From Bacteroidales bacterium (GTDB lineage: Bacteria; Bacteroidota; Bacteroidia; Bacteroidales; UBA932): a DNA stretch of 40,728 nucleotides. Shown here one piece after another: positions 1 to 40,728 of the stretch (its first letter is position 1; every line of letters starts with the position of its first letter). The notes below the pieces were generated by a model. The model saw only the letters and a program-made list of their open reading frames with translations, ran no database searches and was not told the DNA's origin. The position numbers and the translations under genes are program-made. Location: assembly GCA_017423025.1 (NCBI GenBank), contig JAFPGC010000013.1:1-40728 (forward strand), given 5' to 3'.

Positions 1-23
1 AAGTTATAGTTTTTGTTATAGGT

Positions 24-62
24 AAAAAAGAAAAAAGCACTTGCGATTTCTCGTAAGTGCTT
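24..62 (-). terminator. Rho-independent terminator of tRNA-Asn
   Basis: Read on the minus strand, AAGCACTT pairs with AAGTGCTT (arms at 62-55 and 42-35), followed by a run of T residues (36-31) and a further T-rich stretch to about 24. It lies about 10 nt past the 3' end of the minus-strand tRNA-Asn, so it fits a factor-independent terminator for that transcript. Confidence 0.8.
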
Positions 63-72
63 GATTTTGTTG

Positions 73-146
73 CTCCCCCTGTTGGACTTGAACCAACGAC
101 CCTCTGATTAACAGTCAGATGCTCTAACCAACTGAGCTAAGGAGGA
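73..146 (-). tRNA. tRNA-Asn (anticodon GTT)
   Basis: The minus strand folds into a complete cloverleaf. The acceptor stem TCCTCCT (146-140) pairs with AGGGGGA (80-74), with one T-G wobble, and the discriminator is G at 73. There is a D-arm with TAGCTCAG, an anticodon stem around the loop CTGTTAA with anticodon GTT (Asn), and a T-arm with GGTTCAAGTCC. The 3' CCA is not encoded, because GCA is followed by A, so it must be added after transcription. A good promoter lies upstream at 175-205 and a terminator downstream. Confidence 0.95.
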
Positions 147-174
147 ATGTTTCCGCTCTCGTGGAACGGGATTG

Positions 175-205
175 CAAAGGTACAACCTTTTTTGAATTCT
201 CCAAA
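175..205 (-). promoter_or_regulatory. Bacteroidota-type promoter for tRNA-Asn
   Basis: On the minus strand TTTG (205-202) is followed after 19 nt by TACCTTTG (182-175), which matches the Bacteroidota sigma consensus TTTG / TAnnTTTG. It ends 28 nt before the tRNA. Confidence 0.75.
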
Positions 206-250
206 GGTTTTTGAGTTTTTTTTAATAAGAAAACTTACGTATATTTTTAC

Positions 251-258
251 TATCTTTG
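251..258 (+). promoter_or_regulatory. -7 element (TATCTTTG) upstream of the HU-like gene
   Basis: TATCTTTG matches the TAnnTTTG -7 box, 28 nt before the ATG at 287. I see no convincing TTTG at the -33 distance; the region upstream is AT-rich. Confidence 0.5.
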
Positions 259-286
259 TACGATAATCCGTAAATGCCTTACTAGT

Positions 287-1267
287 ATGGATATTGACCT
301 CCTTGCCAAAATGGTGAAAGAAGTGGTGATGGACCACGATGTTGTCACCTTGCCCGGAGTGGGCAGCTTTGTTGCAGAGCTGGTACCGGCCACTTTCGCC
401 GACCGCGGATACACCATCATGCCGCCCTACCGCAAGCTCTATTTCTCTCCCAAGCAAGGGGACGATACGCTTCTGGCAGACCTCTATGCTGCCTCCAACG
501 GCATTTCGCAGGCCGATGCCACCCGCATCCTTACGGATTTCCTGGCCGAGATGAAGGAAGTGCTCAAGGTCAAGAAAACCATCGTTTTCCCGGGCCTCGG
601 CCGCCTCAGGGCCACCATGGAGAATCACTTTTTCTTCGTGGCCGATGAAGATTTGGATATCTATCCCTCCGGCTTCGGCCTGGAGCCCATTTCCCTCAAG
701 ACCCACGAAGAGACCAAGGAAGAGGTGGCGGAAGCTGTGGCCAGCCTGGCCGGCCTCCTGGGGAAGGAGCCCAAAGCCCAACCGGCCCCTCAGCCCGAAC
801 CGGTCCCTCAGCCGGAACCCGTGGCAGAACCTGTGGCAGAACCTGTGGCAGAACCGGAACCGCAGCCTGAACCTGAACCGGAACCCGAGCCTGTAGTGGA
901 GCCCGAACCGACTCCTGAACCCGAGCCCGTGGTAGAGCCTGAACCCGAATCTGAACCCGAGCCTCAGCCGGAACCGGAGCCCGTTGCAGAACCCGAGCCC
1001 GAGCCCGAACCGCAGCCTGAGCCTACTCCCGAACCGGAACCGGAGCCCCAACCGGAACCCCAACCGGTGGTGGAGGAAGAGCCCGAAGAAGCTCCCCGCA
1101 AGAAGAAGAGTAGCGGCTGGAGCAAGTTCTGGGTTTTCATCCTGGTGCTGGTAATCATCGCCCTGGTGCTGGCCATCGCGCTGGTTGCCGTGGGTACTTT
1201 CTTCCCCGAGTGGCTGGATTCCTTCCTGTATAGCCCCGAAGAATACGATATCCTTCACAATATTTAA
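287..1267 (+). CDS. HU-CCDC81-like domain protein with Pro/Glu-rich linker and C-terminal membrane anchor
   Basis: 326 residues. Residues 1-140 resemble the prokaryotic HU-CCDC81 double domain of Bacteroidota, with the motifs [12 protein letters not shown] and [10 protein letters not shown]. Proteins of that family usually combine cytoplasmic HU-like domains with a periplasmic SPOR domain. Residues about 164-264 are a low-complexity linker of Pro-Glu/Pro-Gln repeats. A basic patch ([10 protein letters not shown]) precedes one transmembrane helix at about 281-304, leaving only about 22 residues outside. Inferred topology: HU domains inside, rigid acidic spacer, one membrane pass. The usual C-terminal SPOR domain is absent. 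The role is unknown; possibly it links nucleoid or cytoskeletal elements to the envelope. The start is the first ATG after a TATCTTTG box. It ends 6 nt before the thioesterase gene. Confidence 0.8.
780..1078 (+). repeat. In-frame Pro-Glu (PEP/PQPEP) low-complexity coding repeat
   Basis: About 300 bp of degenerate hexanucleotide-like units coding for alternating Pro and Glu/Gln, with Val/Ala/Thr interruptions. It includes three nearly exact 12-bp tandem copies of GTGGCAGAACCT around 821-855. Codons for Pro and Glu are varied (CCC, CCG, CCT; GAA, GAG), so the repeat is conserved as protein rather than as DNA. Replication slippage could alter the spacer length between strains. Confidence 0.85.
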
Positions 1268-1273
1268 CAAGCT

Positions 1274-2017
1274 ATGACTCCTGTCAGAAGAGAAGGATAT
1301 AAGTTTTGCCAAGATCTCCGGGTTCCCTGTTACCAGACCAACCGTCAGACCCTCCTGAAACCGGCCGCCTTCATGGATATGGCCCAGGAGATTGCGTATT
1401 GGGCGGCCAGTGAACTGGGCTTTGGCTATGACACCCTGCATGTCCATCACACCGCCTGGGTGCTGAGCCGCATGCACCTTCATTTCGATTCCTTCCCCAA
1501 ATGGAGGGAAGACACCTGCATCCAGACCTGGCATAAAGGAGCCGATGGCCTCTTCTATCTTCGAGACTTCGACCTCCGGAACGCGGCAGGGGAGTCCATC
1601 ATCCAGGGAACCAGTTCCTGGGTGGTGATTGACGAGCAGACCCGCCGCATCGTACGCCCCGAGGATCTGCAGAACCTCCTGTCGGTAGAGGAGGTGGACA
1701 ACGCCATCGCTACGCCCGCCCCCAAGATCCAGCTGCCCCGCGAGGCGCAGCCCGAGGCTGCCGGCGAGCACACCGTGGCCTATTCCGACCTGGATCTCCT
1801 GGGCCACACCAATAATGTCCGTTACGTTGTATGGGCTATGGACTGCCTCCCCCTGGAAGACGCCGAGAAGCCCCTTAAGGACTTGTATATCAACTTTAAC
1901 AAAGAGACTACCCACGGCCAGAAGGTGGAACTGTTCCGCCTGAAGGAAGGCAACGCCTGGTATATAGAGGGCCGGGTTGAAGGCAAAGCCTGTTTCGTGG
2001 TAAAACTGGAATACTAA
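1274..2017 (+). CDS. Acyl-[acyl-carrier-protein] thioesterase (FatA/FatB family, hotdog fold)
   Basis: 247 residues, the usual size of bacterial acyl-ACP thioesterases. It would hydrolyse acyl-ACP to free fatty acid and ACP in the cytoplasm. The N-terminal hotdog shows the QTNRQTLLKPAAFMDMAQE-type helix, and HTAWVLSRMHL resembles the family core. The second hotdog carries SDLDLLGHTNNVRYVVW (171-187), where plant FatB enzymes hold catalytic Asn and His residues. It starts 6 nt after the HU-like gene and is followed by a transporter after 4 nt, so the three are probably cotranscribed. The family assignment is firm; chain-length preference cannot be read from sequence. Confidence 0.88.
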   Translation: MTPVRREGYKFCQDLRVPCYQTNRQTLLKPAAFMDMAQEIAYWAASELGFGYDTLHVHHTAWVLSRMHLHFDSFPKWREDTCIQTWHKGADGLFYLRDFDLRNAAGESIIQGTSSWVVIDEQTRRIVRPEDLQNLLSVEEVDNAIATPAPKIQLPREAQPEAAGEHTVAYSDLDLLGHTNNVRYVVWAMDCLPLEDAEKPLKDLYINFNKETTHGQKVELFRLKEGNAWYIEGRVEGKACFVVKLEY

Positions 2018-2021
2018 ACTT

Positions 2022-3707
2022 ATGCATGAACTATTCTTTGGCTACGGTGTAGCGCATACCATTCTGCTGCTGGCATTCGTGATTGGAGTCGGCCTCTATC
2101 TGGGCCGGTTCAAGGTGAAAGGCATCTCCCTGGGCTCCACCTGGATCCTGTTCATGGGCATCCTTATGGGTCACCTGGGCTTTGAGGCCGACCTCACCAT
2201 CCTCCACTTCGTGAAGGAGTTCGGCCTTATCCTCTTCGTCTTTTCCATCGGCCTGCAGGTGGGTCCCGGATTCTTCCACTCCTTCCGCAGCGGCGGTATC
2301 AAGATGAATCTCCTGGCCGTCATGAACATTCTCCTGGCCGTAGTCGTTACCTATGTCATCTCCCTGGTTTCCGGTGAAAAGCTTACCACCATGGTGGGCG
2401 TGATGTCCGGTGCCGTCACCAATACGCCCGGTCTGGGTGCAGCTCAGCAGACCTTTTCGGATCTTTCGGTGTCCGGAGGCAGCAGCGTCCTGGCCGCAGA
2501 TCAGGTTTCCGAGAGCCTGGCATCGGCCTATGCCGTGGCCTATCCCATTGGCGTCATCGGGGTTATTGCCGTCATCATCGTCTTCCGCTCCCTGTTCAAG
2601 ATTGACCATACGAAAGAACTGCAGAAGCTGGAAGATGCCGATAAAAACGCCGAGCATGCCCGCCGCATGCACGTGGCCGTGGAGAATCCCGCCATCTTTG
2701 ACAAAAAGCTCTATGACATCCTTCACGAGTTCGAAGGAGACTATGTGGTTTCCCGCGTGATGAAGGGAGACCAGGTGCTCTTCCCTTCGGCCGATATGGT
2801 CCTTCACGAGGGAGACAAGCTCCTGCTGGTGACTTCGCCCGGTGAGGTGGACCGCCTGCGCATCCTCTTCGGCCAGGAAGTGCCGCTGCATGTGCAGGAC
2901 TGGCAGGAAAAAGACCATACCCTGGTTACCCGCCGCATCACGGTGACCAACTCCAAGCTCACCGGCAAAACCATCAAGGACCTGCGTCTTCGCAGTGCCT
3001 ATGGCGTTAGCGTGACCCGCGTCATCCGTGCCGGCGTGGAGCTGGTAGCCCGTCCCACCCTTTATCTCCAAATGGGAGACGGCCTCATCTGCGTGGGAAC
3101 CCAGGAGAACATCGATCAGGTTACCGGTATTCTGGGGAATTCCAGTGCCGCCCTCAACAAACCCTATCTGGTGCCCATTTTCCTGGGTATTGTGGTAGGT
3201 GTCATCTTCGGCTCCATTCCCTTCCGTTTCCCCGGCATTCCTCAGGCCATCAAGCTGGGCCTGGCCGGCGGTCCCCTCATCATTGCCATCCTGCTGGGAC
3301 ACTGGGGCCCCAAGTACAAGATAACCACTTACACCACCCCCAGTGCCAACCTGATGATCCGCGAAATCGGTATCTCCCTCTTCCTGGCTTCGGTAGGAAT
3401 TGGAGCCGGCGGTAATTTCTGGAGTTCCATCGTGGGCGGCGGTTACTGGTGGATTCTGTACGGCGCCCTTATCACCATAGTGCCGCTTTGCATCACTTTC
3501 GTTGTGGCCCGCGTCGTGTTCCACCTCAATTTCTACCAGATTTGCGGTCTCATCAGCGGCTCCTGCACCAATCCTCCCGTGCTGGCCTTCTCCCAGGGCA
3601 TGTACGGAAGCGACTATGCCTCCATCAACTACGCCACGGTGTATCCGCTGTCCATGTTCATGCGTGTGCTGGTAGCACAGCTTCTTATCGTATTCGCATT
3701 GGGTTAG
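2022..3707 (+). CDS. AspT/YidE/YbjL-type putative transporter with two RCK_C (TrkA-C) domains
   Basis: 561 residues, the standard length for this duplicated family. The N-terminal membrane half (about 1-190) and the C-terminal half (about 380-561) each consist of hydrophobic helices and carry matching motifs: GAVTNTPGLGAAQQ in the first and GSCTNPPVLAFSQ in the second. The middle, about 205-370, holds two soluble RCK_C-like regulatory domains (for example GDKLLLVTSPGEVDRL and GDGLICVGTQENIDQV). The family includes the aspartate/alanine antiporter AspT and E. coli YidE and YbjL, most of unknown substrate. Inner membrane. The gene starts 4 nt after the thioesterase, and the Nudix gene starts 3 nt after its stop, which indicates an operon. 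The substrate is not predictable here. Confidence 0.88.
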   Translation: MHELFFGYGVAHTILLLAFVIGVGLYLGRFKVKGISLGSTWILFMGILMGHLGFEADLTILHFVKEFGLILFVFSIGLQVGPGFFHSFRSGGIKMNLLAVMNILLAVVVTYVISLVSGEKLTTMVGVMSGAVTNTPGLGAAQQTFSDLSVSGGSSVLAADQVSESLASAYAVAYPIGVIGVIAVIIVFRSLFKIDHTKELQKLEDADKNAEHARRMHVAVENPAIFDKKLYDILHEFEGDYVVSRVMKGDQVLFPSADMVLHEGDKLLLVTSPGEVDRLRILFGQEVPLHVQDWQEKDHTLVTRRITVTNSKLTGKTIKDLRLRSAYGVSVTRVIRAGVELVARPTLYLQMGDGLICVGTQENIDQVTGILGNSSAALNKPYLVPIFLGIVVGVIFGSIPFRFPGIPQAIKLGLAGGPLIIAILLGHWGPKYKITTYTTPSANLMIREIGISLFLASVGIGAGGNFWSSIVGGGYWWILYGALITIVPLCITFVVARVVFHLNFYQICGLISGSCTNPPVLAFSQGMYGSDYASINYATVYPLSMFMRVLVAQLLIVFALG

Positions 3708-3710
3708 CCT

Positions 3711-4301
3711 ATGTTGGACCTGGTCTATCCTTCCTCCCCGGCGCCGCTGTATCCCCGGCCGTCCGTTGACAACCCCGGAAAACAGCCCGTTCCCACCGGC
3801 GAAATGCTCCCTTTGGTAGAGCCTAGCGGCCTGGTGTATGGCCAGGCTACCCGTGAGTACTGCCACAGCGGTTCGCACGTGCTGCATCCGGTGGTGCATC
3901 TCCACATCATAGACCATTTCGGCAAGCTTTATCTGCAGAAGCGCTCCATGACCAAGGACCTCCTGCCCGGTTATTGGGACACGGCGGTAGGCGGTCACGT
4001 CAGTTATGGGGAAACCATCCTGGAAGCCCTCTACCGGGAAACTTCCGAAGAACTGGGACTCACAGCCTTCAATCCCATAGGCCTGGGCGCGTACATCTGG
4101 CAGACGCAGCGGGACAACGAATATGTCTTCGTCCACGCCATCCTGGGGCATCCCACCCTTCACCCCAATGCCGAAGAGGTGTCGGAAGGCCGATGGTGGA
4201 CCTTCGAGGAACTGGACAGGGCCATGGGGCAGAACGTCCTTACGCCCAACTTCGAGAGCGAATTCGGGCGCATCAGGGACCGGCTGCTGGCTATGCTATA
4301 G
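3711..4301 (+). CDS. Nudix hydrolase (IDI/YfcD-like)
   Basis: 196 residues. The Nudix box is complete: it begins GHVSYGE, where the first Gly and the Glu are the conserved residues, and continues to REtsEELGL, matching GX5EX7REUXEEXGU at about residues 94-116. The N-terminal extension and the HPVVHLHIIDHFGKLYLQKRS strand resemble the isopentenyl-diphosphate isomerase/YfcD branch of Nudix proteins. Likely a Mg-dependent pyrophosphohydrolase of unknown substrate in the cytoplasm. The start ATG lies 3 nt after the transporter stop. Its last two codons, CTA TAG, form a palindrome that also ends the convergent DUF4922 gene. Confidence 0.88.
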   Translation: MLDLVYPSSPAPLYPRPSVDNPGKQPVPTGEMLPLVEPSGLVYGQATREYCHSGSHVLHPVVHLHIIDHFGKLYLQKRSMTKDLLPGYWDTAVGGHVSYGETILEALYRETSEELGLTAFNPIGLGAYIWQTQRDNEYVFVHAILGHPTLHPNAEEVSEGRWWTFEELDRAMGQNVLTPNFESEFGRIRDRLLAML

Positions 4302-5714
4302 GATTTGTCCCCACGTCTCGTCAATGGCGGCGCGGGCGGCAGAATCGGCCTTCTCGGTGAGGCCGATGTAAGGATCGGAAATCTTTTCCCCCTTGAGGAG
4401 GGCTTTGCGAAGGGCAAGGGCCCTTTCTTTTTGCTCCTGGGGCGGCATCAGGGATATCACGCTCAGAAGATAGTCCTCCATGCCCAGGATGTTTACGGCC
4501 TGCACCTTTCCGTCTTTGACCAGGAATTTGAGCGTGCCGGCATAGCGGCGCGTCCCCTCGTCATAGATTAGGAAGGAAGGCTCGGCAAAGAGGGTGGAGA
4601 TGGTGACGGCTTCAAAGACCAGTTCGTCGTACAGCACGCCATTGTAGTCTATGCGCCCGTCCTGGAAACGGACTTTCTGCGGTCCGGCACCGTCGGAAAC
4701 AATCTCGAACGTAATCTCCTCTCCTGCCTCAATCTCTACTTCCAGGCGGGGCTGGGTGCGCACCAGGCGCCACAGCAGCCGTTCTTCCTGGACTGCCGGC
4801 AGGGTTACGTCCTCAAAGATCTGTTTCAGTGCCTCACCGTCCAGGCGGTCAAAATCCTCTTCCAGGGGCACTACCACGAAGCCTGCCATATCGGCCGCCC
4901 CGGGAAGGATGGAGAAATGGGCGTCTCCCAGGGCGAAGAAGCACTGGGGGTGGGAGGCGCCGCGCAGGGTTACGATGGTGCGGAATTCCCCCTCGCTGCA
5001 ATAGGTGAAGGCGTTGAAGCGGGGCTCGGTTTCCTCGGCCACCAGATTCATGCAGTCCAGGAGCCTGTAGAAGAGCTTGGCCATGGACTTGGACGTCTGG
5101 GCGCGAAGCAGGAAGATGCCGCGGTTGAAGCGTTTGTAGTGGTAAAGTTCGGCGTCCCTGACGGAAGCGATGAACTCCATTTCCTCCGACGTCTGTCCGG
5201 CCCTGGCGCCGCGCAGGAGCCTTTCCGCCGCCCGCTCCAGAGGCATATACCCCTTGGGACAGGCCTGGAAATGGGCGTGCTGCGGCACCGTGGTTCCGCT
5301 GTTGGGACTGTTATAGAAGATGACGTAATTCTCCAGGGAGGAGGCCAGGTCCAGCATGTCCGGGAAACGGTGCCAGATGGTCTGGGGGGCATGGATATCG
5401 CGTGTAATGACCAGATGGTTGGGGAAGATGGGCGCCCGGTTCACCAGAATATTGTATTTGCGGCCCTTGCGGCCCTCGAAGGGCAGGGTGTGCTGGTGCT
5501 CCATGTAATTCTCTTCGCACAGCGGGCAGCCGTGGTCAAAGATGGGAACCCGCCCCGGGTTGGACTGGAGCGTAACCAGGATGCCGCTCAGCGGAAGCGT
5601 CCGCGTGCGTGTGCTCTTGAGGTTCCGGTACTTGGCTGCCACCGCCGGCCACACCGACAGCTGGTCGTGGACAAATTTGTCGATATCTGTTGCCATGGAT
5701 GTAAAGTTACGCAT
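4296..5714 (-). CDS. DUF4922 protein: HIT-like nucleotidyltransferase/phosphorylase fold with a degenerate SpoIID-like tail
   Basis: 472 residues. The N-terminal half resembles the GDP-hexose phosphorylase/GalT-like branch of the HIT superfamily. It contains CPLCEENY (possible metal-binding cysteines), NRAPIFPNHLVI and TVPQHAHFQACP, whose HxHxQ arrangement is the expected catalytic triad. The C-terminal part, from about 385, resembles the start of SpoIID/LytB domains: YAGTLKFLVKDGKVQAVNIL, then GMEDYLLSVISLMPP and EQKERALALRKALL. It then jumps to DPYIGLTEKADSAARAAIDE and TWGQIL and stops, so the conserved Cys/His core and the rest of SpoIID are missing. The first ATG (5714) and a second at about 5696 (MATDIDKF) are both possible starts; neither has a Shine-Dalgarno. 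Function unknown; sugar-nucleotide or phosphate chemistry is inferred. Confidence 0.75.
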   Translation of the reverse strand: MRNFTSMATDIDKFVHDQLSVWPAVAAKYRNLKSTRTRTLPLSGILVTLQSNPGRVPIFDHGCPLCEENYMEHQHTLPFEGRKGRKYNILVNRAPIFPNHLVITRDIHAPQTIWHRFPDMLDLASSLENYVIFYNSPNSGTTVPQHAHFQACPKGYMPLERAAERLLRGARAGQTSEEMEFIASVRDAELYHYKRFNRGIFLLRAQTSKSMAKLFYRLLDCMNLVAEETEPRFNAFTYCSEGEFRTIVTLRGASHPQCFFALGDAHFSILPGAADMAGFVVVPLEEDFDRLDGEALKQIFEDVTLPAVQEERLLWRLVRTQPRLEVEIEAGEEITFEIVSDGAGPQKVRFQDGRIDYNGVLYDELVFEAVTISTLFAEPSFLIYDEGTRRYAGTLKFLVKDGKVQAVNILGMEDYLLSVISLMPPQEQKERALALRKALLKGEKISDPYIGLTEKADSAARAAIDETWGQIL

Positions 5715-5731
5715 TTTTCCGTCATTTTTGC

Positions 5732-5739
5732 TATATTTG
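5732..5739 (+). promoter_or_regulatory. -7 element (TATATTTG) of murI, predicted leaderless start
   Basis: TATATTTG matches TAnnTTTG and ends 7 nt before the murI ATG at 5747, so transcription should begin at or next to the start codon. The -33 position has only a TTA, a weak match. Confidence 0.55.
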
Positions 5740-5746
5740 TGTAATT

Positions 5747-6499
5747 ATGGCAAGCATCGGTATCTTCGATTCCGGAAGCGGAGGATTGTCCGTCTACAGG
5801 GAACTCGTCAAACTGCTCCCTCAGGAGCGTTATATCTATTTCTCGGATAACGCCCACTGCCCCTATGGGGAAAAAACAGCAGAGTATATCCAGGAAAGGG
5901 CCCACGTCATCACGGACATCCTTCTGGGAATGGGGGCCGATATCATAGTCGTCGCCTGCAACACCGCCACCGCCGCCGCCATAGCCTGCCTTAGGGAGGA
6001 TTATCCCGACGTCCCGTTCATAGGTATGGAACCCGCGGTGAAGCCCGCCGCGCTGGGCACCCAGACCGGCGTCATCGGGGTCCTGGCCACCGCCGGCACC
6101 CTCAAAGGTTCCAAATACCTTCATACCCGCGGCCAGTACGAAGACAATGTCCGCATTGTGGAGCATGTGGGGGAGGGCTTCGTGGAACTGGTGGAAAACG
6201 GCGTCCTGGATGGCCCTGAGGCCGAGAAAACCGTAGCCCGTTCCCTTCAGCCCCTTTTGGATAAGGGGGCCGATATCATAGTTCTGGGCTGCACCCATTA
6301 CCCCTTCCTCCAGCCTGTCATCGAGCGGCTGGCCGGTCCGCAGGTCCGGGTCATCGATCCCGCCCCTGCCGTGGCCAGACAGACCTTGCACGTGCTTCAG
6401 GAAAAGGGCATTTCCACCGGGGAAGGTCCCTTCTCCATAGACCTCTATCACTCCGGTGAGCCGGAGTCCCTCCAACGCATATACCAACTGGTCCAATGA
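5747..6499 (+). CDS. murI: Glutamate racemase
   Basis: 250 residues. Converts L- to D-glutamate for peptidoglycan stem peptides in the cytoplasm. The family signature GIFDSGSGGLSV (Asp8) opens the protein. The two catalytic cysteines are C71 in VVACNTAT and C182 in VLGCTHYPF. The ATG follows a TATATTTG box by 7 nt, predicting a nearly leaderless mRNA. The stop TGA overlaps the ATG of the next gene (ATGA at 6496-6499), so the downstream muramidase is likely translationally coupled. Both act on cell-wall components. Confidence 0.95.
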   Translation: MASIGIFDSGSGGLSVYRELVKLLPQERYIYFSDNAHCPYGEKTAEYIQERAHVITDILLGMGADIIVVACNTATAAAIACLREDYPDVPFIGMEPAVKPAALGTQTGVIGVLATAGTLKGSKYLHTRGQYEDNVRIVEHVGEGFVELVENGVLDGPEAEKTVARSLQPLLDKGADIIVLGCTHYPFLQPVIERLAGPQVRVIDPAPAVARQTLHVLQEKGISTGEGPFSIDLYHSGEPESLQRIYQLVQ

Positions 6500-7734
6500 G
6501 ACGCTTCCTCCTTATTGCTATCGGCCTTTTGGCCGCTGCAGGCCTGCAGGCCCAGGTGACCACCGGTCTCGAGGTCCTGTTGGAACATGGGTTCGAACCC
6601 TTGCTGGGTAAGCGCGTGGGGCTGGTTACCAACCCCAGCGGCGTAGACCGGAATTTCCGTTCTACCATCGATATCCTGTACCAAGCGCCCGAAGTGAACC
6701 TGGTGGCCCTGTACGGCCCCGAGCACGGTGTAAGGGGAGACGTTTATGCCGGAGACCACGTGGCCGATGCCACCGACGCCCGCACCGGCCTTCCCGTCTA
6801 TTCCCTATACGGCGCCACGCGGGAACCGACGCCCGAGATGCTCAAAGGCATAGATGTGATGGTGTACGATATCCAGGATGTGGGTACCCGTTGCTATACG
6901 TTCATATCTACCCTGGGTCTGGTGATGCGCGCCTGCGCCCGGGCCGGAATTGAGGTGGTGGTCCTGGACAGGCCCAATCCCCTGGGAGGCAACAAAGTGG
7001 AAGGCTGCCTGGTGGAAGACGGTTACCATTCTTTCGTAAGCCAGTTCAAGATTCCTTTCCTCTATGGCCTTACGGTAGGGGAACTGGCCCGGTTCATCAA
7101 TTTGGAAGGCCTTAACTGCGGCCAGAACGGTAAGCAGGAGCACCTGCATTGCGACCTTACCGTAGTGCGTATGCGCGGCTGGCGGCGGGATATGCTGTAC
7201 AAGGACACCGGCCTTCCCTGGATCCTGCCTTCCCCCAACATCCCGTCCATGCAATCGGCCCTCTGCTATGGTGCTTCGGGCATTGCAGGCGAGTTTGGCC
7301 ATCTGAATGTCGGAGTAGGGTACACCATCCCCTTCGAGACCTTTGCGGCCGAGTGGATAGACGCCGACCTTCTGCTGGACCGGCTTAACAGCTACCAGAT
7401 CCCCGGCGTAGCCTTCCGCACCATCCACTACAAGCCCGTCTCCGGCAGCAATAAGGATATGCTCCTGCACGGCGTACAGTTTACTTTTACAGATTATGAG
7501 GCCTGTCCGGTGAGTCTGGTACAGTTCTATGTTTTACAGGCAGTTAACGAACTTTATCCCGACCGGAATCCCTATCCGCTCAAGAACACGTCGATGCTGG
7601 ATAAGGTCTGTGGCACGGATTATGTGAGAAGGGCTTTTGGAAAGCAGTTGAAGGTCGCGGATATCGTTGATTATTGGAACAAGGATGTTGAGGCTTTCAA
7701 ACGGCTTTCCCAGCTTTATTATTTATACCGTTAA
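6496..7734 (+). CDS. Secreted exo-beta-N-acetylmuramidase NamZ family (DUF1343)
   Basis: 412 residues with a signal peptide (MRRFLLIAIGLLAAAGLQAQ, cleavage near 20). The mature part matches DUF1343, characterised in Bacillus subtilis NamZ as an exo-N-acetylmuramidase that releases MurNAc from peptidoglycan fragments. Visible family segments include GLVTNPSGVDRN, YGPEHGVRG, YDIQDVGTRCYTFISTL, VLDRPNPLGG and PSPNIPSMQSAL. The conserved Glu of YGPEHG and the Asp residues of YDIQDVG fit the expected active site. It overlaps murI by 4 nt, so production of D-Glu and recycling of wall fragments are linked in one transcript. Location periplasmic or outer-membrane by signal peptide; no lipobox seen. 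Confidence 0.85.
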   Translation: MRRFLLIAIGLLAAAGLQAQVTTGLEVLLEHGFEPLLGKRVGLVTNPSGVDRNFRSTIDILYQAPEVNLVALYGPEHGVRGDVYAGDHVADATDARTGLPVYSLYGATREPTPEMLKGIDVMVYDIQDVGTRCYTFISTLGLVMRACARAGIEVVVLDRPNPLGGNKVEGCLVEDGYHSFVSQFKIPFLYGLTVGELARFINLEGLNCGQNGKQEHLHCDLTVVRMRGWRRDMLYKDTGLPWILPSPNIPSMQSALCYGASGIAGEFGHLNVGVGYTIPFETFAAEWIDADLLLDRLNSYQIPGVAFRTIHYKPVSGSNKDMLLHGVQFTFTDYEACPVSLVQFYVLQAVNELYPDRNPYPLKNTSMLDKVCGTDYVRRAFGKQLKVADIVDYWNKDVEAFKRLSQLYYLYR

Positions 7735-7752
7735 CTTAAAAACTTTAGTGCT

Positions 7753-9270
7753 ATGAGAAGGTTTATGACATTTGCAGCTTCCATGATGCTGGCCCTGGCC
7801 ATGCTCATCGCACCCGATATGGGGGCCCAGACCCGCCGTTCCAGCGGGGGAAGCACCACCCAGCAGAGCAGCAATTCCCGTTCTTCCGGGAGCAGCTCCA
7901 CTTCCCGATCCAGCAGCAGTTCTTCCGGCAGCAGCTCTACGGTCCGTTCCAGCGGGTCCACCAGCAGTACCCGCTCTTCCAGCAGCGCCGTCCAGCAGGA
8001 TAACCGCCGGAGCAGCAGTAGCAGCTCCAGCAGCAGCTCCAGCTCCCGTTCCAGCGGAAGCTCCTCGGTGAGCCGTTCCAGCAGTACCAGCGGTTCTTCC
8101 TCTGCAACCCGTTCTACCGGTGTGAGCAGCAGCCAGCAGGACAACAACCGCCGCAATAGCAGTGCCACCCGCTCCAGTAGCAGCTCTTCCAGCACCCGTT
8201 CCAGCGGAGTCAGCAGCTCCAGTAGCAGCACTTCTAGCACCCGTTCCAGCGGGGCCAGCAGCACGGCCCGGTCCAGCAGCACCACCCGTTCCAGCGGAGT
8301 CAGCAGCTCCAGCGGCAGCACTTCTACCGCCCGTACCAGCGGGGCCAGCAGCACGGCCCGGTCCAGTAGCAGCACCCAGTCCCTGGATCAGCGCTCTACC
8401 CAGACCCGCTCTTCCAACGTGACCCGCGGTGGCCTTACCGGTACCGAGGTGGTGGATCCTCATCGTGAGACCAAGGAGGCTTATCGTGACAATGGCTACA
8501 ACTATCGTTACAACGACGATATCAGAGTGGATGACCGGCACAATCTGTACAGGGTACCTCCCCGTCAGCGTGATCCTATGGCATGGGACCGTCCCGGTTA
8601 CTTCTGGGGAGACCATCCTCACTACTATGGATACCGCATCACTACTCCTCCTCCTACCTGGCGCCGGATCAGCCATTGGGGCATAGACTACTATTACTAC
8701 AATGGTATTTACTACCGTCCTTACGGAGGTGCCTACGTGATTTGCCGTCCTCCTTTCGGAACTCCCCTGGAGAATGCCATTGACCGCGCTATCCTGCGGG
8801 CCATCCGCTTCGCCTACTACTACGACACCTACCGTACCTACGAGAGCGTGTTCGACTACTACAACGTCATTGCACGGCAGAACCTCATCATCGCGCAGCA
8901 GAATGCCCGCATCATCGCCCGCAATTCCAACTACGCCATCAACTCCAACAGGGCCTTATCGGCCTACGAGCTGGCTAACAGACTGGGTCTTGTGCAGAGC
9001 TACGCTTACGCCAATGCCGAGTACTTCTACCAGGACGGCGTGTTCTATACCATTTCCGCCTCCGGCGTGTATTCCACCATCGTGCCTCCTGCAGGCGCCC
9101 TGGTCACCTCCCTGCCGGACGACTACGAGATCATCGTCATGGACGGGATCGAGTACTACCTGGTGGACAACACGGTTTACCGCACCACCGTCTTCGAGGG
9201 AGAGCCCTACCTGGAGGTCCTGGGTCAGATGTACGGTTCGCTGTACAACCAATACAACATTTATCGTTAA
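7753..9270 (+). CDS. Secreted serine-rich protein with C-terminal DUF6515-like domain
   Basis: 505 residues. A signal peptide (about 1-26, ending APDMGAQ) is followed by a region (about 30-215) made almost only of Ser with Arg, Gly, Thr and Ala, in TRSSG and SSST units. From about 225 the composition changes to a Tyr-rich module with HWGIDYYYYNGIYYRPYGG and DGIEYYLVDNTVYRTT segments, resembling DUF6515-type repeats of Bacteroidota. Tyr-rich segments with ARNSNYAINSN resemble beta-rich surface modules. Function unknown; the serine-rich stalk is a plausible target for O-glycosylation. It starts 18 nt after the muramidase gene and ends at a strong terminator (9276-9299), so it is probably the last gene of the murI transcript. 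Confidence 0.8.
   Translation: MRRFMTFAASMMLALAMLIAPDMGAQTRRSSGGSTTQQSSNSRSSGSSSTSRSSSSSSGSSSTVRSSGSTSSTRSSSSAVQQDNRRSSSSSSSSSSSSRSSGSSSVSRSSSTSGSSSATRSTGVSSSQQDNNRRNSSATRSSSSSSSTRSSGVSSSSSSTSSTRSSGASSTARSSSTTRSSGVSSSSGSTSTARTSGASSTARSSSSTQSLDQRSTQTRSSNVTRGGLTGTEVVDPHRETKEAYRDNGYNYRYNDDIRVDDRHNLYRVPPRQRDPMAWDRPGYFWGDHPHYYGYRITTPPPTWRRISHWGIDYYYYNGIYYRPYGGAYVICRPPFGTPLENAIDRAILRAIRFAYYYDTYRTYESVFDYYNVIARQNLIIAQQNARIIARNSNYAINSNRALSAYELANRLGLVQSYAYANAEYFYQDGVFYTISASGVYSTIVPPAGALVTSLPDDYEIIVMDGIEYYLVDNTVYRTTVFEGEPYLEVLGQMYGSLYNQYNIYR
8194..8373 (+). repeat. Two 90-bp tandem repeats inside the serine-rich region
   Basis: Two in-frame copies of a 30-residue unit (8194-8283 and 8284-8373). Both begin TRSSGVSSSS and contain SGASSTARSS, differing by a few substitutions. 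The surrounding 7840-8190 region holds shorter, more diverged units of the same kind, which suggests growth by duplication. Confidence 0.85.
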
Positions 9271-9275
9271 TTTAA

Positions 9276-9304
9276 AAACCCGGCCGAAAAGCCGGGTTTC
9301 TTTA
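9276..9304 (+). terminator. Rho-independent terminator after the serine-rich gene
   Basis: Perfect 9-bp stem AAACCCGGC/GCCGGGTTT with loop CGAAAA (9285-9290), followed by CTTT. It begins 5 nt after the stop codon at 9270. Confidence 0.85.
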
Positions 9305-9338
9305 TGTCTTTCCCGGCGTCCTTTCTGTCATCCCCGGC

Positions 9339-9369
9339 TTGACCGGGAATCTCTTTTTTGCTATCTTTG
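9339..9369 (+). promoter_or_regulatory. prfB promoter with its -33 TTG inside a REP-like hairpin loop
   Basis: TTG (9339-9341), 20 nt spacer, TATCTTTG (9362-9369), then 6 nt to the ATG at 9376. The TTG is part of the loop of the small inverted repeat CCCGG-cttga-CCGGG (9333-9347). The predicted transcript starts at or beside the start codon. Confidence 0.65.
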
Positions 9370-9375
9370 CGGTCT

Positions 9376-10518
9376 ATGACAACCCTCGAACAGATCAAGG
9401 ACCTGCAGCAGCGGCTTTCCACTTTGGAAGGCTGCCTGGACATTGCAGGCAAGCGCAAGGAAGTGGCCGCGAAGACGGAGGAAACCCTGGCCCCCGATTT
9501 CTGGGGAGACCCCAAGGCGGCGGAGGCTTTTCTTAAGAAGCTCTCCGGCGTCAAGTCATGGGTCACGGAATTTGACAAGGCCAAAGGTCAGGCCGATGAT
9601 CTGGAAGTGCTGTACGACTTTGCCAAAGACAGCCTGGGCGGTCAGGACGAGGAAACCCTGGAGACGGCCGAGAGCCGGGAACTGGATGCCGCCTATGCTC
9701 AGGCCGTGGAAGCCGTAGAGGCCCTGGAACTGCGCAATATGCTGGGCAATGAAGGGGACAACCTGGGTGCCGTCCTTACCATCAATTCCGGCGCCGGCGG
9801 CACCGAGGCCAATGACTGGAGCGCCATGCTCATGCGCATGTACACCCGCTGGTGCGAGCGAAACGGTTACAAATATACCATTACCTCCCTTCTGGAAGGC
9901 GAAGAAGCCGGCATCAAGAGCTGCACCATAGAGGTGGAAGGAGAGTATGCCTACGGCTATCTGAAGGCCGAAAACGGCGTGCATCGCCTGGTCCGTATCT
10001 CGCCCTTCAATGCCCAGGGCAAGCGCCAGACCACTTTCTCCAGCGTTTTCGTGTATCCTCTGGTGGACGATTCCATCAATATTGAAATCAATCCCTCCGA
10101 CCTGGAGTGGGACACCTTCCGCAGTGGAGGCCACGGCGGTCAGAATGTGAATAAGGTAGAAACCGGCGTGCGAGTGCGGCACCTGCCTTCCGGCATCATG
10201 GTGGAAAATACGGAGACCCGCAGCCAGCAGGACAACCGCCAGCGGGCCCTGTTAATCCTGAAATCCCGTCTGTACGATATCGAGCTCAAGAAGCGCCAGG
10301 AAAAGCAGGCCGAACTGGAAGGCCAGAAAAAGCGCATCGAGTGGGGCTCCCAGATCCGCAACTACGTCCTGCACCCTTACAAACTGGTGAAGGATCTCAG
10401 GACCGGCTACAACACGGCCGATACGCAGGGCGTCCTGGACGGAGACCTGAACGAATTCATGAAGACTTATCTGATGGGAACCGGCACGGCCGTGACCGAC
10501 CCGGACGATTTAGATTAA
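9376..10518 (+). CDS. prfB: Peptide chain release factor 2 (no programmed frameshift)
   Basis: 380 residues. Recognises UGA/UAA and releases the nascent chain on the ribosome. The stop-recognition tripeptide SPF is at 209-211 and the catalytic GGQ at 254-256 (RSGGHGGQNVNK). The ATG at 9376 is chosen because the TATCTTTG box ends at 9369; an upstream in-frame TTG at 9358 would lie before the transcription start. Many prfB genes carry an in-frame UGA near codon 26 with a +1 shift that regulates synthesis. Here the matching place reads TGC CTG GAC (9433-9441) with no stop, so the gene is a single frame. Its stop region overlaps the convergent nicotinamidase by 9 nt. Confidence 0.95.
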   Translation: MTTLEQIKDLQQRLSTLEGCLDIAGKRKEVAAKTEETLAPDFWGDPKAAEAFLKKLSGVKSWVTEFDKAKGQADDLEVLYDFAKDSLGGQDEETLETAESRELDAAYAQAVEAVEALELRNMLGNEGDNLGAVLTINSGAGGTEANDWSAMLMRMYTRWCERNGYKYTITSLLEGEEAGIKSCTIEVEGEYAYGYLKAENGVHRLVRISPFNAQGKRQTTFSSVFVYPLVDDSINIEINPSDLEWDTFRSGGHGGQNVNKVETGVRVRHLPSGIMVENTETRSQQDNRQRALLILKSRLYDIELKKRQEKQAELEGQKKRIEWGSQIRNYVLHPYKLVKDLRTGYNTADTQGVLDGDLNEFMKTYLMGTGTAVTDPDDLD

Positions 10519-11061
10519 GCGGATGCCCTCGGCCTTCATGGCTTCGAGGGCTTCTTTATGCCCCTGGGCCTCTACGTAGGCAATGCAATCCTTGAGAACG
10601 GTTACCTTGAAGCCTGCTTTGAGCAGGTCTTCGGCCGTATTGAGTACGCAGAATTCGGTGGCAATGCCGCAAATCACCACGTTGTCAATTTCCATGAGGC
10701 CCAGCACTTCTCCCAGGCTTTGTCCGGCTTCGTTCTTGCCTTCGAAGCCGCTGTACTGCTCCCGGGAAGGGTCTTCTCCCTTGCAGAAGCACAGCTCTTC
10801 CTCTGCAAAGGGAAGGAGGTCTTTGTGAATCTCTGCCCCGCGGGTTCCCTGCACGCAGTGCGGCGGCCAGGGCCCGCCCTGTGCGGCAAAGGAGCAGTGG
10901 TTGGCGGGGTGATGGTCCCGGATGAAGAGGATGGGGTAGGGATGATTCCTGCCGATGTATTCCACCGTGTTAGCCACGGCCTTATCGGCCTCCTGGCACG
11001 CCAGGGAGCCATCGATGAAATCGTAGATCATGTCTACGACAATGAGGGCGCTGTCTTTCAT
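10510..11061 (-). CDS. pncA: Nicotinamidase (isochorismatase-like cysteine hydrolase)
   Basis: 183 residues. Hydrolyses nicotinamide to nicotinate and ammonia in NAD salvage. The catalytic triad is Asp10 (VVDMIYDF), Lys94 (CFCKGEDPSREQYSGF) and Cys138 (IATEFCVLNTA). The metal site is D49-x-H51 (RDHHPANH) and H68 (WPPHCVQGTRG). The start ATG is 4 nt after a TAACTTTG box. It is convergent with prfB and divergent from the oxidoreductase operon that ends in pncB, the next enzyme of the same salvage route. High confidence. Confidence 0.93.
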   Translation of the reverse strand: MKDSALIVVDMIYDFIDGSLACQEADKAVANTVEYIGRNHPYPILFIRDHHPANHCSFAAQGGPWPPHCVQGTRGAEIHKDLLPFAEEELCFCKGEDPSREQYSGFEGKNEAGQSLGEVLGLMEIDNVVICGIATEFCVLNTAEDLLKAGFKVTVLKDCIAYVEAQGHKEALEAMKAEGIRLI

Positions 11062-11065
11062 GCCG

Positions 11066-11073
11066 CAAAGTTA
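11066..11073 (-). promoter_or_regulatory. -7 element (TAACTTTG) of pncA
   Basis: On the minus strand TAACTTTG (11073-11066) ends 4 nt before the ATG at 11061, predicting a leaderless mRNA. No clear TTG at the -33 distance. Confidence 0.5.
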
Positions 11074-11096
11074 AGAAATTTTCTACTGGATGGATA

Positions 11097-11127
11097 TTTG
11101 ATTAATAGCAAAGAAAGCGTAAATTTG
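11097..11127 (+). promoter_or_regulatory. Promoter of the Gfo/Idh - DUF1080 - pncB operon
   Basis: TTTG (11097-11100), 19 nt spacer, TAAATTTG (11120-11127): a full Bacteroidota consensus. The leader of about 50 nt contains a small hairpin (CCGGA/TCCGG, about 11133-11147) before the ATG at 11182. Confidence 0.75.
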
Positions 11128-11181
11128 TAGAGACCGGAAGGAATCCGGCCTTTAACCCGTTTCTATTCAAGAAATAACACT

Positions 11182-12501
11182 ATGGCTCAATCAAGAAGAA
11201 GTTTCATCAAAAAGGCTGCCGCCGGCATCGGCCTTTTCACCATCCTTCCGCGCGATGTGTTCGGAAAGATGGGCGGGAACAACAACTACGTGGCGCCCAG
11301 TGACCAGCTCACCCGGGGCATCATAGGAACCGGAGGCATCGGCATGAGCGGCCTGCACTTCGCCAGCGACCAGCGCTGCCGCCTGGTAGCCGTCTGCGAT
11401 GTGGACAAATATCACCTTCGCAAGGCCCTGGATGCCGGTGTGGAGAAGTTTGACACCCACCTGCAGCCCTATGCAGACTGGAGGGATCTGGTGCATGACG
11501 CCAACGTGGACATCGTGCATATCGCCACGCCTTCCCACTGGCACGGAATCATGGCCGTGGAGGCCGCAAAGGCCGGAAAGGACATCTTCTGTGAGAAGCC
11601 TATGACCCGTACCATCGGGGAAGGGGAGAAGGTGGTCAAGGCCGTGCATGACTACGGCCGCATCTTCCGCCTGGATACCTGGTTCCGCTTTACGGATACC
11701 TTCTATGGTCTGGGAACTACGGTTGAACCGCTAAAGAAACTGGTGGAGAGCGGCGTTCTGGGATGGCCGCTCAAGGTCCGGATTTCCGGAGCCACGGGCT
11801 TTGCCTGGAAGTTCTACTGGACGGGCAAGACCGGCCTCACGCAGGAACCCATTCCAGAGGAACTCGATTATGACATGTGGCTGGGACCGGCCCCTTACAA
11901 GCCTTACAATCCCCACCGCGTACACCAGACCTTCCGCGGCTACTGGGACTATGAAAGCGGCGGACTGGGAGATATGGGCCAGCATTATATCGACCCCGTG
12001 CAGTACATTCTGGGCAAGGACGACACCTATCCCGTGAAGGTGGAGGTGGACGCCCCGGTGCAGGATGCCGACGCCGTGGGCATCTGGAAAAAGATTACCT
12101 ACACCTACGAGGACGGATGCCAGATTATCCTGGAAGGGGAAGGGTTTGAATCGAAGGGCAAGGTGCCCTATCTGGAAGGCCCGAACGGGAAGGTCTACAA
12201 AGGCTTCGAGTGCGACATCCCGGGCGTGCAGAACGTGCAGGAATTCCTGAACGAGCTCCCGGCCCCCGCACCCCGCCATACGGATTTCCTGGATTGCGTC
12301 CGCACGCGGCAGCACTTCGCCCTGGACGAGATTATCGGCCACCACAGCTGCACCATCGTCAACATCGGCTCGGCGGCCCTGCGTCTGAACCGCACCCTGC
12401 ATTTCGATCCCAAGACCTGCCGCTTTATCGGCGACGACCAGGCCAATGCCCTTATTAACCAGCCCATGCGCGCACCCTGGGCACAATACATGAGCGTATA
12501 G
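11182..12501 (+). CDS. Tat-exported Gfo/Idh/MocA-family oxidoreductase
   Basis: 439 residues. The N-terminus SRRSFIKKAAAGIGLFTI is a twin-arginine signal, so the folded, cofactor-loaded enzyme is exported to the periplasm. The Rossmann motif GIIGTGGIGMSG (about 46-57) binds NAD(P). FCEKPMTRTI is the conserved EKP motif with the active-site Lys. The C-terminal alpha/beta domain includes GDMGQHYIDPVQYIL, with the His typical of sugar-oxidising members. The family oxidises or epimerises sugars; with the following DUF1080 lipoprotein it fits a 3-keto-glycoside route. Promoter at 11097-11127; it is the first gene of a four-gene operon (gaps 2, 6 and 9 nt). Confidence 0.88.
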   Translation: MAQSRRSFIKKAAAGIGLFTILPRDVFGKMGGNNNYVAPSDQLTRGIIGTGGIGMSGLHFASDQRCRLVAVCDVDKYHLRKALDAGVEKFDTHLQPYADWRDLVHDANVDIVHIATPSHWHGIMAVEAAKAGKDIFCEKPMTRTIGEGEKVVKAVHDYGRIFRLDTWFRFTDTFYGLGTTVEPLKKLVESGVLGWPLKVRISGATGFAWKFYWTGKTGLTQEPIPEELDYDMWLGPAPYKPYNPHRVHQTFRGYWDYESGGLGDMGQHYIDPVQYILGKDDTYPVKVEVDAPVQDADAVGIWKKITYTYEDGCQIILEGEGFESKGKVPYLEGPNGKVYKGFECDIPGVQNVQEFLNELPAPAPRHTDFLDCVRTRQHFALDEIIGHHSCTIVNIGSAALRLNRTLHFDPKTCRFIGDDQANALINQPMRAPWAQYMSV

Positions 12502-12503
12502 TT

Positions 12504-13076
12504 ATGAAAAAGATAGTTTCTATACTTGTAGCCCTGTCCCTGGCCGTCGTTGCCTGGGGGCAGAATCCCATGGAAAGGTCCATGGAAACCTTCCCCACCG
12601 GAAAGGAAACCCATATCCTGTGTCAGGAAGCCTGTGCGCAGCTGCAGAATAATCCCGCCCTTGCCCCGGAACTGGTGACGGCGGCTCTTCAGAGCGGCAA
12701 TCGCCAGTATTCCAATGCGGTGCTCACTTATGCCGATGAGACGGCCGGTGCCAAGGCCCTCGTAAAAGCGGTCAAGAAGGTATATCCTTCCCTTTCGGAC
12801 GCCGCCAAGGCCGATGTCCTCTATTGGATCGGCCGGAATAAACTGACGGCTCTTCAGAAATTTGTCGATGACGAGGTCTCTTCCGCGCAGGTGGGTGAGG
12901 CTTCCCTGGCCGCCGTATTTGCCGCCGTTCAGATGGGCGGAAAGCACAACCAGGACCTGCTGAATCAGTGCATCCAGTCCGGGAGCCCCCTCGCCCAGGA
13001 AATCAAGCGCCTGCGCGGCCAGGTCAATGAAGATGATGACGATACCACCCGAAATTCTTTGCGTGATCAAAAATAA
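12504..13076 (+). CDS. Small secreted HEAT-repeat-like protein
   Basis: 190 residues with a signal peptide (MKKIVSILVALSLAVVAWGQ). The rest is helical with pairs of Ala/Leu-rich helices (ALVKAVKKVYPSLSDAAKADVLYWIGRN, then ASLAAVFAAVQMGGK), resembling HEAT-type repeats, and an acidic tail (NEDDDDTTRN). In other Bacteroidota HEAT repeats and DUF1080 domains occur on one large polypeptide. Here a HEAT-like gene directly precedes a separate DUF1080 gene (6-nt gap), so it may be a split-off or reduced module. Possible role: scaffold for the neighbouring periplasmic enzymes. Repeat assignment is by eye and tentative. Confidence 0.6.
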   Translation: MKKIVSILVALSLAVVAWGQNPMERSMETFPTGKETHILCQEACAQLQNNPALAPELVTAALQSGNRQYSNAVLTYADETAGAKALVKAVKKVYPSLSDAAKADVLYWIGRNKLTALQKFVDDEVSSAQVGEASLAAVFAAVQMGGKHNQDLLNQCIQSGSPLAQEIKRLRGQVNEDDDDTTRNSLRDQK

Positions 13077-13082
13077 ACGGAT

Positions 13083-14360
13083 ATGAAAAAGGTACTTATT
13101 ATTTTATCGGCCCTTGCGGCAGTCGCCTGTGCGGCTCCCAAGGAAAACACCCTCACCAAGGCCGAGATGGCCGATGGTTGGGAACTTCTCTTTGACGGAC
13201 AGACCCTCAATGGCTGGCGCAGCTTCAACGCTCCCACCTTGTTGGGAGATTCCTGGGTAGTGGAAGACGGCGCCATCTTCACCACCGGCAAGGGCGACGA
13301 CGCCCACGGTTATATTGTCACCGAGAAAGTGTTCGAGAACTTCGACCTCAAGTGGGACTGGAAACTGAGCAAGGGCGGCAACAGCGGTATGATTTACCAC
13401 GTGCAGGAAGGTCCGGCCTTCTCCGTCCCTTATGTCACCGGCCCGGAATACCAGATCATTGACGACGAGAATTACGCCGAGATGAACGGCGGTTATGTGC
13501 TCGAGCCCTGGCAGAGATGTGCCGTGGACTACGCAATGTATGTTCCGGACTTTGACACGGCTCCTTATATCAAGCCTGCCGGCGAGTGGAACACTTCCGA
13601 GATTATCTTTGACAACGGACACGTGACTTATCTCATCAATGGAAAAGTTACGGTGGAATTCGATGCGTGGACGCCGGACTGGTTCGCCCGCAAGGACAGC
13701 GGCAAGTGGAACAACGCTCCCGAATACGGCGTCTCCCGCCGCGGCGTGATGTGCTTCCAGGATCATGGATACCCCGCCTGGTTCCGCAACATCAAGGTAA
13801 AGGAACTCCCTTCGAAATCCGTAGAAGAAGAACTGTTCAACGGAAAGGACCTCACGGGCTGGATCAATTACGGAACCGAGCTCTGGTATGTGGATGAGGA
13901 AGGCAATCTCGTCTGCGAAAGCGGTCCCGACAAGGGTTACGGCTACTTCGCTACGGAGAAATACTACAACAACTTTGACCTTTCCCTGGAATTCAAGCAG
14001 GAGGCCAACGGCAATTCCGGCGTGTTCATCCGCTCCACCGTGGACGGTACCAAGGTAAGCGGCTGGCAGGTGGAAGTGGCTCCCAAGGGCAATGACACCG
14101 GCGGCATTTACGAGTCCTACGGCCGCGGCTGGCTTATCCAGATTCCCGATGAGAAGGAGAACATCCTCAAGGAAGGGGAGTGGAATACCCTGCGCGTCCT
14201 CTGCGAAGGAGACCGTGTGCAGACCTGGCTCAACGGCGAGCCCATGGTGGACATCACCGACGATAAGATTGGTGCCGGCAACGGCCGCATCGCCCTCCAG
14301 ATCCACGACGGCGGCGGCATCAAGGTGCGCTGGCGCAACCTGAAGGTAAAAACTCTTTAA
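13083..14360 (+). CDS. Lipoprotein with two tandem DUF1080 (3-keto-disaccharide hydrolase) domains
   Basis: 425 residues. Lipoprotein signal with lipobox AVAC (Cys about 17). Two DUF1080 domains of the concanavalin-like fold follow. Domain 1 (about 25-240) has GWELLFDGQTLNGWRSF, GGNSGMIYHVQEG and EWNTSEIIFDNGHVTYLING. Domain 2 (about 245-425) has EELFNGKDLTGWINY, EANGNSGVFIRSTVDG and EWNTLRVLCEGDRVQTWLNG. DUF1080 proteins hydrolyse 3-keto-glycosides made by Gfo/Idh/MocA oxidoreductases, which is the gene two places upstream. Likely anchored to the outer membrane or periplasmic side. Whether both domains are catalytic cannot be told from sequence. Confidence 0.85.
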   Translation: MKKVLIILSALAAVACAAPKENTLTKAEMADGWELLFDGQTLNGWRSFNAPTLLGDSWVVEDGAIFTTGKGDDAHGYIVTEKVFENFDLKWDWKLSKGGNSGMIYHVQEGPAFSVPYVTGPEYQIIDDENYAEMNGGYVLEPWQRCAVDYAMYVPDFDTAPYIKPAGEWNTSEIIFDNGHVTYLINGKVTVEFDAWTPDWFARKDSGKWNNAPEYGVSRRGVMCFQDHGYPAWFRNIKVKELPSKSVEEELFNGKDLTGWINYGTELWYVDEEGNLVCESGPDKGYGYFATEKYYNNFDLSLEFKQEANGNSGVFIRSTVDGTKVSGWQVEVAPKGNDTGGIYESYGRGWLIQIPDEKENILKEGEWNTLRVLCEGDRVQTWLNGEPMVDITDDKIGAGNGRIALQIHDGGGIKVRWRNLKVKTL

Positions 14361-14369
14361 TGCTCTGGA

Positions 14370-15875
14370 ATGAAGCAGATTAACAATGCATATGTGTCGG
14401 ACAAGTACCAGTACACCATGGGAAAGTCCTACCTGGATTGTGGGAAGAAGGACCAGATAGCCGTTTTCAACCTCTTTTACCGCCAGGCCCCGGAGAATAA
14501 CAACTGGGCCGTGGTAAGCGGTACGGAAGAAGTGATCGAGATGGTCCAGGCCCTGGGAACGGAAACCCCGGAGTTCTACGAGAAGTTCCTTCCGGGGGAT
14601 GAATACAAGGAATTCCGCCAGTATCTTTCCACCATGAAGTTTACCGGCGATGTGTATGCCATGCGGGAAGGGGAGATCGTCTTCCCCAACCAGCCCATCG
14701 TGACGGTAGTGGGCCCTCTTATTGAGGCCCAGGTGCTGGAAACGCCCATGCTGTGCATCCTGAACCACCAGATGGCCGTGGCTACCAAGGCTTCCCGCGT
14801 GTGCCGTTCTACGGACAAGCCGGTTGCCGAGTTCGGCTCCCGCCGGGCGCACGGTCCCTGGGCGGCCGTTTACGGCGGCAAGGCGGCCCAGATTGCCGGT
14901 TGCTCCAGCTCCTCCAACATCGTTACGGGAGCGTTCAACAACGTGCCTTCCACCGGCACCATGGCCCACAGCTTCATCACCTCCTACGGCAGTACCGTGG
15001 AAGGGGAGCATCAAGCTTTCTGCGACTACATCAAAACCCATAAGGGAGAGAACCTGATTCTCCTCATAGATACCTACGACACCCTTCGTTGCGGAATCAA
15101 GAACGCCATCCGTTCCTTCAAGGAGAACGGCATTGACGATTCCTATGCCCCTGGTTACGGCATCCGCCTGGACAGCGGAGACTTGGCGTACCTCTCACAG
15201 GAGGTGCGCCGCATCCTGGACGAGCACGGCCTCACCCAGTGCAAGATCTTCGCCACCAACGGGCTGGACGAGTATCTGATTACGGACCTGGAGCGCCAGG
15301 GCGCCCGCATCGACAGTTACGGCGTGGGTGATGCCATCGCCACTTCCAAGGCGGCCCCTTGCTTCGGCAACGTGTACAAACTGGTCCAGATTGACGGCCA
15401 GCCGGTGCTCAAACGCTCCGAGGACAAGATCAAGCTCATCAACCCGGGCTTCCAGATCACCTGGCGCATATCGGCCCAGGACAGCGTGAAGGGCAACCGG
15501 ATTGACGGGTACGCCTTCAAGGTGGATGTTACTTGCCTACGCGGGGACAGTATGGACCTGGCCATCCAGCATGGCAAGACCATCACGGTCCGGGATGAGT
15601 ACGATTCCTACAAGTACAAGCATTTTGAAGAGGGAACGTATGAGGCCCGTCCGCTGCAGCACCAGGTCATTGCCGCCGGCAAGCGCGTGGTGCCCCAGCA
15701 CACCCTGCAGCAGAAGAAGATCTTCTACAAGGACAACCTGCATCATTTCTCTCCCGGAGAGCGCCGTCTCATCAACCCCCACTATTACAAAGTGGACATC
15801 TCCGACGCCTTGTACGACGTGAAGATGTCCATAATAGGGAAGCTTGTAAAGGAGATAGAGGAGTTTGAACTCTAA
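14370..15875 (+). CDS. pncB: Nicotinate phosphoribosyltransferase
   Basis: 501 residues. Converts nicotinate, PRPP and ATP to nicotinate mononucleotide in the Preiss-Handler route to NAD. Hallmarks: N-terminal YVSDKYQYTMGKSYL, the EFGSRRAHGP motif near 153, His200 in STGTMAHSFI (the likely phosphorylated histidine), RLDSGDLAYLSQ and FATNGLDEYLI for phosphate binding. It starts 9 nt after the DUF1080 gene with no promoter between, so it is probably transcribed with the NAD-dependent oxidoreductase operon. Its stop overlaps that of the convergent peptidase gene by 4 nt. Confidence 0.93.
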   Translation: MKQINNAYVSDKYQYTMGKSYLDCGKKDQIAVFNLFYRQAPENNNWAVVSGTEEVIEMVQALGTETPEFYEKFLPGDEYKEFRQYLSTMKFTGDVYAMREGEIVFPNQPIVTVVGPLIEAQVLETPMLCILNHQMAVATKASRVCRSTDKPVAEFGSRRAHGPWAAVYGGKAAQIAGCSSSSNIVTGAFNNVPSTGTMAHSFITSYGSTVEGEHQAFCDYIKTHKGENLILLIDTYDTLRCGIKNAIRSFKENGIDDSYAPGYGIRLDSGDLAYLSQEVRRILDEHGLTQCKIFATNGLDEYLITDLERQGARIDSYGVGDAIATSKAAPCFGNVYKLVQIDGQPVLKRSEDKIKLINPGFQITWRISAQDSVKGNRIDGYAFKVDVTCLRGDSMDLAIQHGKTITVRDEYDSYKYKHFEEGTYEARPLQHQVIAAGKRVVPQHTLQQKKIFYKDNLHHFSPGERRLINPHYYKVDISDALYDVKMSIIGKLVKEIEEFEL

Positions 15876-17836
15876 TCCACAAACTTCATTTCATTAAAGA
15901 GGTAGTCCGCATGGCCTACCTCTTTTATTACAAAGAGGAGGTAACGCACATCCAGGGAGATGTTGCGGCAAATCTCGGGATCGAAGACGAGGTCGCTCAT
16001 GGTGCCTTCCCACACGCGGTCGAAGTTGATGCCGATGAGGTTGCCCTCGGCATTCAGCACCGGGCTGCCGGAATTGCCGCCGGTGGTATGGTTGGTGGCC
16101 AGGAAGCAGACGGGCTGGCTGGCGAACCCGCCGCGGGCATAGATATCCCGCAGGACCTGGGGAATGTTGTAGTCAAAGATGTCCGGATTGTCCTTCTCGA
16201 TGATACCACGCAAGGTGGAGACGGGATCGTAGTATACGGCGTCAAGGGGCCGATAGCCTTCCACGTGGCCATAAGCAACGCGCAGCGTCAGGTTGGCGTC
16301 GGGATAGAAGACTTTGCCGTTTTCAAACTCCATCTGGCCCTTCATGTAGTCGCGGTATACCAGGTTGATGCTCTTGTTGAACTCGGCGACCGGCGGGGCA
16401 ATGACGGTGGAGAAGAAGTCGTTGAGGGCATCGGCCAGACCCTTGGCTTCGCTTTCAAAGGTAAAGACGGCATCTTTCCAGGCTTCCATGGAGCTGTACT
16501 GGTTCCTCCTGTCCAGGAAGAACTGGGGTTTGTACTCGTCGTCCAGGGCCTGGTCGAAGGCGGTCATCATGGCTACGAACATCTCTTCGTCAATGGGCTG
16601 ATAGTAGTCCTTCATGTTGAAGCGGGGGTTGCGGGCCATCTGGAGTTTCTCGATGGTCAGGACGGTTTCCCGGTAGTACTCATAGGCGCGGAAGATGGGG
16701 TTGCGAGCGGCGTACAAGGTGGCCAGCTGCTGGGTGATTCCTTCGTAACGGGTGCCCTGGGCCCATTCCTCAAAGCGTTTTTCATAGGCCTGCTTCACCG
16801 GAACCACATAGTTCTTGCGGAGACCCTTCTCCTCACCCTGCCACTTCTTCCAGGCATTGGCTACGGAAGCGAACTTGGAAGAATACTGGATGCGTACGGC
16901 CTGGCTCTGGTCCATGTACTTCTTCATGATGTTCAGGCGCATGGTACGAAGGGCGATCTTCTCGGGGTCGGAGATATCCTGGATGTATCTTACAGCCTCG
17001 GAGTGCACATACTCCTGGGTGCTGCCGGGGCAGCCGTAGACAAAGGTGAAGTCGCCTTCCTTCACGCCTGCGCGGGAAATCTTGAGGGACCGTTTGGGCC
17101 GATAGGGAACATTGGTTTCGGAATAATCGGCCGGCATATTGTTGGGGGCGGCGTAGATGCGGAAGATGGAGAAATCGCCGGTGTGGCGGGGCCACATCCA
17201 GTTGTCCGTCTCTCCGCCGAATTTGCCGATGGAGGACGGCGGGGCACCCACCAGACGCACGTCGCGGTACTCGCGGAAGACAAAGAGGAAGTACTGGTTG
17301 CCGTAGTACAGGGCTTCCACGCTGGTTTTAAGACCATTGCCTTCCTTGACAATTTTGTCCTGAATCTTCTTGGCGTTCTTTTCAATCAGGGCCTGGCGCT
17401 GCTCTTCGGTCATCTTGGGCTTGTATCCTTTGAGCACCAGGTCTGTTACGTCTTCCATGCTTTCCAGGAAGCGGACGGTGAGGCCGGGGTTGGCCAGTTC
17501 CTCGGCCCGGCTCTTGGCCCAGAAGCCGTCCTTGAGGTAGTCGTGCTCTACGGAGGAGTGCCTCTGGATGAAGCTGTAGCCGCAGTGGTGGTTGGTGAAG
17601 AGGAGACCCTCGTCACTCACCAGTTCTCCGGTGCAGCCGCTGCCGAACAGCACCACGGCGTCCTTCAGGCTGGCCTGGTTAATGCTGTAGATGTCTTCGG
17701 CGCTGAGCTTGAAGCCCTTGGCCTGCATGTCTTCAATTCTCTGGGAAATAAGGGCGGGCAGCCACATGCCTTCATCGGCCTTGGCGGGCATTACCCAAAG
17801 CGCAAGGAGCGCAGCAAGGAAAATGGATCGTTTCAT
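15872..17836 (-). CDS. S46-family dipeptidyl-peptidase, DPP11-like (Asp/Glu-specific)
   Basis: 654 residues with a signal peptide (MKRSIFLAALLALWVMPAKA). S46 peptidases are periplasmic serine dipeptidyl-peptidases of Bacteroidota. The triad is visible: His84 in TNHHCGY, Asp221 in RHTGDFSIFR and Ser589 in GGNSGSPV. Eighteen residues after the Ser, the NFDR motif has Arg607, the position where DPP11 carries the Arg that selects acidic P1 residues and DPP7 carries Gly. The protein is about 65 residues shorter than typical DPP7/DPP11, the gap lying between Asp221 and Ser589, i.e. in the helical domain. The ATG at 17836 is chosen for the signal peptide; the frame extends upstream but into a divergent gene. 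A TAATTTTG box lies 18 nt upstream. Confidence 0.87.
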   Translation of the reverse strand: MKRSIFLAALLALWVMPAKADEGMWLPALISQRIEDMQAKGFKLSAEDIYSINQASLKDAVVLFGSGCTGELVSDEGLLFTNHHCGYSFIQRHSSVEHDYLKDGFWAKSRAEELANPGLTVRFLESMEDVTDLVLKGYKPKMTEEQRQALIEKNAKKIQDKIVKEGNGLKTSVEALYYGNQYFLFVFREYRDVRLVGAPPSSIGKFGGETDNWMWPRHTGDFSIFRIYAAPNNMPADYSETNVPYRPKRSLKISRAGVKEGDFTFVYGCPGSTQEYVHSEAVRYIQDISDPEKIALRTMRLNIMKKYMDQSQAVRIQYSSKFASVANAWKKWQGEEKGLRKNYVVPVKQAYEKRFEEWAQGTRYEGITQQLATLYAARNPIFRAYEYYRETVLTIEKLQMARNPRFNMKDYYQPIDEEMFVAMMTAFDQALDDEYKPQFFLDRRNQYSSMEAWKDAVFTFESEAKGLADALNDFFSTVIAPPVAEFNKSINLVYRDYMKGQMEFENGKVFYPDANLTLRVAYGHVEGYRPLDAVYYDPVSTLRGIIEKDNPDIFDYNIPQVLRDIYARGGFASQPVCFLATNHTTGGNSGSPVLNAEGNLIGINFDRVWEGTMSDLVFDPEICRNISLDVRYLLFVIKEVGHADYLFNEMKFVD

Positions 17837-17848
17837 GCGAATTAATGC

Positions 17849-17882
17849 TTTGTACAAAATTAGTAAATAATTCGTATATTTG
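17849..17882 (+). promoter_or_regulatory. Probable promoter of the nucleoside phosphorylase gene
   Basis: TTTG (17849-17852), 22-nt spacer, TATATTTG (17875-17882), 18 nt before the ATG at 17901. The spacer is 1-2 nt longer than ideal. It overlaps the minus-strand TAATTTTG (17862-17855) of the divergent peptidase gene, so the two may compete. Confidence 0.55.
17855..17862 (-). promoter_or_regulatory. -7 element (TAATTTTG) of the S46 peptidase gene
   Basis: On the minus strand TAATTTTG ends 18 nt before the ATG at 17836. No good -33 TTG was found. Confidence 0.45.
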
Positions 17883-17900
17883 CTTATTAAATGCTTTGTT

Positions 17901-18785
17901 ATGAGAATTCCCGAATCTGAATTCATTATCAATAAGGACGGCTCTGCCTTCCACATCCACATGAGGCCCGAACAACTGGCCGACAACGTAATCCTGGTGG
18001 GAGACCCCGGCCGGGTGGCCATGGTTTCGGAATTCCTTACGGACATTGAGTTCCGTAGCGTTTCCCGTGAATTTGTCTCCGTCACCGGATGGCACAACGG
18101 CAAGCGCCTGACGGTGCTGTCCCACGGTATCGGCCCGGACAATATTGATATTGTGCTCACGGAGCTGGATGCCCTGGCCAACATAGACTTTGCAACAAGA
18201 GAGGAAAAACCGGAGCACCGCACCCTGAACATCCTGCGCATCGGCACCTCCGGCGCCCTGCATCCGGATATTCCGCTGGGCAGCTACATTCTCTCGCATA
18301 TAAGCGTGGGCTTCGACGGGGTCATGAACTGGTACGCCAACCGGGACAAGGTAACCCTTCCCATGGTGGAGAGAGATTTTGTCCAGCACATGAAATGGAA
18401 TCCCACCCTTCCCACTCCTTATTTCGTAAAGGCTTCCCCGCTCCTCGTTAATCTGTTCAGGGACATCACCGTGAAGGGCGTCACCATTTCCGCTCCCGGC
18501 TTCTACGGTCCCCAGGGCCGTGTGGTTCGCCTGCAGCTGGCCATGCCCAATATGCTGGAGGATATCGAGAGCTTCCGCTTTATGGAGGGCGGAGAGGAAT
18601 ACCGCATCACCAACTACGAGATGGAGGGCGCTCCGCTAGCCGGCTTTGGTGCCCACCTGGGCCACAATTGCTGCACCGTGTGCTGCGCCGTTGCCAACCG
18701 CTACCTCAAGAGCTCCAATCCGGACTATCGCGCATCGGTCCGCCGCCTGGTAGAGATTTGCGTAGATAGAATGAGTTCCCTCTAG
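17901..18785 (+). CDS. Nucleoside phosphorylase (uridine phosphorylase-like, PNP/UDP family)
   Basis: 294 residues. Phosphorolysis of nucleosides to base and pentose-1-phosphate. Family motifs: VGDPGRVAMVSEFL at the phosphate site, LSHGIGPDNIDIVLTELDAL, the ILRIGTSGALHPDIPLGSY segment, and NYEMEGAPLAGFGAHLG, the conserved EME motif that binds ribose. Closest in pattern to the uridine phosphorylase branch, but base preference is not settled by sequence. The ATG at 17901 is used because the promoter box ends at 17882; the ATG at 17891 is out of frame. A terminator follows at 18804-18835. Confidence 0.85.
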   Translation: MRIPESEFIINKDGSAFHIHMRPEQLADNVILVGDPGRVAMVSEFLTDIEFRSVSREFVSVTGWHNGKRLTVLSHGIGPDNIDIVLTELDALANIDFATREEKPEHRTLNILRIGTSGALHPDIPLGSYILSHISVGFDGVMNWYANRDKVTLPMVERDFVQHMKWNPTLPTPYFVKASPLLVNLFRDITVKGVTISAPGFYGPQGRVVRLQLAMPNMLEDIESFRFMEGGEEYRITNYEMEGAPLAGFGAHLGHNCCTVCCAVANRYLKSSNPDYRASVRRLVEICVDRMSSL

Positions 18786-18803
18786 AATTAGCGACATAAC
18801 TAT

Positions 18804-18835
18804 AAAGGGGTGCACCGGTAAGTGCGCCCCTTTTT
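18804..18835 (+). terminator. Rho-independent terminator after the nucleoside phosphorylase gene
   Basis: Stem AAGGGGTGCAC/GTGCGCCCCTT with one G-T pair, loop CGGTA, then a T run to 18835. It separates convergent transcripts (the thrA stop is at 18851) and may also slow the minus-strand transcript. Confidence 0.85.
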
Positions 18836-18850
18836 GTAAATGCTTAGGAA

Positions 18851-21205
18851 TTAGCGCGTTAATAGGATGTCGTTGAGGAGGCCGCTGGCGGTCTGGGCCG
18901 TTCCTGCACCGGCGCCCTGGATGAGCATGGGGGAAGGGTAGTGGTCCGTGGTGAGGAGGATGGCGTTGTCGGTGCCTCGCAAAGCATAGAGCGGGCTGTC
19001 AGGACCTACTTCCTTAAGGCCGATGGTGGCCTGGCCGGAACCGTCCACCTCTGCCACGTAGCGGAGCTTGCAGCCCTTGGCTGCGGCTGCGGCATAGCGC
19101 TCGGCTATATCGGCCGGAATGGCTTCCAACTTAATGGCAGTCTCTTCCAGCGGCAGGCCGGCCACCCGGGAGAGGATGAGCACTTTGCGCAGCACGTCGC
19201 GGCCGCTCAGATCCACGGACGGGTCGGGCTCGGTGTAGCCCTTCTGCCGGGCGTCTTCCACCAGGGCATCCCAGTCCTTTCCCTCGAAAGTATCCAGCAG
19301 GTAGTTGAGGGTGCCGGAGAGAACGGCCTGCACTTTTACCAGGCGGTCTCCGCTGCACACCACGCGCTCCAGGGTGGCCAGGATGGGCAGGGCGGCACCC
19401 ACAGTGGTCTCATACTTCAGGGAAACACCGGCTTCCAGGGCTGCCTGCTGCATGTTGGCATACTGGGCATAGGTGCCCGAGAAGGGAATCTTGTTGCAGG
19501 CCACAACGCTGAAGCCGCAGTGCAGGAGGTCGGGATAGCGGAAACCAATCTCTTCACTGGCCGTGCAGTCCAGGAAGACGGGATGCTCCAGCGACAGATC
19601 GCAGAGAGCGTCTATGAAGGAGCCTGTATTCCCGCTGGTCAGCAGGCTCTCCGGCGATTCAATGCCTTCCGTGTCAATGAGATAGCGCTTGCTGTTGGCC
19701 AGGCCGCAGATGCGCAGTTCCTTGCCGGTGCGGGCGGCAATCACGGGTGCCTGCTCGCGGAGCATGCGCACCAGTTCCTTGCCCACGCGGCCGTATCCGG
19801 CGATGAATACACGCACCACGTCCTCGCTTTGCTTGTCGAAGAACACGCGGTGGATGGCGCGGATGGCCTCATCGGCCTGGGCCGATGGGACAATCACGGA
19901 AATGTTTCTCTCGGAAGAGCCCTGGGCCGTGGCGCGGACGGGGATGCCGTGGTGGCCCAGTGCGGCCAGCATCTGGCCTGTGGCGCCGCTGTGTCCCAGG
20001 ATGTCGTCACCAATCACGCAGACGATGGAGAAGCCGGTCTCTACCTTCAGCGGGTTCAGTTTGCCCAGGGAAATTTCGTAGGCGAAGCAGTTGTCGGCTG
20101 CCTGGCGGGCCTTTTCGGCATCGGCCGCCGAGATGGCTATGCACATGGAATGCACGGACGAGGCCTGGGTGATGAGGATGATGTTGATTCCCTTGCGGTA
20201 CAGCGCATCAAAGAGGCGGGCGCTGAAGCCCGGGACTCCCACCATGCCGCTGCCTTCCAGCGAGATGAGCGCAATGCCCTCGGAATGGGCCAGGCCTATC
20301 ACGCCTCCCTGGGCCTGCGGCGGGTTCTTCTCCACCAGAGTGCCCGGATTTTCGGGATGGAAAGTGTCCTTGACGTAAATGGGAATGCCCTCGGCCACCA
20401 CCGGCTGGATGGTGGGCGGATAGATGACCTTGGCGCCGAAGTGCGAAAGTTCCTGCGCGGCGCGGTAGGAAATGTTGGGGATGGTGCGGGCTGTAGGCGC
20501 TACCTTAGGGTTGGCGGTCATGATGCCCGGCACGTCGGTCCAGATCTCTTCGCGGCGGGCGTGTACCCCCACGGCAAAGAGGGAGGCGGTGTAGTCGGAA
20601 CCTCCGCGGCCCAGCGTGGCGGGACGGCCTTCCTCGTCGCGGGCGATGAAGCCCGGTACAATGAACAGCTGCGTGTGCAGGTGCTTCCCAACGCACTCCT
20701 GGATGCGTTTGTAGGTGACGGAGGTGTCCACGGTGCCTCCCCGGAGCACCACCAGCTCGCGGGCATCCAACCATTGGCAGGGGATGCCCAGCGACTGGCA
20801 TTTGTCGGTAAGAATACGGGTAGAGAACAGTTCCCCGAAGCTCTCCACGGCGGCCAGGCTGGTGGGGGAGAGTTCGGCCAGCAGGTAAACGCCCCTGAGG
20901 ATGCTGGCCAGCTGGGTAAACAGCTTGTCCACGGTTTCCAGGGTCTTCTCCTGATAGCCTTTGGGAATCAGTTCTTCAACTATCTGGTGATGCCGGTCCT
21001 GAAGGGTCTGCAGCCGGGTCTCGTAGCTTTTGTCGCGGGCCCCGGCCAGGCGGCCGATGGCAATGAGCTCGTCGGTGCATCCGCTGATGGCCGAACTCAC
21101 CACCAGGGTGCGGTCGGTGTCCAGCGCCTTCCGGACTATATTGATGACTTGGAGCATGGCTCCGGCGTTGGCAACGGAACTGCCGCCAAATTTAAGTACT
21201 TGCAT
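18851..21205 (-). CDS. thrA: Bifunctional aspartokinase/homoserine dehydrogenase
   Basis: 784 residues. Catalyses the first and third steps from aspartate to homoserine. The aspartokinase half (about 1-300) opens MQVLKFGGSSVANA and includes GRGGSDYTASLFAVG. Two ACT-type regulatory segments follow (about 310-455, e.g. ISLEGSGMVGVPGF and VCVIGDDILGHSG). The homoserine dehydrogenase half starts near 460 with RVFIAGYGRVGKELV and includes ACNKIPFSG and GAALPILATLERV. The start is set at MQVLKF, 5 nt after the metX stop; residues encoded further upstream in this frame are shadow sequence. It is the last gene of the metY-metX-thrA transcript, feeding homoserine to MetX. Confidence 0.93.
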   Translation of the reverse strand: MQVLKFGGSSVANAGAMLQVINIVRKALDTDRTLVVSSAISGCTDELIAIGRLAGARDKSYETRLQTLQDRHHQIVEELIPKGYQEKTLETVDKLFTQLASILRGVYLLAELSPTSLAAVESFGELFSTRILTDKCQSLGIPCQWLDARELVVLRGGTVDTSVTYKRIQECVGKHLHTQLFIVPGFIARDEEGRPATLGRGGSDYTASLFAVGVHARREEIWTDVPGIMTANPKVAPTARTIPNISYRAAQELSHFGAKVIYPPTIQPVVAEGIPIYVKDTFHPENPGTLVEKNPPQAQGGVIGLAHSEGIALISLEGSGMVGVPGFSARLFDALYRKGINIILITQASSVHSMCIAISAADAEKARQAADNCFAYEISLGKLNPLKVETGFSIVCVIGDDILGHSGATGQMLAALGHHGIPVRATAQGSSERNISVIVPSAQADEAIRAIHRVFFDKQSEDVVRVFIAGYGRVGKELVRMLREQAPVIAARTGKELRICGLANSKRYLIDTEGIESPESLLTSGNTGSFIDALCDLSLEHPVFLDCTASEEIGFRYPDLLHCGFSVVACNKIPFSGTYAQYANMQQAALEAGVSLKYETTVGAALPILATLERVVCSGDRLVKVQAVLSGTLNYLLDTFEGKDWDALVEDARQKGYTEPDPSVDLSGRDVLRKVLILSRVAGLPLEETAIKLEAIPADIAERYAAAAAKGCKLRYVAEVDGSGQATIGLKEVGPDSPLYALRGTDNAILLTTDHYPSPMLIQGAGAGTAQTASGLLNDILLTR

Positions 21206-21210
21206 GGGGC

Positions 21211-22203
21211 TTACATGATTAAGGCCGATAGTTTGGCGATTTCCAGGAGGAAGCCGTCGTGGCCAAAGTGGGAACTGATTTCGGTGAAGCGGGCGTCGGG
21301 AATCCAGGCCGACCATTCGCGTCCCTCGAAGGGCGGGAAAAGAAGGTCGGTATCAACGGCCAGCACGGTGCAGGACGCCTGGATGGTCTTGAGGGCTGCC
21401 TGTACCCCGCCGCGGCCCCTTCCCACATTGTGGCTGTCCAGGGCATTGCAGAGGGTGAAGTAGGAATAGGCGTCGAAGCCGCGGCGCACCAGCTTCTCTC
21501 CCTGGTAGCGCTCGTAAGAAGCCACGCGCCCGGCAAACAGGGTGTCGGGATCCTGTTCAGACTGGGTCAGACGGTAGCCTTCGAAACATCTGTAACTGAT
21601 GAGGGCCTGGGCCCGGGCGCATTTGAGACCCGCTGCGCCGCCGCTCAGATCCCGCGCTTCGCGGAAGGTGGGATCGGCCTCCAAAGCCATACGCTGGGCT
21701 TCCACCGTAGCGCCCAGGAAGGGCGAGATGCGGGGAGCCGTGCACAGGAACAGGCACCGGCCAAAGCGTTCCGGCTCCATAATGGCCCATTCGAGGGCGT
21801 TGAATCCGCCGTTGGAAGCGCCGATGAGAAGGTCGATCTTCTCTATGCCCAGGTGTTTGCGAACCTCGATGAATGCGTTCACGCTGTCGCGGATGGTGAT
21901 CATGGGGAAGTCCAGCAGCCAGGGACGGCCGGTCTCCGGGTTGGTGCGGGCGGGCCCTTCCGAGCCATACGCGCTGCCCAGCATATTCACGCAGACCACA
22001 CGGTCCTTGAGCGTGTCGATGCTCTTGCCCGGGCCCACCATGTCGGGCCACCAGTCTTCCGGATTGCTGTTGGCCGTGAGGGCGTGGCAGATCCAGATGG
22101 TGCGCCCGCCGCGGGCCTCGCTGTCGTGGAAGACGATGCGGGCTCCTCGCAGGATTCCTCCATTCTCCAGGGGAAGGTCTACAGTAATTTCGTATCGGTT
22201 CAT
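21211..22203 (-). CDS. metX: Homoserine O-acetyltransferase (MetX family, alpha/beta hydrolase)
   Basis: 330 residues. Acylates homoserine, committing it to methionine. The nucleophile is Ser130 in GASNGGFNALEW (usual MetX motif GGSMGG). The acid is in AVDTDLLFPP and the base His in SSHFGHDGFLLE near the C-terminus. It is shorter than most MetX (about 370), lacking N-terminal residues. Sequence alone does not settle acetyl- versus succinyl-CoA use in this family, but pairing with a MetY-type sulfhydrylase favours acetyl-homoserine. Its ATG overlaps the stop of metY (ATGA, 22203-22200), which indicates translational coupling. Upstream in-frame residues are excluded because they lie inside metY. 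Confidence 0.88.
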   Translation of the reverse strand: MNRYEITVDLPLENGGILRGARIVFHDSEARGGRTIWICHALTANSNPEDWWPDMVGPGKSIDTLKDRVVCVNMLGSAYGSEGPARTNPETGRPWLLDFPMITIRDSVNAFIEVRKHLGIEKIDLLIGASNGGFNALEWAIMEPERFGRCLFLCTAPRISPFLGATVEAQRMALEADPTFREARDLSGGAAGLKCARAQALISYRCFEGYRLTQSEQDPDTLFAGRVASYERYQGEKLVRRGFDAYSYFTLCNALDSHNVGRGRGGVQAALKTIQASCTVLAVDTDLLFPPFEGREWSAWIPDARFTEISSHFGHDGFLLEIAKLSALIM

Positions 22204-23480
22204 TCGGCAGCGGTTTTCAGAGCCTGTTCCAGGTCTCCGATAATATCTTCCACATCTTCCAGGCCGATGCTCAGGCGGATGAGATCCGGAGCAATGCCGG
22301 CGGCCCGCAGCTGCTCGTCGGAGAGCTGGCGGTGCGTATGGGAGGCCGGATGCAGCACGCAGGTGTGGCAATCGGCCACGTGGGTTTCGATGGTCACCAG
22401 CTTGAGGGCATCCAGGAAGCGGTTGTCAAAGGCGCGGCCTCCCTTGAGGCCGAAGCACATTACGCCGCTGCAGCCGTCCGGCAGGTATTTTTGCGCAAGG
22501 GAATGGTGAGGGTCGCTCTCCAGGCCGGGATAGTGGACCCAGGCCACCTCCGGACGCTGCTCCAGCCACTGGGCTACCTTCAGGGCGCTCTGGCTGTGAC
22601 GCTTCATTCTCAGATGCAGGGTCTGGAGGCCCAGGTGGAGATAGAAGGCGTTCTGAGGGCTCTGGGTGCTGCCCAGATCGCGCATCAGGTGCGTGGTGGC
22701 CTTGACTATGAAGGCGGCTTTGCCGAAACTCTTGGTATAGGTGAGTCCGTGGTAGGAGGCATCGGGAGTTGTGAGGCCGGGGAAGCGCTCCGTGTATTGG
22801 TCCCAGGGGAAGTTGCCGCTGTCCACCACGGCGCCGCCTACGCTCACGCCGTGTCCGTCTATATATTTGGTGGTGGAGTGGGTGACAATATCGGCCCCCC
22901 ATTCGAAGGGACGGCAGAGGTAAGGGGTGGGGAAGGTGTTGTCCACTATCAGCGGCAGGCCGTTCTTATGCGCTACGGCCGCCCAGCGTTCAATGTCAAA
23001 TACCTCGACGCCGGGGTTGGAGACGGTTTCTCCGAAGATGAGCTTGGTGTTGGGCCGGATGGCGGCCTCGATTTCTTCGTCGGAGGAATCGGCCTTGATG
23101 AAGGAAACCTGGATACCCATCTTCTCCAGCGTTACGCCCAGCAGGTTGAAGGTGCCGCCGTAAATGTTGTTGGCGGCTACAATATGGTCCCCGCAACCGG
23201 CGATGTTGAGGCAGGCGAAAAGGTTGGCCGCCTGGCCGGAAGAGGTGAGGATGGCGCCTACTCCGCCTTCGAGGTCGTTGATCTGGGCGGCGGTGATGTC
23301 GGATGTGGGATTTTGGAGACGGGTATAGAAATAGCCGGCCTCTTCCAGGTCGAAGAGTTTGCCCATCTGGTCCGAGGTCTCGTACTTGAACGTGGTGCTC
23401 TGGATGATGGGAATTTGGCGGGGTTCGCCTTTGCCGGGTTGGTAGCCTGCGTGAACGCAGCGGGTTTCAATCTTTGCCAT
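22200..23480 (-). CDS. metY: O-acetylhomoserine sulfhydrylase (Cys/Met PLP enzyme)
   Basis: 426 residues. Combines O-acetylhomoserine with sulfide to give homocysteine, direct sulfhydrylation. The PLP lysine is Lys205 in HSTTKYIDGHG, with Asp180 (VDNTFPTPY) for the pyridine nitrogen. YTRLQNPT and SSGQAANLFACL are family motifs. The length (about 425) and the IYGGTFNLLG segment fit the MetY branch rather than the shorter MetB/cystathionine gamma-synthase branch (about 380). First gene of the met operon, with a good promoter (23501-23531) and a leader of only about 20 nt, which leaves no room for a SAM riboswitch. Confidence 0.9.
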   Translation of the reverse strand: MAKIETRCVHAGYQPGKGEPRQIPIIQSTTFKYETSDQMGKLFDLEEAGYFYTRLQNPTSDITAAQINDLEGGVGAILTSSGQAANLFACLNIAGCGDHIVAANNIYGGTFNLLGVTLEKMGIQVSFIKADSSDEEIEAAIRPNTKLIFGETVSNPGVEVFDIERWAAVAHKNGLPLIVDNTFPTPYLCRPFEWGADIVTHSTTKYIDGHGVSVGGAVVDSGNFPWDQYTERFPGLTTPDASYHGLTYTKSFGKAAFIVKATTHLMRDLGSTQSPQNAFYLHLGLQTLHLRMKRHSQSALKVAQWLEQRPEVAWVHYPGLESDPHHSLAQKYLPDGCSGVMCFGLKGGRAFDNRFLDALKLVTIETHVADCHTCVLHPASHTHRQLSDEQLRAAGIAPDLIRLSIGLEDVEDIIGDLEQALKTAAE

Positions 23481-23500
23481 TTTTCTGTCATTAAGTTGGG

Positions 23501-23531
23501 CAAAGTTACAGTCAATAGAAAAATATTACAA
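23501..23531 (-). promoter_or_regulatory. Promoter of the metY-metX-thrA operon
   Basis: On the minus strand TTG (23531-23529), 20-nt spacer, TAACTTTG (23508-23501), 20 nt before the metY ATG at 23480. The TTG is the centre of a perfect AT-rich inverted repeat (23520-23540), so a bound regulator would block it. Confidence 0.75.
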
Positions 23532-23565
23532 TAATATTTTATAATTTAGAAAAAATTTCTAATTT
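23520..23565. promoter_or_regulatory. Two AT-rich inverted repeats between metY and the Lrp/AsnC gene (candidate operators)
   Basis: Repeat 1 (23520-23540): AAAATATTA-caa-TAATATTTT, a perfect 9-bp dyad centred on the metY -33 TTG. Repeat 2 (23543-23565): AATTTAGAAA-aaa-TTTCTAATTT, 9 of 10 paired, overlapping the TAATTTTG box of the regulator gene. The centres are about 24 bp apart. A divergent regulator plus dyads over both promoters suggests autoregulation and control of methionine synthesis. This is inference. Confidence 0.55.
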
Positions 23566-23567
23566 TG
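23560..23567 (+). promoter_or_regulatory. -7 element (TAATTTTG) of the Lrp/AsnC gene
   Basis: TAATTTTG matches TAnnTTTG, 67 nt before the ATG at 23635. There is no clear TTG 19-21 nt upstream. The leader contains no obvious hairpin terminator. Confidence 0.45.
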
Positions 23568-23634
23568 TAAAAGATATTGGAATGTTTTAAACGTCGAGCC
23601 ACGTAATTCCGGGCTCAAACAGAAAAATCTTCTT

Positions 23635-24102
23635 ATGACAGACGTCGTATTGGATGCCATCGACCTGCAAATCCTGCGTGCCCTGCAGGAAAACGCCCGG
23701 CTCACTACCAAGGAGCTGGCGGCACAGGTAAACCTTTCCACCACGCCGGTGTTCGAGCGCATGAAGCGGCTGGAAAAGGCGGGCTTTATCAAAAAGTATG
23801 TCGCGGTGCTGGATGCAGAAAAACTGGGCCGCGGTTTCACCGTCTTCTGTTCCGTAAAACTGAAGCAGATGAACCGCGGCATAGCGCGTGACTTCATTTC
23901 CATTATCCGGGACATCCCCCAGGTGGCCGAATGCTACAACATTTCGGGGGAATACGACTACCTTCTCAAGATCCAGGCGCCGGATATGAAGTACTACAAT
24001 GAGTTTATCATCAATGTCCTGGGCAACATTGACGCCATAGGCTCCATTCTCTCATCCTTTGTGATGGACGAGATTAAGAACACCCACGCCTTGTACGTGT
24101 AA
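23635..24102 (+). CDS. Lrp/AsnC-family transcriptional regulator
   Basis: 155 residues, standard size. N-terminal winged helix-turn-helix (about 5-60): LDAIDLQILRALQENARLTTKELAAQVNLS, then PVFERMKRLEKAGFIKKY. C-terminal RAM/AsnC ligand-binding domain (about 70-150) with DIPQVAECYNISGEYDYLLKI. These proteins form octamers and respond to amino acids. It is divergent from the metY-metX-thrA operon, with two dyads between, so methionine or a related amino acid is the likely effector. Its stop TAA directly abuts the stop of the convergent LolA-like gene (no gap). Confidence 0.92.
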   Translation: MTDVVLDAIDLQILRALQENARLTTKELAAQVNLSTTPVFERMKRLEKAGFIKKYVAVLDAEKLGRGFTVFCSVKLKQMNRGIARDFISIIRDIPQVAECYNISGEYDYLLKIQAPDMKYYNEFIINVLGNIDAIGSILSSFVMDEIKNTHALYV

Positions 24103-24624
24103 CTAGTAATTGATGATGTATTCGGTAGAGATACCTCCGGCCTCTTCCAGGACCATGCGGGTGAGTTTGCCCTGCTTGTTGTAGTCCAGTTCCATGCCGG
24201 TATAACCCTTAGGCAGACCCTTACGCATTTTCAGAACCACATGCTTTCCACCGTTCTTACCAGCAGTCACCGTGCAGTCGGCATCCATCTCCTTGGCAAT
24301 GTCTTCGTATTTGCCAGCCACGGAGTAGAGGATGGCATTGCGCTGGCTTTGGATCAGCTTGTTGCCGTCGGAGTTTACATCCACGGCCACGCCGCGAAGG
24401 TCCATGCGAACCTGGGAACCGTCGATGATAAAGTAGTCTCCCTCGGGATTGGTATAGAGCATGGCCAGCTGGTCGGGAGCGGTGTAGGTAATTTCACCCT
24501 CGCTCTTGATCACCTTGCCGGAAACTTTCAGGGTCTTGGCCTGTTTGAACGTTGCTTCAAAGTCTTGTGCGCCTGCGGTGAAAGCCATCGCCAGCAGCGC
24601 CATCATAACGATAATTCTTTTCAT
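24103..24624 (-). CDS. LolA-like periplasmic lipoprotein carrier
   Basis: 173 residues with a signal peptide (MKRIIVMMALLAMAFTAGAQ). The mature part matches the LolA-like pattern: LKVSGKVIKSEGEITYTAPDQL, NPEGDYFIIDGSQVRMDL, then VVLKMRKGLPKGYTGMELDYN and a final IINY. LolA escorts lipoproteins from inner to outer membrane; several paralogues are usual in Bacteroidota, so the exact cargo is unknown. Start at MKRIIV, since the earlier in-frame ATG lacks a signal peptide. The promoter at 24653-24684 is a strong match. Short for LolA (usually about 200). Confidence 0.72.
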   Translation of the reverse strand: MKRIIVMMALLAMAFTAGAQDFEATFKQAKTLKVSGKVIKSEGEITYTAPDQLAMLYTNPEGDYFIIDGSQVRMDLRGVAVDVNSDGNKLIQSQRNAILYSVAGKYEDIAKEMDADCTVTAGKNGGKHVVLKMRKGLPKGYTGMELDYNKQGKLTRMVLEEAGGISTEYIINY

Positions 24625-24652
24625 AACGTGACAGTCTTCCACAAATACCGTG

Positions 24653-24684
24653 CAAAATTAACGACATTTTGTCAGTTTGGCAAA
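24653..24684 (-). promoter_or_regulatory. Promoter of the LolA-like gene
   Basis: On the minus strand TTTG (24684-24681), 20-nt spacer, TAATTTTG (24660-24653), 28 nt before the ATG at 24624. A full consensus match. Confidence 0.75.
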
Positions 24685-24726
24685 CTGGCTTGATTGTTGT
24701 TCAGTTGCACCCAGATTAAAATTCCT

Positions 24727-27039
24727 ATGCAATTACAAGTTTCAGAGGACCTTAACCTCGTTATCAAATACGCTCGTGAAGAGGCCATGCGTACCGGCAG
24801 TTACGGCATCGGCCCGGACCATCTTTTCCTGGGAATCATCCGTCAGGAAGAGAATGCCGCCTTCCGTACCCTGCAAAGCCTGGGGGTGGAGCCGGCCGAT
24901 CTGAAGACCTTCATCGACCAGCGCATCGTCACCGGAGAAACCCTCCCTTACGAGCAGCTGGACCACATCGCCTTCTCCCGCCAGTCGCAGAATGTGCTAA
25001 GCATCACCGTCATGGAGGCTTCCCGCCTCAAGAGCCCCCTGGCTCAGCCGCAACATCTGCTGCTGGCCCTTTGCCGTACCACGGAAAGCTACGGCCAGGT
25101 GTATCTGCGGAATCACGGCATAGATTACGGCCGCCTGCTGGCCTTTATGGAAGACGAGGGCCTGCTGCGTCCCAAGCAGGAGCCCAAGGAAGAGCAGCCC
25201 ACCCAGGGCCCGGACGAGGAGCCCGAGGAGAAGAAGCTGGATATCGAGGAATTCGCCTATGACCTCACCCGCGCCGCCCGCGAGGGCAAGCTGGACCCGG
25301 TGGTGGGCCGCGACAGCGAGATTTCCCGCGTCATCGAGATTCTGGGCCGAAGGAAGAAGAACAACCCCATGCTCATCGGAGAGCCCGGCGTGGGCAAATC
25401 GGCCATAGTGGAAGGCATTGCCCAGAAGATTGCCCACGGGGATATATCGGCCGCCCTGGCCAAAAAGCGCATCCTGTCGCTGGACATTGCCTCCGTGGTG
25501 GCGGGCACCAAATACAGGGGAGACTTTGAGAAACGCCTCAAGACCATTATCAAAGAGGCCAGCGAGAACCCGGACATCGTCCTGTTCATTGACGAGTTCC
25601 ACACCATCGTGGGCGCAGGCGGAGCTTCCGGCAGCCTGGATGCCGCCAACATGCTCAAGCCGGCCCTGGCCCGTGGAGAATTCCAGTGCATCGGTGCCAC
25701 CACCCTGGACGAATTCACCAAGATTGTAGAGAAGGACGGCGCCCTGGACCGCCGTTTCCAAAAGATAGTGGTAGAGCCTACCGGCGTGGCGGAATCCATC
25801 GAGATTCTGCGTCAATTGCGTCCCAAGTATGAGGAATTCCATGGGCTCAAGTATTCCGACGAGGCCGTGGAGGCCGCAGTTCGGCTCACGGACCGTTACA
25901 TTACGGACAAGTCCCTGCCGGACAAGGCCATCGACGCCTTTGACGAGGCCGGTTCCATGGTGCGCCTTTCCACCGCCAGGAAGAAGGCCGAAGTATCGGC
26001 CGAAGATATTGCGACGGTGGTATCCAAGATGACAGGCATTCCCGTGAACAAGGTGGCCGAGAGCGAAGGTAACCGCATCGTGAAGATGCGCACCCGGCTC
26101 AAGGGCCGCATCATAGGCCAGGACGATGCCATCGAAACGGTGGTTCGCGCTATCCAGCGCAACCGCGCGGGCCTCAAGGACCCCAACCGTCCCATCGGAA
26201 CCTTCCTCTTTTTCGGCCCTACCGGCGTGGGCAAGACCCAGCTGGCGCGTTCCCTGGCGGAATATCTGTTCGACAGCGAGGAAAACCTCATCCGCATAGA
26301 TATGAGCGAATATATGGAGAAGTTCAGCGTATCCCGCCTCATTGGCGCGCCTCCCGGATATGTGGGGTATGAAGAGGGCGGTCAACTGAGCGAGCGCGTG
26401 CGCCGCAAACCCTATGCGGTGGTGCTGCTGGACGAGATTGAGAAAGCCCATCCGGACATCTTCAACCTGCTGCTGCAGGTCATGGACGAGGGCCGGCTCA
26501 CGGACAGCAACGGCCGCACGGTGGACTTCAAGAATACCATTGTGATCATGACCTCTAACGTGGGAAGCCGCGAGGTGCAGGACTATGGTAGCGGAATCGG
26601 TTTTGCCACGGCAGGCAAGAATGTGGAGGTGGACCGCCGCGGCGTGGTGGAAAAGGCCGTCCGCAAGGCCTTCCCGCCGGAGTTCATCAACCGCGTGGAC
26701 GAGCAGGTTTACTTTAACTCCCTGAGCAGGGAAACCATAGAGGAAATTATTGACATTGAACTCAGGGACCTGAGGGAGAGGGCCTTGGAAGCGGGCTATA
26801 AGCTCACCATCACCCCTGCTGCCAAGCGCCTGGTGGCCGATGCCGGCTACGATCCCGCCTACGGTGCCCGTCCGCTCAAACGCGCCGTGATGCGCTACGT
26901 GGAAGACCCGGTGTCCGAGTTCATCATCAGCGACCGCATCCTGGTTTCCAAAAAGAAGGCCGATACCGCCCCGCGCACCCTGCGAGTAGGGTTGTCCCCC
27001 GACAAGGAATCCACTGTCGTTGAGCTTAAGGCGGATTAG
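24727..27039 (+). CDS. clpC: ClpC-type AAA+ unfoldase lacking the middle domain
   Basis: 770 residues. ATP-driven unfoldase that feeds ClpP. N-terminal Clp repeat domain (about 1-140), AAA-1 with Walker A GEPGVGKS (218-225) and FIDEFHTIVGAGG, AAA-2 with GPTGVGKT (497-504), VLLDEIEKAHP and a C-terminal D2-small domain. The ClpP-docking tripeptide IGF is at 624-626. Between the AAA-1 small domain (DEAGSMVRLSTARKKA) and VSAEDIATVVSKMTGIPV the coiled-coil M/UVR domain of about 50 residues, standard in ClpC, is absent. The ATG at 24727 is preferred to an upstream in-frame TTG. ClpA-like reading is possible, but the N domain and AAA-2 pattern favour ClpC. Confidence 0.9.
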   Translation: MQLQVSEDLNLVIKYAREEAMRTGSYGIGPDHLFLGIIRQEENAAFRTLQSLGVEPADLKTFIDQRIVTGETLPYEQLDHIAFSRQSQNVLSITVMEASRLKSPLAQPQHLLLALCRTTESYGQVYLRNHGIDYGRLLAFMEDEGLLRPKQEPKEEQPTQGPDEEPEEKKLDIEEFAYDLTRAAREGKLDPVVGRDSEISRVIEILGRRKKNNPMLIGEPGVGKSAIVEGIAQKIAHGDISAALAKKRILSLDIASVVAGTKYRGDFEKRLKTIIKEASENPDIVLFIDEFHTIVGAGGASGSLDAANMLKPALARGEFQCIGATTLDEFTKIVEKDGALDRRFQKIVVEPTGVAESIEILRQLRPKYEEFHGLKYSDEAVEAAVRLTDRYITDKSLPDKAIDAFDEAGSMVRLSTARKKAEVSAEDIATVVSKMTGIPVNKVAESEGNRIVKMRTRLKGRIIGQDDAIETVVRAIQRNRAGLKDPNRPIGTFLFFGPTGVGKTQLARSLAEYLFDSEENLIRIDMSEYMEKFSVSRLIGAPPGYVGYEEGGQLSERVRRKPYAVVLLDEIEKAHPDIFNLLLQVMDEGRLTDSNGRTVDFKNTIVIMTSNVGSREVQDYGSGIGFATAGKNVEVDRRGVVEKAVRKAFPPEFINRVDEQVYFNSLSRETIEEIIDIELRDLRERALEAGYKLTITPAAKRLVADAGYDPAYGARPLKRAVMRYVEDPVSEFIISDRILVSKKKADTAPRTLRVGLSPDKESTVVELKAD

Positions 27040-27161
27040 AGGGCCAAAGCGTCTTCCATTTCGAGGTCAAGATCCTTGATCATGTCCTGGAGGGCCTTGA
27101 AAGAAGTGTCGGAAGAGATCATGTTTCCGAGGAGGTCGGTGTTGTAGTCCGTGTTTCTCAT
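27036..27161 (-). CDS. Candidate 41-residue acidic small protein
   Basis: 41 residues beginning MRNTDYNTDLLGNMISSD and ending DLEMEDALAL, predicted as one amphipathic helix in its second half (SFKALQDMIKDLDLEMEDAL). About 30 of 40 codons end in G or C, like the genes around it, and it has its own TAACTTTG box 24 nt upstream of the ATG. It sits between clpC and gyrA, antisense to neither apart from a 4-nt stop overlap with clpC. No known family recognised. It could be an adaptor or regulator, but nothing shows this. Confidence 0.55.
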   Translation of the reverse strand: MRNTDYNTDLLGNMISSDTSFKALQDMIKDLDLEMEDALAL

Positions 27162-27185
27162 AACCTTTGCTTTTAATTTCTGCTG

Positions 27186-27193
27186 CAAAGTTA
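27186..27193 (-). promoter_or_regulatory. -7 element (TAACTTTG) upstream of the 41-residue ORF
   Basis: TAACTTTG on the minus strand directly beside the clpC terminator stem, 24 nt before the ATG at 27161. A TTTG lies only 14 nt upstream, too near for a good -33 element. Confidence 0.4.
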
Positions 27194-27240
27194 TCGCCAC
27201 CTTGCGCCAAACCGCTGCGCAAGGTGGCGATTTTTGCATT
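27193..27240 (+). terminator. Strong terminator of clpC
   Basis: A perfect 14-15 bp stem (27193-27207 with 27217-27231), loop of 9 nt (CAAACCGCT), then TTTTTGCATTTTTTT. It lies about 155 nt after the clpC stop, past the small minus-strand ORF. Confidence 0.9.
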
Positions 27241-27262
27241 TTTTTATTCCATAAAAAATGAT

Positions 27263-27270
27263 TACCTTTG
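27263..27270 (+). promoter_or_regulatory. -7 element (TACCTTTG) of gyrA
   Basis: TACCTTTG, 26 nt before the gyrA ATG at 27297. The nearest TTTG upstream is 26 nt away, longer than the consensus spacing. Confidence 0.5.
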
Positions 27271-27296
27271 TATGTTTTAAGGAACAGTGAAAAAGA

Positions 27297-29837
27297 ATGG
27301 ATAACAACGAAGAAAAGAACATGCTCGAAGAGCCCCAGGAAACTGGGTACATCGAGCAGGTAGAGATAGACCACGAGATGCGCTCGGCCTACATCGACTA
27401 TTCCATGTCGGTGATTGTGTCCCGTGCCCTCCCGGACGCCCGTGACGGCCTCAAGCCCGTCCAGCGCCGCGTCCTCTTCGGCATGGACAACATGGGCCTC
27501 AGCTATTCCAGCCAGACCAAGAAAAGCGCCCGTATCGTGGGTGAGGTCATGGGTAAATTCCACCCGCACGGAGACTCCAGCGTTTACGATGCCATGGTGC
27601 GCCTGGGCCAGGAATGGAACCAGCGCTATCCCATGGTGAAGGGCCAGGGTAACTTCGGCTCGGTGGACGGCGATTCCCCTGCCGCCATGCGTTATACGGA
27701 AGCCAAGCTCCAGAGAATGGCCGAAGACGTGTTGGGAGATATGGACAAGGATACCGTGGACATGGTGAACAATTTCGACGACACCCTCCAGGAACCCACC
27801 GTCCTGCCCACCAAGGCTCCGCTGCTGCTGCTTAACGGCGCTTCCGGTATTGCCGTAGGTATGGCTACCAACATGGCTCCCCACAACCTGGGAGAGTGCT
27901 GCGACGCCATCTGCGCCTACATCGACAACCCGGAAATCACCACCGACGAACTCATGCAGTACGTCAAGGGTCCGGATTTCCCCACCGGCGGTATCGTCAT
28001 GGGCAAGGCCGGCATCAAGGAAGCCTACGAGACCGGCCGCGGCCGTGTGGTCATCCGTTCCAAGACAGAAATCGAAGTGGACGAAAAGGGCCGTGAGACC
28101 ATCGTCGTCACCGAGATTCCGTATATGGTCAACAAGCGGGAAATGATTGAGAAGATCGCCCAGCTGGCCGACGACAAGAAGATTGAAGGTATTTCCTATA
28201 TCAACGATGAAAGCTCCCGCGGCGAAACCCGCGTGATCATCCGCCTCAAGCAGGGTACCAATTCCGGTGTGGTCCTGAACATGCTGTTCAAGTACAGCCC
28301 CCTGCAGAGCAGCTTCTCCTTCAACAACGTGGCTCTGGTAAAGGGGCGTCCCCGCACCCTCAGCCTCAAGGAGATCATCGGCCAGTTCGTGGAATTCCGC
28401 CACGAGGTAGTGGTCCGCCGCACCAAGTTCGAACTGGACAAGGCCCAGAAGCGCGCCCACATCCTGGAAGGTCTCCTGAAGGCCATGGATATCATTGATG
28501 AGATTGTCCACATCATCCGCTACGAGACCAAGAGCATAGAAGAAGCCAAGACCATGCTCATGGAGCGTTACCAGTTCACCGAGCCGCAGGCCTCCGCCAT
28601 TGTGGAAATGCGTCTGCGCCAGCTCGTTGGCTTGGAGCGTGAGAAACTGCAGAACGAGTACGACGAACTCATGAAGTTCATCGCCCGCTGCAACCAGATC
28701 CTGGGCTCCGTGGAAGAGCAGTTCAAGGTGGTCAAGGAAGAAACCATGGACCTCAAGGAGCGCTACGGAGACCCTCGCCGCACGGAGATTACCCTCGCCG
28801 ATGACGAGTTCAACCCCGAGGACTTCTACGCCGATGAAGACCAGGTCATCACCATTTCCCACCTGGGTTACATCAAGCGCACCCCGCTCACCGAATTCCG
28901 CACCCAGAACCGCGGCGGCGTAGGTATGAAGGGCAGCGCCACCCGTGACGAAGACTTCATCGAGCACATCTATATCGCCAATACGCACAGCACCATGCTT
29001 CTGTTCACGCAGAAGGGCCGGTGCTACTGGCTCAAGGTATACGAAATTCCGGAAGGCAACCGCACCTCCAAGGGCCGCGCCATCCAGAACATCCTCATGA
29101 TCGAGCCGGACGACGCCGTCCGCGCCTATCTAAATGTCAAGACCCTCAAGGACGAAGACTTCATCAACAACAACTACATCATGATGGTCACGCGCCAGGG
29201 TGTGGTGAAGAAGACTTCCCTGGAGGCTTACTCCCGTCCCCGCACCAACGGTGTCAACGCCATCAACATCCGCGAAGACGACGAACTGCTGGAGGCCATC
29301 CTCACCAACGGCCGCTGCAACATCATGATTGCCGCCCATGGAGGCCGATGCGTAAGGTTCGATGAATCAGAGGCCAGGCCCCTGGGCCGTACCTCCACCG
29401 GCGTGCGTGGCATCAATCTTGATGAAGGGGACTTTGTAGTGGGTGTCGTCTGCCAGGATCCCGAGGCAGAAGACGCAGCGAAGCACCAGGTGCTGGCCGT
29501 CTCCGAGAACGGTTTCGGCAAACGCTCAGACCCCAATGACTACCGTCAGACCTCGCGTGGCGCCAAGGGTGTAAGAACCCTGAACATCACCGAAAAGACC
29601 GGCAATCTGGTGGCCATTAAGAACGTCACCGACGAAGATGACCTCATGATCATTTGCCGCTCCGGAATGACGATCCGAATGCCTGTCAACACCATCCGTG
29701 TTGCCGGACGTGCTACACAGGGCGTGAAGCTCATCAATATTAAGGAAGGGGACGCGATAGCCGCCATTTCCGTAGTTGCCCACAATGAGGAAGAGGAAAG
29801 CCAGGCTGCCGAAGGTTCCACTGTAGTAGAAGAATAA
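27297..29837 (+). CDS. gyrA: DNA gyrase subunit A
   Basis: 846 residues. Breakage-reunion subunit of gyrase. Catalytic Tyr133 in AAMRYTEA. The quinolone region reads [10 protein letters not shown] (89-98) with Ser94 and Asp98 at the positions of E. coli S83 and D87, the susceptible state. The coiled-coil tower and exit gate follow to about 500, then a six-bladed C-terminal pinwheel. The GyrA box reads QNRGGVG rather than QRRGGKG, a degenerate form. Acidic tail ([16 protein letters not shown]). Followed after 20 nt by a TPR protein gene, probably in one transcript ending at 31186-31217. Confidence 0.95.
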
Positions 29838-29857
29838 TTTTAGTTTTTTTTGATATC

Positions 29858-31165
29858 ATGAAAAAGTTAGTTCTCCTTCTTGCAATGGCCTGCTCCCTGC
29901 AGGTTGCATTTGCTCAGAAACCCGCTGCAGAGATGCAGAAGAATGTAGACAAGGCTCTCGAGGCCACTCAGGACGCCAAGAAGGCTGCCAAGCCCGCCAC
30001 CTGGGTCAAGTTGGGAGACACCTACATGGCTGCTTACAACAATCCTCTCACCAACATCACCCTGGGTCTGGACAAGGCTACTTTCCAGATGATGAACAAG
30101 GAGAAACCCATTTCCGTTTCCACCGTTCAGTTGGAAGGCCAGCCTTTTGAGAAGATGGAGTTCGCCACCGTTGACGTTTACTTCAATGGTGCCGGCATGT
30201 TGGCCATTGCCGATGTTACCCATCCTTCCGTAGAGGGTGACCTCCTGTGCGAGGCTGCCAAGGCCTATGCCAAGGCTTTCGAACTGGGAGAGAAGGCCGA
30301 CAAGCTGGATCCCAAGATGCAGGAGATTGTGAACAAGTACTATGAGGATGCCTACAATGCCTATCAGCTGGGCAATATGGCCAAGGCCAGCAAGCTCTTC
30401 AAGGGCGCTGCCGACGTTTCCATGATGGCTCCCTGCTCCGTTCCCAACTACGATGCTGCTTACAACGCCGCCTTCACCGCCGTCGCTGCCCGCGATTACG
30501 ACCAGGCTGAGGAGTACTTCAACATCTGCCTGAAGAACGGTTACACCTCCGATGGTAACATCTACGCCAACCTCTCCAACTGCGCCCTGGCCAAGGCCGA
30601 TACCCTGGCTGCCAAGAACTACCTGGCTACCGGTCTCACCCAGTTCCCTAACAACGAGTCCGTCCTCACCAGCCTCATCAACCTGTACCTGCAGACCAAT
30701 GAGGATCCCGAGAAGATCGTTGAACTGCTGGACGACGCCAAGAAGGTAATGCCCAACAATCCTTCCCTCTTCTATGTGGAAGGCAACATCTACGCCGGTG
30801 TCAAGAACTACGAGAAGGCCCTCGCCGCTTACGACAAGGCCCTCGAGATCGAGCCCAAGTACGATTTCGCCTACTATGGCAAGGGTAATGTAGCCCTCAA
30901 GCAGGCCGAGGATATCATCGCCGAGCGTGATGCCCTGGATGTGCGCGAGTGGAAGAAATACGATGAGCTCAACGAGAAGGTTACCCAGGTTTACATCTCC
31001 GCCGTGGAGCCCTTCGAGAAGTGCTACGAAATTAGCCAGAACGAGGCTGTCAAGGCTTCCGCCGCCGACTTCCTCAAGCGCCTGAGCTTCACCCTGCGCA
31101 ATGTGGATCCCAAGTACCAGGAAGCTTACGACAAGTGGTCCAAGATTGTGGATGTTGCCGAGTAA
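29858..31165 (+). CDS. Secreted tetratricopeptide-repeat protein
   Basis: 435 residues. Signal peptide (MKKLVLLLAMACSLQVAFAQ). A lysine- and alanine-rich N-terminal helix pair is followed by a less regular segment (60-130) and then TPR-like helix pairs. Examples are AYNAYQLGNMAKASKLFKGA, AARDYDQAEEYFNICLKNG, LAAKNYLATGLTQFPNNESV and the classical YAGVKNYEKALAAYDKALEI at about 310-330. Periplasmic protein-interaction scaffold of unknown partner. The order gyrA - TPR gene is, as far as I recall, common in Bacteroidales. Ends at a strong bidirectional terminator. Confidence 0.85.
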   Translation: MKKLVLLLAMACSLQVAFAQKPAAEMQKNVDKALEATQDAKKAAKPATWVKLGDTYMAAYNNPLTNITLGLDKATFQMMNKEKPISVSTVQLEGQPFEKMEFATVDVYFNGAGMLAIADVTHPSVEGDLLCEAAKAYAKAFELGEKADKLDPKMQEIVNKYYEDAYNAYQLGNMAKASKLFKGAADVSMMAPCSVPNYDAAYNAAFTAVAARDYDQAEEYFNICLKNGYTSDGNIYANLSNCALAKADTLAAKNYLATGLTQFPNNESVLTSLINLYLQTNEDPEKIVELLDDAKKVMPNNPSLFYVEGNIYAGVKNYEKALAAYDKALEIEPKYDFAYYGKGNVALKQAEDIIAERDALDVREWKKYDELNEKVTQVYISAVEPFEKCYEISQNEAVKASAADFLKRLSFTLRNVDPKYQEAYDKWSKIVDVAE

Positions 31166-31185
31166 TTAATTGACTGGTTCTGAAT

Positions 31186-31217
31186 AAAAAAGGCATCGCA
31201 AACGCGATGCCTTTTTT
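31186..31217. terminator. Bidirectional terminator between the TPR gene and phoH
   Basis: Perfect 14-bp stem AAAAAAGGCATCGC/GCGATGCCTTTTTT with loop AAAC (31200-31203). The A and T runs serve as U-tracts in both directions. Its right arm reaches the phoH stop codon (31216-31218). Confidence 0.92.
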
Positions 31218-32157
31218 ATTGCTCACCGGCCTTCTTGTCAAAGGCCTTGACTATCTTGGTGACCAGCGGGTGGCGCACGATGTCTTCGTTGGTGAAGCGG
31301 ATGGTGGAGATGCCCTTGATGCCTTCCAGGAGTTTGATGCCGGCAAGGAGGCCGGAGTCTTCGCGGCGGGGGAGGTCAATCTGGGTGGCGTCGCCGGTGA
31401 CTATGAATTTGGCGCTGGTGCCCATGCGGGTGAGGAACATCTTGAGCTGGCCCAGGTTGGTGTTCTGGGCCTCGTCCAGGATGACGCAGGCCTTGTCCAG
31501 GGTGCGGCCGCGCATGTAGGCGAGGGGAGCGATCTGGATAGTGCCGTCGGCCATGAATTCCTGCAGGCGCTTGGAAGGAATCATGTCCGAGAGGGCGTCG
31601 TACAGGGGCTGGAGATACGGGTCCAGCTTGTCCTTGAGGTCTCCGGGCAGGAAGCCCAGGCGCTCGCCGGCTTCCACGGCGGGGCGGGTGAGGATGATGC
31701 GCTTGATTTCGCGGTTCTTGAGGGCACGCACCGCCAGGGCGATGGCCATGTAGGTTTTACCGGTACCGGCGGGGCCGATGGCGAAGATGAGGTCGTTTTC
31801 GAAGTAGGATTTGACCAGGTCCTGCTGGGTTTTGTTGCGGGCGCGGATGGGTTTTCCGTCCGTTCCGTGCACGATGACGGCGTCCCCGGTGGGGTGCGAG
31901 GAATTGCCTCCGCCGGCGAAGATGTCCTCTACGTCGTAGGCGGTGAGGTTCATCTTGTGATGGCGGCGGTCAATGAGTTCGGCAAAGCGGATGTTGAATT
32001 CGGCTATGTCGCTTTCCCTTCCCTCCAGGATGAGTTCGTTGCCCCTTGCGACCACCTTCAGGTGGGGGAAATAGGAGCAGAACTCGGTGAGTATCTTGTT
32101 GCCTACTCCATAGATTTCTATGGGGTCGATGGCTTCGAGAGTGATCGTTTTCTTCAT
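31216..32157 (-). CDS. phoH: PhoH-family ATPase
   Basis: 313 residues. Walker A GPAGTGKT at 128-135, and ACVILDEAQNTNLGQLKMFLTRMG with the DEAQ Walker B, typical of PhoH-type RNA-linked ATPases. The N-terminal PhoH extension (1-100) carries the KH-like ELILEGRESDIAEFN segment. The role in RNA metabolism is not well defined. TATATTTG (32172-32165) ends 7 nt before the ATG, so a leaderless mRNA is predicted. Confidence 0.92.
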   Translation of the reverse strand: MKKTITLEAIDPIEIYGVGNKILTEFCSYFPHLKVVARGNELILEGRESDIAEFNIRFAELIDRRHHKMNLTAYDVEDIFAGGGNSSHPTGDAVIVHGTDGKPIRARNKTQQDLVKSYFENDLIFAIGPAGTGKTYMAIALAVRALKNREIKRIILTRPAVEAGERLGFLPGDLKDKLDPYLQPLYDALSDMIPSKRLQEFMADGTIQIAPLAYMRGRTLDKACVILDEAQNTNLGQLKMFLTRMGTSAKFIVTGDATQIDLPRREDSGLLAGIKLLEGIKGISTIRFTNEDIVRHPLVTKIVKAFDKKAGEQ

Positions 32158-32164
32158 ACGGACA

Positions 32165-32172
32165 CAAATATA
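32165..32172 (-). promoter_or_regulatory. -7 element (TATATTTG) of phoH, predicted leaderless
   Basis: TATATTTG on the minus strand, 7 nt before the ATG at 32157. No -33 TTG was seen. Confidence 0.5.
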
Positions 32173-32182
32173 CTACATTTCA

Positions 32183-32214
32183 TTGGCATTATTTTGGAAA
32201 AATGAGTAATTTTG
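32183..32214 (+). promoter_or_regulatory. Promoter of the SPOR lipoprotein - M28/TonB - leuS - YitT genes
   Basis: TTG (32183-32185), 21-nt spacer, TAATTTTG (32207-32214), 21 nt before the ATG at 32236. Confidence 0.65.
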
Positions 32215-32220
32215 TAGATT

Positions 32221-32228
32221 AAGGAGGA
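32221..32228 (+). promoter_or_regulatory. Perfect Shine-Dalgarno sequence (AAGGAGGA)
   Basis: AAGGAGGA lies 7-8 nt before the ATG at 32236. In Bacteroidota the 16S anti-Shine-Dalgarno is sequestered in the ribosome and few genes keep such a site; no other start in this window has one as good. It may set the translation of this gene apart. Confidence 0.7.
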
Positions 32229-32235
32229 ATAGATT

Positions 32236-32763
32236 ATGAAACGTAGTCTCATTATAGCCTTTGCGCTGGTTACCCTGGTGAGCAGCTGCGACTTCGTGCG
32301 CACGCTGGCCGGCCGTCCCACATCGGCCCAGTTGGAACAAATCCGTCAGCAGAGGATGGCGGCCGAGGAGGCCCGTCACCAGGCCACCCTGGATTCCATG
32401 GATCGCGTGCAGAAGCACATGGCCGATTCCCTGGAAGCCCTGGAGAAGTACCTGCTGGATTCCCTTACCCAGGCCAAGGGGACCGTGCTGAACCCGTCCA
32501 AGATGGGAGGTCTCTACACCACCAAGCTGGAAGCCAAGTACTGCATTGTGGTGGGCGCCTTCCGCAACCGCTATTATGCAGAGCGCAAGCTCAAGGAGTG
32601 TAACAACGCCGGTTACACGGCCACCATCATCAGCTTCCGCAATGGACTCATGGCCGTTTCGGTTTGCCCTTCCAACAGCCTGGCCGAAACCCTCAAAACC
32701 CTCAAGCAGCTCCGTGGAACGGGTATTTGCCCGCCCGACAGTTGGATTCTGATCAACGAATGA
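32236..32763 (+). CDS. SPOR-domain lipoprotein
   Basis: 175 residues. Lipoprotein signal with lipobox VSSC (Cys18). A charged helical stretch (about 32-80, rich in Glu, Gln and Asp) leads to a SPOR domain at about 97-170: KYCIVVGAFRNRYYAERKLKE, then NGLMAVSVCPSNS. SPOR domains bind glycan strands stripped of stem peptides at division sites. Outer-membrane attached, probably acting at the septum. It carries a perfect Shine-Dalgarno. Its stop overlaps the start of the next gene (ATGA), so the two proteins are coupled. Confidence 0.85.
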   Translation: MKRSLIIAFALVTLVSSCDFVRTLAGRPTSAQLEQIRQQRMAAEEARHQATLDSMDRVQKHMADSLEALEKYLLDSLTQAKGTVLNPSKMGGLYTTKLEAKYCIVVGAFRNRYYAERKLKECNNAGYTATIISFRNGLMAVSVCPSNSLAETLKTLKQLRGTGICPPDSWILINE

Positions 32764-34115
32764 TGAAGCGTCTGTTAACGGCCCTCGCCGCCCTTCTCTT
32801 TCTGGGACCGGGCCTGGGCGCCCAGTATAGAACCACCTTGCAGGACCTGGACGACTCCGAAACCGTCCGGGCCCTTAAAGAACATGTTGCAGCCCTCTCG
32901 GCAGCAGAATTGGAAGGCCGCCGGGCTGGCAGTGAAGGTGAAAGGATGGCGGCCGATTATCTGGAATCCTGGCTCAGGGAATACGGCATCGACGTCCTCA
33001 CCACCGGCAACGAATTTGGCGTGGCAGTGGGAGGAGACACCCTCCAGTCCCGTAATGTCACCGGTCTCCTCCAGGGTTGGGACAAGAACCTGAACAAGCA
33101 TTATATAGTCATCGGTGCCCGCATGGACAATCTGGGCATGGATACACTCATGGTAAACGGGGAGCCCACCCGCCGCATCTATTACGGGGCCAACGGCAAT
33201 GCTTCCGGCATGGCCATGCTGCTGGAACTGGCCCAGAAGCTTTCCTATGCCCGCACCCTCCTTCGCCGCAGCATCCTGTTCGTGGGCTTCGGCGCTTCGC
33301 AGGAAACGTTTGCCGGCTCCTGGTATTTCCTCCACCGCGCCTTCGCCGAGGATGCATCCAACATTGACGCCATGATCAACCTGGATATGCTGGGGACATC
33401 GGCCGGCGGCTTTTATGCCTTTACCTCCTCCAATGAGGATATGAATACCATCGTATCGGCCCTGAAGGGAGAACTGCTGCCCGTGCAGGCGCAGCTTACC
33501 AACCAGCAGCCTTATCCCTCGGACCATACCGTGTTTTACGATGCGGAGATTCCGTCCGTGCTGTTTACTACGGGCCGCTATCCGGAGCACGGGACCGGTG
33601 AAGACACGTATGGTATCATAGATTTTCAGGGAATGGAAGGTGAGCTGGAGTACATCTACAGCTATGTTCAGCGCCTTTGCAATGGCCAGAAACCTCTGTT
33701 CCGGAACGATTCGGTCAAGCCCAAGGAATCATCGGTTTCGGCCGATGTGTTCGCTTACAGTGATGTGGACGTCAAGCCCATGTTCCTGAATTCCCCGGAT
33801 CCCGCCACCTTTATGGAGAGATGGGTATACCAGTATGTGAAATATCCCAAATATGCTGCCGAGAATGGTATCCAGGGCCGCGTGCTGGTGAATTTTGTGA
33901 TTAACGAGAAGGGAGAAGTCCAGGATGTCTCCATCTCCCGCGGCGTGCATTACACCCTGGATGACGAAGCCATCCGCGTGGTATCGGCCTCTCCCAAATG
34001 GCGCCCCGGTCGCTTCCATGGCAAGAAAGTGAAGACGGCCATGACCATAGCCGTAGACTTCAAACTGGACAAGAAGAAAGGCACCTTCGGAATCAACGGA
34101 ATAACGATTAAATAA
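32760..34115 (+). CDS. M28-fold pseudo-peptidase fused to a TonB C-terminal domain
   Basis: 451 or 452 residues, depending on which of two adjacent ATG codons starts it. Signal peptide (MKRLLTALAALLFLGPGLGA). Residues 30-300 follow the M28 aminopeptidase fold (ATG at 32763 as residue 1), but the metal site is broken. HxD reads R120-M-D122; the GADDNASG motif reads GANGNASG (Asp to Asn144); the EE pair reads S179-Q180. Only D208 (INLDML) and H255 (PSDHTVFY) remain. Residues about 345-451 match a TonB C-terminal domain: VKYPKYAAENGIQGRVLVNF, VINEKGEVQDVSISRGV, WRPGRFHGKKVKTAMTI. It begins at the overlapping ATGA of the SPOR gene and ends 3 nt before leuS. An envelope-binding, non-catalytic role is inferred. 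Confidence 0.82.
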   Translation: MMKRLLTALAALLFLGPGLGAQYRTTLQDLDDSETVRALKEHVAALSAAELEGRRAGSEGERMAADYLESWLREYGIDVLTTGNEFGVAVGGDTLQSRNVTGLLQGWDKNLNKHYIVIGARMDNLGMDTLMVNGEPTRRIYYGANGNASGMAMLLELAQKLSYARTLLRRSILFVGFGASQETFAGSWYFLHRAFAEDASNIDAMINLDMLGTSAGGFYAFTSSNEDMNTIVSALKGELLPVQAQLTNQQPYPSDHTVFYDAEIPSVLFTTGRYPEHGTGEDTYGIIDFQGMEGELEYIYSYVQRLCNGQKPLFRNDSVKPKESSVSADVFAYSDVDVKPMFLNSPDPATFMERWVYQYVKYPKYAAENGIQGRVLVNFVINEKGEVQDVSISRGVHYTLDDEAIRVVSASPKWRPGRFHGKKVKTAMTIAVDFKLDKKKGTFGINGITIK

Positions 34116-34118
34116 TAT

Positions 34119-36875
34119 ATGGATTACAATTTTGCAGAGATTGAAAGAAAGTGGCAGGCCGAGTGGGCCCAAAACAAGACCTACAAGGCCGAAGTGAATT
34201 CTGCCAAACCCAAATACTATGTGCTGGACATGTTCCCGTACCCCAGCGGCGCGGGCCTGCACGTAGGACATCCGCTGGGATACATCGCCAGCGATATCTT
34301 CGCCCGTTACAAGCGCCTGAAGGGCTTTAACGTGCTGCACCCCATGGGATACGACGCCTTCGGCCTTCCCGCCGAGCAGTATGCCATCCAGACGGGTCAG
34401 CACCCCGAGAAGACCACGCACGACAACGTGGCCCGTTACCGCAGCCAGCTGGACCGCATCGGTTTCTCCTTCGACTGGGACCGTGAGTTCCGCACCTGCG
34501 ACCCCGACTATTACAAATGGACCCAGTGGGCCTTCCTCAAGATGTTCGGCTCCTGGTACGACAATAAGGTTCAGAAGGCCCGTCCCATCGAGGAACTCGT
34601 AGCGGCCTTCGAGCAGGGCGGTTCCGCCGCCGTGGACGCTGCCTGCAGCGAAGGTCCTGCCTTCACTGCAGATCAGTGGAAGGCTTTCTCCGAGAAGGAA
34701 AAGGCCGATGCACTCATGCGTTATCGCATTGCCTATCAGGGAGAAAGCACTGTTAACTGGTGCCCGGCCCTGGGTACCGTTCTGGCCAATGACGAGGTGA
34801 AGGACGGCTATTCCGAGCGTGGCGGCTATCCCGTCTTCCAGAAGAAGATGACGCAGTGGCAGTTGCGCGTGAGCGCCTATGCCGCCCGTCTGCTGGACGG
34901 TCTGGACCGCCTGGACTGGACGGATTCCCTCAAGGAGATGCAGCGCAACTGGATTGGCCGCAGCGAGGGAGCCGAGATGGTTTTCAAGGTGGAGTGCGAC
35001 GGCGCCGCGCATGACGTCACCATCTTTACCACTCGTGCCGATACCATCTTCGGAGTCACCTTCATGGTCCTGGCTCCCGAGAGCGAGTGGGTGGAGAAAC
35101 TGACATCGGCCTCCCAGAAGGCCGATGTGGAGGCTTACCTGGAGCAGGTGAAGAAGAAGACGGAGCGCGAAAGGATGGCCGGCAAGGCCGTCACGGGCGT
35201 GTTCTCCGGTTCTTACGGCATCAATCCGGTCACCGGCGAAAAGGTGCCCGTGTGGATTGCCGAATACGTGCTGGCCGGTTACGGAACCGGTGCCATCATG
35301 GCCGTTCCCGCCCACGACAGCCGCGACTATGCCTTCGCCAAGAAGTTCGGCCTGCCCATCGTCCCCGTCATTGAAGGGGCCGATGTCTCCGAGCAGAGCG
35401 TAGACGCCAAGGAGGGCATCATGTGCAACAGCGGCTTCCTCAACGGGCTGCCCGTGAAGAAAGCCATTCCCGCCGCCATCAAGTATGTGGACGAACATGG
35501 AATAGGCCACCGCAAGGTCAATTACCGCATCCGCGACGCCATTTTCTCCCGCCAGCGCTATTGGGGAGAACCTTTCCCTATTTATTATAAGGACGGAATC
35601 GCCACGCCCGTGGCTTTTGAGGATCTGCCGCTCACCCTGCCGGAAATTGACCAGTACAAACCCACCGAGGACGGTCAGCCGCCGCTGGCCCGCGCCAAGG
35701 ACTGGACCTACAGAGGCTATCCGCTGGAAAAGAGCACCATGCCCGGTTTCGCCGGTTCCAGCGCCTACTACCTCCGCTATATGGATCCCCACAACGGGGA
35801 GGCCCTCGTAAGCCGTGAGGCCGATGAATACTGGCGTAACGTAGATTTGTATGTGGGTGGAACCGAGCATGCTACCGGTCACCTCATCTACAGCCGCTTC
35901 TGGAATAAATTCCTCTTTGACCTGGGTTATGTGTGCGAAGACGAACCCTTCTGCAAGCTCATCAACCAGGGCATGATCCAGGGCCGTTCCAACTTTGTAT
36001 ATATGATTCCCGGCACCAACAAGTTCGTATCGGCCGGTCTCAAGGACCAGTACGAAACCATTCCCGTGCACGTGGATGTGAATATCGTATACAACGACAA
36101 GCTGGATCTGGAGGCCTTCCGTGCCTGGCGCCCGGACTACAAGGATGCCGAATTCATCCTGGAAGACGGCGAATACATCTGCGGCTGGGCCATCGAAAAG
36201 ATGTCCAAGAGCATGTACAACGTGGTGAACCCGGACAAGATCTGCGACACCTACGGGGCCGATACGCTCCGCCTGTACGAGATGTTCCTGGGCCCCATCG
36301 AGCAGGCCAAGCCCTGGGATACCAAGGGCATCGACGGCGTCAACCGCTTCCTCAAGAAGTTCTGGCGCCTGTTCTGGGACCGCGAGAAGTGGCTGGTGAC
36401 CGACGATGAACCCACGAAGGAAGAACTCAAGGCCCTGCACAAGCTTATCGGCAAGGAGCAGGAAGACATCGAGGCCTTCTCCTATAATACGACAATTTCG
36501 GCCTTCATGATAGCCCTGAACGACCTGGGCAATTGCTCCAAGCGCGCCATTCTGGAGCCTCTGACGGTGCTTCTGAGCCCCTTCGCCCCGCACATTGCCG
36601 AGGAACTGTGGCATCAGCTGGGCCATGAGGATTCGGTGGTTTACGCCGCTTTCCCCGAGTATAAGGAAGAGCTGGCGGCCGACAATACCGTCAAGTACCC
36701 GGTTTCCTTCAACGGCAAGACGCGCTTCTTCCTGGATGCTTCGGCATCGGCCACTCCGGCCGAGGTGGAGGCCCAGGTGCGAAGCCACGAGAAAACGCCC
36801 CAGTACGTGGGTGAGCAATCCATCGTGAAGGTGATTGTGGTGCCCGGACGAATTGTAAACGTGGTTCTCAAATAG
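34119..36875 (+). CDS. leuS: Leucyl-tRNA synthetase
   Basis: 918 residues. Charges tRNA-Leu. The HIGH motif is HVGH at 48-51 ([15 protein letters not shown]) and KMSKS at 694-698. The editing (CP1) domain spans about 220-430 with [20 protein letters not shown] and the [16 protein letters not shown] segment, whose Asp is needed for proofreading. An insertion near 150-200 ([16 protein letters not shown]) is of the kind seen in Bacteroidota LeuRS. It starts 3 nt after the pseudo-peptidase gene. A 10-bp inverted repeat built from two ATCGGCC motifs lies inside it (35104-35129). Confidence 0.96.
35104..35129. repeat. Inverted pair of ATCGGCC motifs inside leuS
   Basis: ACATCGGCCT at the left pairs perfectly with AGGCCGATGT at the right, separated by six bases. 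Within coding sequence it encodes an unremarkable stretch of the editing domain. Similar inverted pairs lie at 4344-4367, 12809-12834 and 19870-19887. Confidence 0.8.
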
Positions 36876-36881
36876 TTGTTT

Positions 36882-37796
36882 ATGGTTCCCAAGAAAGTTC
36901 TCATAACCGTTTTTGACTACCTGATCATTACTGTAGGCACCCTGCTCTTCGTGATGGCCTGGACCTCCTTCCTGCTTCCGAACAACATGATCGACGGCGG
37001 CATGACGGGTGCATCGGCCCTGCTGTCCATGGTGACGGGCGTTTCGGTGGATATCTGGTATTTTGGAATCAATGTGGGTCTCCTGATCCTGGCCTGGATA
37101 GTGCTGGGACGCGGATTCGGCATCAAAACGGTTTATTCCATCCTGCTTTCCACCTTGCTTTTCCGCATACTGGGCAACGAAGAATTCGTTTGGCTGCAGT
37201 CGGTGGAGGGGCAGCCCCTGTATGTAGGGGACGGTATACTGGTTCCTATCATCGGCGGTCTTCTGGAGGCGGTGGGCCTTTCGCTGATTCTCATCCGCGG
37301 CGGATCCACGGGTGGAACGGATATTTTGGCCCTGATCGTAAATAAGTTCTGGCCTATTACCCTGGGCCGCTTCTATGTGATGGCCGACCTTGTCATCATC
37401 ACGCTCCTTATCTTTGTTCCCGGCCACTGCTTTACGGATGTGGTCTATGGTTACATCACCATGGGCGTGTGTGCCTATGTGCTGGATCTCATCATGCTGG
37501 GTAAGGAATCGGCCGTGCAGGTACTCATCTTCTCCAATAAGTACGAAGAAATCGGCAATTTCGTTACCCGGGAAATGGGACGCGGTGTGACGGCTCTCAA
37601 GGCCGTGGGCTGGTATACCCAGGAAGACCGTGAGGTGTTGCTGGTCATGATTCGCAAGACCGAAATGTCCCAGCTGGTGAAAGCCGTAAAGGACGTGGAC
37701 CCTAAGGCATTTGTCACAGTGGTTCCCGCCAACAGTGTATTCGGAGAAGGTTTCGGTGAGATGAAAACGGGTCTTCCCAAGAAAAAGAACAAATAG
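36882..37796 (+). CDS. YitT-family membrane protein (paralogue 1)
   Basis: 304 residues. Several transmembrane helices in the first 190 residues (IITVGTLLFVMAWTSFLLP, INVGLLILAWIVLGRGFGI, VGLSLILIRGG, FYVMADLVIITLLIFVP). The glycine-rich signature GGSTGGTDILALI is near 142-154, and a soluble DUF2179 domain follows (about 210-295, VQVLIFSNKYEEIGNF, EMGRGVTALKAVGWYT, DREVLLVMIRK). Transport or sensing function unknown. The ATG at 36882 is preferred over a TTG at 36876. It lies 6 nt after leuS. Confidence 0.87.
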   Translation: MVPKKVLITVFDYLIITVGTLLFVMAWTSFLLPNNMIDGGMTGASALLSMVTGVSVDIWYFGINVGLLILAWIVLGRGFGIKTVYSILLSTLLFRILGNEEFVWLQSVEGQPLYVGDGILVPIIGGLLEAVGLSLILIRGGSTGGTDILALIVNKFWPITLGRFYVMADLVIITLLIFVPGHCFTDVVYGYITMGVCAYVLDLIMLGKESAVQVLIFSNKYEEIGNFVTREMGRGVTALKAVGWYTQEDREVLLVMIRKTEMSQLVKAVKDVDPKAFVTVVPANSVFGEGFGEMKTGLPKKKNK

Positions 37797-37805
37797 TATT
37801 ATAAT

Positions 37806-38780
37806 ATGCCAACCCTCCAAAAAAACCTGTTTACCCATATCAAGGAGTGGCTGCTGGTCACCGTAGGTATCCTTATCTATGTGATGTCGTGGTCGGTGTT
37901 CCTCATTCCCAACAACCTCATCGGCGGTGGCGTGTCCGGTATCAGCTCCATGATCCAATATGCTACAGGCGGCGTCATCCAGATGGGCTACAGCTATTTC
38001 GTCCTCAATGCCATTCTGGTGGCGGCGGCCGTGGTTATCCTGGGAATGGGATTCGGCGCCAAGACCATCTATGCCATCGTCCTGGCGTCCATCGCCCTGC
38101 GCTTCCTGCCTGGGATGGTGCCCGCTACCATCATCAAGACGCTGGCCATTGACAACGGAAAGCTCCTGAGCGTGCTCATGGGCGGCCTGCTGGCGGGTAT
38201 CGGCATAGGTATGAGCATCTCTAATGGCGGCTCTACCGGCGGTACGGACATCATAGCCCTTATTTATACCAAGTACCACAATGTGTCGCCCGGAAAGGTG
38301 ATTCTGGTGCTGGATTTCATTATCATCGGCTCCTCCCTCTTCATCCCTTCCTTTGTGAACGAGCTGGATGCCGCCGGTATGCCTGTGCTGGATGCTTCCG
38401 GAAATCCCGTGACCTTCAAGATGCCCTTTGCCGAGAAGATAACCACGGTGTTGTACGGTCTTATCCTGGTTACGGTGAACAGTTACGTGCTGGATATGTA
38501 CATCTCAGGTTCCCAGCAGAGTGTGCAGCTTTTCATCCTGTCCAAGGAGTATGAGAAGATTGCCGATGCCATTTCGCAGGAAATGCATCGCGGTGTCACG
38601 GTGCTGGACGGCAAGGGCTGGTACACCAAGCAGGACACCAAGGTTCTCATGGTCCTTACCCGCAAGACGGACCTGAACCTCATGCTTCGCTATATCAAGC
38701 AGTTGGATCCCAACGCCTTCCTTTCCGTGAGTTCGGTGAACGGCGTATATGGCAAGGGATTCGACACCATCAAGAAATAA
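37806..38780 (+). CDS. YitT-family membrane protein (paralogue 2)
   Basis: 324 residues, 9 nt after the first paralogue and clearly homologous to it: LLVTVGILIYVMSWSVFLIP, GGGVSGISSMIQ, NGGSTGGTDIIALIYTKY and a DUF2179 end with EMHRGVTVLDGKGWYTKQDTK. It carries an extra 20-residue segment (NELDAAGMPVLDASGNPVTF) in an external loop between helices, absent from its neighbour. Tandem duplication with later divergence; the pair may form heteromers. Confidence 0.87.
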   Translation: MPTLQKNLFTHIKEWLLVTVGILIYVMSWSVFLIPNNLIGGGVSGISSMIQYATGGVIQMGYSYFVLNAILVAAAVVILGMGFGAKTIYAIVLASIALRFLPGMVPATIIKTLAIDNGKLLSVLMGGLLAGIGIGMSISNGGSTGGTDIIALIYTKYHNVSPGKVILVLDFIIIGSSLFIPSFVNELDAAGMPVLDASGNPVTFKMPFAEKITTVLYGLILVTVNSYVLDMYISGSQQSVQLFILSKEYEKIADAISQEMHRGVTVLDGKGWYTKQDTKVLMVLTRKTDLNLMLRYIKQLDPNAFLSVSSVNGVYGKGFDTIKK

Positions 38781-38827
38781 GCTCTTTTACAATATAGGAT
38801 ACGCGCCCATCGGCCACCCCGAAAACC

Positions 38828-39346
38828 ATGGAATTGGCTTTGCTGATCCTGGCTCTTTGCTGCGTGTTGGCTGTGTCGGTTTGTGTAGTTCTGTTTTTGC
38901 GCCTTCGCAATAAAGAAGCCCAGATGAAGGCTGCCCTGGAGCAGCCCTGTGTGGCGGACAGTGCGTCCGCACCCTATGAACTGGCGGCGATCGATCAATA
39001 CCTGTACGACAGGTGCTGCCGGTATATGACGGAATTCAGGCCTTACCTGGTGAGCTCGTTCAGCTTGCAGGACCTGGCCAATGCCGTCTATACCAATAAG
39101 TTTTATCTGAGCAAAACCATCAACCGTTTCTCTGGCAAAAATTTCCGGCAGTACGTGAACTATTACAGGATCATGTATGCCATGGACCTGTTCCGGGAAA
39201 ACAAAAGCCTGAGAGTGGCGGAAATGGCAGAACTCTGCGGATTTCATTCAACCACCTCTTTTAATCAGAGTTTCAAGCTGGTGATGGGGGAGACTCCCAG
39301 CATCTGGTGTTCCCGGGTCCGCAAAAAACAATTGGAAAAAAAGTAA
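38828..39346 (+). CDS. Membrane-tethered mini AraC-type regulator
   Basis: 172 residues. One N-terminal transmembrane helix (LALLILALCCVLAVSVCVVLFL, 3-24), a linker to about 60, and an AraC-type double helix-turn-helix (about 75-168): FSLQDLANAVYTNKFYLSKTINR, then FRQYVNYYRIMYAMDLFRE and VAEMAELCGFHSTTSFNQSFK. It lacks the TPR or sensor domain that normally precedes TM-HTH in Bacteroidota. DNA binding would happen at the membrane, with regulation by proteolysis or partner contact possible. A small 3' module of an ancestral hybrid regulator is an alternative origin. No promoter seen; it follows the YitT genes by 47 nt. Confidence 0.8.
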   Translation: MELALLILALCCVLAVSVCVVLFLRLRNKEAQMKAALEQPCVADSASAPYELAAIDQYLYDRCCRYMTEFRPYLVSSFSLQDLANAVYTNKFYLSKTINRFSGKNFRQYVNYYRIMYAMDLFRENKSLRVAEMAELCGFHSTTSFNQSFKLVMGETPSIWCSRVRKKQLEKK

Positions 39347-39372
39347 GAGATTAAACCGGTCCGGAGGACGCG

Positions 39373-40071
39373 TTATCCTTCAATCCCTTTCCAGGAAGCT
39401 GGAACAGGGGCAGTTACATCCACCTCGGTCTTTTTGACGGGGTGGATGAATTGTATATGCCGGGCCAGCAGGCTGATGCCGCCGTCCGGATTGGAACGCT
39501 TGGCGCCATACTTGAGGTCTCCCTTGATGGGGGAGCCCATGTGGGCCAGCTGGCAGCGGATCTGGTGATGCCGGCCGGTATACAGTTCCACTTCCAGGAG
39601 GAAATAACGGTCGGTGGTCTGGATAAGGGTGTATTTGAGTTTGGCCTCTTTGCCGTTTTTGGCTACGTAGGATTTGTTCTGGGCCTCGTTGCGCACCAGG
39701 AAGTCGGTAAGTATATCGCTGTCTTTTGGAGGCCGATTGGCCGTGAGAGCCCAATAAGTCTTGTGGATCTCTCCTTTGCGGAGCATCTCGTTGAGGCGCT
39801 CCAGAGCCTTGGAGGTTTTGGCAAACAGAACCACACCGCTCACGGGCCGGTCCAGCCGGTGGGGGACTCCCATGAACACCTGCCCGGGCTTGCCGTCGCG
39901 CTGGGCAATGAAAGCCTTGAGCGTCTCGCTCAGGGGTTCGTCGCCCGTCTTGTCGCCCTGCACGATTTCGCCCGTCCGCTTGTTGAAAATCAGCAAGTGG
40001 TTATCTTCCAGCAGGATTCTCTGTTCAAGGTCCCGGTACTCTTCCGGGCTCAAGGTTCTGTAAACGCCCAT
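39373..40071 (-). CDS. RluA-family pseudouridine synthase
   Basis: 232 residues. Isomerises uridine in rRNA or tRNA. The catalytic Asp74 is in GVPHRLDRPVSGVVLFAKT, and the family segment LYTGRHHQIRCQLAHMGSPIKGDLKYG lies near 165-190. It lacks an N-terminal S4 domain, like short RluA/TruC types. The start ATG at 40071 is 7 nt after a TATCTTTG box. The exact RNA target is not determinable. Confidence 0.9.
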   Translation of the reverse strand: MGVYRTLSPEEYRDLEQRILLEDNHLLIFNKRTGEIVQGDKTGDEPLSETLKAFIAQRDGKPGQVFMGVPHRLDRPVSGVVLFAKTSKALERLNEMLRKGEIHKTYWALTANRPPKDSDILTDFLVRNEAQNKSYVAKNGKEAKLKYTLIQTTDRYFLLEVELYTGRHHQIRCQLAHMGSPIKGDLKYGAKRSNPDGGISLLARHIQFIHPVKKTEVDVTAPVPASWKGIEG

Positions 40072-40078
40072 AGTGCTG

Positions 40079-40086
40079 CAAAGATA
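40079..40086 (-). promoter_or_regulatory. -7 element (TATCTTTG) of the pseudouridine synthase gene, predicted leaderless
   Basis: TATCTTTG on the minus strand, 7 nt before the ATG at 40071. No TTG at the -33 distance. Confidence 0.5.
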
Positions 40087-40156
40087 GCACTTTTTCCCGG
40101 AATGGGTGAGTGGCATAGGACTTGCAGGACAAAGTTTTGATAAACACTTAACTGTT

Positions 40157-40591
40157 ATGAAACGCTTGTTTTTAATCCCCGCCCTTGTGCTGGTAGTCGC
40201 CTGTGGAACCATTAACAATACTCCCCAGCAGATGGAAGATCCGGTAAATATTGGATATAGCACCGTTGACAGGAAGGATTTGACGACGTCCGTTTCTGTC
40301 GTGAAAGCTCAGGAGGACTTCACCCCTTACCGCGATATCTATGAAATGATCCAAGGCAAGTGTGCCGGTGTAGATGTGGATGGCACCAAAGTAACCATAC
40401 GTGGCGTGAACTCCATCAATTCTTCCACCGATCCGTTGTTTGTGGTGGATGGTGTTCCCCAGTCCGGAGGAGTAAGTTGGATCTCTCCGAACGATGTCAA
40501 ATCCATTACTGTACTGAAGGATGCCGCCTCCTGCGCCATCTACGGAAGCCAGGGTGCCAATGGCGTCATTTTGATTGACCTGAAAAAGTAA
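40157..40591 (+). CDS. Stand-alone TonB-dependent receptor plug-domain lipoprotein
   Basis: 144 residues. Lipoprotein signal with lipobox VVAC (Cys16), then a plug-domain core: IYEMIQGKCAGVDVDGTKVTIRG, NSINSSTDPLFVVDGVP, WISPNDVKSITVLKDAASCAIYGSQGANGVILIDLK. These match the plug of SusC-type receptors (the VDGV and IYGSRGANGVI signatures), but no barrel follows: the gene stops and the next feature is a tRNA. Such single plugs exist in Bacteroidota; their job is unknown. It would sit on the periplasmic face of the outer membrane. No consensus promoter visible upstream. Confidence 0.85.
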   Translation: MKRLFLIPALVLVVACGTINNTPQQMEDPVNIGYSTVDRKDLTTSVSVVKAQEDFTPYRDIYEMIQGKCAGVDVDGTKVTIRGVNSINSSTDPLFVVDGVPQSGGVSWISPNDVKSITVLKDAASCAIYGSQGANGVILIDLKK

Positions 40592-40609
40592 AAAAAACCG
40601 CCATTATTT

Positions 40610-40641
40610 TTTGGTAGTTTATAAAAAATGACGTACATTTG
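40610..40641 (+). promoter_or_regulatory. Promoter of tRNA-Pro
   Basis: TTTG (40610-40613), 20-nt spacer, TACATTTG (40634-40641), 12 nt before the tRNA. A full Bacteroidota consensus. Confidence 0.8.
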
Positions 40642-40653
40642 CAGTCCCAAATT

Positions 40654-40726
40654 CTGGATGTAGCGCAGTTGGTAGCGCACCTGGTTAGGGACCAGGAGGT
40701 CGCTGGTTCAAGTCCAGTCATCCAGA
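40654..40726 (+). tRNA. tRNA-Pro (anticodon AGG)
   Basis: Complete cloverleaf of 73 nt. Acceptor CTGGATG pairs with CATCCAG; D-stem GCGC/GCGC; anticodon stem CCTGG/CCAGG around the loop TTAGGGA, giving anticodon AGG; T-arm GCTGG-TTCAAGT-CCAGT. C1-G72 and A73 are proline identity elements. CCA is not encoded. A34 is unusual for a bacterial tRNA-Pro, which normally has G, U or C at position 34. The last two bases of the window lie just past it. Confidence 0.9.
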
Positions 40727-40728
40727 CA

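Follow-up and report, generated by a model that had tools for sequence, protein, structure and literature searches.

The heptamer GGCCGAT (ATCGGCC on the opposite strand) recurs throughout the genome of an uncultured Bacteroidales bacterium. It is enriched in every reading register, preferentially kept between species in most of the comparisons that we made and concentrated in one clade, and distant Bacteroidales carry dialects of it that share the core CCGA. The motif is no by-product of codon or protein sequence. Iterated words with known or suspected roles occur in Neisseriaceae, Pasteurellaceae and cyanobacteria, and we tentatively read GGCCGAT as a genome-wide recognition word at the DNA level, which might act as a self tag like the DNA-uptake sequences (DUS), restricting transformation to kin. 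The main rival to this reading is a Chi-like signal.

In the window, the whole analysed stretch of 40,728 nucleotides, we counted 73 copies, 39 reading ATCGGCC and 34 reading GGCCGAT on the plus strand (Table 1), which is what a preliminary description of this DNA had estimated. Dinucleotide-preserving shuffles of the window (n=100) gave a mean of 8.61 copies and at most 17, and under an order-2 Markov model, with 10.7 copies expected, ATCGGCC was the top over-represented 7-mer. Under the maximal-order model it was unremarkable, because the motif itself raises the counts of the 6-mers that it contains. Near-neighbour words, which the description had thought rarer, are so in the window (TTCGGCC 23, CTCGGCC 16, TGCCGAT 13 and GGCCGAC 9, versus 73), yet TTCGGCC is ∼2-fold enriched in the sampled genome (227 versus ∼100 expected). 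The examples of copies in rare codons were also right, one lying in TTA TCG GCC and two in GGC CGA TGN, and the called genes of the window use TTA, TCG and CGA at 1.4, 6.5 and 1.6 per 1000 codons. The description had allowed that codon bias might produce the signal; a codon-preserving shuffle of these genes (n=200) did not reproduce the count, giving 13.6 copies (maximum 25) versus 69 observed, and a stricter shuffle that also kept dinucleotides (n=200) gave 25.9 (maximum 37).

Table 1. Copies of the heptamer in the window, with the gene used as anchor. Strand is that on which ATCGGCC reads 5' to 3'; for gyrA it is the strand of the gene.
Feature	Position	Strand	Remark
Whole window, 73 ATCGGCC copies	1..40728	.	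stretch 1-40728 of contig C3
ATCGGCC copy	511..517	-	
ATCGGCC copy	640..646	-	
ATCGGCC copy	2247..2253	+	
ATCGGCC copy	2522..2528	+	
ATCGGCC copy	2789..2795	-	
ATCGGCC copy	4188..4194	-	Gly-Arg register, rare CGA
ATCGGCC copy	4344..4350	+	close opposite pair with 4361
ATCGGCC copy	4361..4367	-	close opposite pair with 4344
ATCGGCC copy	4890..4896	+	
ATCGGCC copy	5935..5941	-	
ATCGGCC copy	6268..6274	-	
ATCGGCC copy	6520..6526	+	
ATCGGCC copy	6762..6768	-	
ATCGGCC copy	7254..7260	+	
ATCGGCC copy	8958..8964	+	TTA TCG GCC (Leu-Ser-Ala), rare codons
ATCGGCC copy	9591..9597	-	
ATCGGCC copy	10416..10422	-	
ATCGGCC copy	10984..10990	+	
ATCGGCC copy	11227..11233	+	
ATCGGCC copy	12334..12340	+	
ATCGGCC copy	12809..12815	-	close opposite pair with 12828
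ATCGGCC copy	12828..12834	+	close opposite pair with 12809
ATCGGCC copy	13106..13112	+	
ATCGGCC copy	13169..13175	-	
ATCGGCC copy	15470..15476	+	
ATCGGCC copy	16248..16254	-	
ATCGGCC copy	16430..16436	+	
ATCGGCC copy	17097..17103	-	close opposite pair with 17126
ATCGGCC copy	17126..17132	+	close opposite pair with 17097
ATCGGCC copy	17774..17780	+	
ATCGGCC copy	18129..18135	+	
ATCGGCC copy	19018..19024	-	
ATCGGCC copy	19109..19115	+	
ATCGGCC copy	19871..19877	+	close opposite pair with 19880
ATCGGCC copy	19880..19886	-	close opposite pair with 19871
ATCGGCC copy	20120..20126	+	
ATCGGCC copy	21052..21058	-	
ATCGGCC copy	21223..21229	-	
ATCGGCC copy	21673..21679	+	
ATCGGCC copy	22262..22268	-	
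ATCGGCC copy	22371..22377	+	
ATCGGCC copy	22890..22896	+	
ATCGGCC copy	23088..23094	+	
ATCGGCC copy	24808..24814	+	
ATCGGCC copy	24894..24900	-	
ATCGGCC copy	25398..25404	+	
ATCGGCC copy	25446..25452	+	
ATCGGCC copy	25995..26001	+	
ATCGGCC copy	26835..26841	-	
ATCGGCC copy	26958..26964	-	
gyrA (DNA gyrase subunit A)	27297..29837	+	anchor for fetching relatives and tree; not part of motif
ATCGGCC copy	28377..28383	+	
ATCGGCC copy	29343..29349	-	Gly-Arg register, rare CGA, within gyrA
ATCGGCC copy	30595..30601	-	
ATCGGCC copy	31773..31779	-	
ATCGGCC copy	32322..32328	+	
ATCGGCC copy	32421..32427	-	
ATCGGCC copy	32951..32957	-	
ATCGGCC copy	33398..33404	+	
ATCGGCC copy	33455..33461	+	
ATCGGCC copy	33740..33746	-	
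ATCGGCC copy	33983..33989	+	
ATCGGCC copy	34703..34709	-	
ATCGGCC copy	35105..35111	+	close opposite pair with 35120
ATCGGCC copy	35120..35126	-	close opposite pair with 35105
ATCGGCC copy	35378..35384	-	
ATCGGCC copy	35819..35825	-	
ATCGGCC copy	36029..36035	+	
ATCGGCC copy	36257..36263	-	
ATCGGCC copy	36746..36752	+	
ATCGGCC copy	37013..37019	+	
ATCGGCC copy	37508..37514	+	
ATCGGCC copy	38809..38815	+	
ATCGGCC copy	39731..39737	-	

The enrichment extends beyond the window: the whole assembly (2.39 Mb) holds 4,066 copies, one per 587 bp (1.70 per kb, or 1,702 per Mb), 12.8 times the count of the reversed word (318). Sampled genes contained 567 copies versus 109.9 after synonymous shuffling (maximum 131, n=100 shuffles) and 238.5 when junction dinucleotides were kept as well (maximum 256, n=60); the z of 44.6 under synonymous shuffling was the highest among 8,130 heptamers (z s.d. 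2.11). Copies lie both within and between genes and are spread evenly in a Poisson-like manner, with no regular spacing (gap CV 1.02, 587 gaps). Like DUS/USS, this is a short non-palindromic word at about one copy per kb, genome-wide and far above the codon-shuffled expectation. About half of the genic copies (277/567) fall in the sense Ala-Asp register, which is frequent in proteins, as codon, dipeptide or mutation bias, or a signal at the RNA level, might produce. However, each of the six register/strand classes exceeds its synonymous shuffles, by 2.3 to 26-fold, and sense and antisense copies are similar in magnitude (496/392 in G000, 150/167 in G019 and 101/144 in G028). With the codon-matched retention and clade restriction described below, we hold such a bias or RNA-level origin refuted and give it practically no weight.

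Motif copies were kept preferentially between species in most of the comparisons made. Species pairs at ∼90% identity (group A) retained 24/32 to 29/35 copies, versus about half of other 7-mers. In the codon-matched analysis, which like that of invariant columns excluded the L048/L051/L053 group, Ser TCG was retained far better within the motif (126/138) than elsewhere (166/308), as were Gly GGC (99/104 versus 2768/3741) and Asp GAT (106/126 versus 1069/1664). Retention was not raised from L048 to L051 (6/12 copies versus a background of 0.51), from L048 to L053 (4/10 versus 0.38) or from L047 to L042 (10/21 versus 0.55), and the motif (10/28) and control words (329/981) had an equal share of invariant columns in group B.

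The preliminary description had recommended a comparison with related genomes. On a tree of gyrA, enrichment is concentrated in a single clade of 37 rows within a genus (SH-aLRT 100), the excess is absent from congeners outside this clade, and some relatives use other spellings. The nearest relatives of the source bacterium come largely from ruminant stomachs. One clade member, G292, has a mixed spelling in which TGCCGAT predominates (TGCCGAT, 106 versus 21.2 expected; GGCCGAT, 54 versus 17.6), and the distant lineages G285 and G117 are enriched in TCCCGAC (75 versus 6.0; longer form TCCCGAC(R)) and TGCCGAC (69 versus 16.1), respectively. These four dialects share the core CCGA across distant Bacteroidales; weaker ones in G257, G053 and G064, with moderate enrichment only, are uncertain. 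Lineage dialects with a common core are likewise found among DUS, which in PMC3630211 are reported to number 943 to 5,918 copies per genome, have a CTG core in common and include one genome with two dialects, comparable to the CCGA core and to G292 here. DUS/USS and the present word are alike short and asymmetric, with thousands of copies per 2–3 Mb genome; however, DUS/USS comprise 9–12 bases and the word here 7 (8), and the phylum differs.

To assess polarity, we used GC skew and majority gene strand over contig stretches only. By these proxies, no consistent replication-strand polarity was seen in G000, G019 or G028, where GGCCGAT lies on the G-rich/C-rich strand 466/490, 196/181 and 140/133 times; the other dialects were equally even, and at the 5-kb scale G000 and G028 showed weak correlations that differed in sign. 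This agrees with the absence of strong strand bias in the preliminary description. KOPS, the FtsK orienting sequences, are also short, asymmetric and iterated but strongly polar toward the terminus, whereas the word here lacks strong origin-to-terminus polarity by the same proxies. Neighbouring copies in G000 (at least 8 bp apart) had opposite orientations in 561 of 978 pairs (57.4%), versus a mean of 43.5% and a maximum of 54.9% for 141 control heptamers, as did 200 of 353 pairs in G019. Orientation dispersion per 5 kb was 0.66 in G000 versus a mean of 1.29 and a minimum of 0.75 in 190 controls. For 21 chosen gyrA loci of the clade, which do not represent independent samples, it was 0.45. Alternation was not significant in G028 (140/264 pairs; dispersion 0.96 at 5 kb), G292 (59/111), G285 (41/73) or G117 (43/69, p 0.053). 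Alternation in the two richest genomes, though not in a third, hints at a directional reader and keeps a Chi-like role alive; such alternation is not known from DUS, nor is a reason for it there.

If the word were Chi-like, an AddAB helicase-nuclease coming from a DNA break would read GGCCGAT one way and switch from degradation to RecA loading; both orientations would be needed near any point and hence kept in local balance. Of 13 genomes tested, all have an AddB-like protein with PDDEXK_1 and 11 have a further match that is AddA-like; domains were verified in one protein of each kind, and the AddA-like protein of G019 matches solved RecB and AddA chains. Like Chi, the word is short and asymmetric, and seven bases with drifting ends would suit a housekeeping reader. 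Judged by the positions of family matches, addA- and addB-like genes lie apart in 5/5 tested genomes of the rich clade and adjacent in the sister G003 and in G013, G016, G030 and G032, which, as one event, is suggestive only. However, AddAB-like genes were found equally in motif-poor congeners, the AddB-like sequence of G117 is just 16–20% identical to the others, and density is far above that of E. coli Chi, with its ∼1,000 copies per genome. The one-strand excess relative to replication that is usual, perhaps not universal, for Chi was also missing by the above proxies; PMC5443536 describes Chi as often much commoner on the lagging-strand template. We regard a Chi-like role as rather doubtful. 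The preliminary description, which had likened the motif to HIP1 or DUS and set it apart from Chi and KOPS, was borne out on its DNA-level, genome-wide and non-polar character and fits the dialects, but the alternation speaks against its dismissal of Chi.

HIP1 (GCGATCGC) and the alternate HIPs of cyanobacteria are also highly iterated and replaced in some relatives, and the density observed here lies within the HIP1 range (300–2,700 per Mb in PMC4390886, where other words replace HIP1 in some lineages). A HIP1-like word would arise as a side effect when mismatch repair is guided by the methylation of an orphan DNA methyltransferase, as Elhai proposed for cyanobacteria. HIP1 is palindromic, whereas GGCCGAT is not; among the 1,022 copies sampled from G000, 21 overlaps are due to the overlapping palindrome ATCGGCCGAT. 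The methylase that the preliminary description had envisaged did not turn up in the two richest genomes: PF00145, PF01555 and PF02384, the three families searched, had no match in G000 or G019, which are incomplete MAGs (87% and 91% complete). Some motif-rich genomes do carry methyltransferases (PF01555 in G028 and G005, PF00145 in G003), but the CCGA core is constant across families, unlike methylases that come and go, and we consider a HIP1-like origin quite improbable. A site for a protein of chromosome organization, segregation or defence (marking self DNA against a nuclease), with selection acting on each copy, would suit the even spread within and between genes and require no known reader; it is nonetheless unlikely, as spacing is irregular and alternating orientations are unexpected for a plain binding site.

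Of the competence genes that the preliminary description had pointed to, ComEC was present in 36/37 genomes, the source genome included, and DprA in 16/16 tested, as in DUS/USS bacteria. Motif-poor congeners were equally positive, so presence of these genes fails to explain the difference between motif-rich and motif-poor genomes. PF00437, the type IV pilus/T2SS assembly ATPase, exceeded the cut-off in 1/16 genomes, the motif-poor G016, and in no motif-rich one. Judged by this ATPase, the minor-pilin receptor of known DUS/USS is unlikely here, and a type IV pilin probably does not serve as the receptor.

Overall, we lean towards a model of a self tag in which a conserved DNA-handling machine would read the word directionally, which would yield the alternation of the two orientations. 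Word-bearing DNA may be favoured in uptake and/or recombination, and copies would in this way accumulate by molecular drive. As for the DUS/USS of Neisseriaceae and Pasteurellaceae, transformation would be limited to kin and dialects would diverge over time. The data may point, with somewhat less than even confidence on our part, to an undescribed order-wide Bacteroidales system built on a CCGA-core heptamer, whose directional reader would be inherited vertically and would differ both from the pilin-based receptors of DUS and from orphan methylases. This system would be faint or absent in many lineages and have run away to at least 1,000 copies in a few, each with its own spelling (GGCCGAT, TGCCGAT, TCCCGACR, TGCCGAC), as a lineage self tag and possible barrier to gene exchange in gut and rumen. 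In the open-access literature searched we found no mention of GGCCGAT or ATCGGCC as whole words, and the matches listed held nothing comparable on uptake or over-represented words in Bacteroidales/Bacteroidetes. A strong clade-restricted word with CCGA dialects elsewhere provides a natural experiment on how such words originate, spread and are respelled. If the word is Chi, it would supply Chi spellings for an order for which the matches listed in our search named none; an uptake tag would mean that a major group of bacteria in gut and rumen exchanges DNA self-selectively.

The preliminary description had put ATCGGCC/GGCCGAT at about 73 copies in the window, and an exact count gave 73 (39 and 34). 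Dinucleotide shuffles of the window (n=100) held 8.61 copies on average and 17 at most, and under an order-2 Markov model GGCCGAT was the most over-represented 7-mer, with 10.7 copies expected. The word is also enriched elsewhere in the genome: the assembly, G000 (2,388,874 bases in 88 contigs, 87% complete; the window is positions 1-40728 of its contig C3), carries 1,980 + 2,086 = 4,066 copies, or one every 587 bp, and 318 occurrences of a control word, the motif reversed without complementing. Across 334,203 bases (the window plus 20 stretches of G000) we found 606 copies, versus 73 expected under an order-2 model for which the motif had been masked. Density in this genome sample was 1.90 per kb in called genes and 1.23 per kb outside them, and the gaps between copies were Poisson-like (CV 1.02), so regular spacing was rejected. 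Motif-free stretches of more than 3 kb numbered 8 versus 5.5 expected, too close to inform on recently acquired islands lacking the word.

Codon or dipeptide bias could in principle produce such an excess. A simple codon-usage script called 268 genes (297,684 nt) in the G000 sample. These hold 567 copies, versus a mean of 109.9 and a maximum of 131 in 100 synonymous shuffles. The resulting z of 44.6 was the highest among 8,130 heptamers (standard deviation of heptamer z, 2.11). All six register and strand classes lay above the synonymous-shuffle expectation, with 25, 7 and 277 copies in sense registers 0, 1 and 2 (3.2, 3.1 and 54.6 expected) and 97, 20 and 141 in the antisense registers (40.5, 3.1 and 5.4 expected). 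A stricter shuffle, which can move little because junction dinucleotides are also kept, gave a mean of 238.5 in the G000 sample (maximum 256, n=60) and of 25.9 in the genes of the window (maximum 37, n=200), where 69 real copies lie. Both kinds of synonymous shuffle thus reject codon or dipeptide bias as the cause of the excess, and an RNA-level role is rejected because sense and antisense copy numbers are of the same order. As a separate observation, several GATC-containing heptamers were strongly depleted relative to synonymous shuffling in G000 genes (window and stretches L109-L128), among them CGATCAG (14 versus 81.8), GATCGTG (7 versus 62.8) and TGATCGA (10 versus 62.0), as if GATC were avoided. 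Other features of the window are tabulated below; it begins and ends in tRNA genes, a common sight where repeats interrupt an assembly.

Other features of the window
Feature	Position	Strand	Remark
tRNA-Asn gene	72-146		window end
tRNA-Pro gene	40654-40727		window end
Large ORF	15911-17845	+	no Pfam match; most likely the shadow of an opposite-strand gene
Large ORF	18941-21463	+	no Pfam match; most likely the shadow of an opposite-strand gene

To place the word among relatives, we scanned the genome collection with the GyrA of the window as query and took 80 of 161 confirmed relatives. All but one, a Prevotella, are titled Bacteroidales or Bacteroidia bacterium, and many of the titles name the rumen or some other site in the stomach or gut of a ruminant; the genus of the window's organism may be GTDB Cryptobacteroides. 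The window falls inside a 37-row clade (SH-aLRT 100) of the 81-row GyrA tree; the row of L108, which contains an internal stop and sits on a long branch, was kept in the tree with no weight put on it. Of the 80 loci, 78 entered an unbiased scan of heptamers against synonymous shuffles, two being too short. Among 35 clade loci scanned, ATCGGCC ranked first at 20 and reached z >= 4.8 without being top at 5; the remaining 10 had z of 2.7-3.7, one of them (L046) being topped by TGCCGAT. Outside the clade (43 loci), the called genes of 32 loci held fewer than 7 copies and were given no z, and only L068 of the 11 scored loci exceeded 2.7 (z 3.6). In this comparison with related genomes, the excess was therefore concentrated in the 37-row clade. 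The excess at L068 was mild (ATCGGCA 10 versus 1.7, ATCGGCC 12 versus 4.0) and may represent an early stage of word enrichment. Whole-genome counts in 36 congeners ranged from 103 to 3,333, with 3,333 in G019, 2,598 in G028, 1,795 in G005 and 1,571 in G003. Another word, CATCGAC/GTCGATG, looked enriched in other congeners under a Markov model but did not rank near the top when compared with synonymous shuffles, and was dropped. In G056, from another family of the order, ATCGGCC was unevenly divided between the strands of the contigs (224 forward, 383 reverse), unlike in the motif-rich clade.

Copies of the motif also tend to persist between species. Among five close species whose gyrA loci were aligned (L039, L098, L034, L031 and L032), retention was 24/32, 26/33, 29/35 and similar, versus about half for other 7-mers; it was at background from L048 to L051 (6/12 versus 0.51) and to L053 (4/10 versus 0.38), and from L047 to L042 (10/21 versus 0.55). 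Invariant columns, compared in aligned groups A, B, D and E with group C left out, were more frequent for the motif than for 110 control words in A (10/31 versus 280/1919), D (5/36 versus 175/2248) and E (7/40 versus 136/1421), and equal in share in B (10/28 versus 329/981). We then fixed the codon, required an unchanged amino acid and compared motif copies with the same codon elsewhere, in ten species pairs of the same four groups. Ser TCG stayed TCG in 126/138 cases in the motif versus 166/308 elsewhere, and Gly GGC (99/104 versus 2768/3741), Asp GAT (106/126 versus 1069/1664) and Ile ATC (85/94 versus 2952/3656) were likewise kept more often. Ala GCC was kept in 124/135 antisense-register and 114/127 sense-register cases (p 0.053) versus 4015/4837 elsewhere, the p-values of this comparison being optimistic because pairs were counted in both directions and group C was omitted. 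Among 94 one-substitution states at motif columns, position 7 was the commonest (42, of which 31 were T to C) and position 3 had none.

Some lineages spell the word differently around CCGA. In G292, the genome of locus L046, TGCCGAT (106 versus 21.2 shuffled) occurs together with GGCCGAT (54 versus 17.6). Genome-wide, G292 holds 2,678 copies of ATCGGCA versus 326 of the control; 24 other rows hold 444-1,532, two of which (G019 and G300) have identical counts and are probably one genome. At L100, L102 and L103, whose GyrA is 67-69% identical to that of the window, the dialect is TCCCGAC, with genome-wide counts of 1,166, 1,357 and 1,145 versus 266, 334 and 287 for the controls, and 57-400 in the other 11 genomes tested. 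Across 247 genomes of the order, its reverse complement GTCGGGA reached at most 851 copies. As the ratio of GTCGGGA to its control rises to about 7-fold in some of these (633 versus 85 in G180), the reversed word is a rough null, and the dialect claims rest on synonymous shuffles. Against such shuffles, TCCCGAC in the G285 sample (75 versus 6.0) was the sole outlier among the 64 words NNCCGAN. A purine follows 79 of 80 copies (G285 sample; L190-L195, L102), so that the word in this dialect is the octamer TCCCGACR; flanks in the GGCCGAT clade showed no strong extension past the heptamer, C mainly being avoided after it. G117, from another family of the order, was enriched in TGCCGAC (69 versus 16.1, z 12.8; heptamer z standard deviation 1.32), and G257, G053 and G064 gave same-shaped, weaker signals. 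Most other order genomes, each sampled once, gave no dialect signal; the genomes were not a random sample, being chosen partly for GTCGGGA counts with four taken further. Because G117, G257, G053 and G064 were picked in this way, the reach of the dialects across the order should be read as a lead and not as a survey. The strong words all carry CCGA at the same place. Between the clade and G292, TGCCGAT stood in place of GGCCGAT at 8/71 aligned sites, versus 2/179 in three GGCCGAT-to-GGCCGAT comparisons, the rows not being independent and the loci not collinear. We take these counts as no more than a weak hint of re-spelling in place.

The absence of strong strand bias, noted from the window, extended to six genomes, in none of which did stretches show polarity relative to GC skew or majority gene strand. 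Copies on the G-rich and C-rich strands numbered 466/490 in G000, 196/181 in G019, 140/133 in G028 and 56/59, 41/39 and 35/40 in the other three. A KOPS role was rejected on this lack of polarity. At the 5-kb scale, a weak negative correlation in G000 (rho -0.27, p 0.005) contrasted with a weak positive one in G028 (+0.29, p 0.08), and G019 showed none. Neighbouring copies in G000 at least 8 bp apart were opposite in 561/978 pairs (57.4%, p 4.6e-6), versus a mean of 43.5% and a maximum of 54.9% for 141 other common heptamers. G019 gave 200/353 (56.7%, p 0.014), and alternation was not significant in G028 (140/264), G292 (59/111), G285 (41/73) or G117 (43/69). The dispersion of orientation counts per 5 kb was low in G000 (0.66, p 0.002) and borderline low in G019 (0.71, p 0.06), whereas G028 (0.96), G292 (1.15) and G117 (0.94) showed no under-dispersion; 190 controls averaged 1.29 with a minimum of 0.75, and the clade gave 0.45 over 21 chosen gyrA loci (p 0.015; rows related). 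Alternation and under-dispersion together hint that the reader of GGCCGAT is directional.

What could such a reader be? The word had been likened to HIP1 or to DNA uptake sequences (DUS), and the two likenesses fared differently. A HIP-type origin would involve a methylase, and methyltransferase families do occur in the genomes searched: PF00145 in 4/37 (including G003), PF01555 in 9/37 (8 above cut-off; including G005 and G028) and PF02384 in 13/40. None of the three matched in G000 or G019, the two genomes richest in the motif, so this origin is not supported. In motif-rich G028 (contig C22) and G005 (contig C44), a PF01555 methyltransferase lies ~6-11 kb from ComEC. The main rival to a DUS-like reading is a Chi-like site, which AddAB would read. 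An AddB-like protein was present in 13/13 genomes and an AddA-like second match in 11/13, that of G000 just below the family cut-off and the AddB-like protein of G117 very divergent; domains were checked for one protein of each kind, and among solved structures no sequence match to the AddB-like protein was found. By the place of family matches, the two genes are adjacent in the sister G003 and in the outgroups G013, G016, G030 and G032. They lie apart in all five tested rich-clade genomes (G000, G005, G019, G028 and G292), which group together in the AddB tree with G003 as sister. As the count of G003 is already raised, the split, if relevant, came later than the start of the rise. Against the Chi-like reading, copy-by-copy selection would have to raise sites by the thousand.

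If tagged DNA were preferentially taken up and recombined, in contrast, that alone would raise thousands of copies. Density, dialects and the genome with two dialects agree with the account of DUS in PMC3630211; the lack of pilus machinery and the alternating orientations do not. Of the competence genes, ComEC was found in 36/37 genomes and DprA in 16/16 tested, but PF00437, the type IV pilus/T2SS assembly ATPase family, exceeded its cut-off in only one of 16 (G016). From these likenesses and mismatches, we describe GGCCGAT as working like a DUS, with membership proven for neither DUS nor Chi. The data require a DNA-level force that acted genome-wide in a single clade of one genus, and whose target shifts one letter at a time while CCGA stays.
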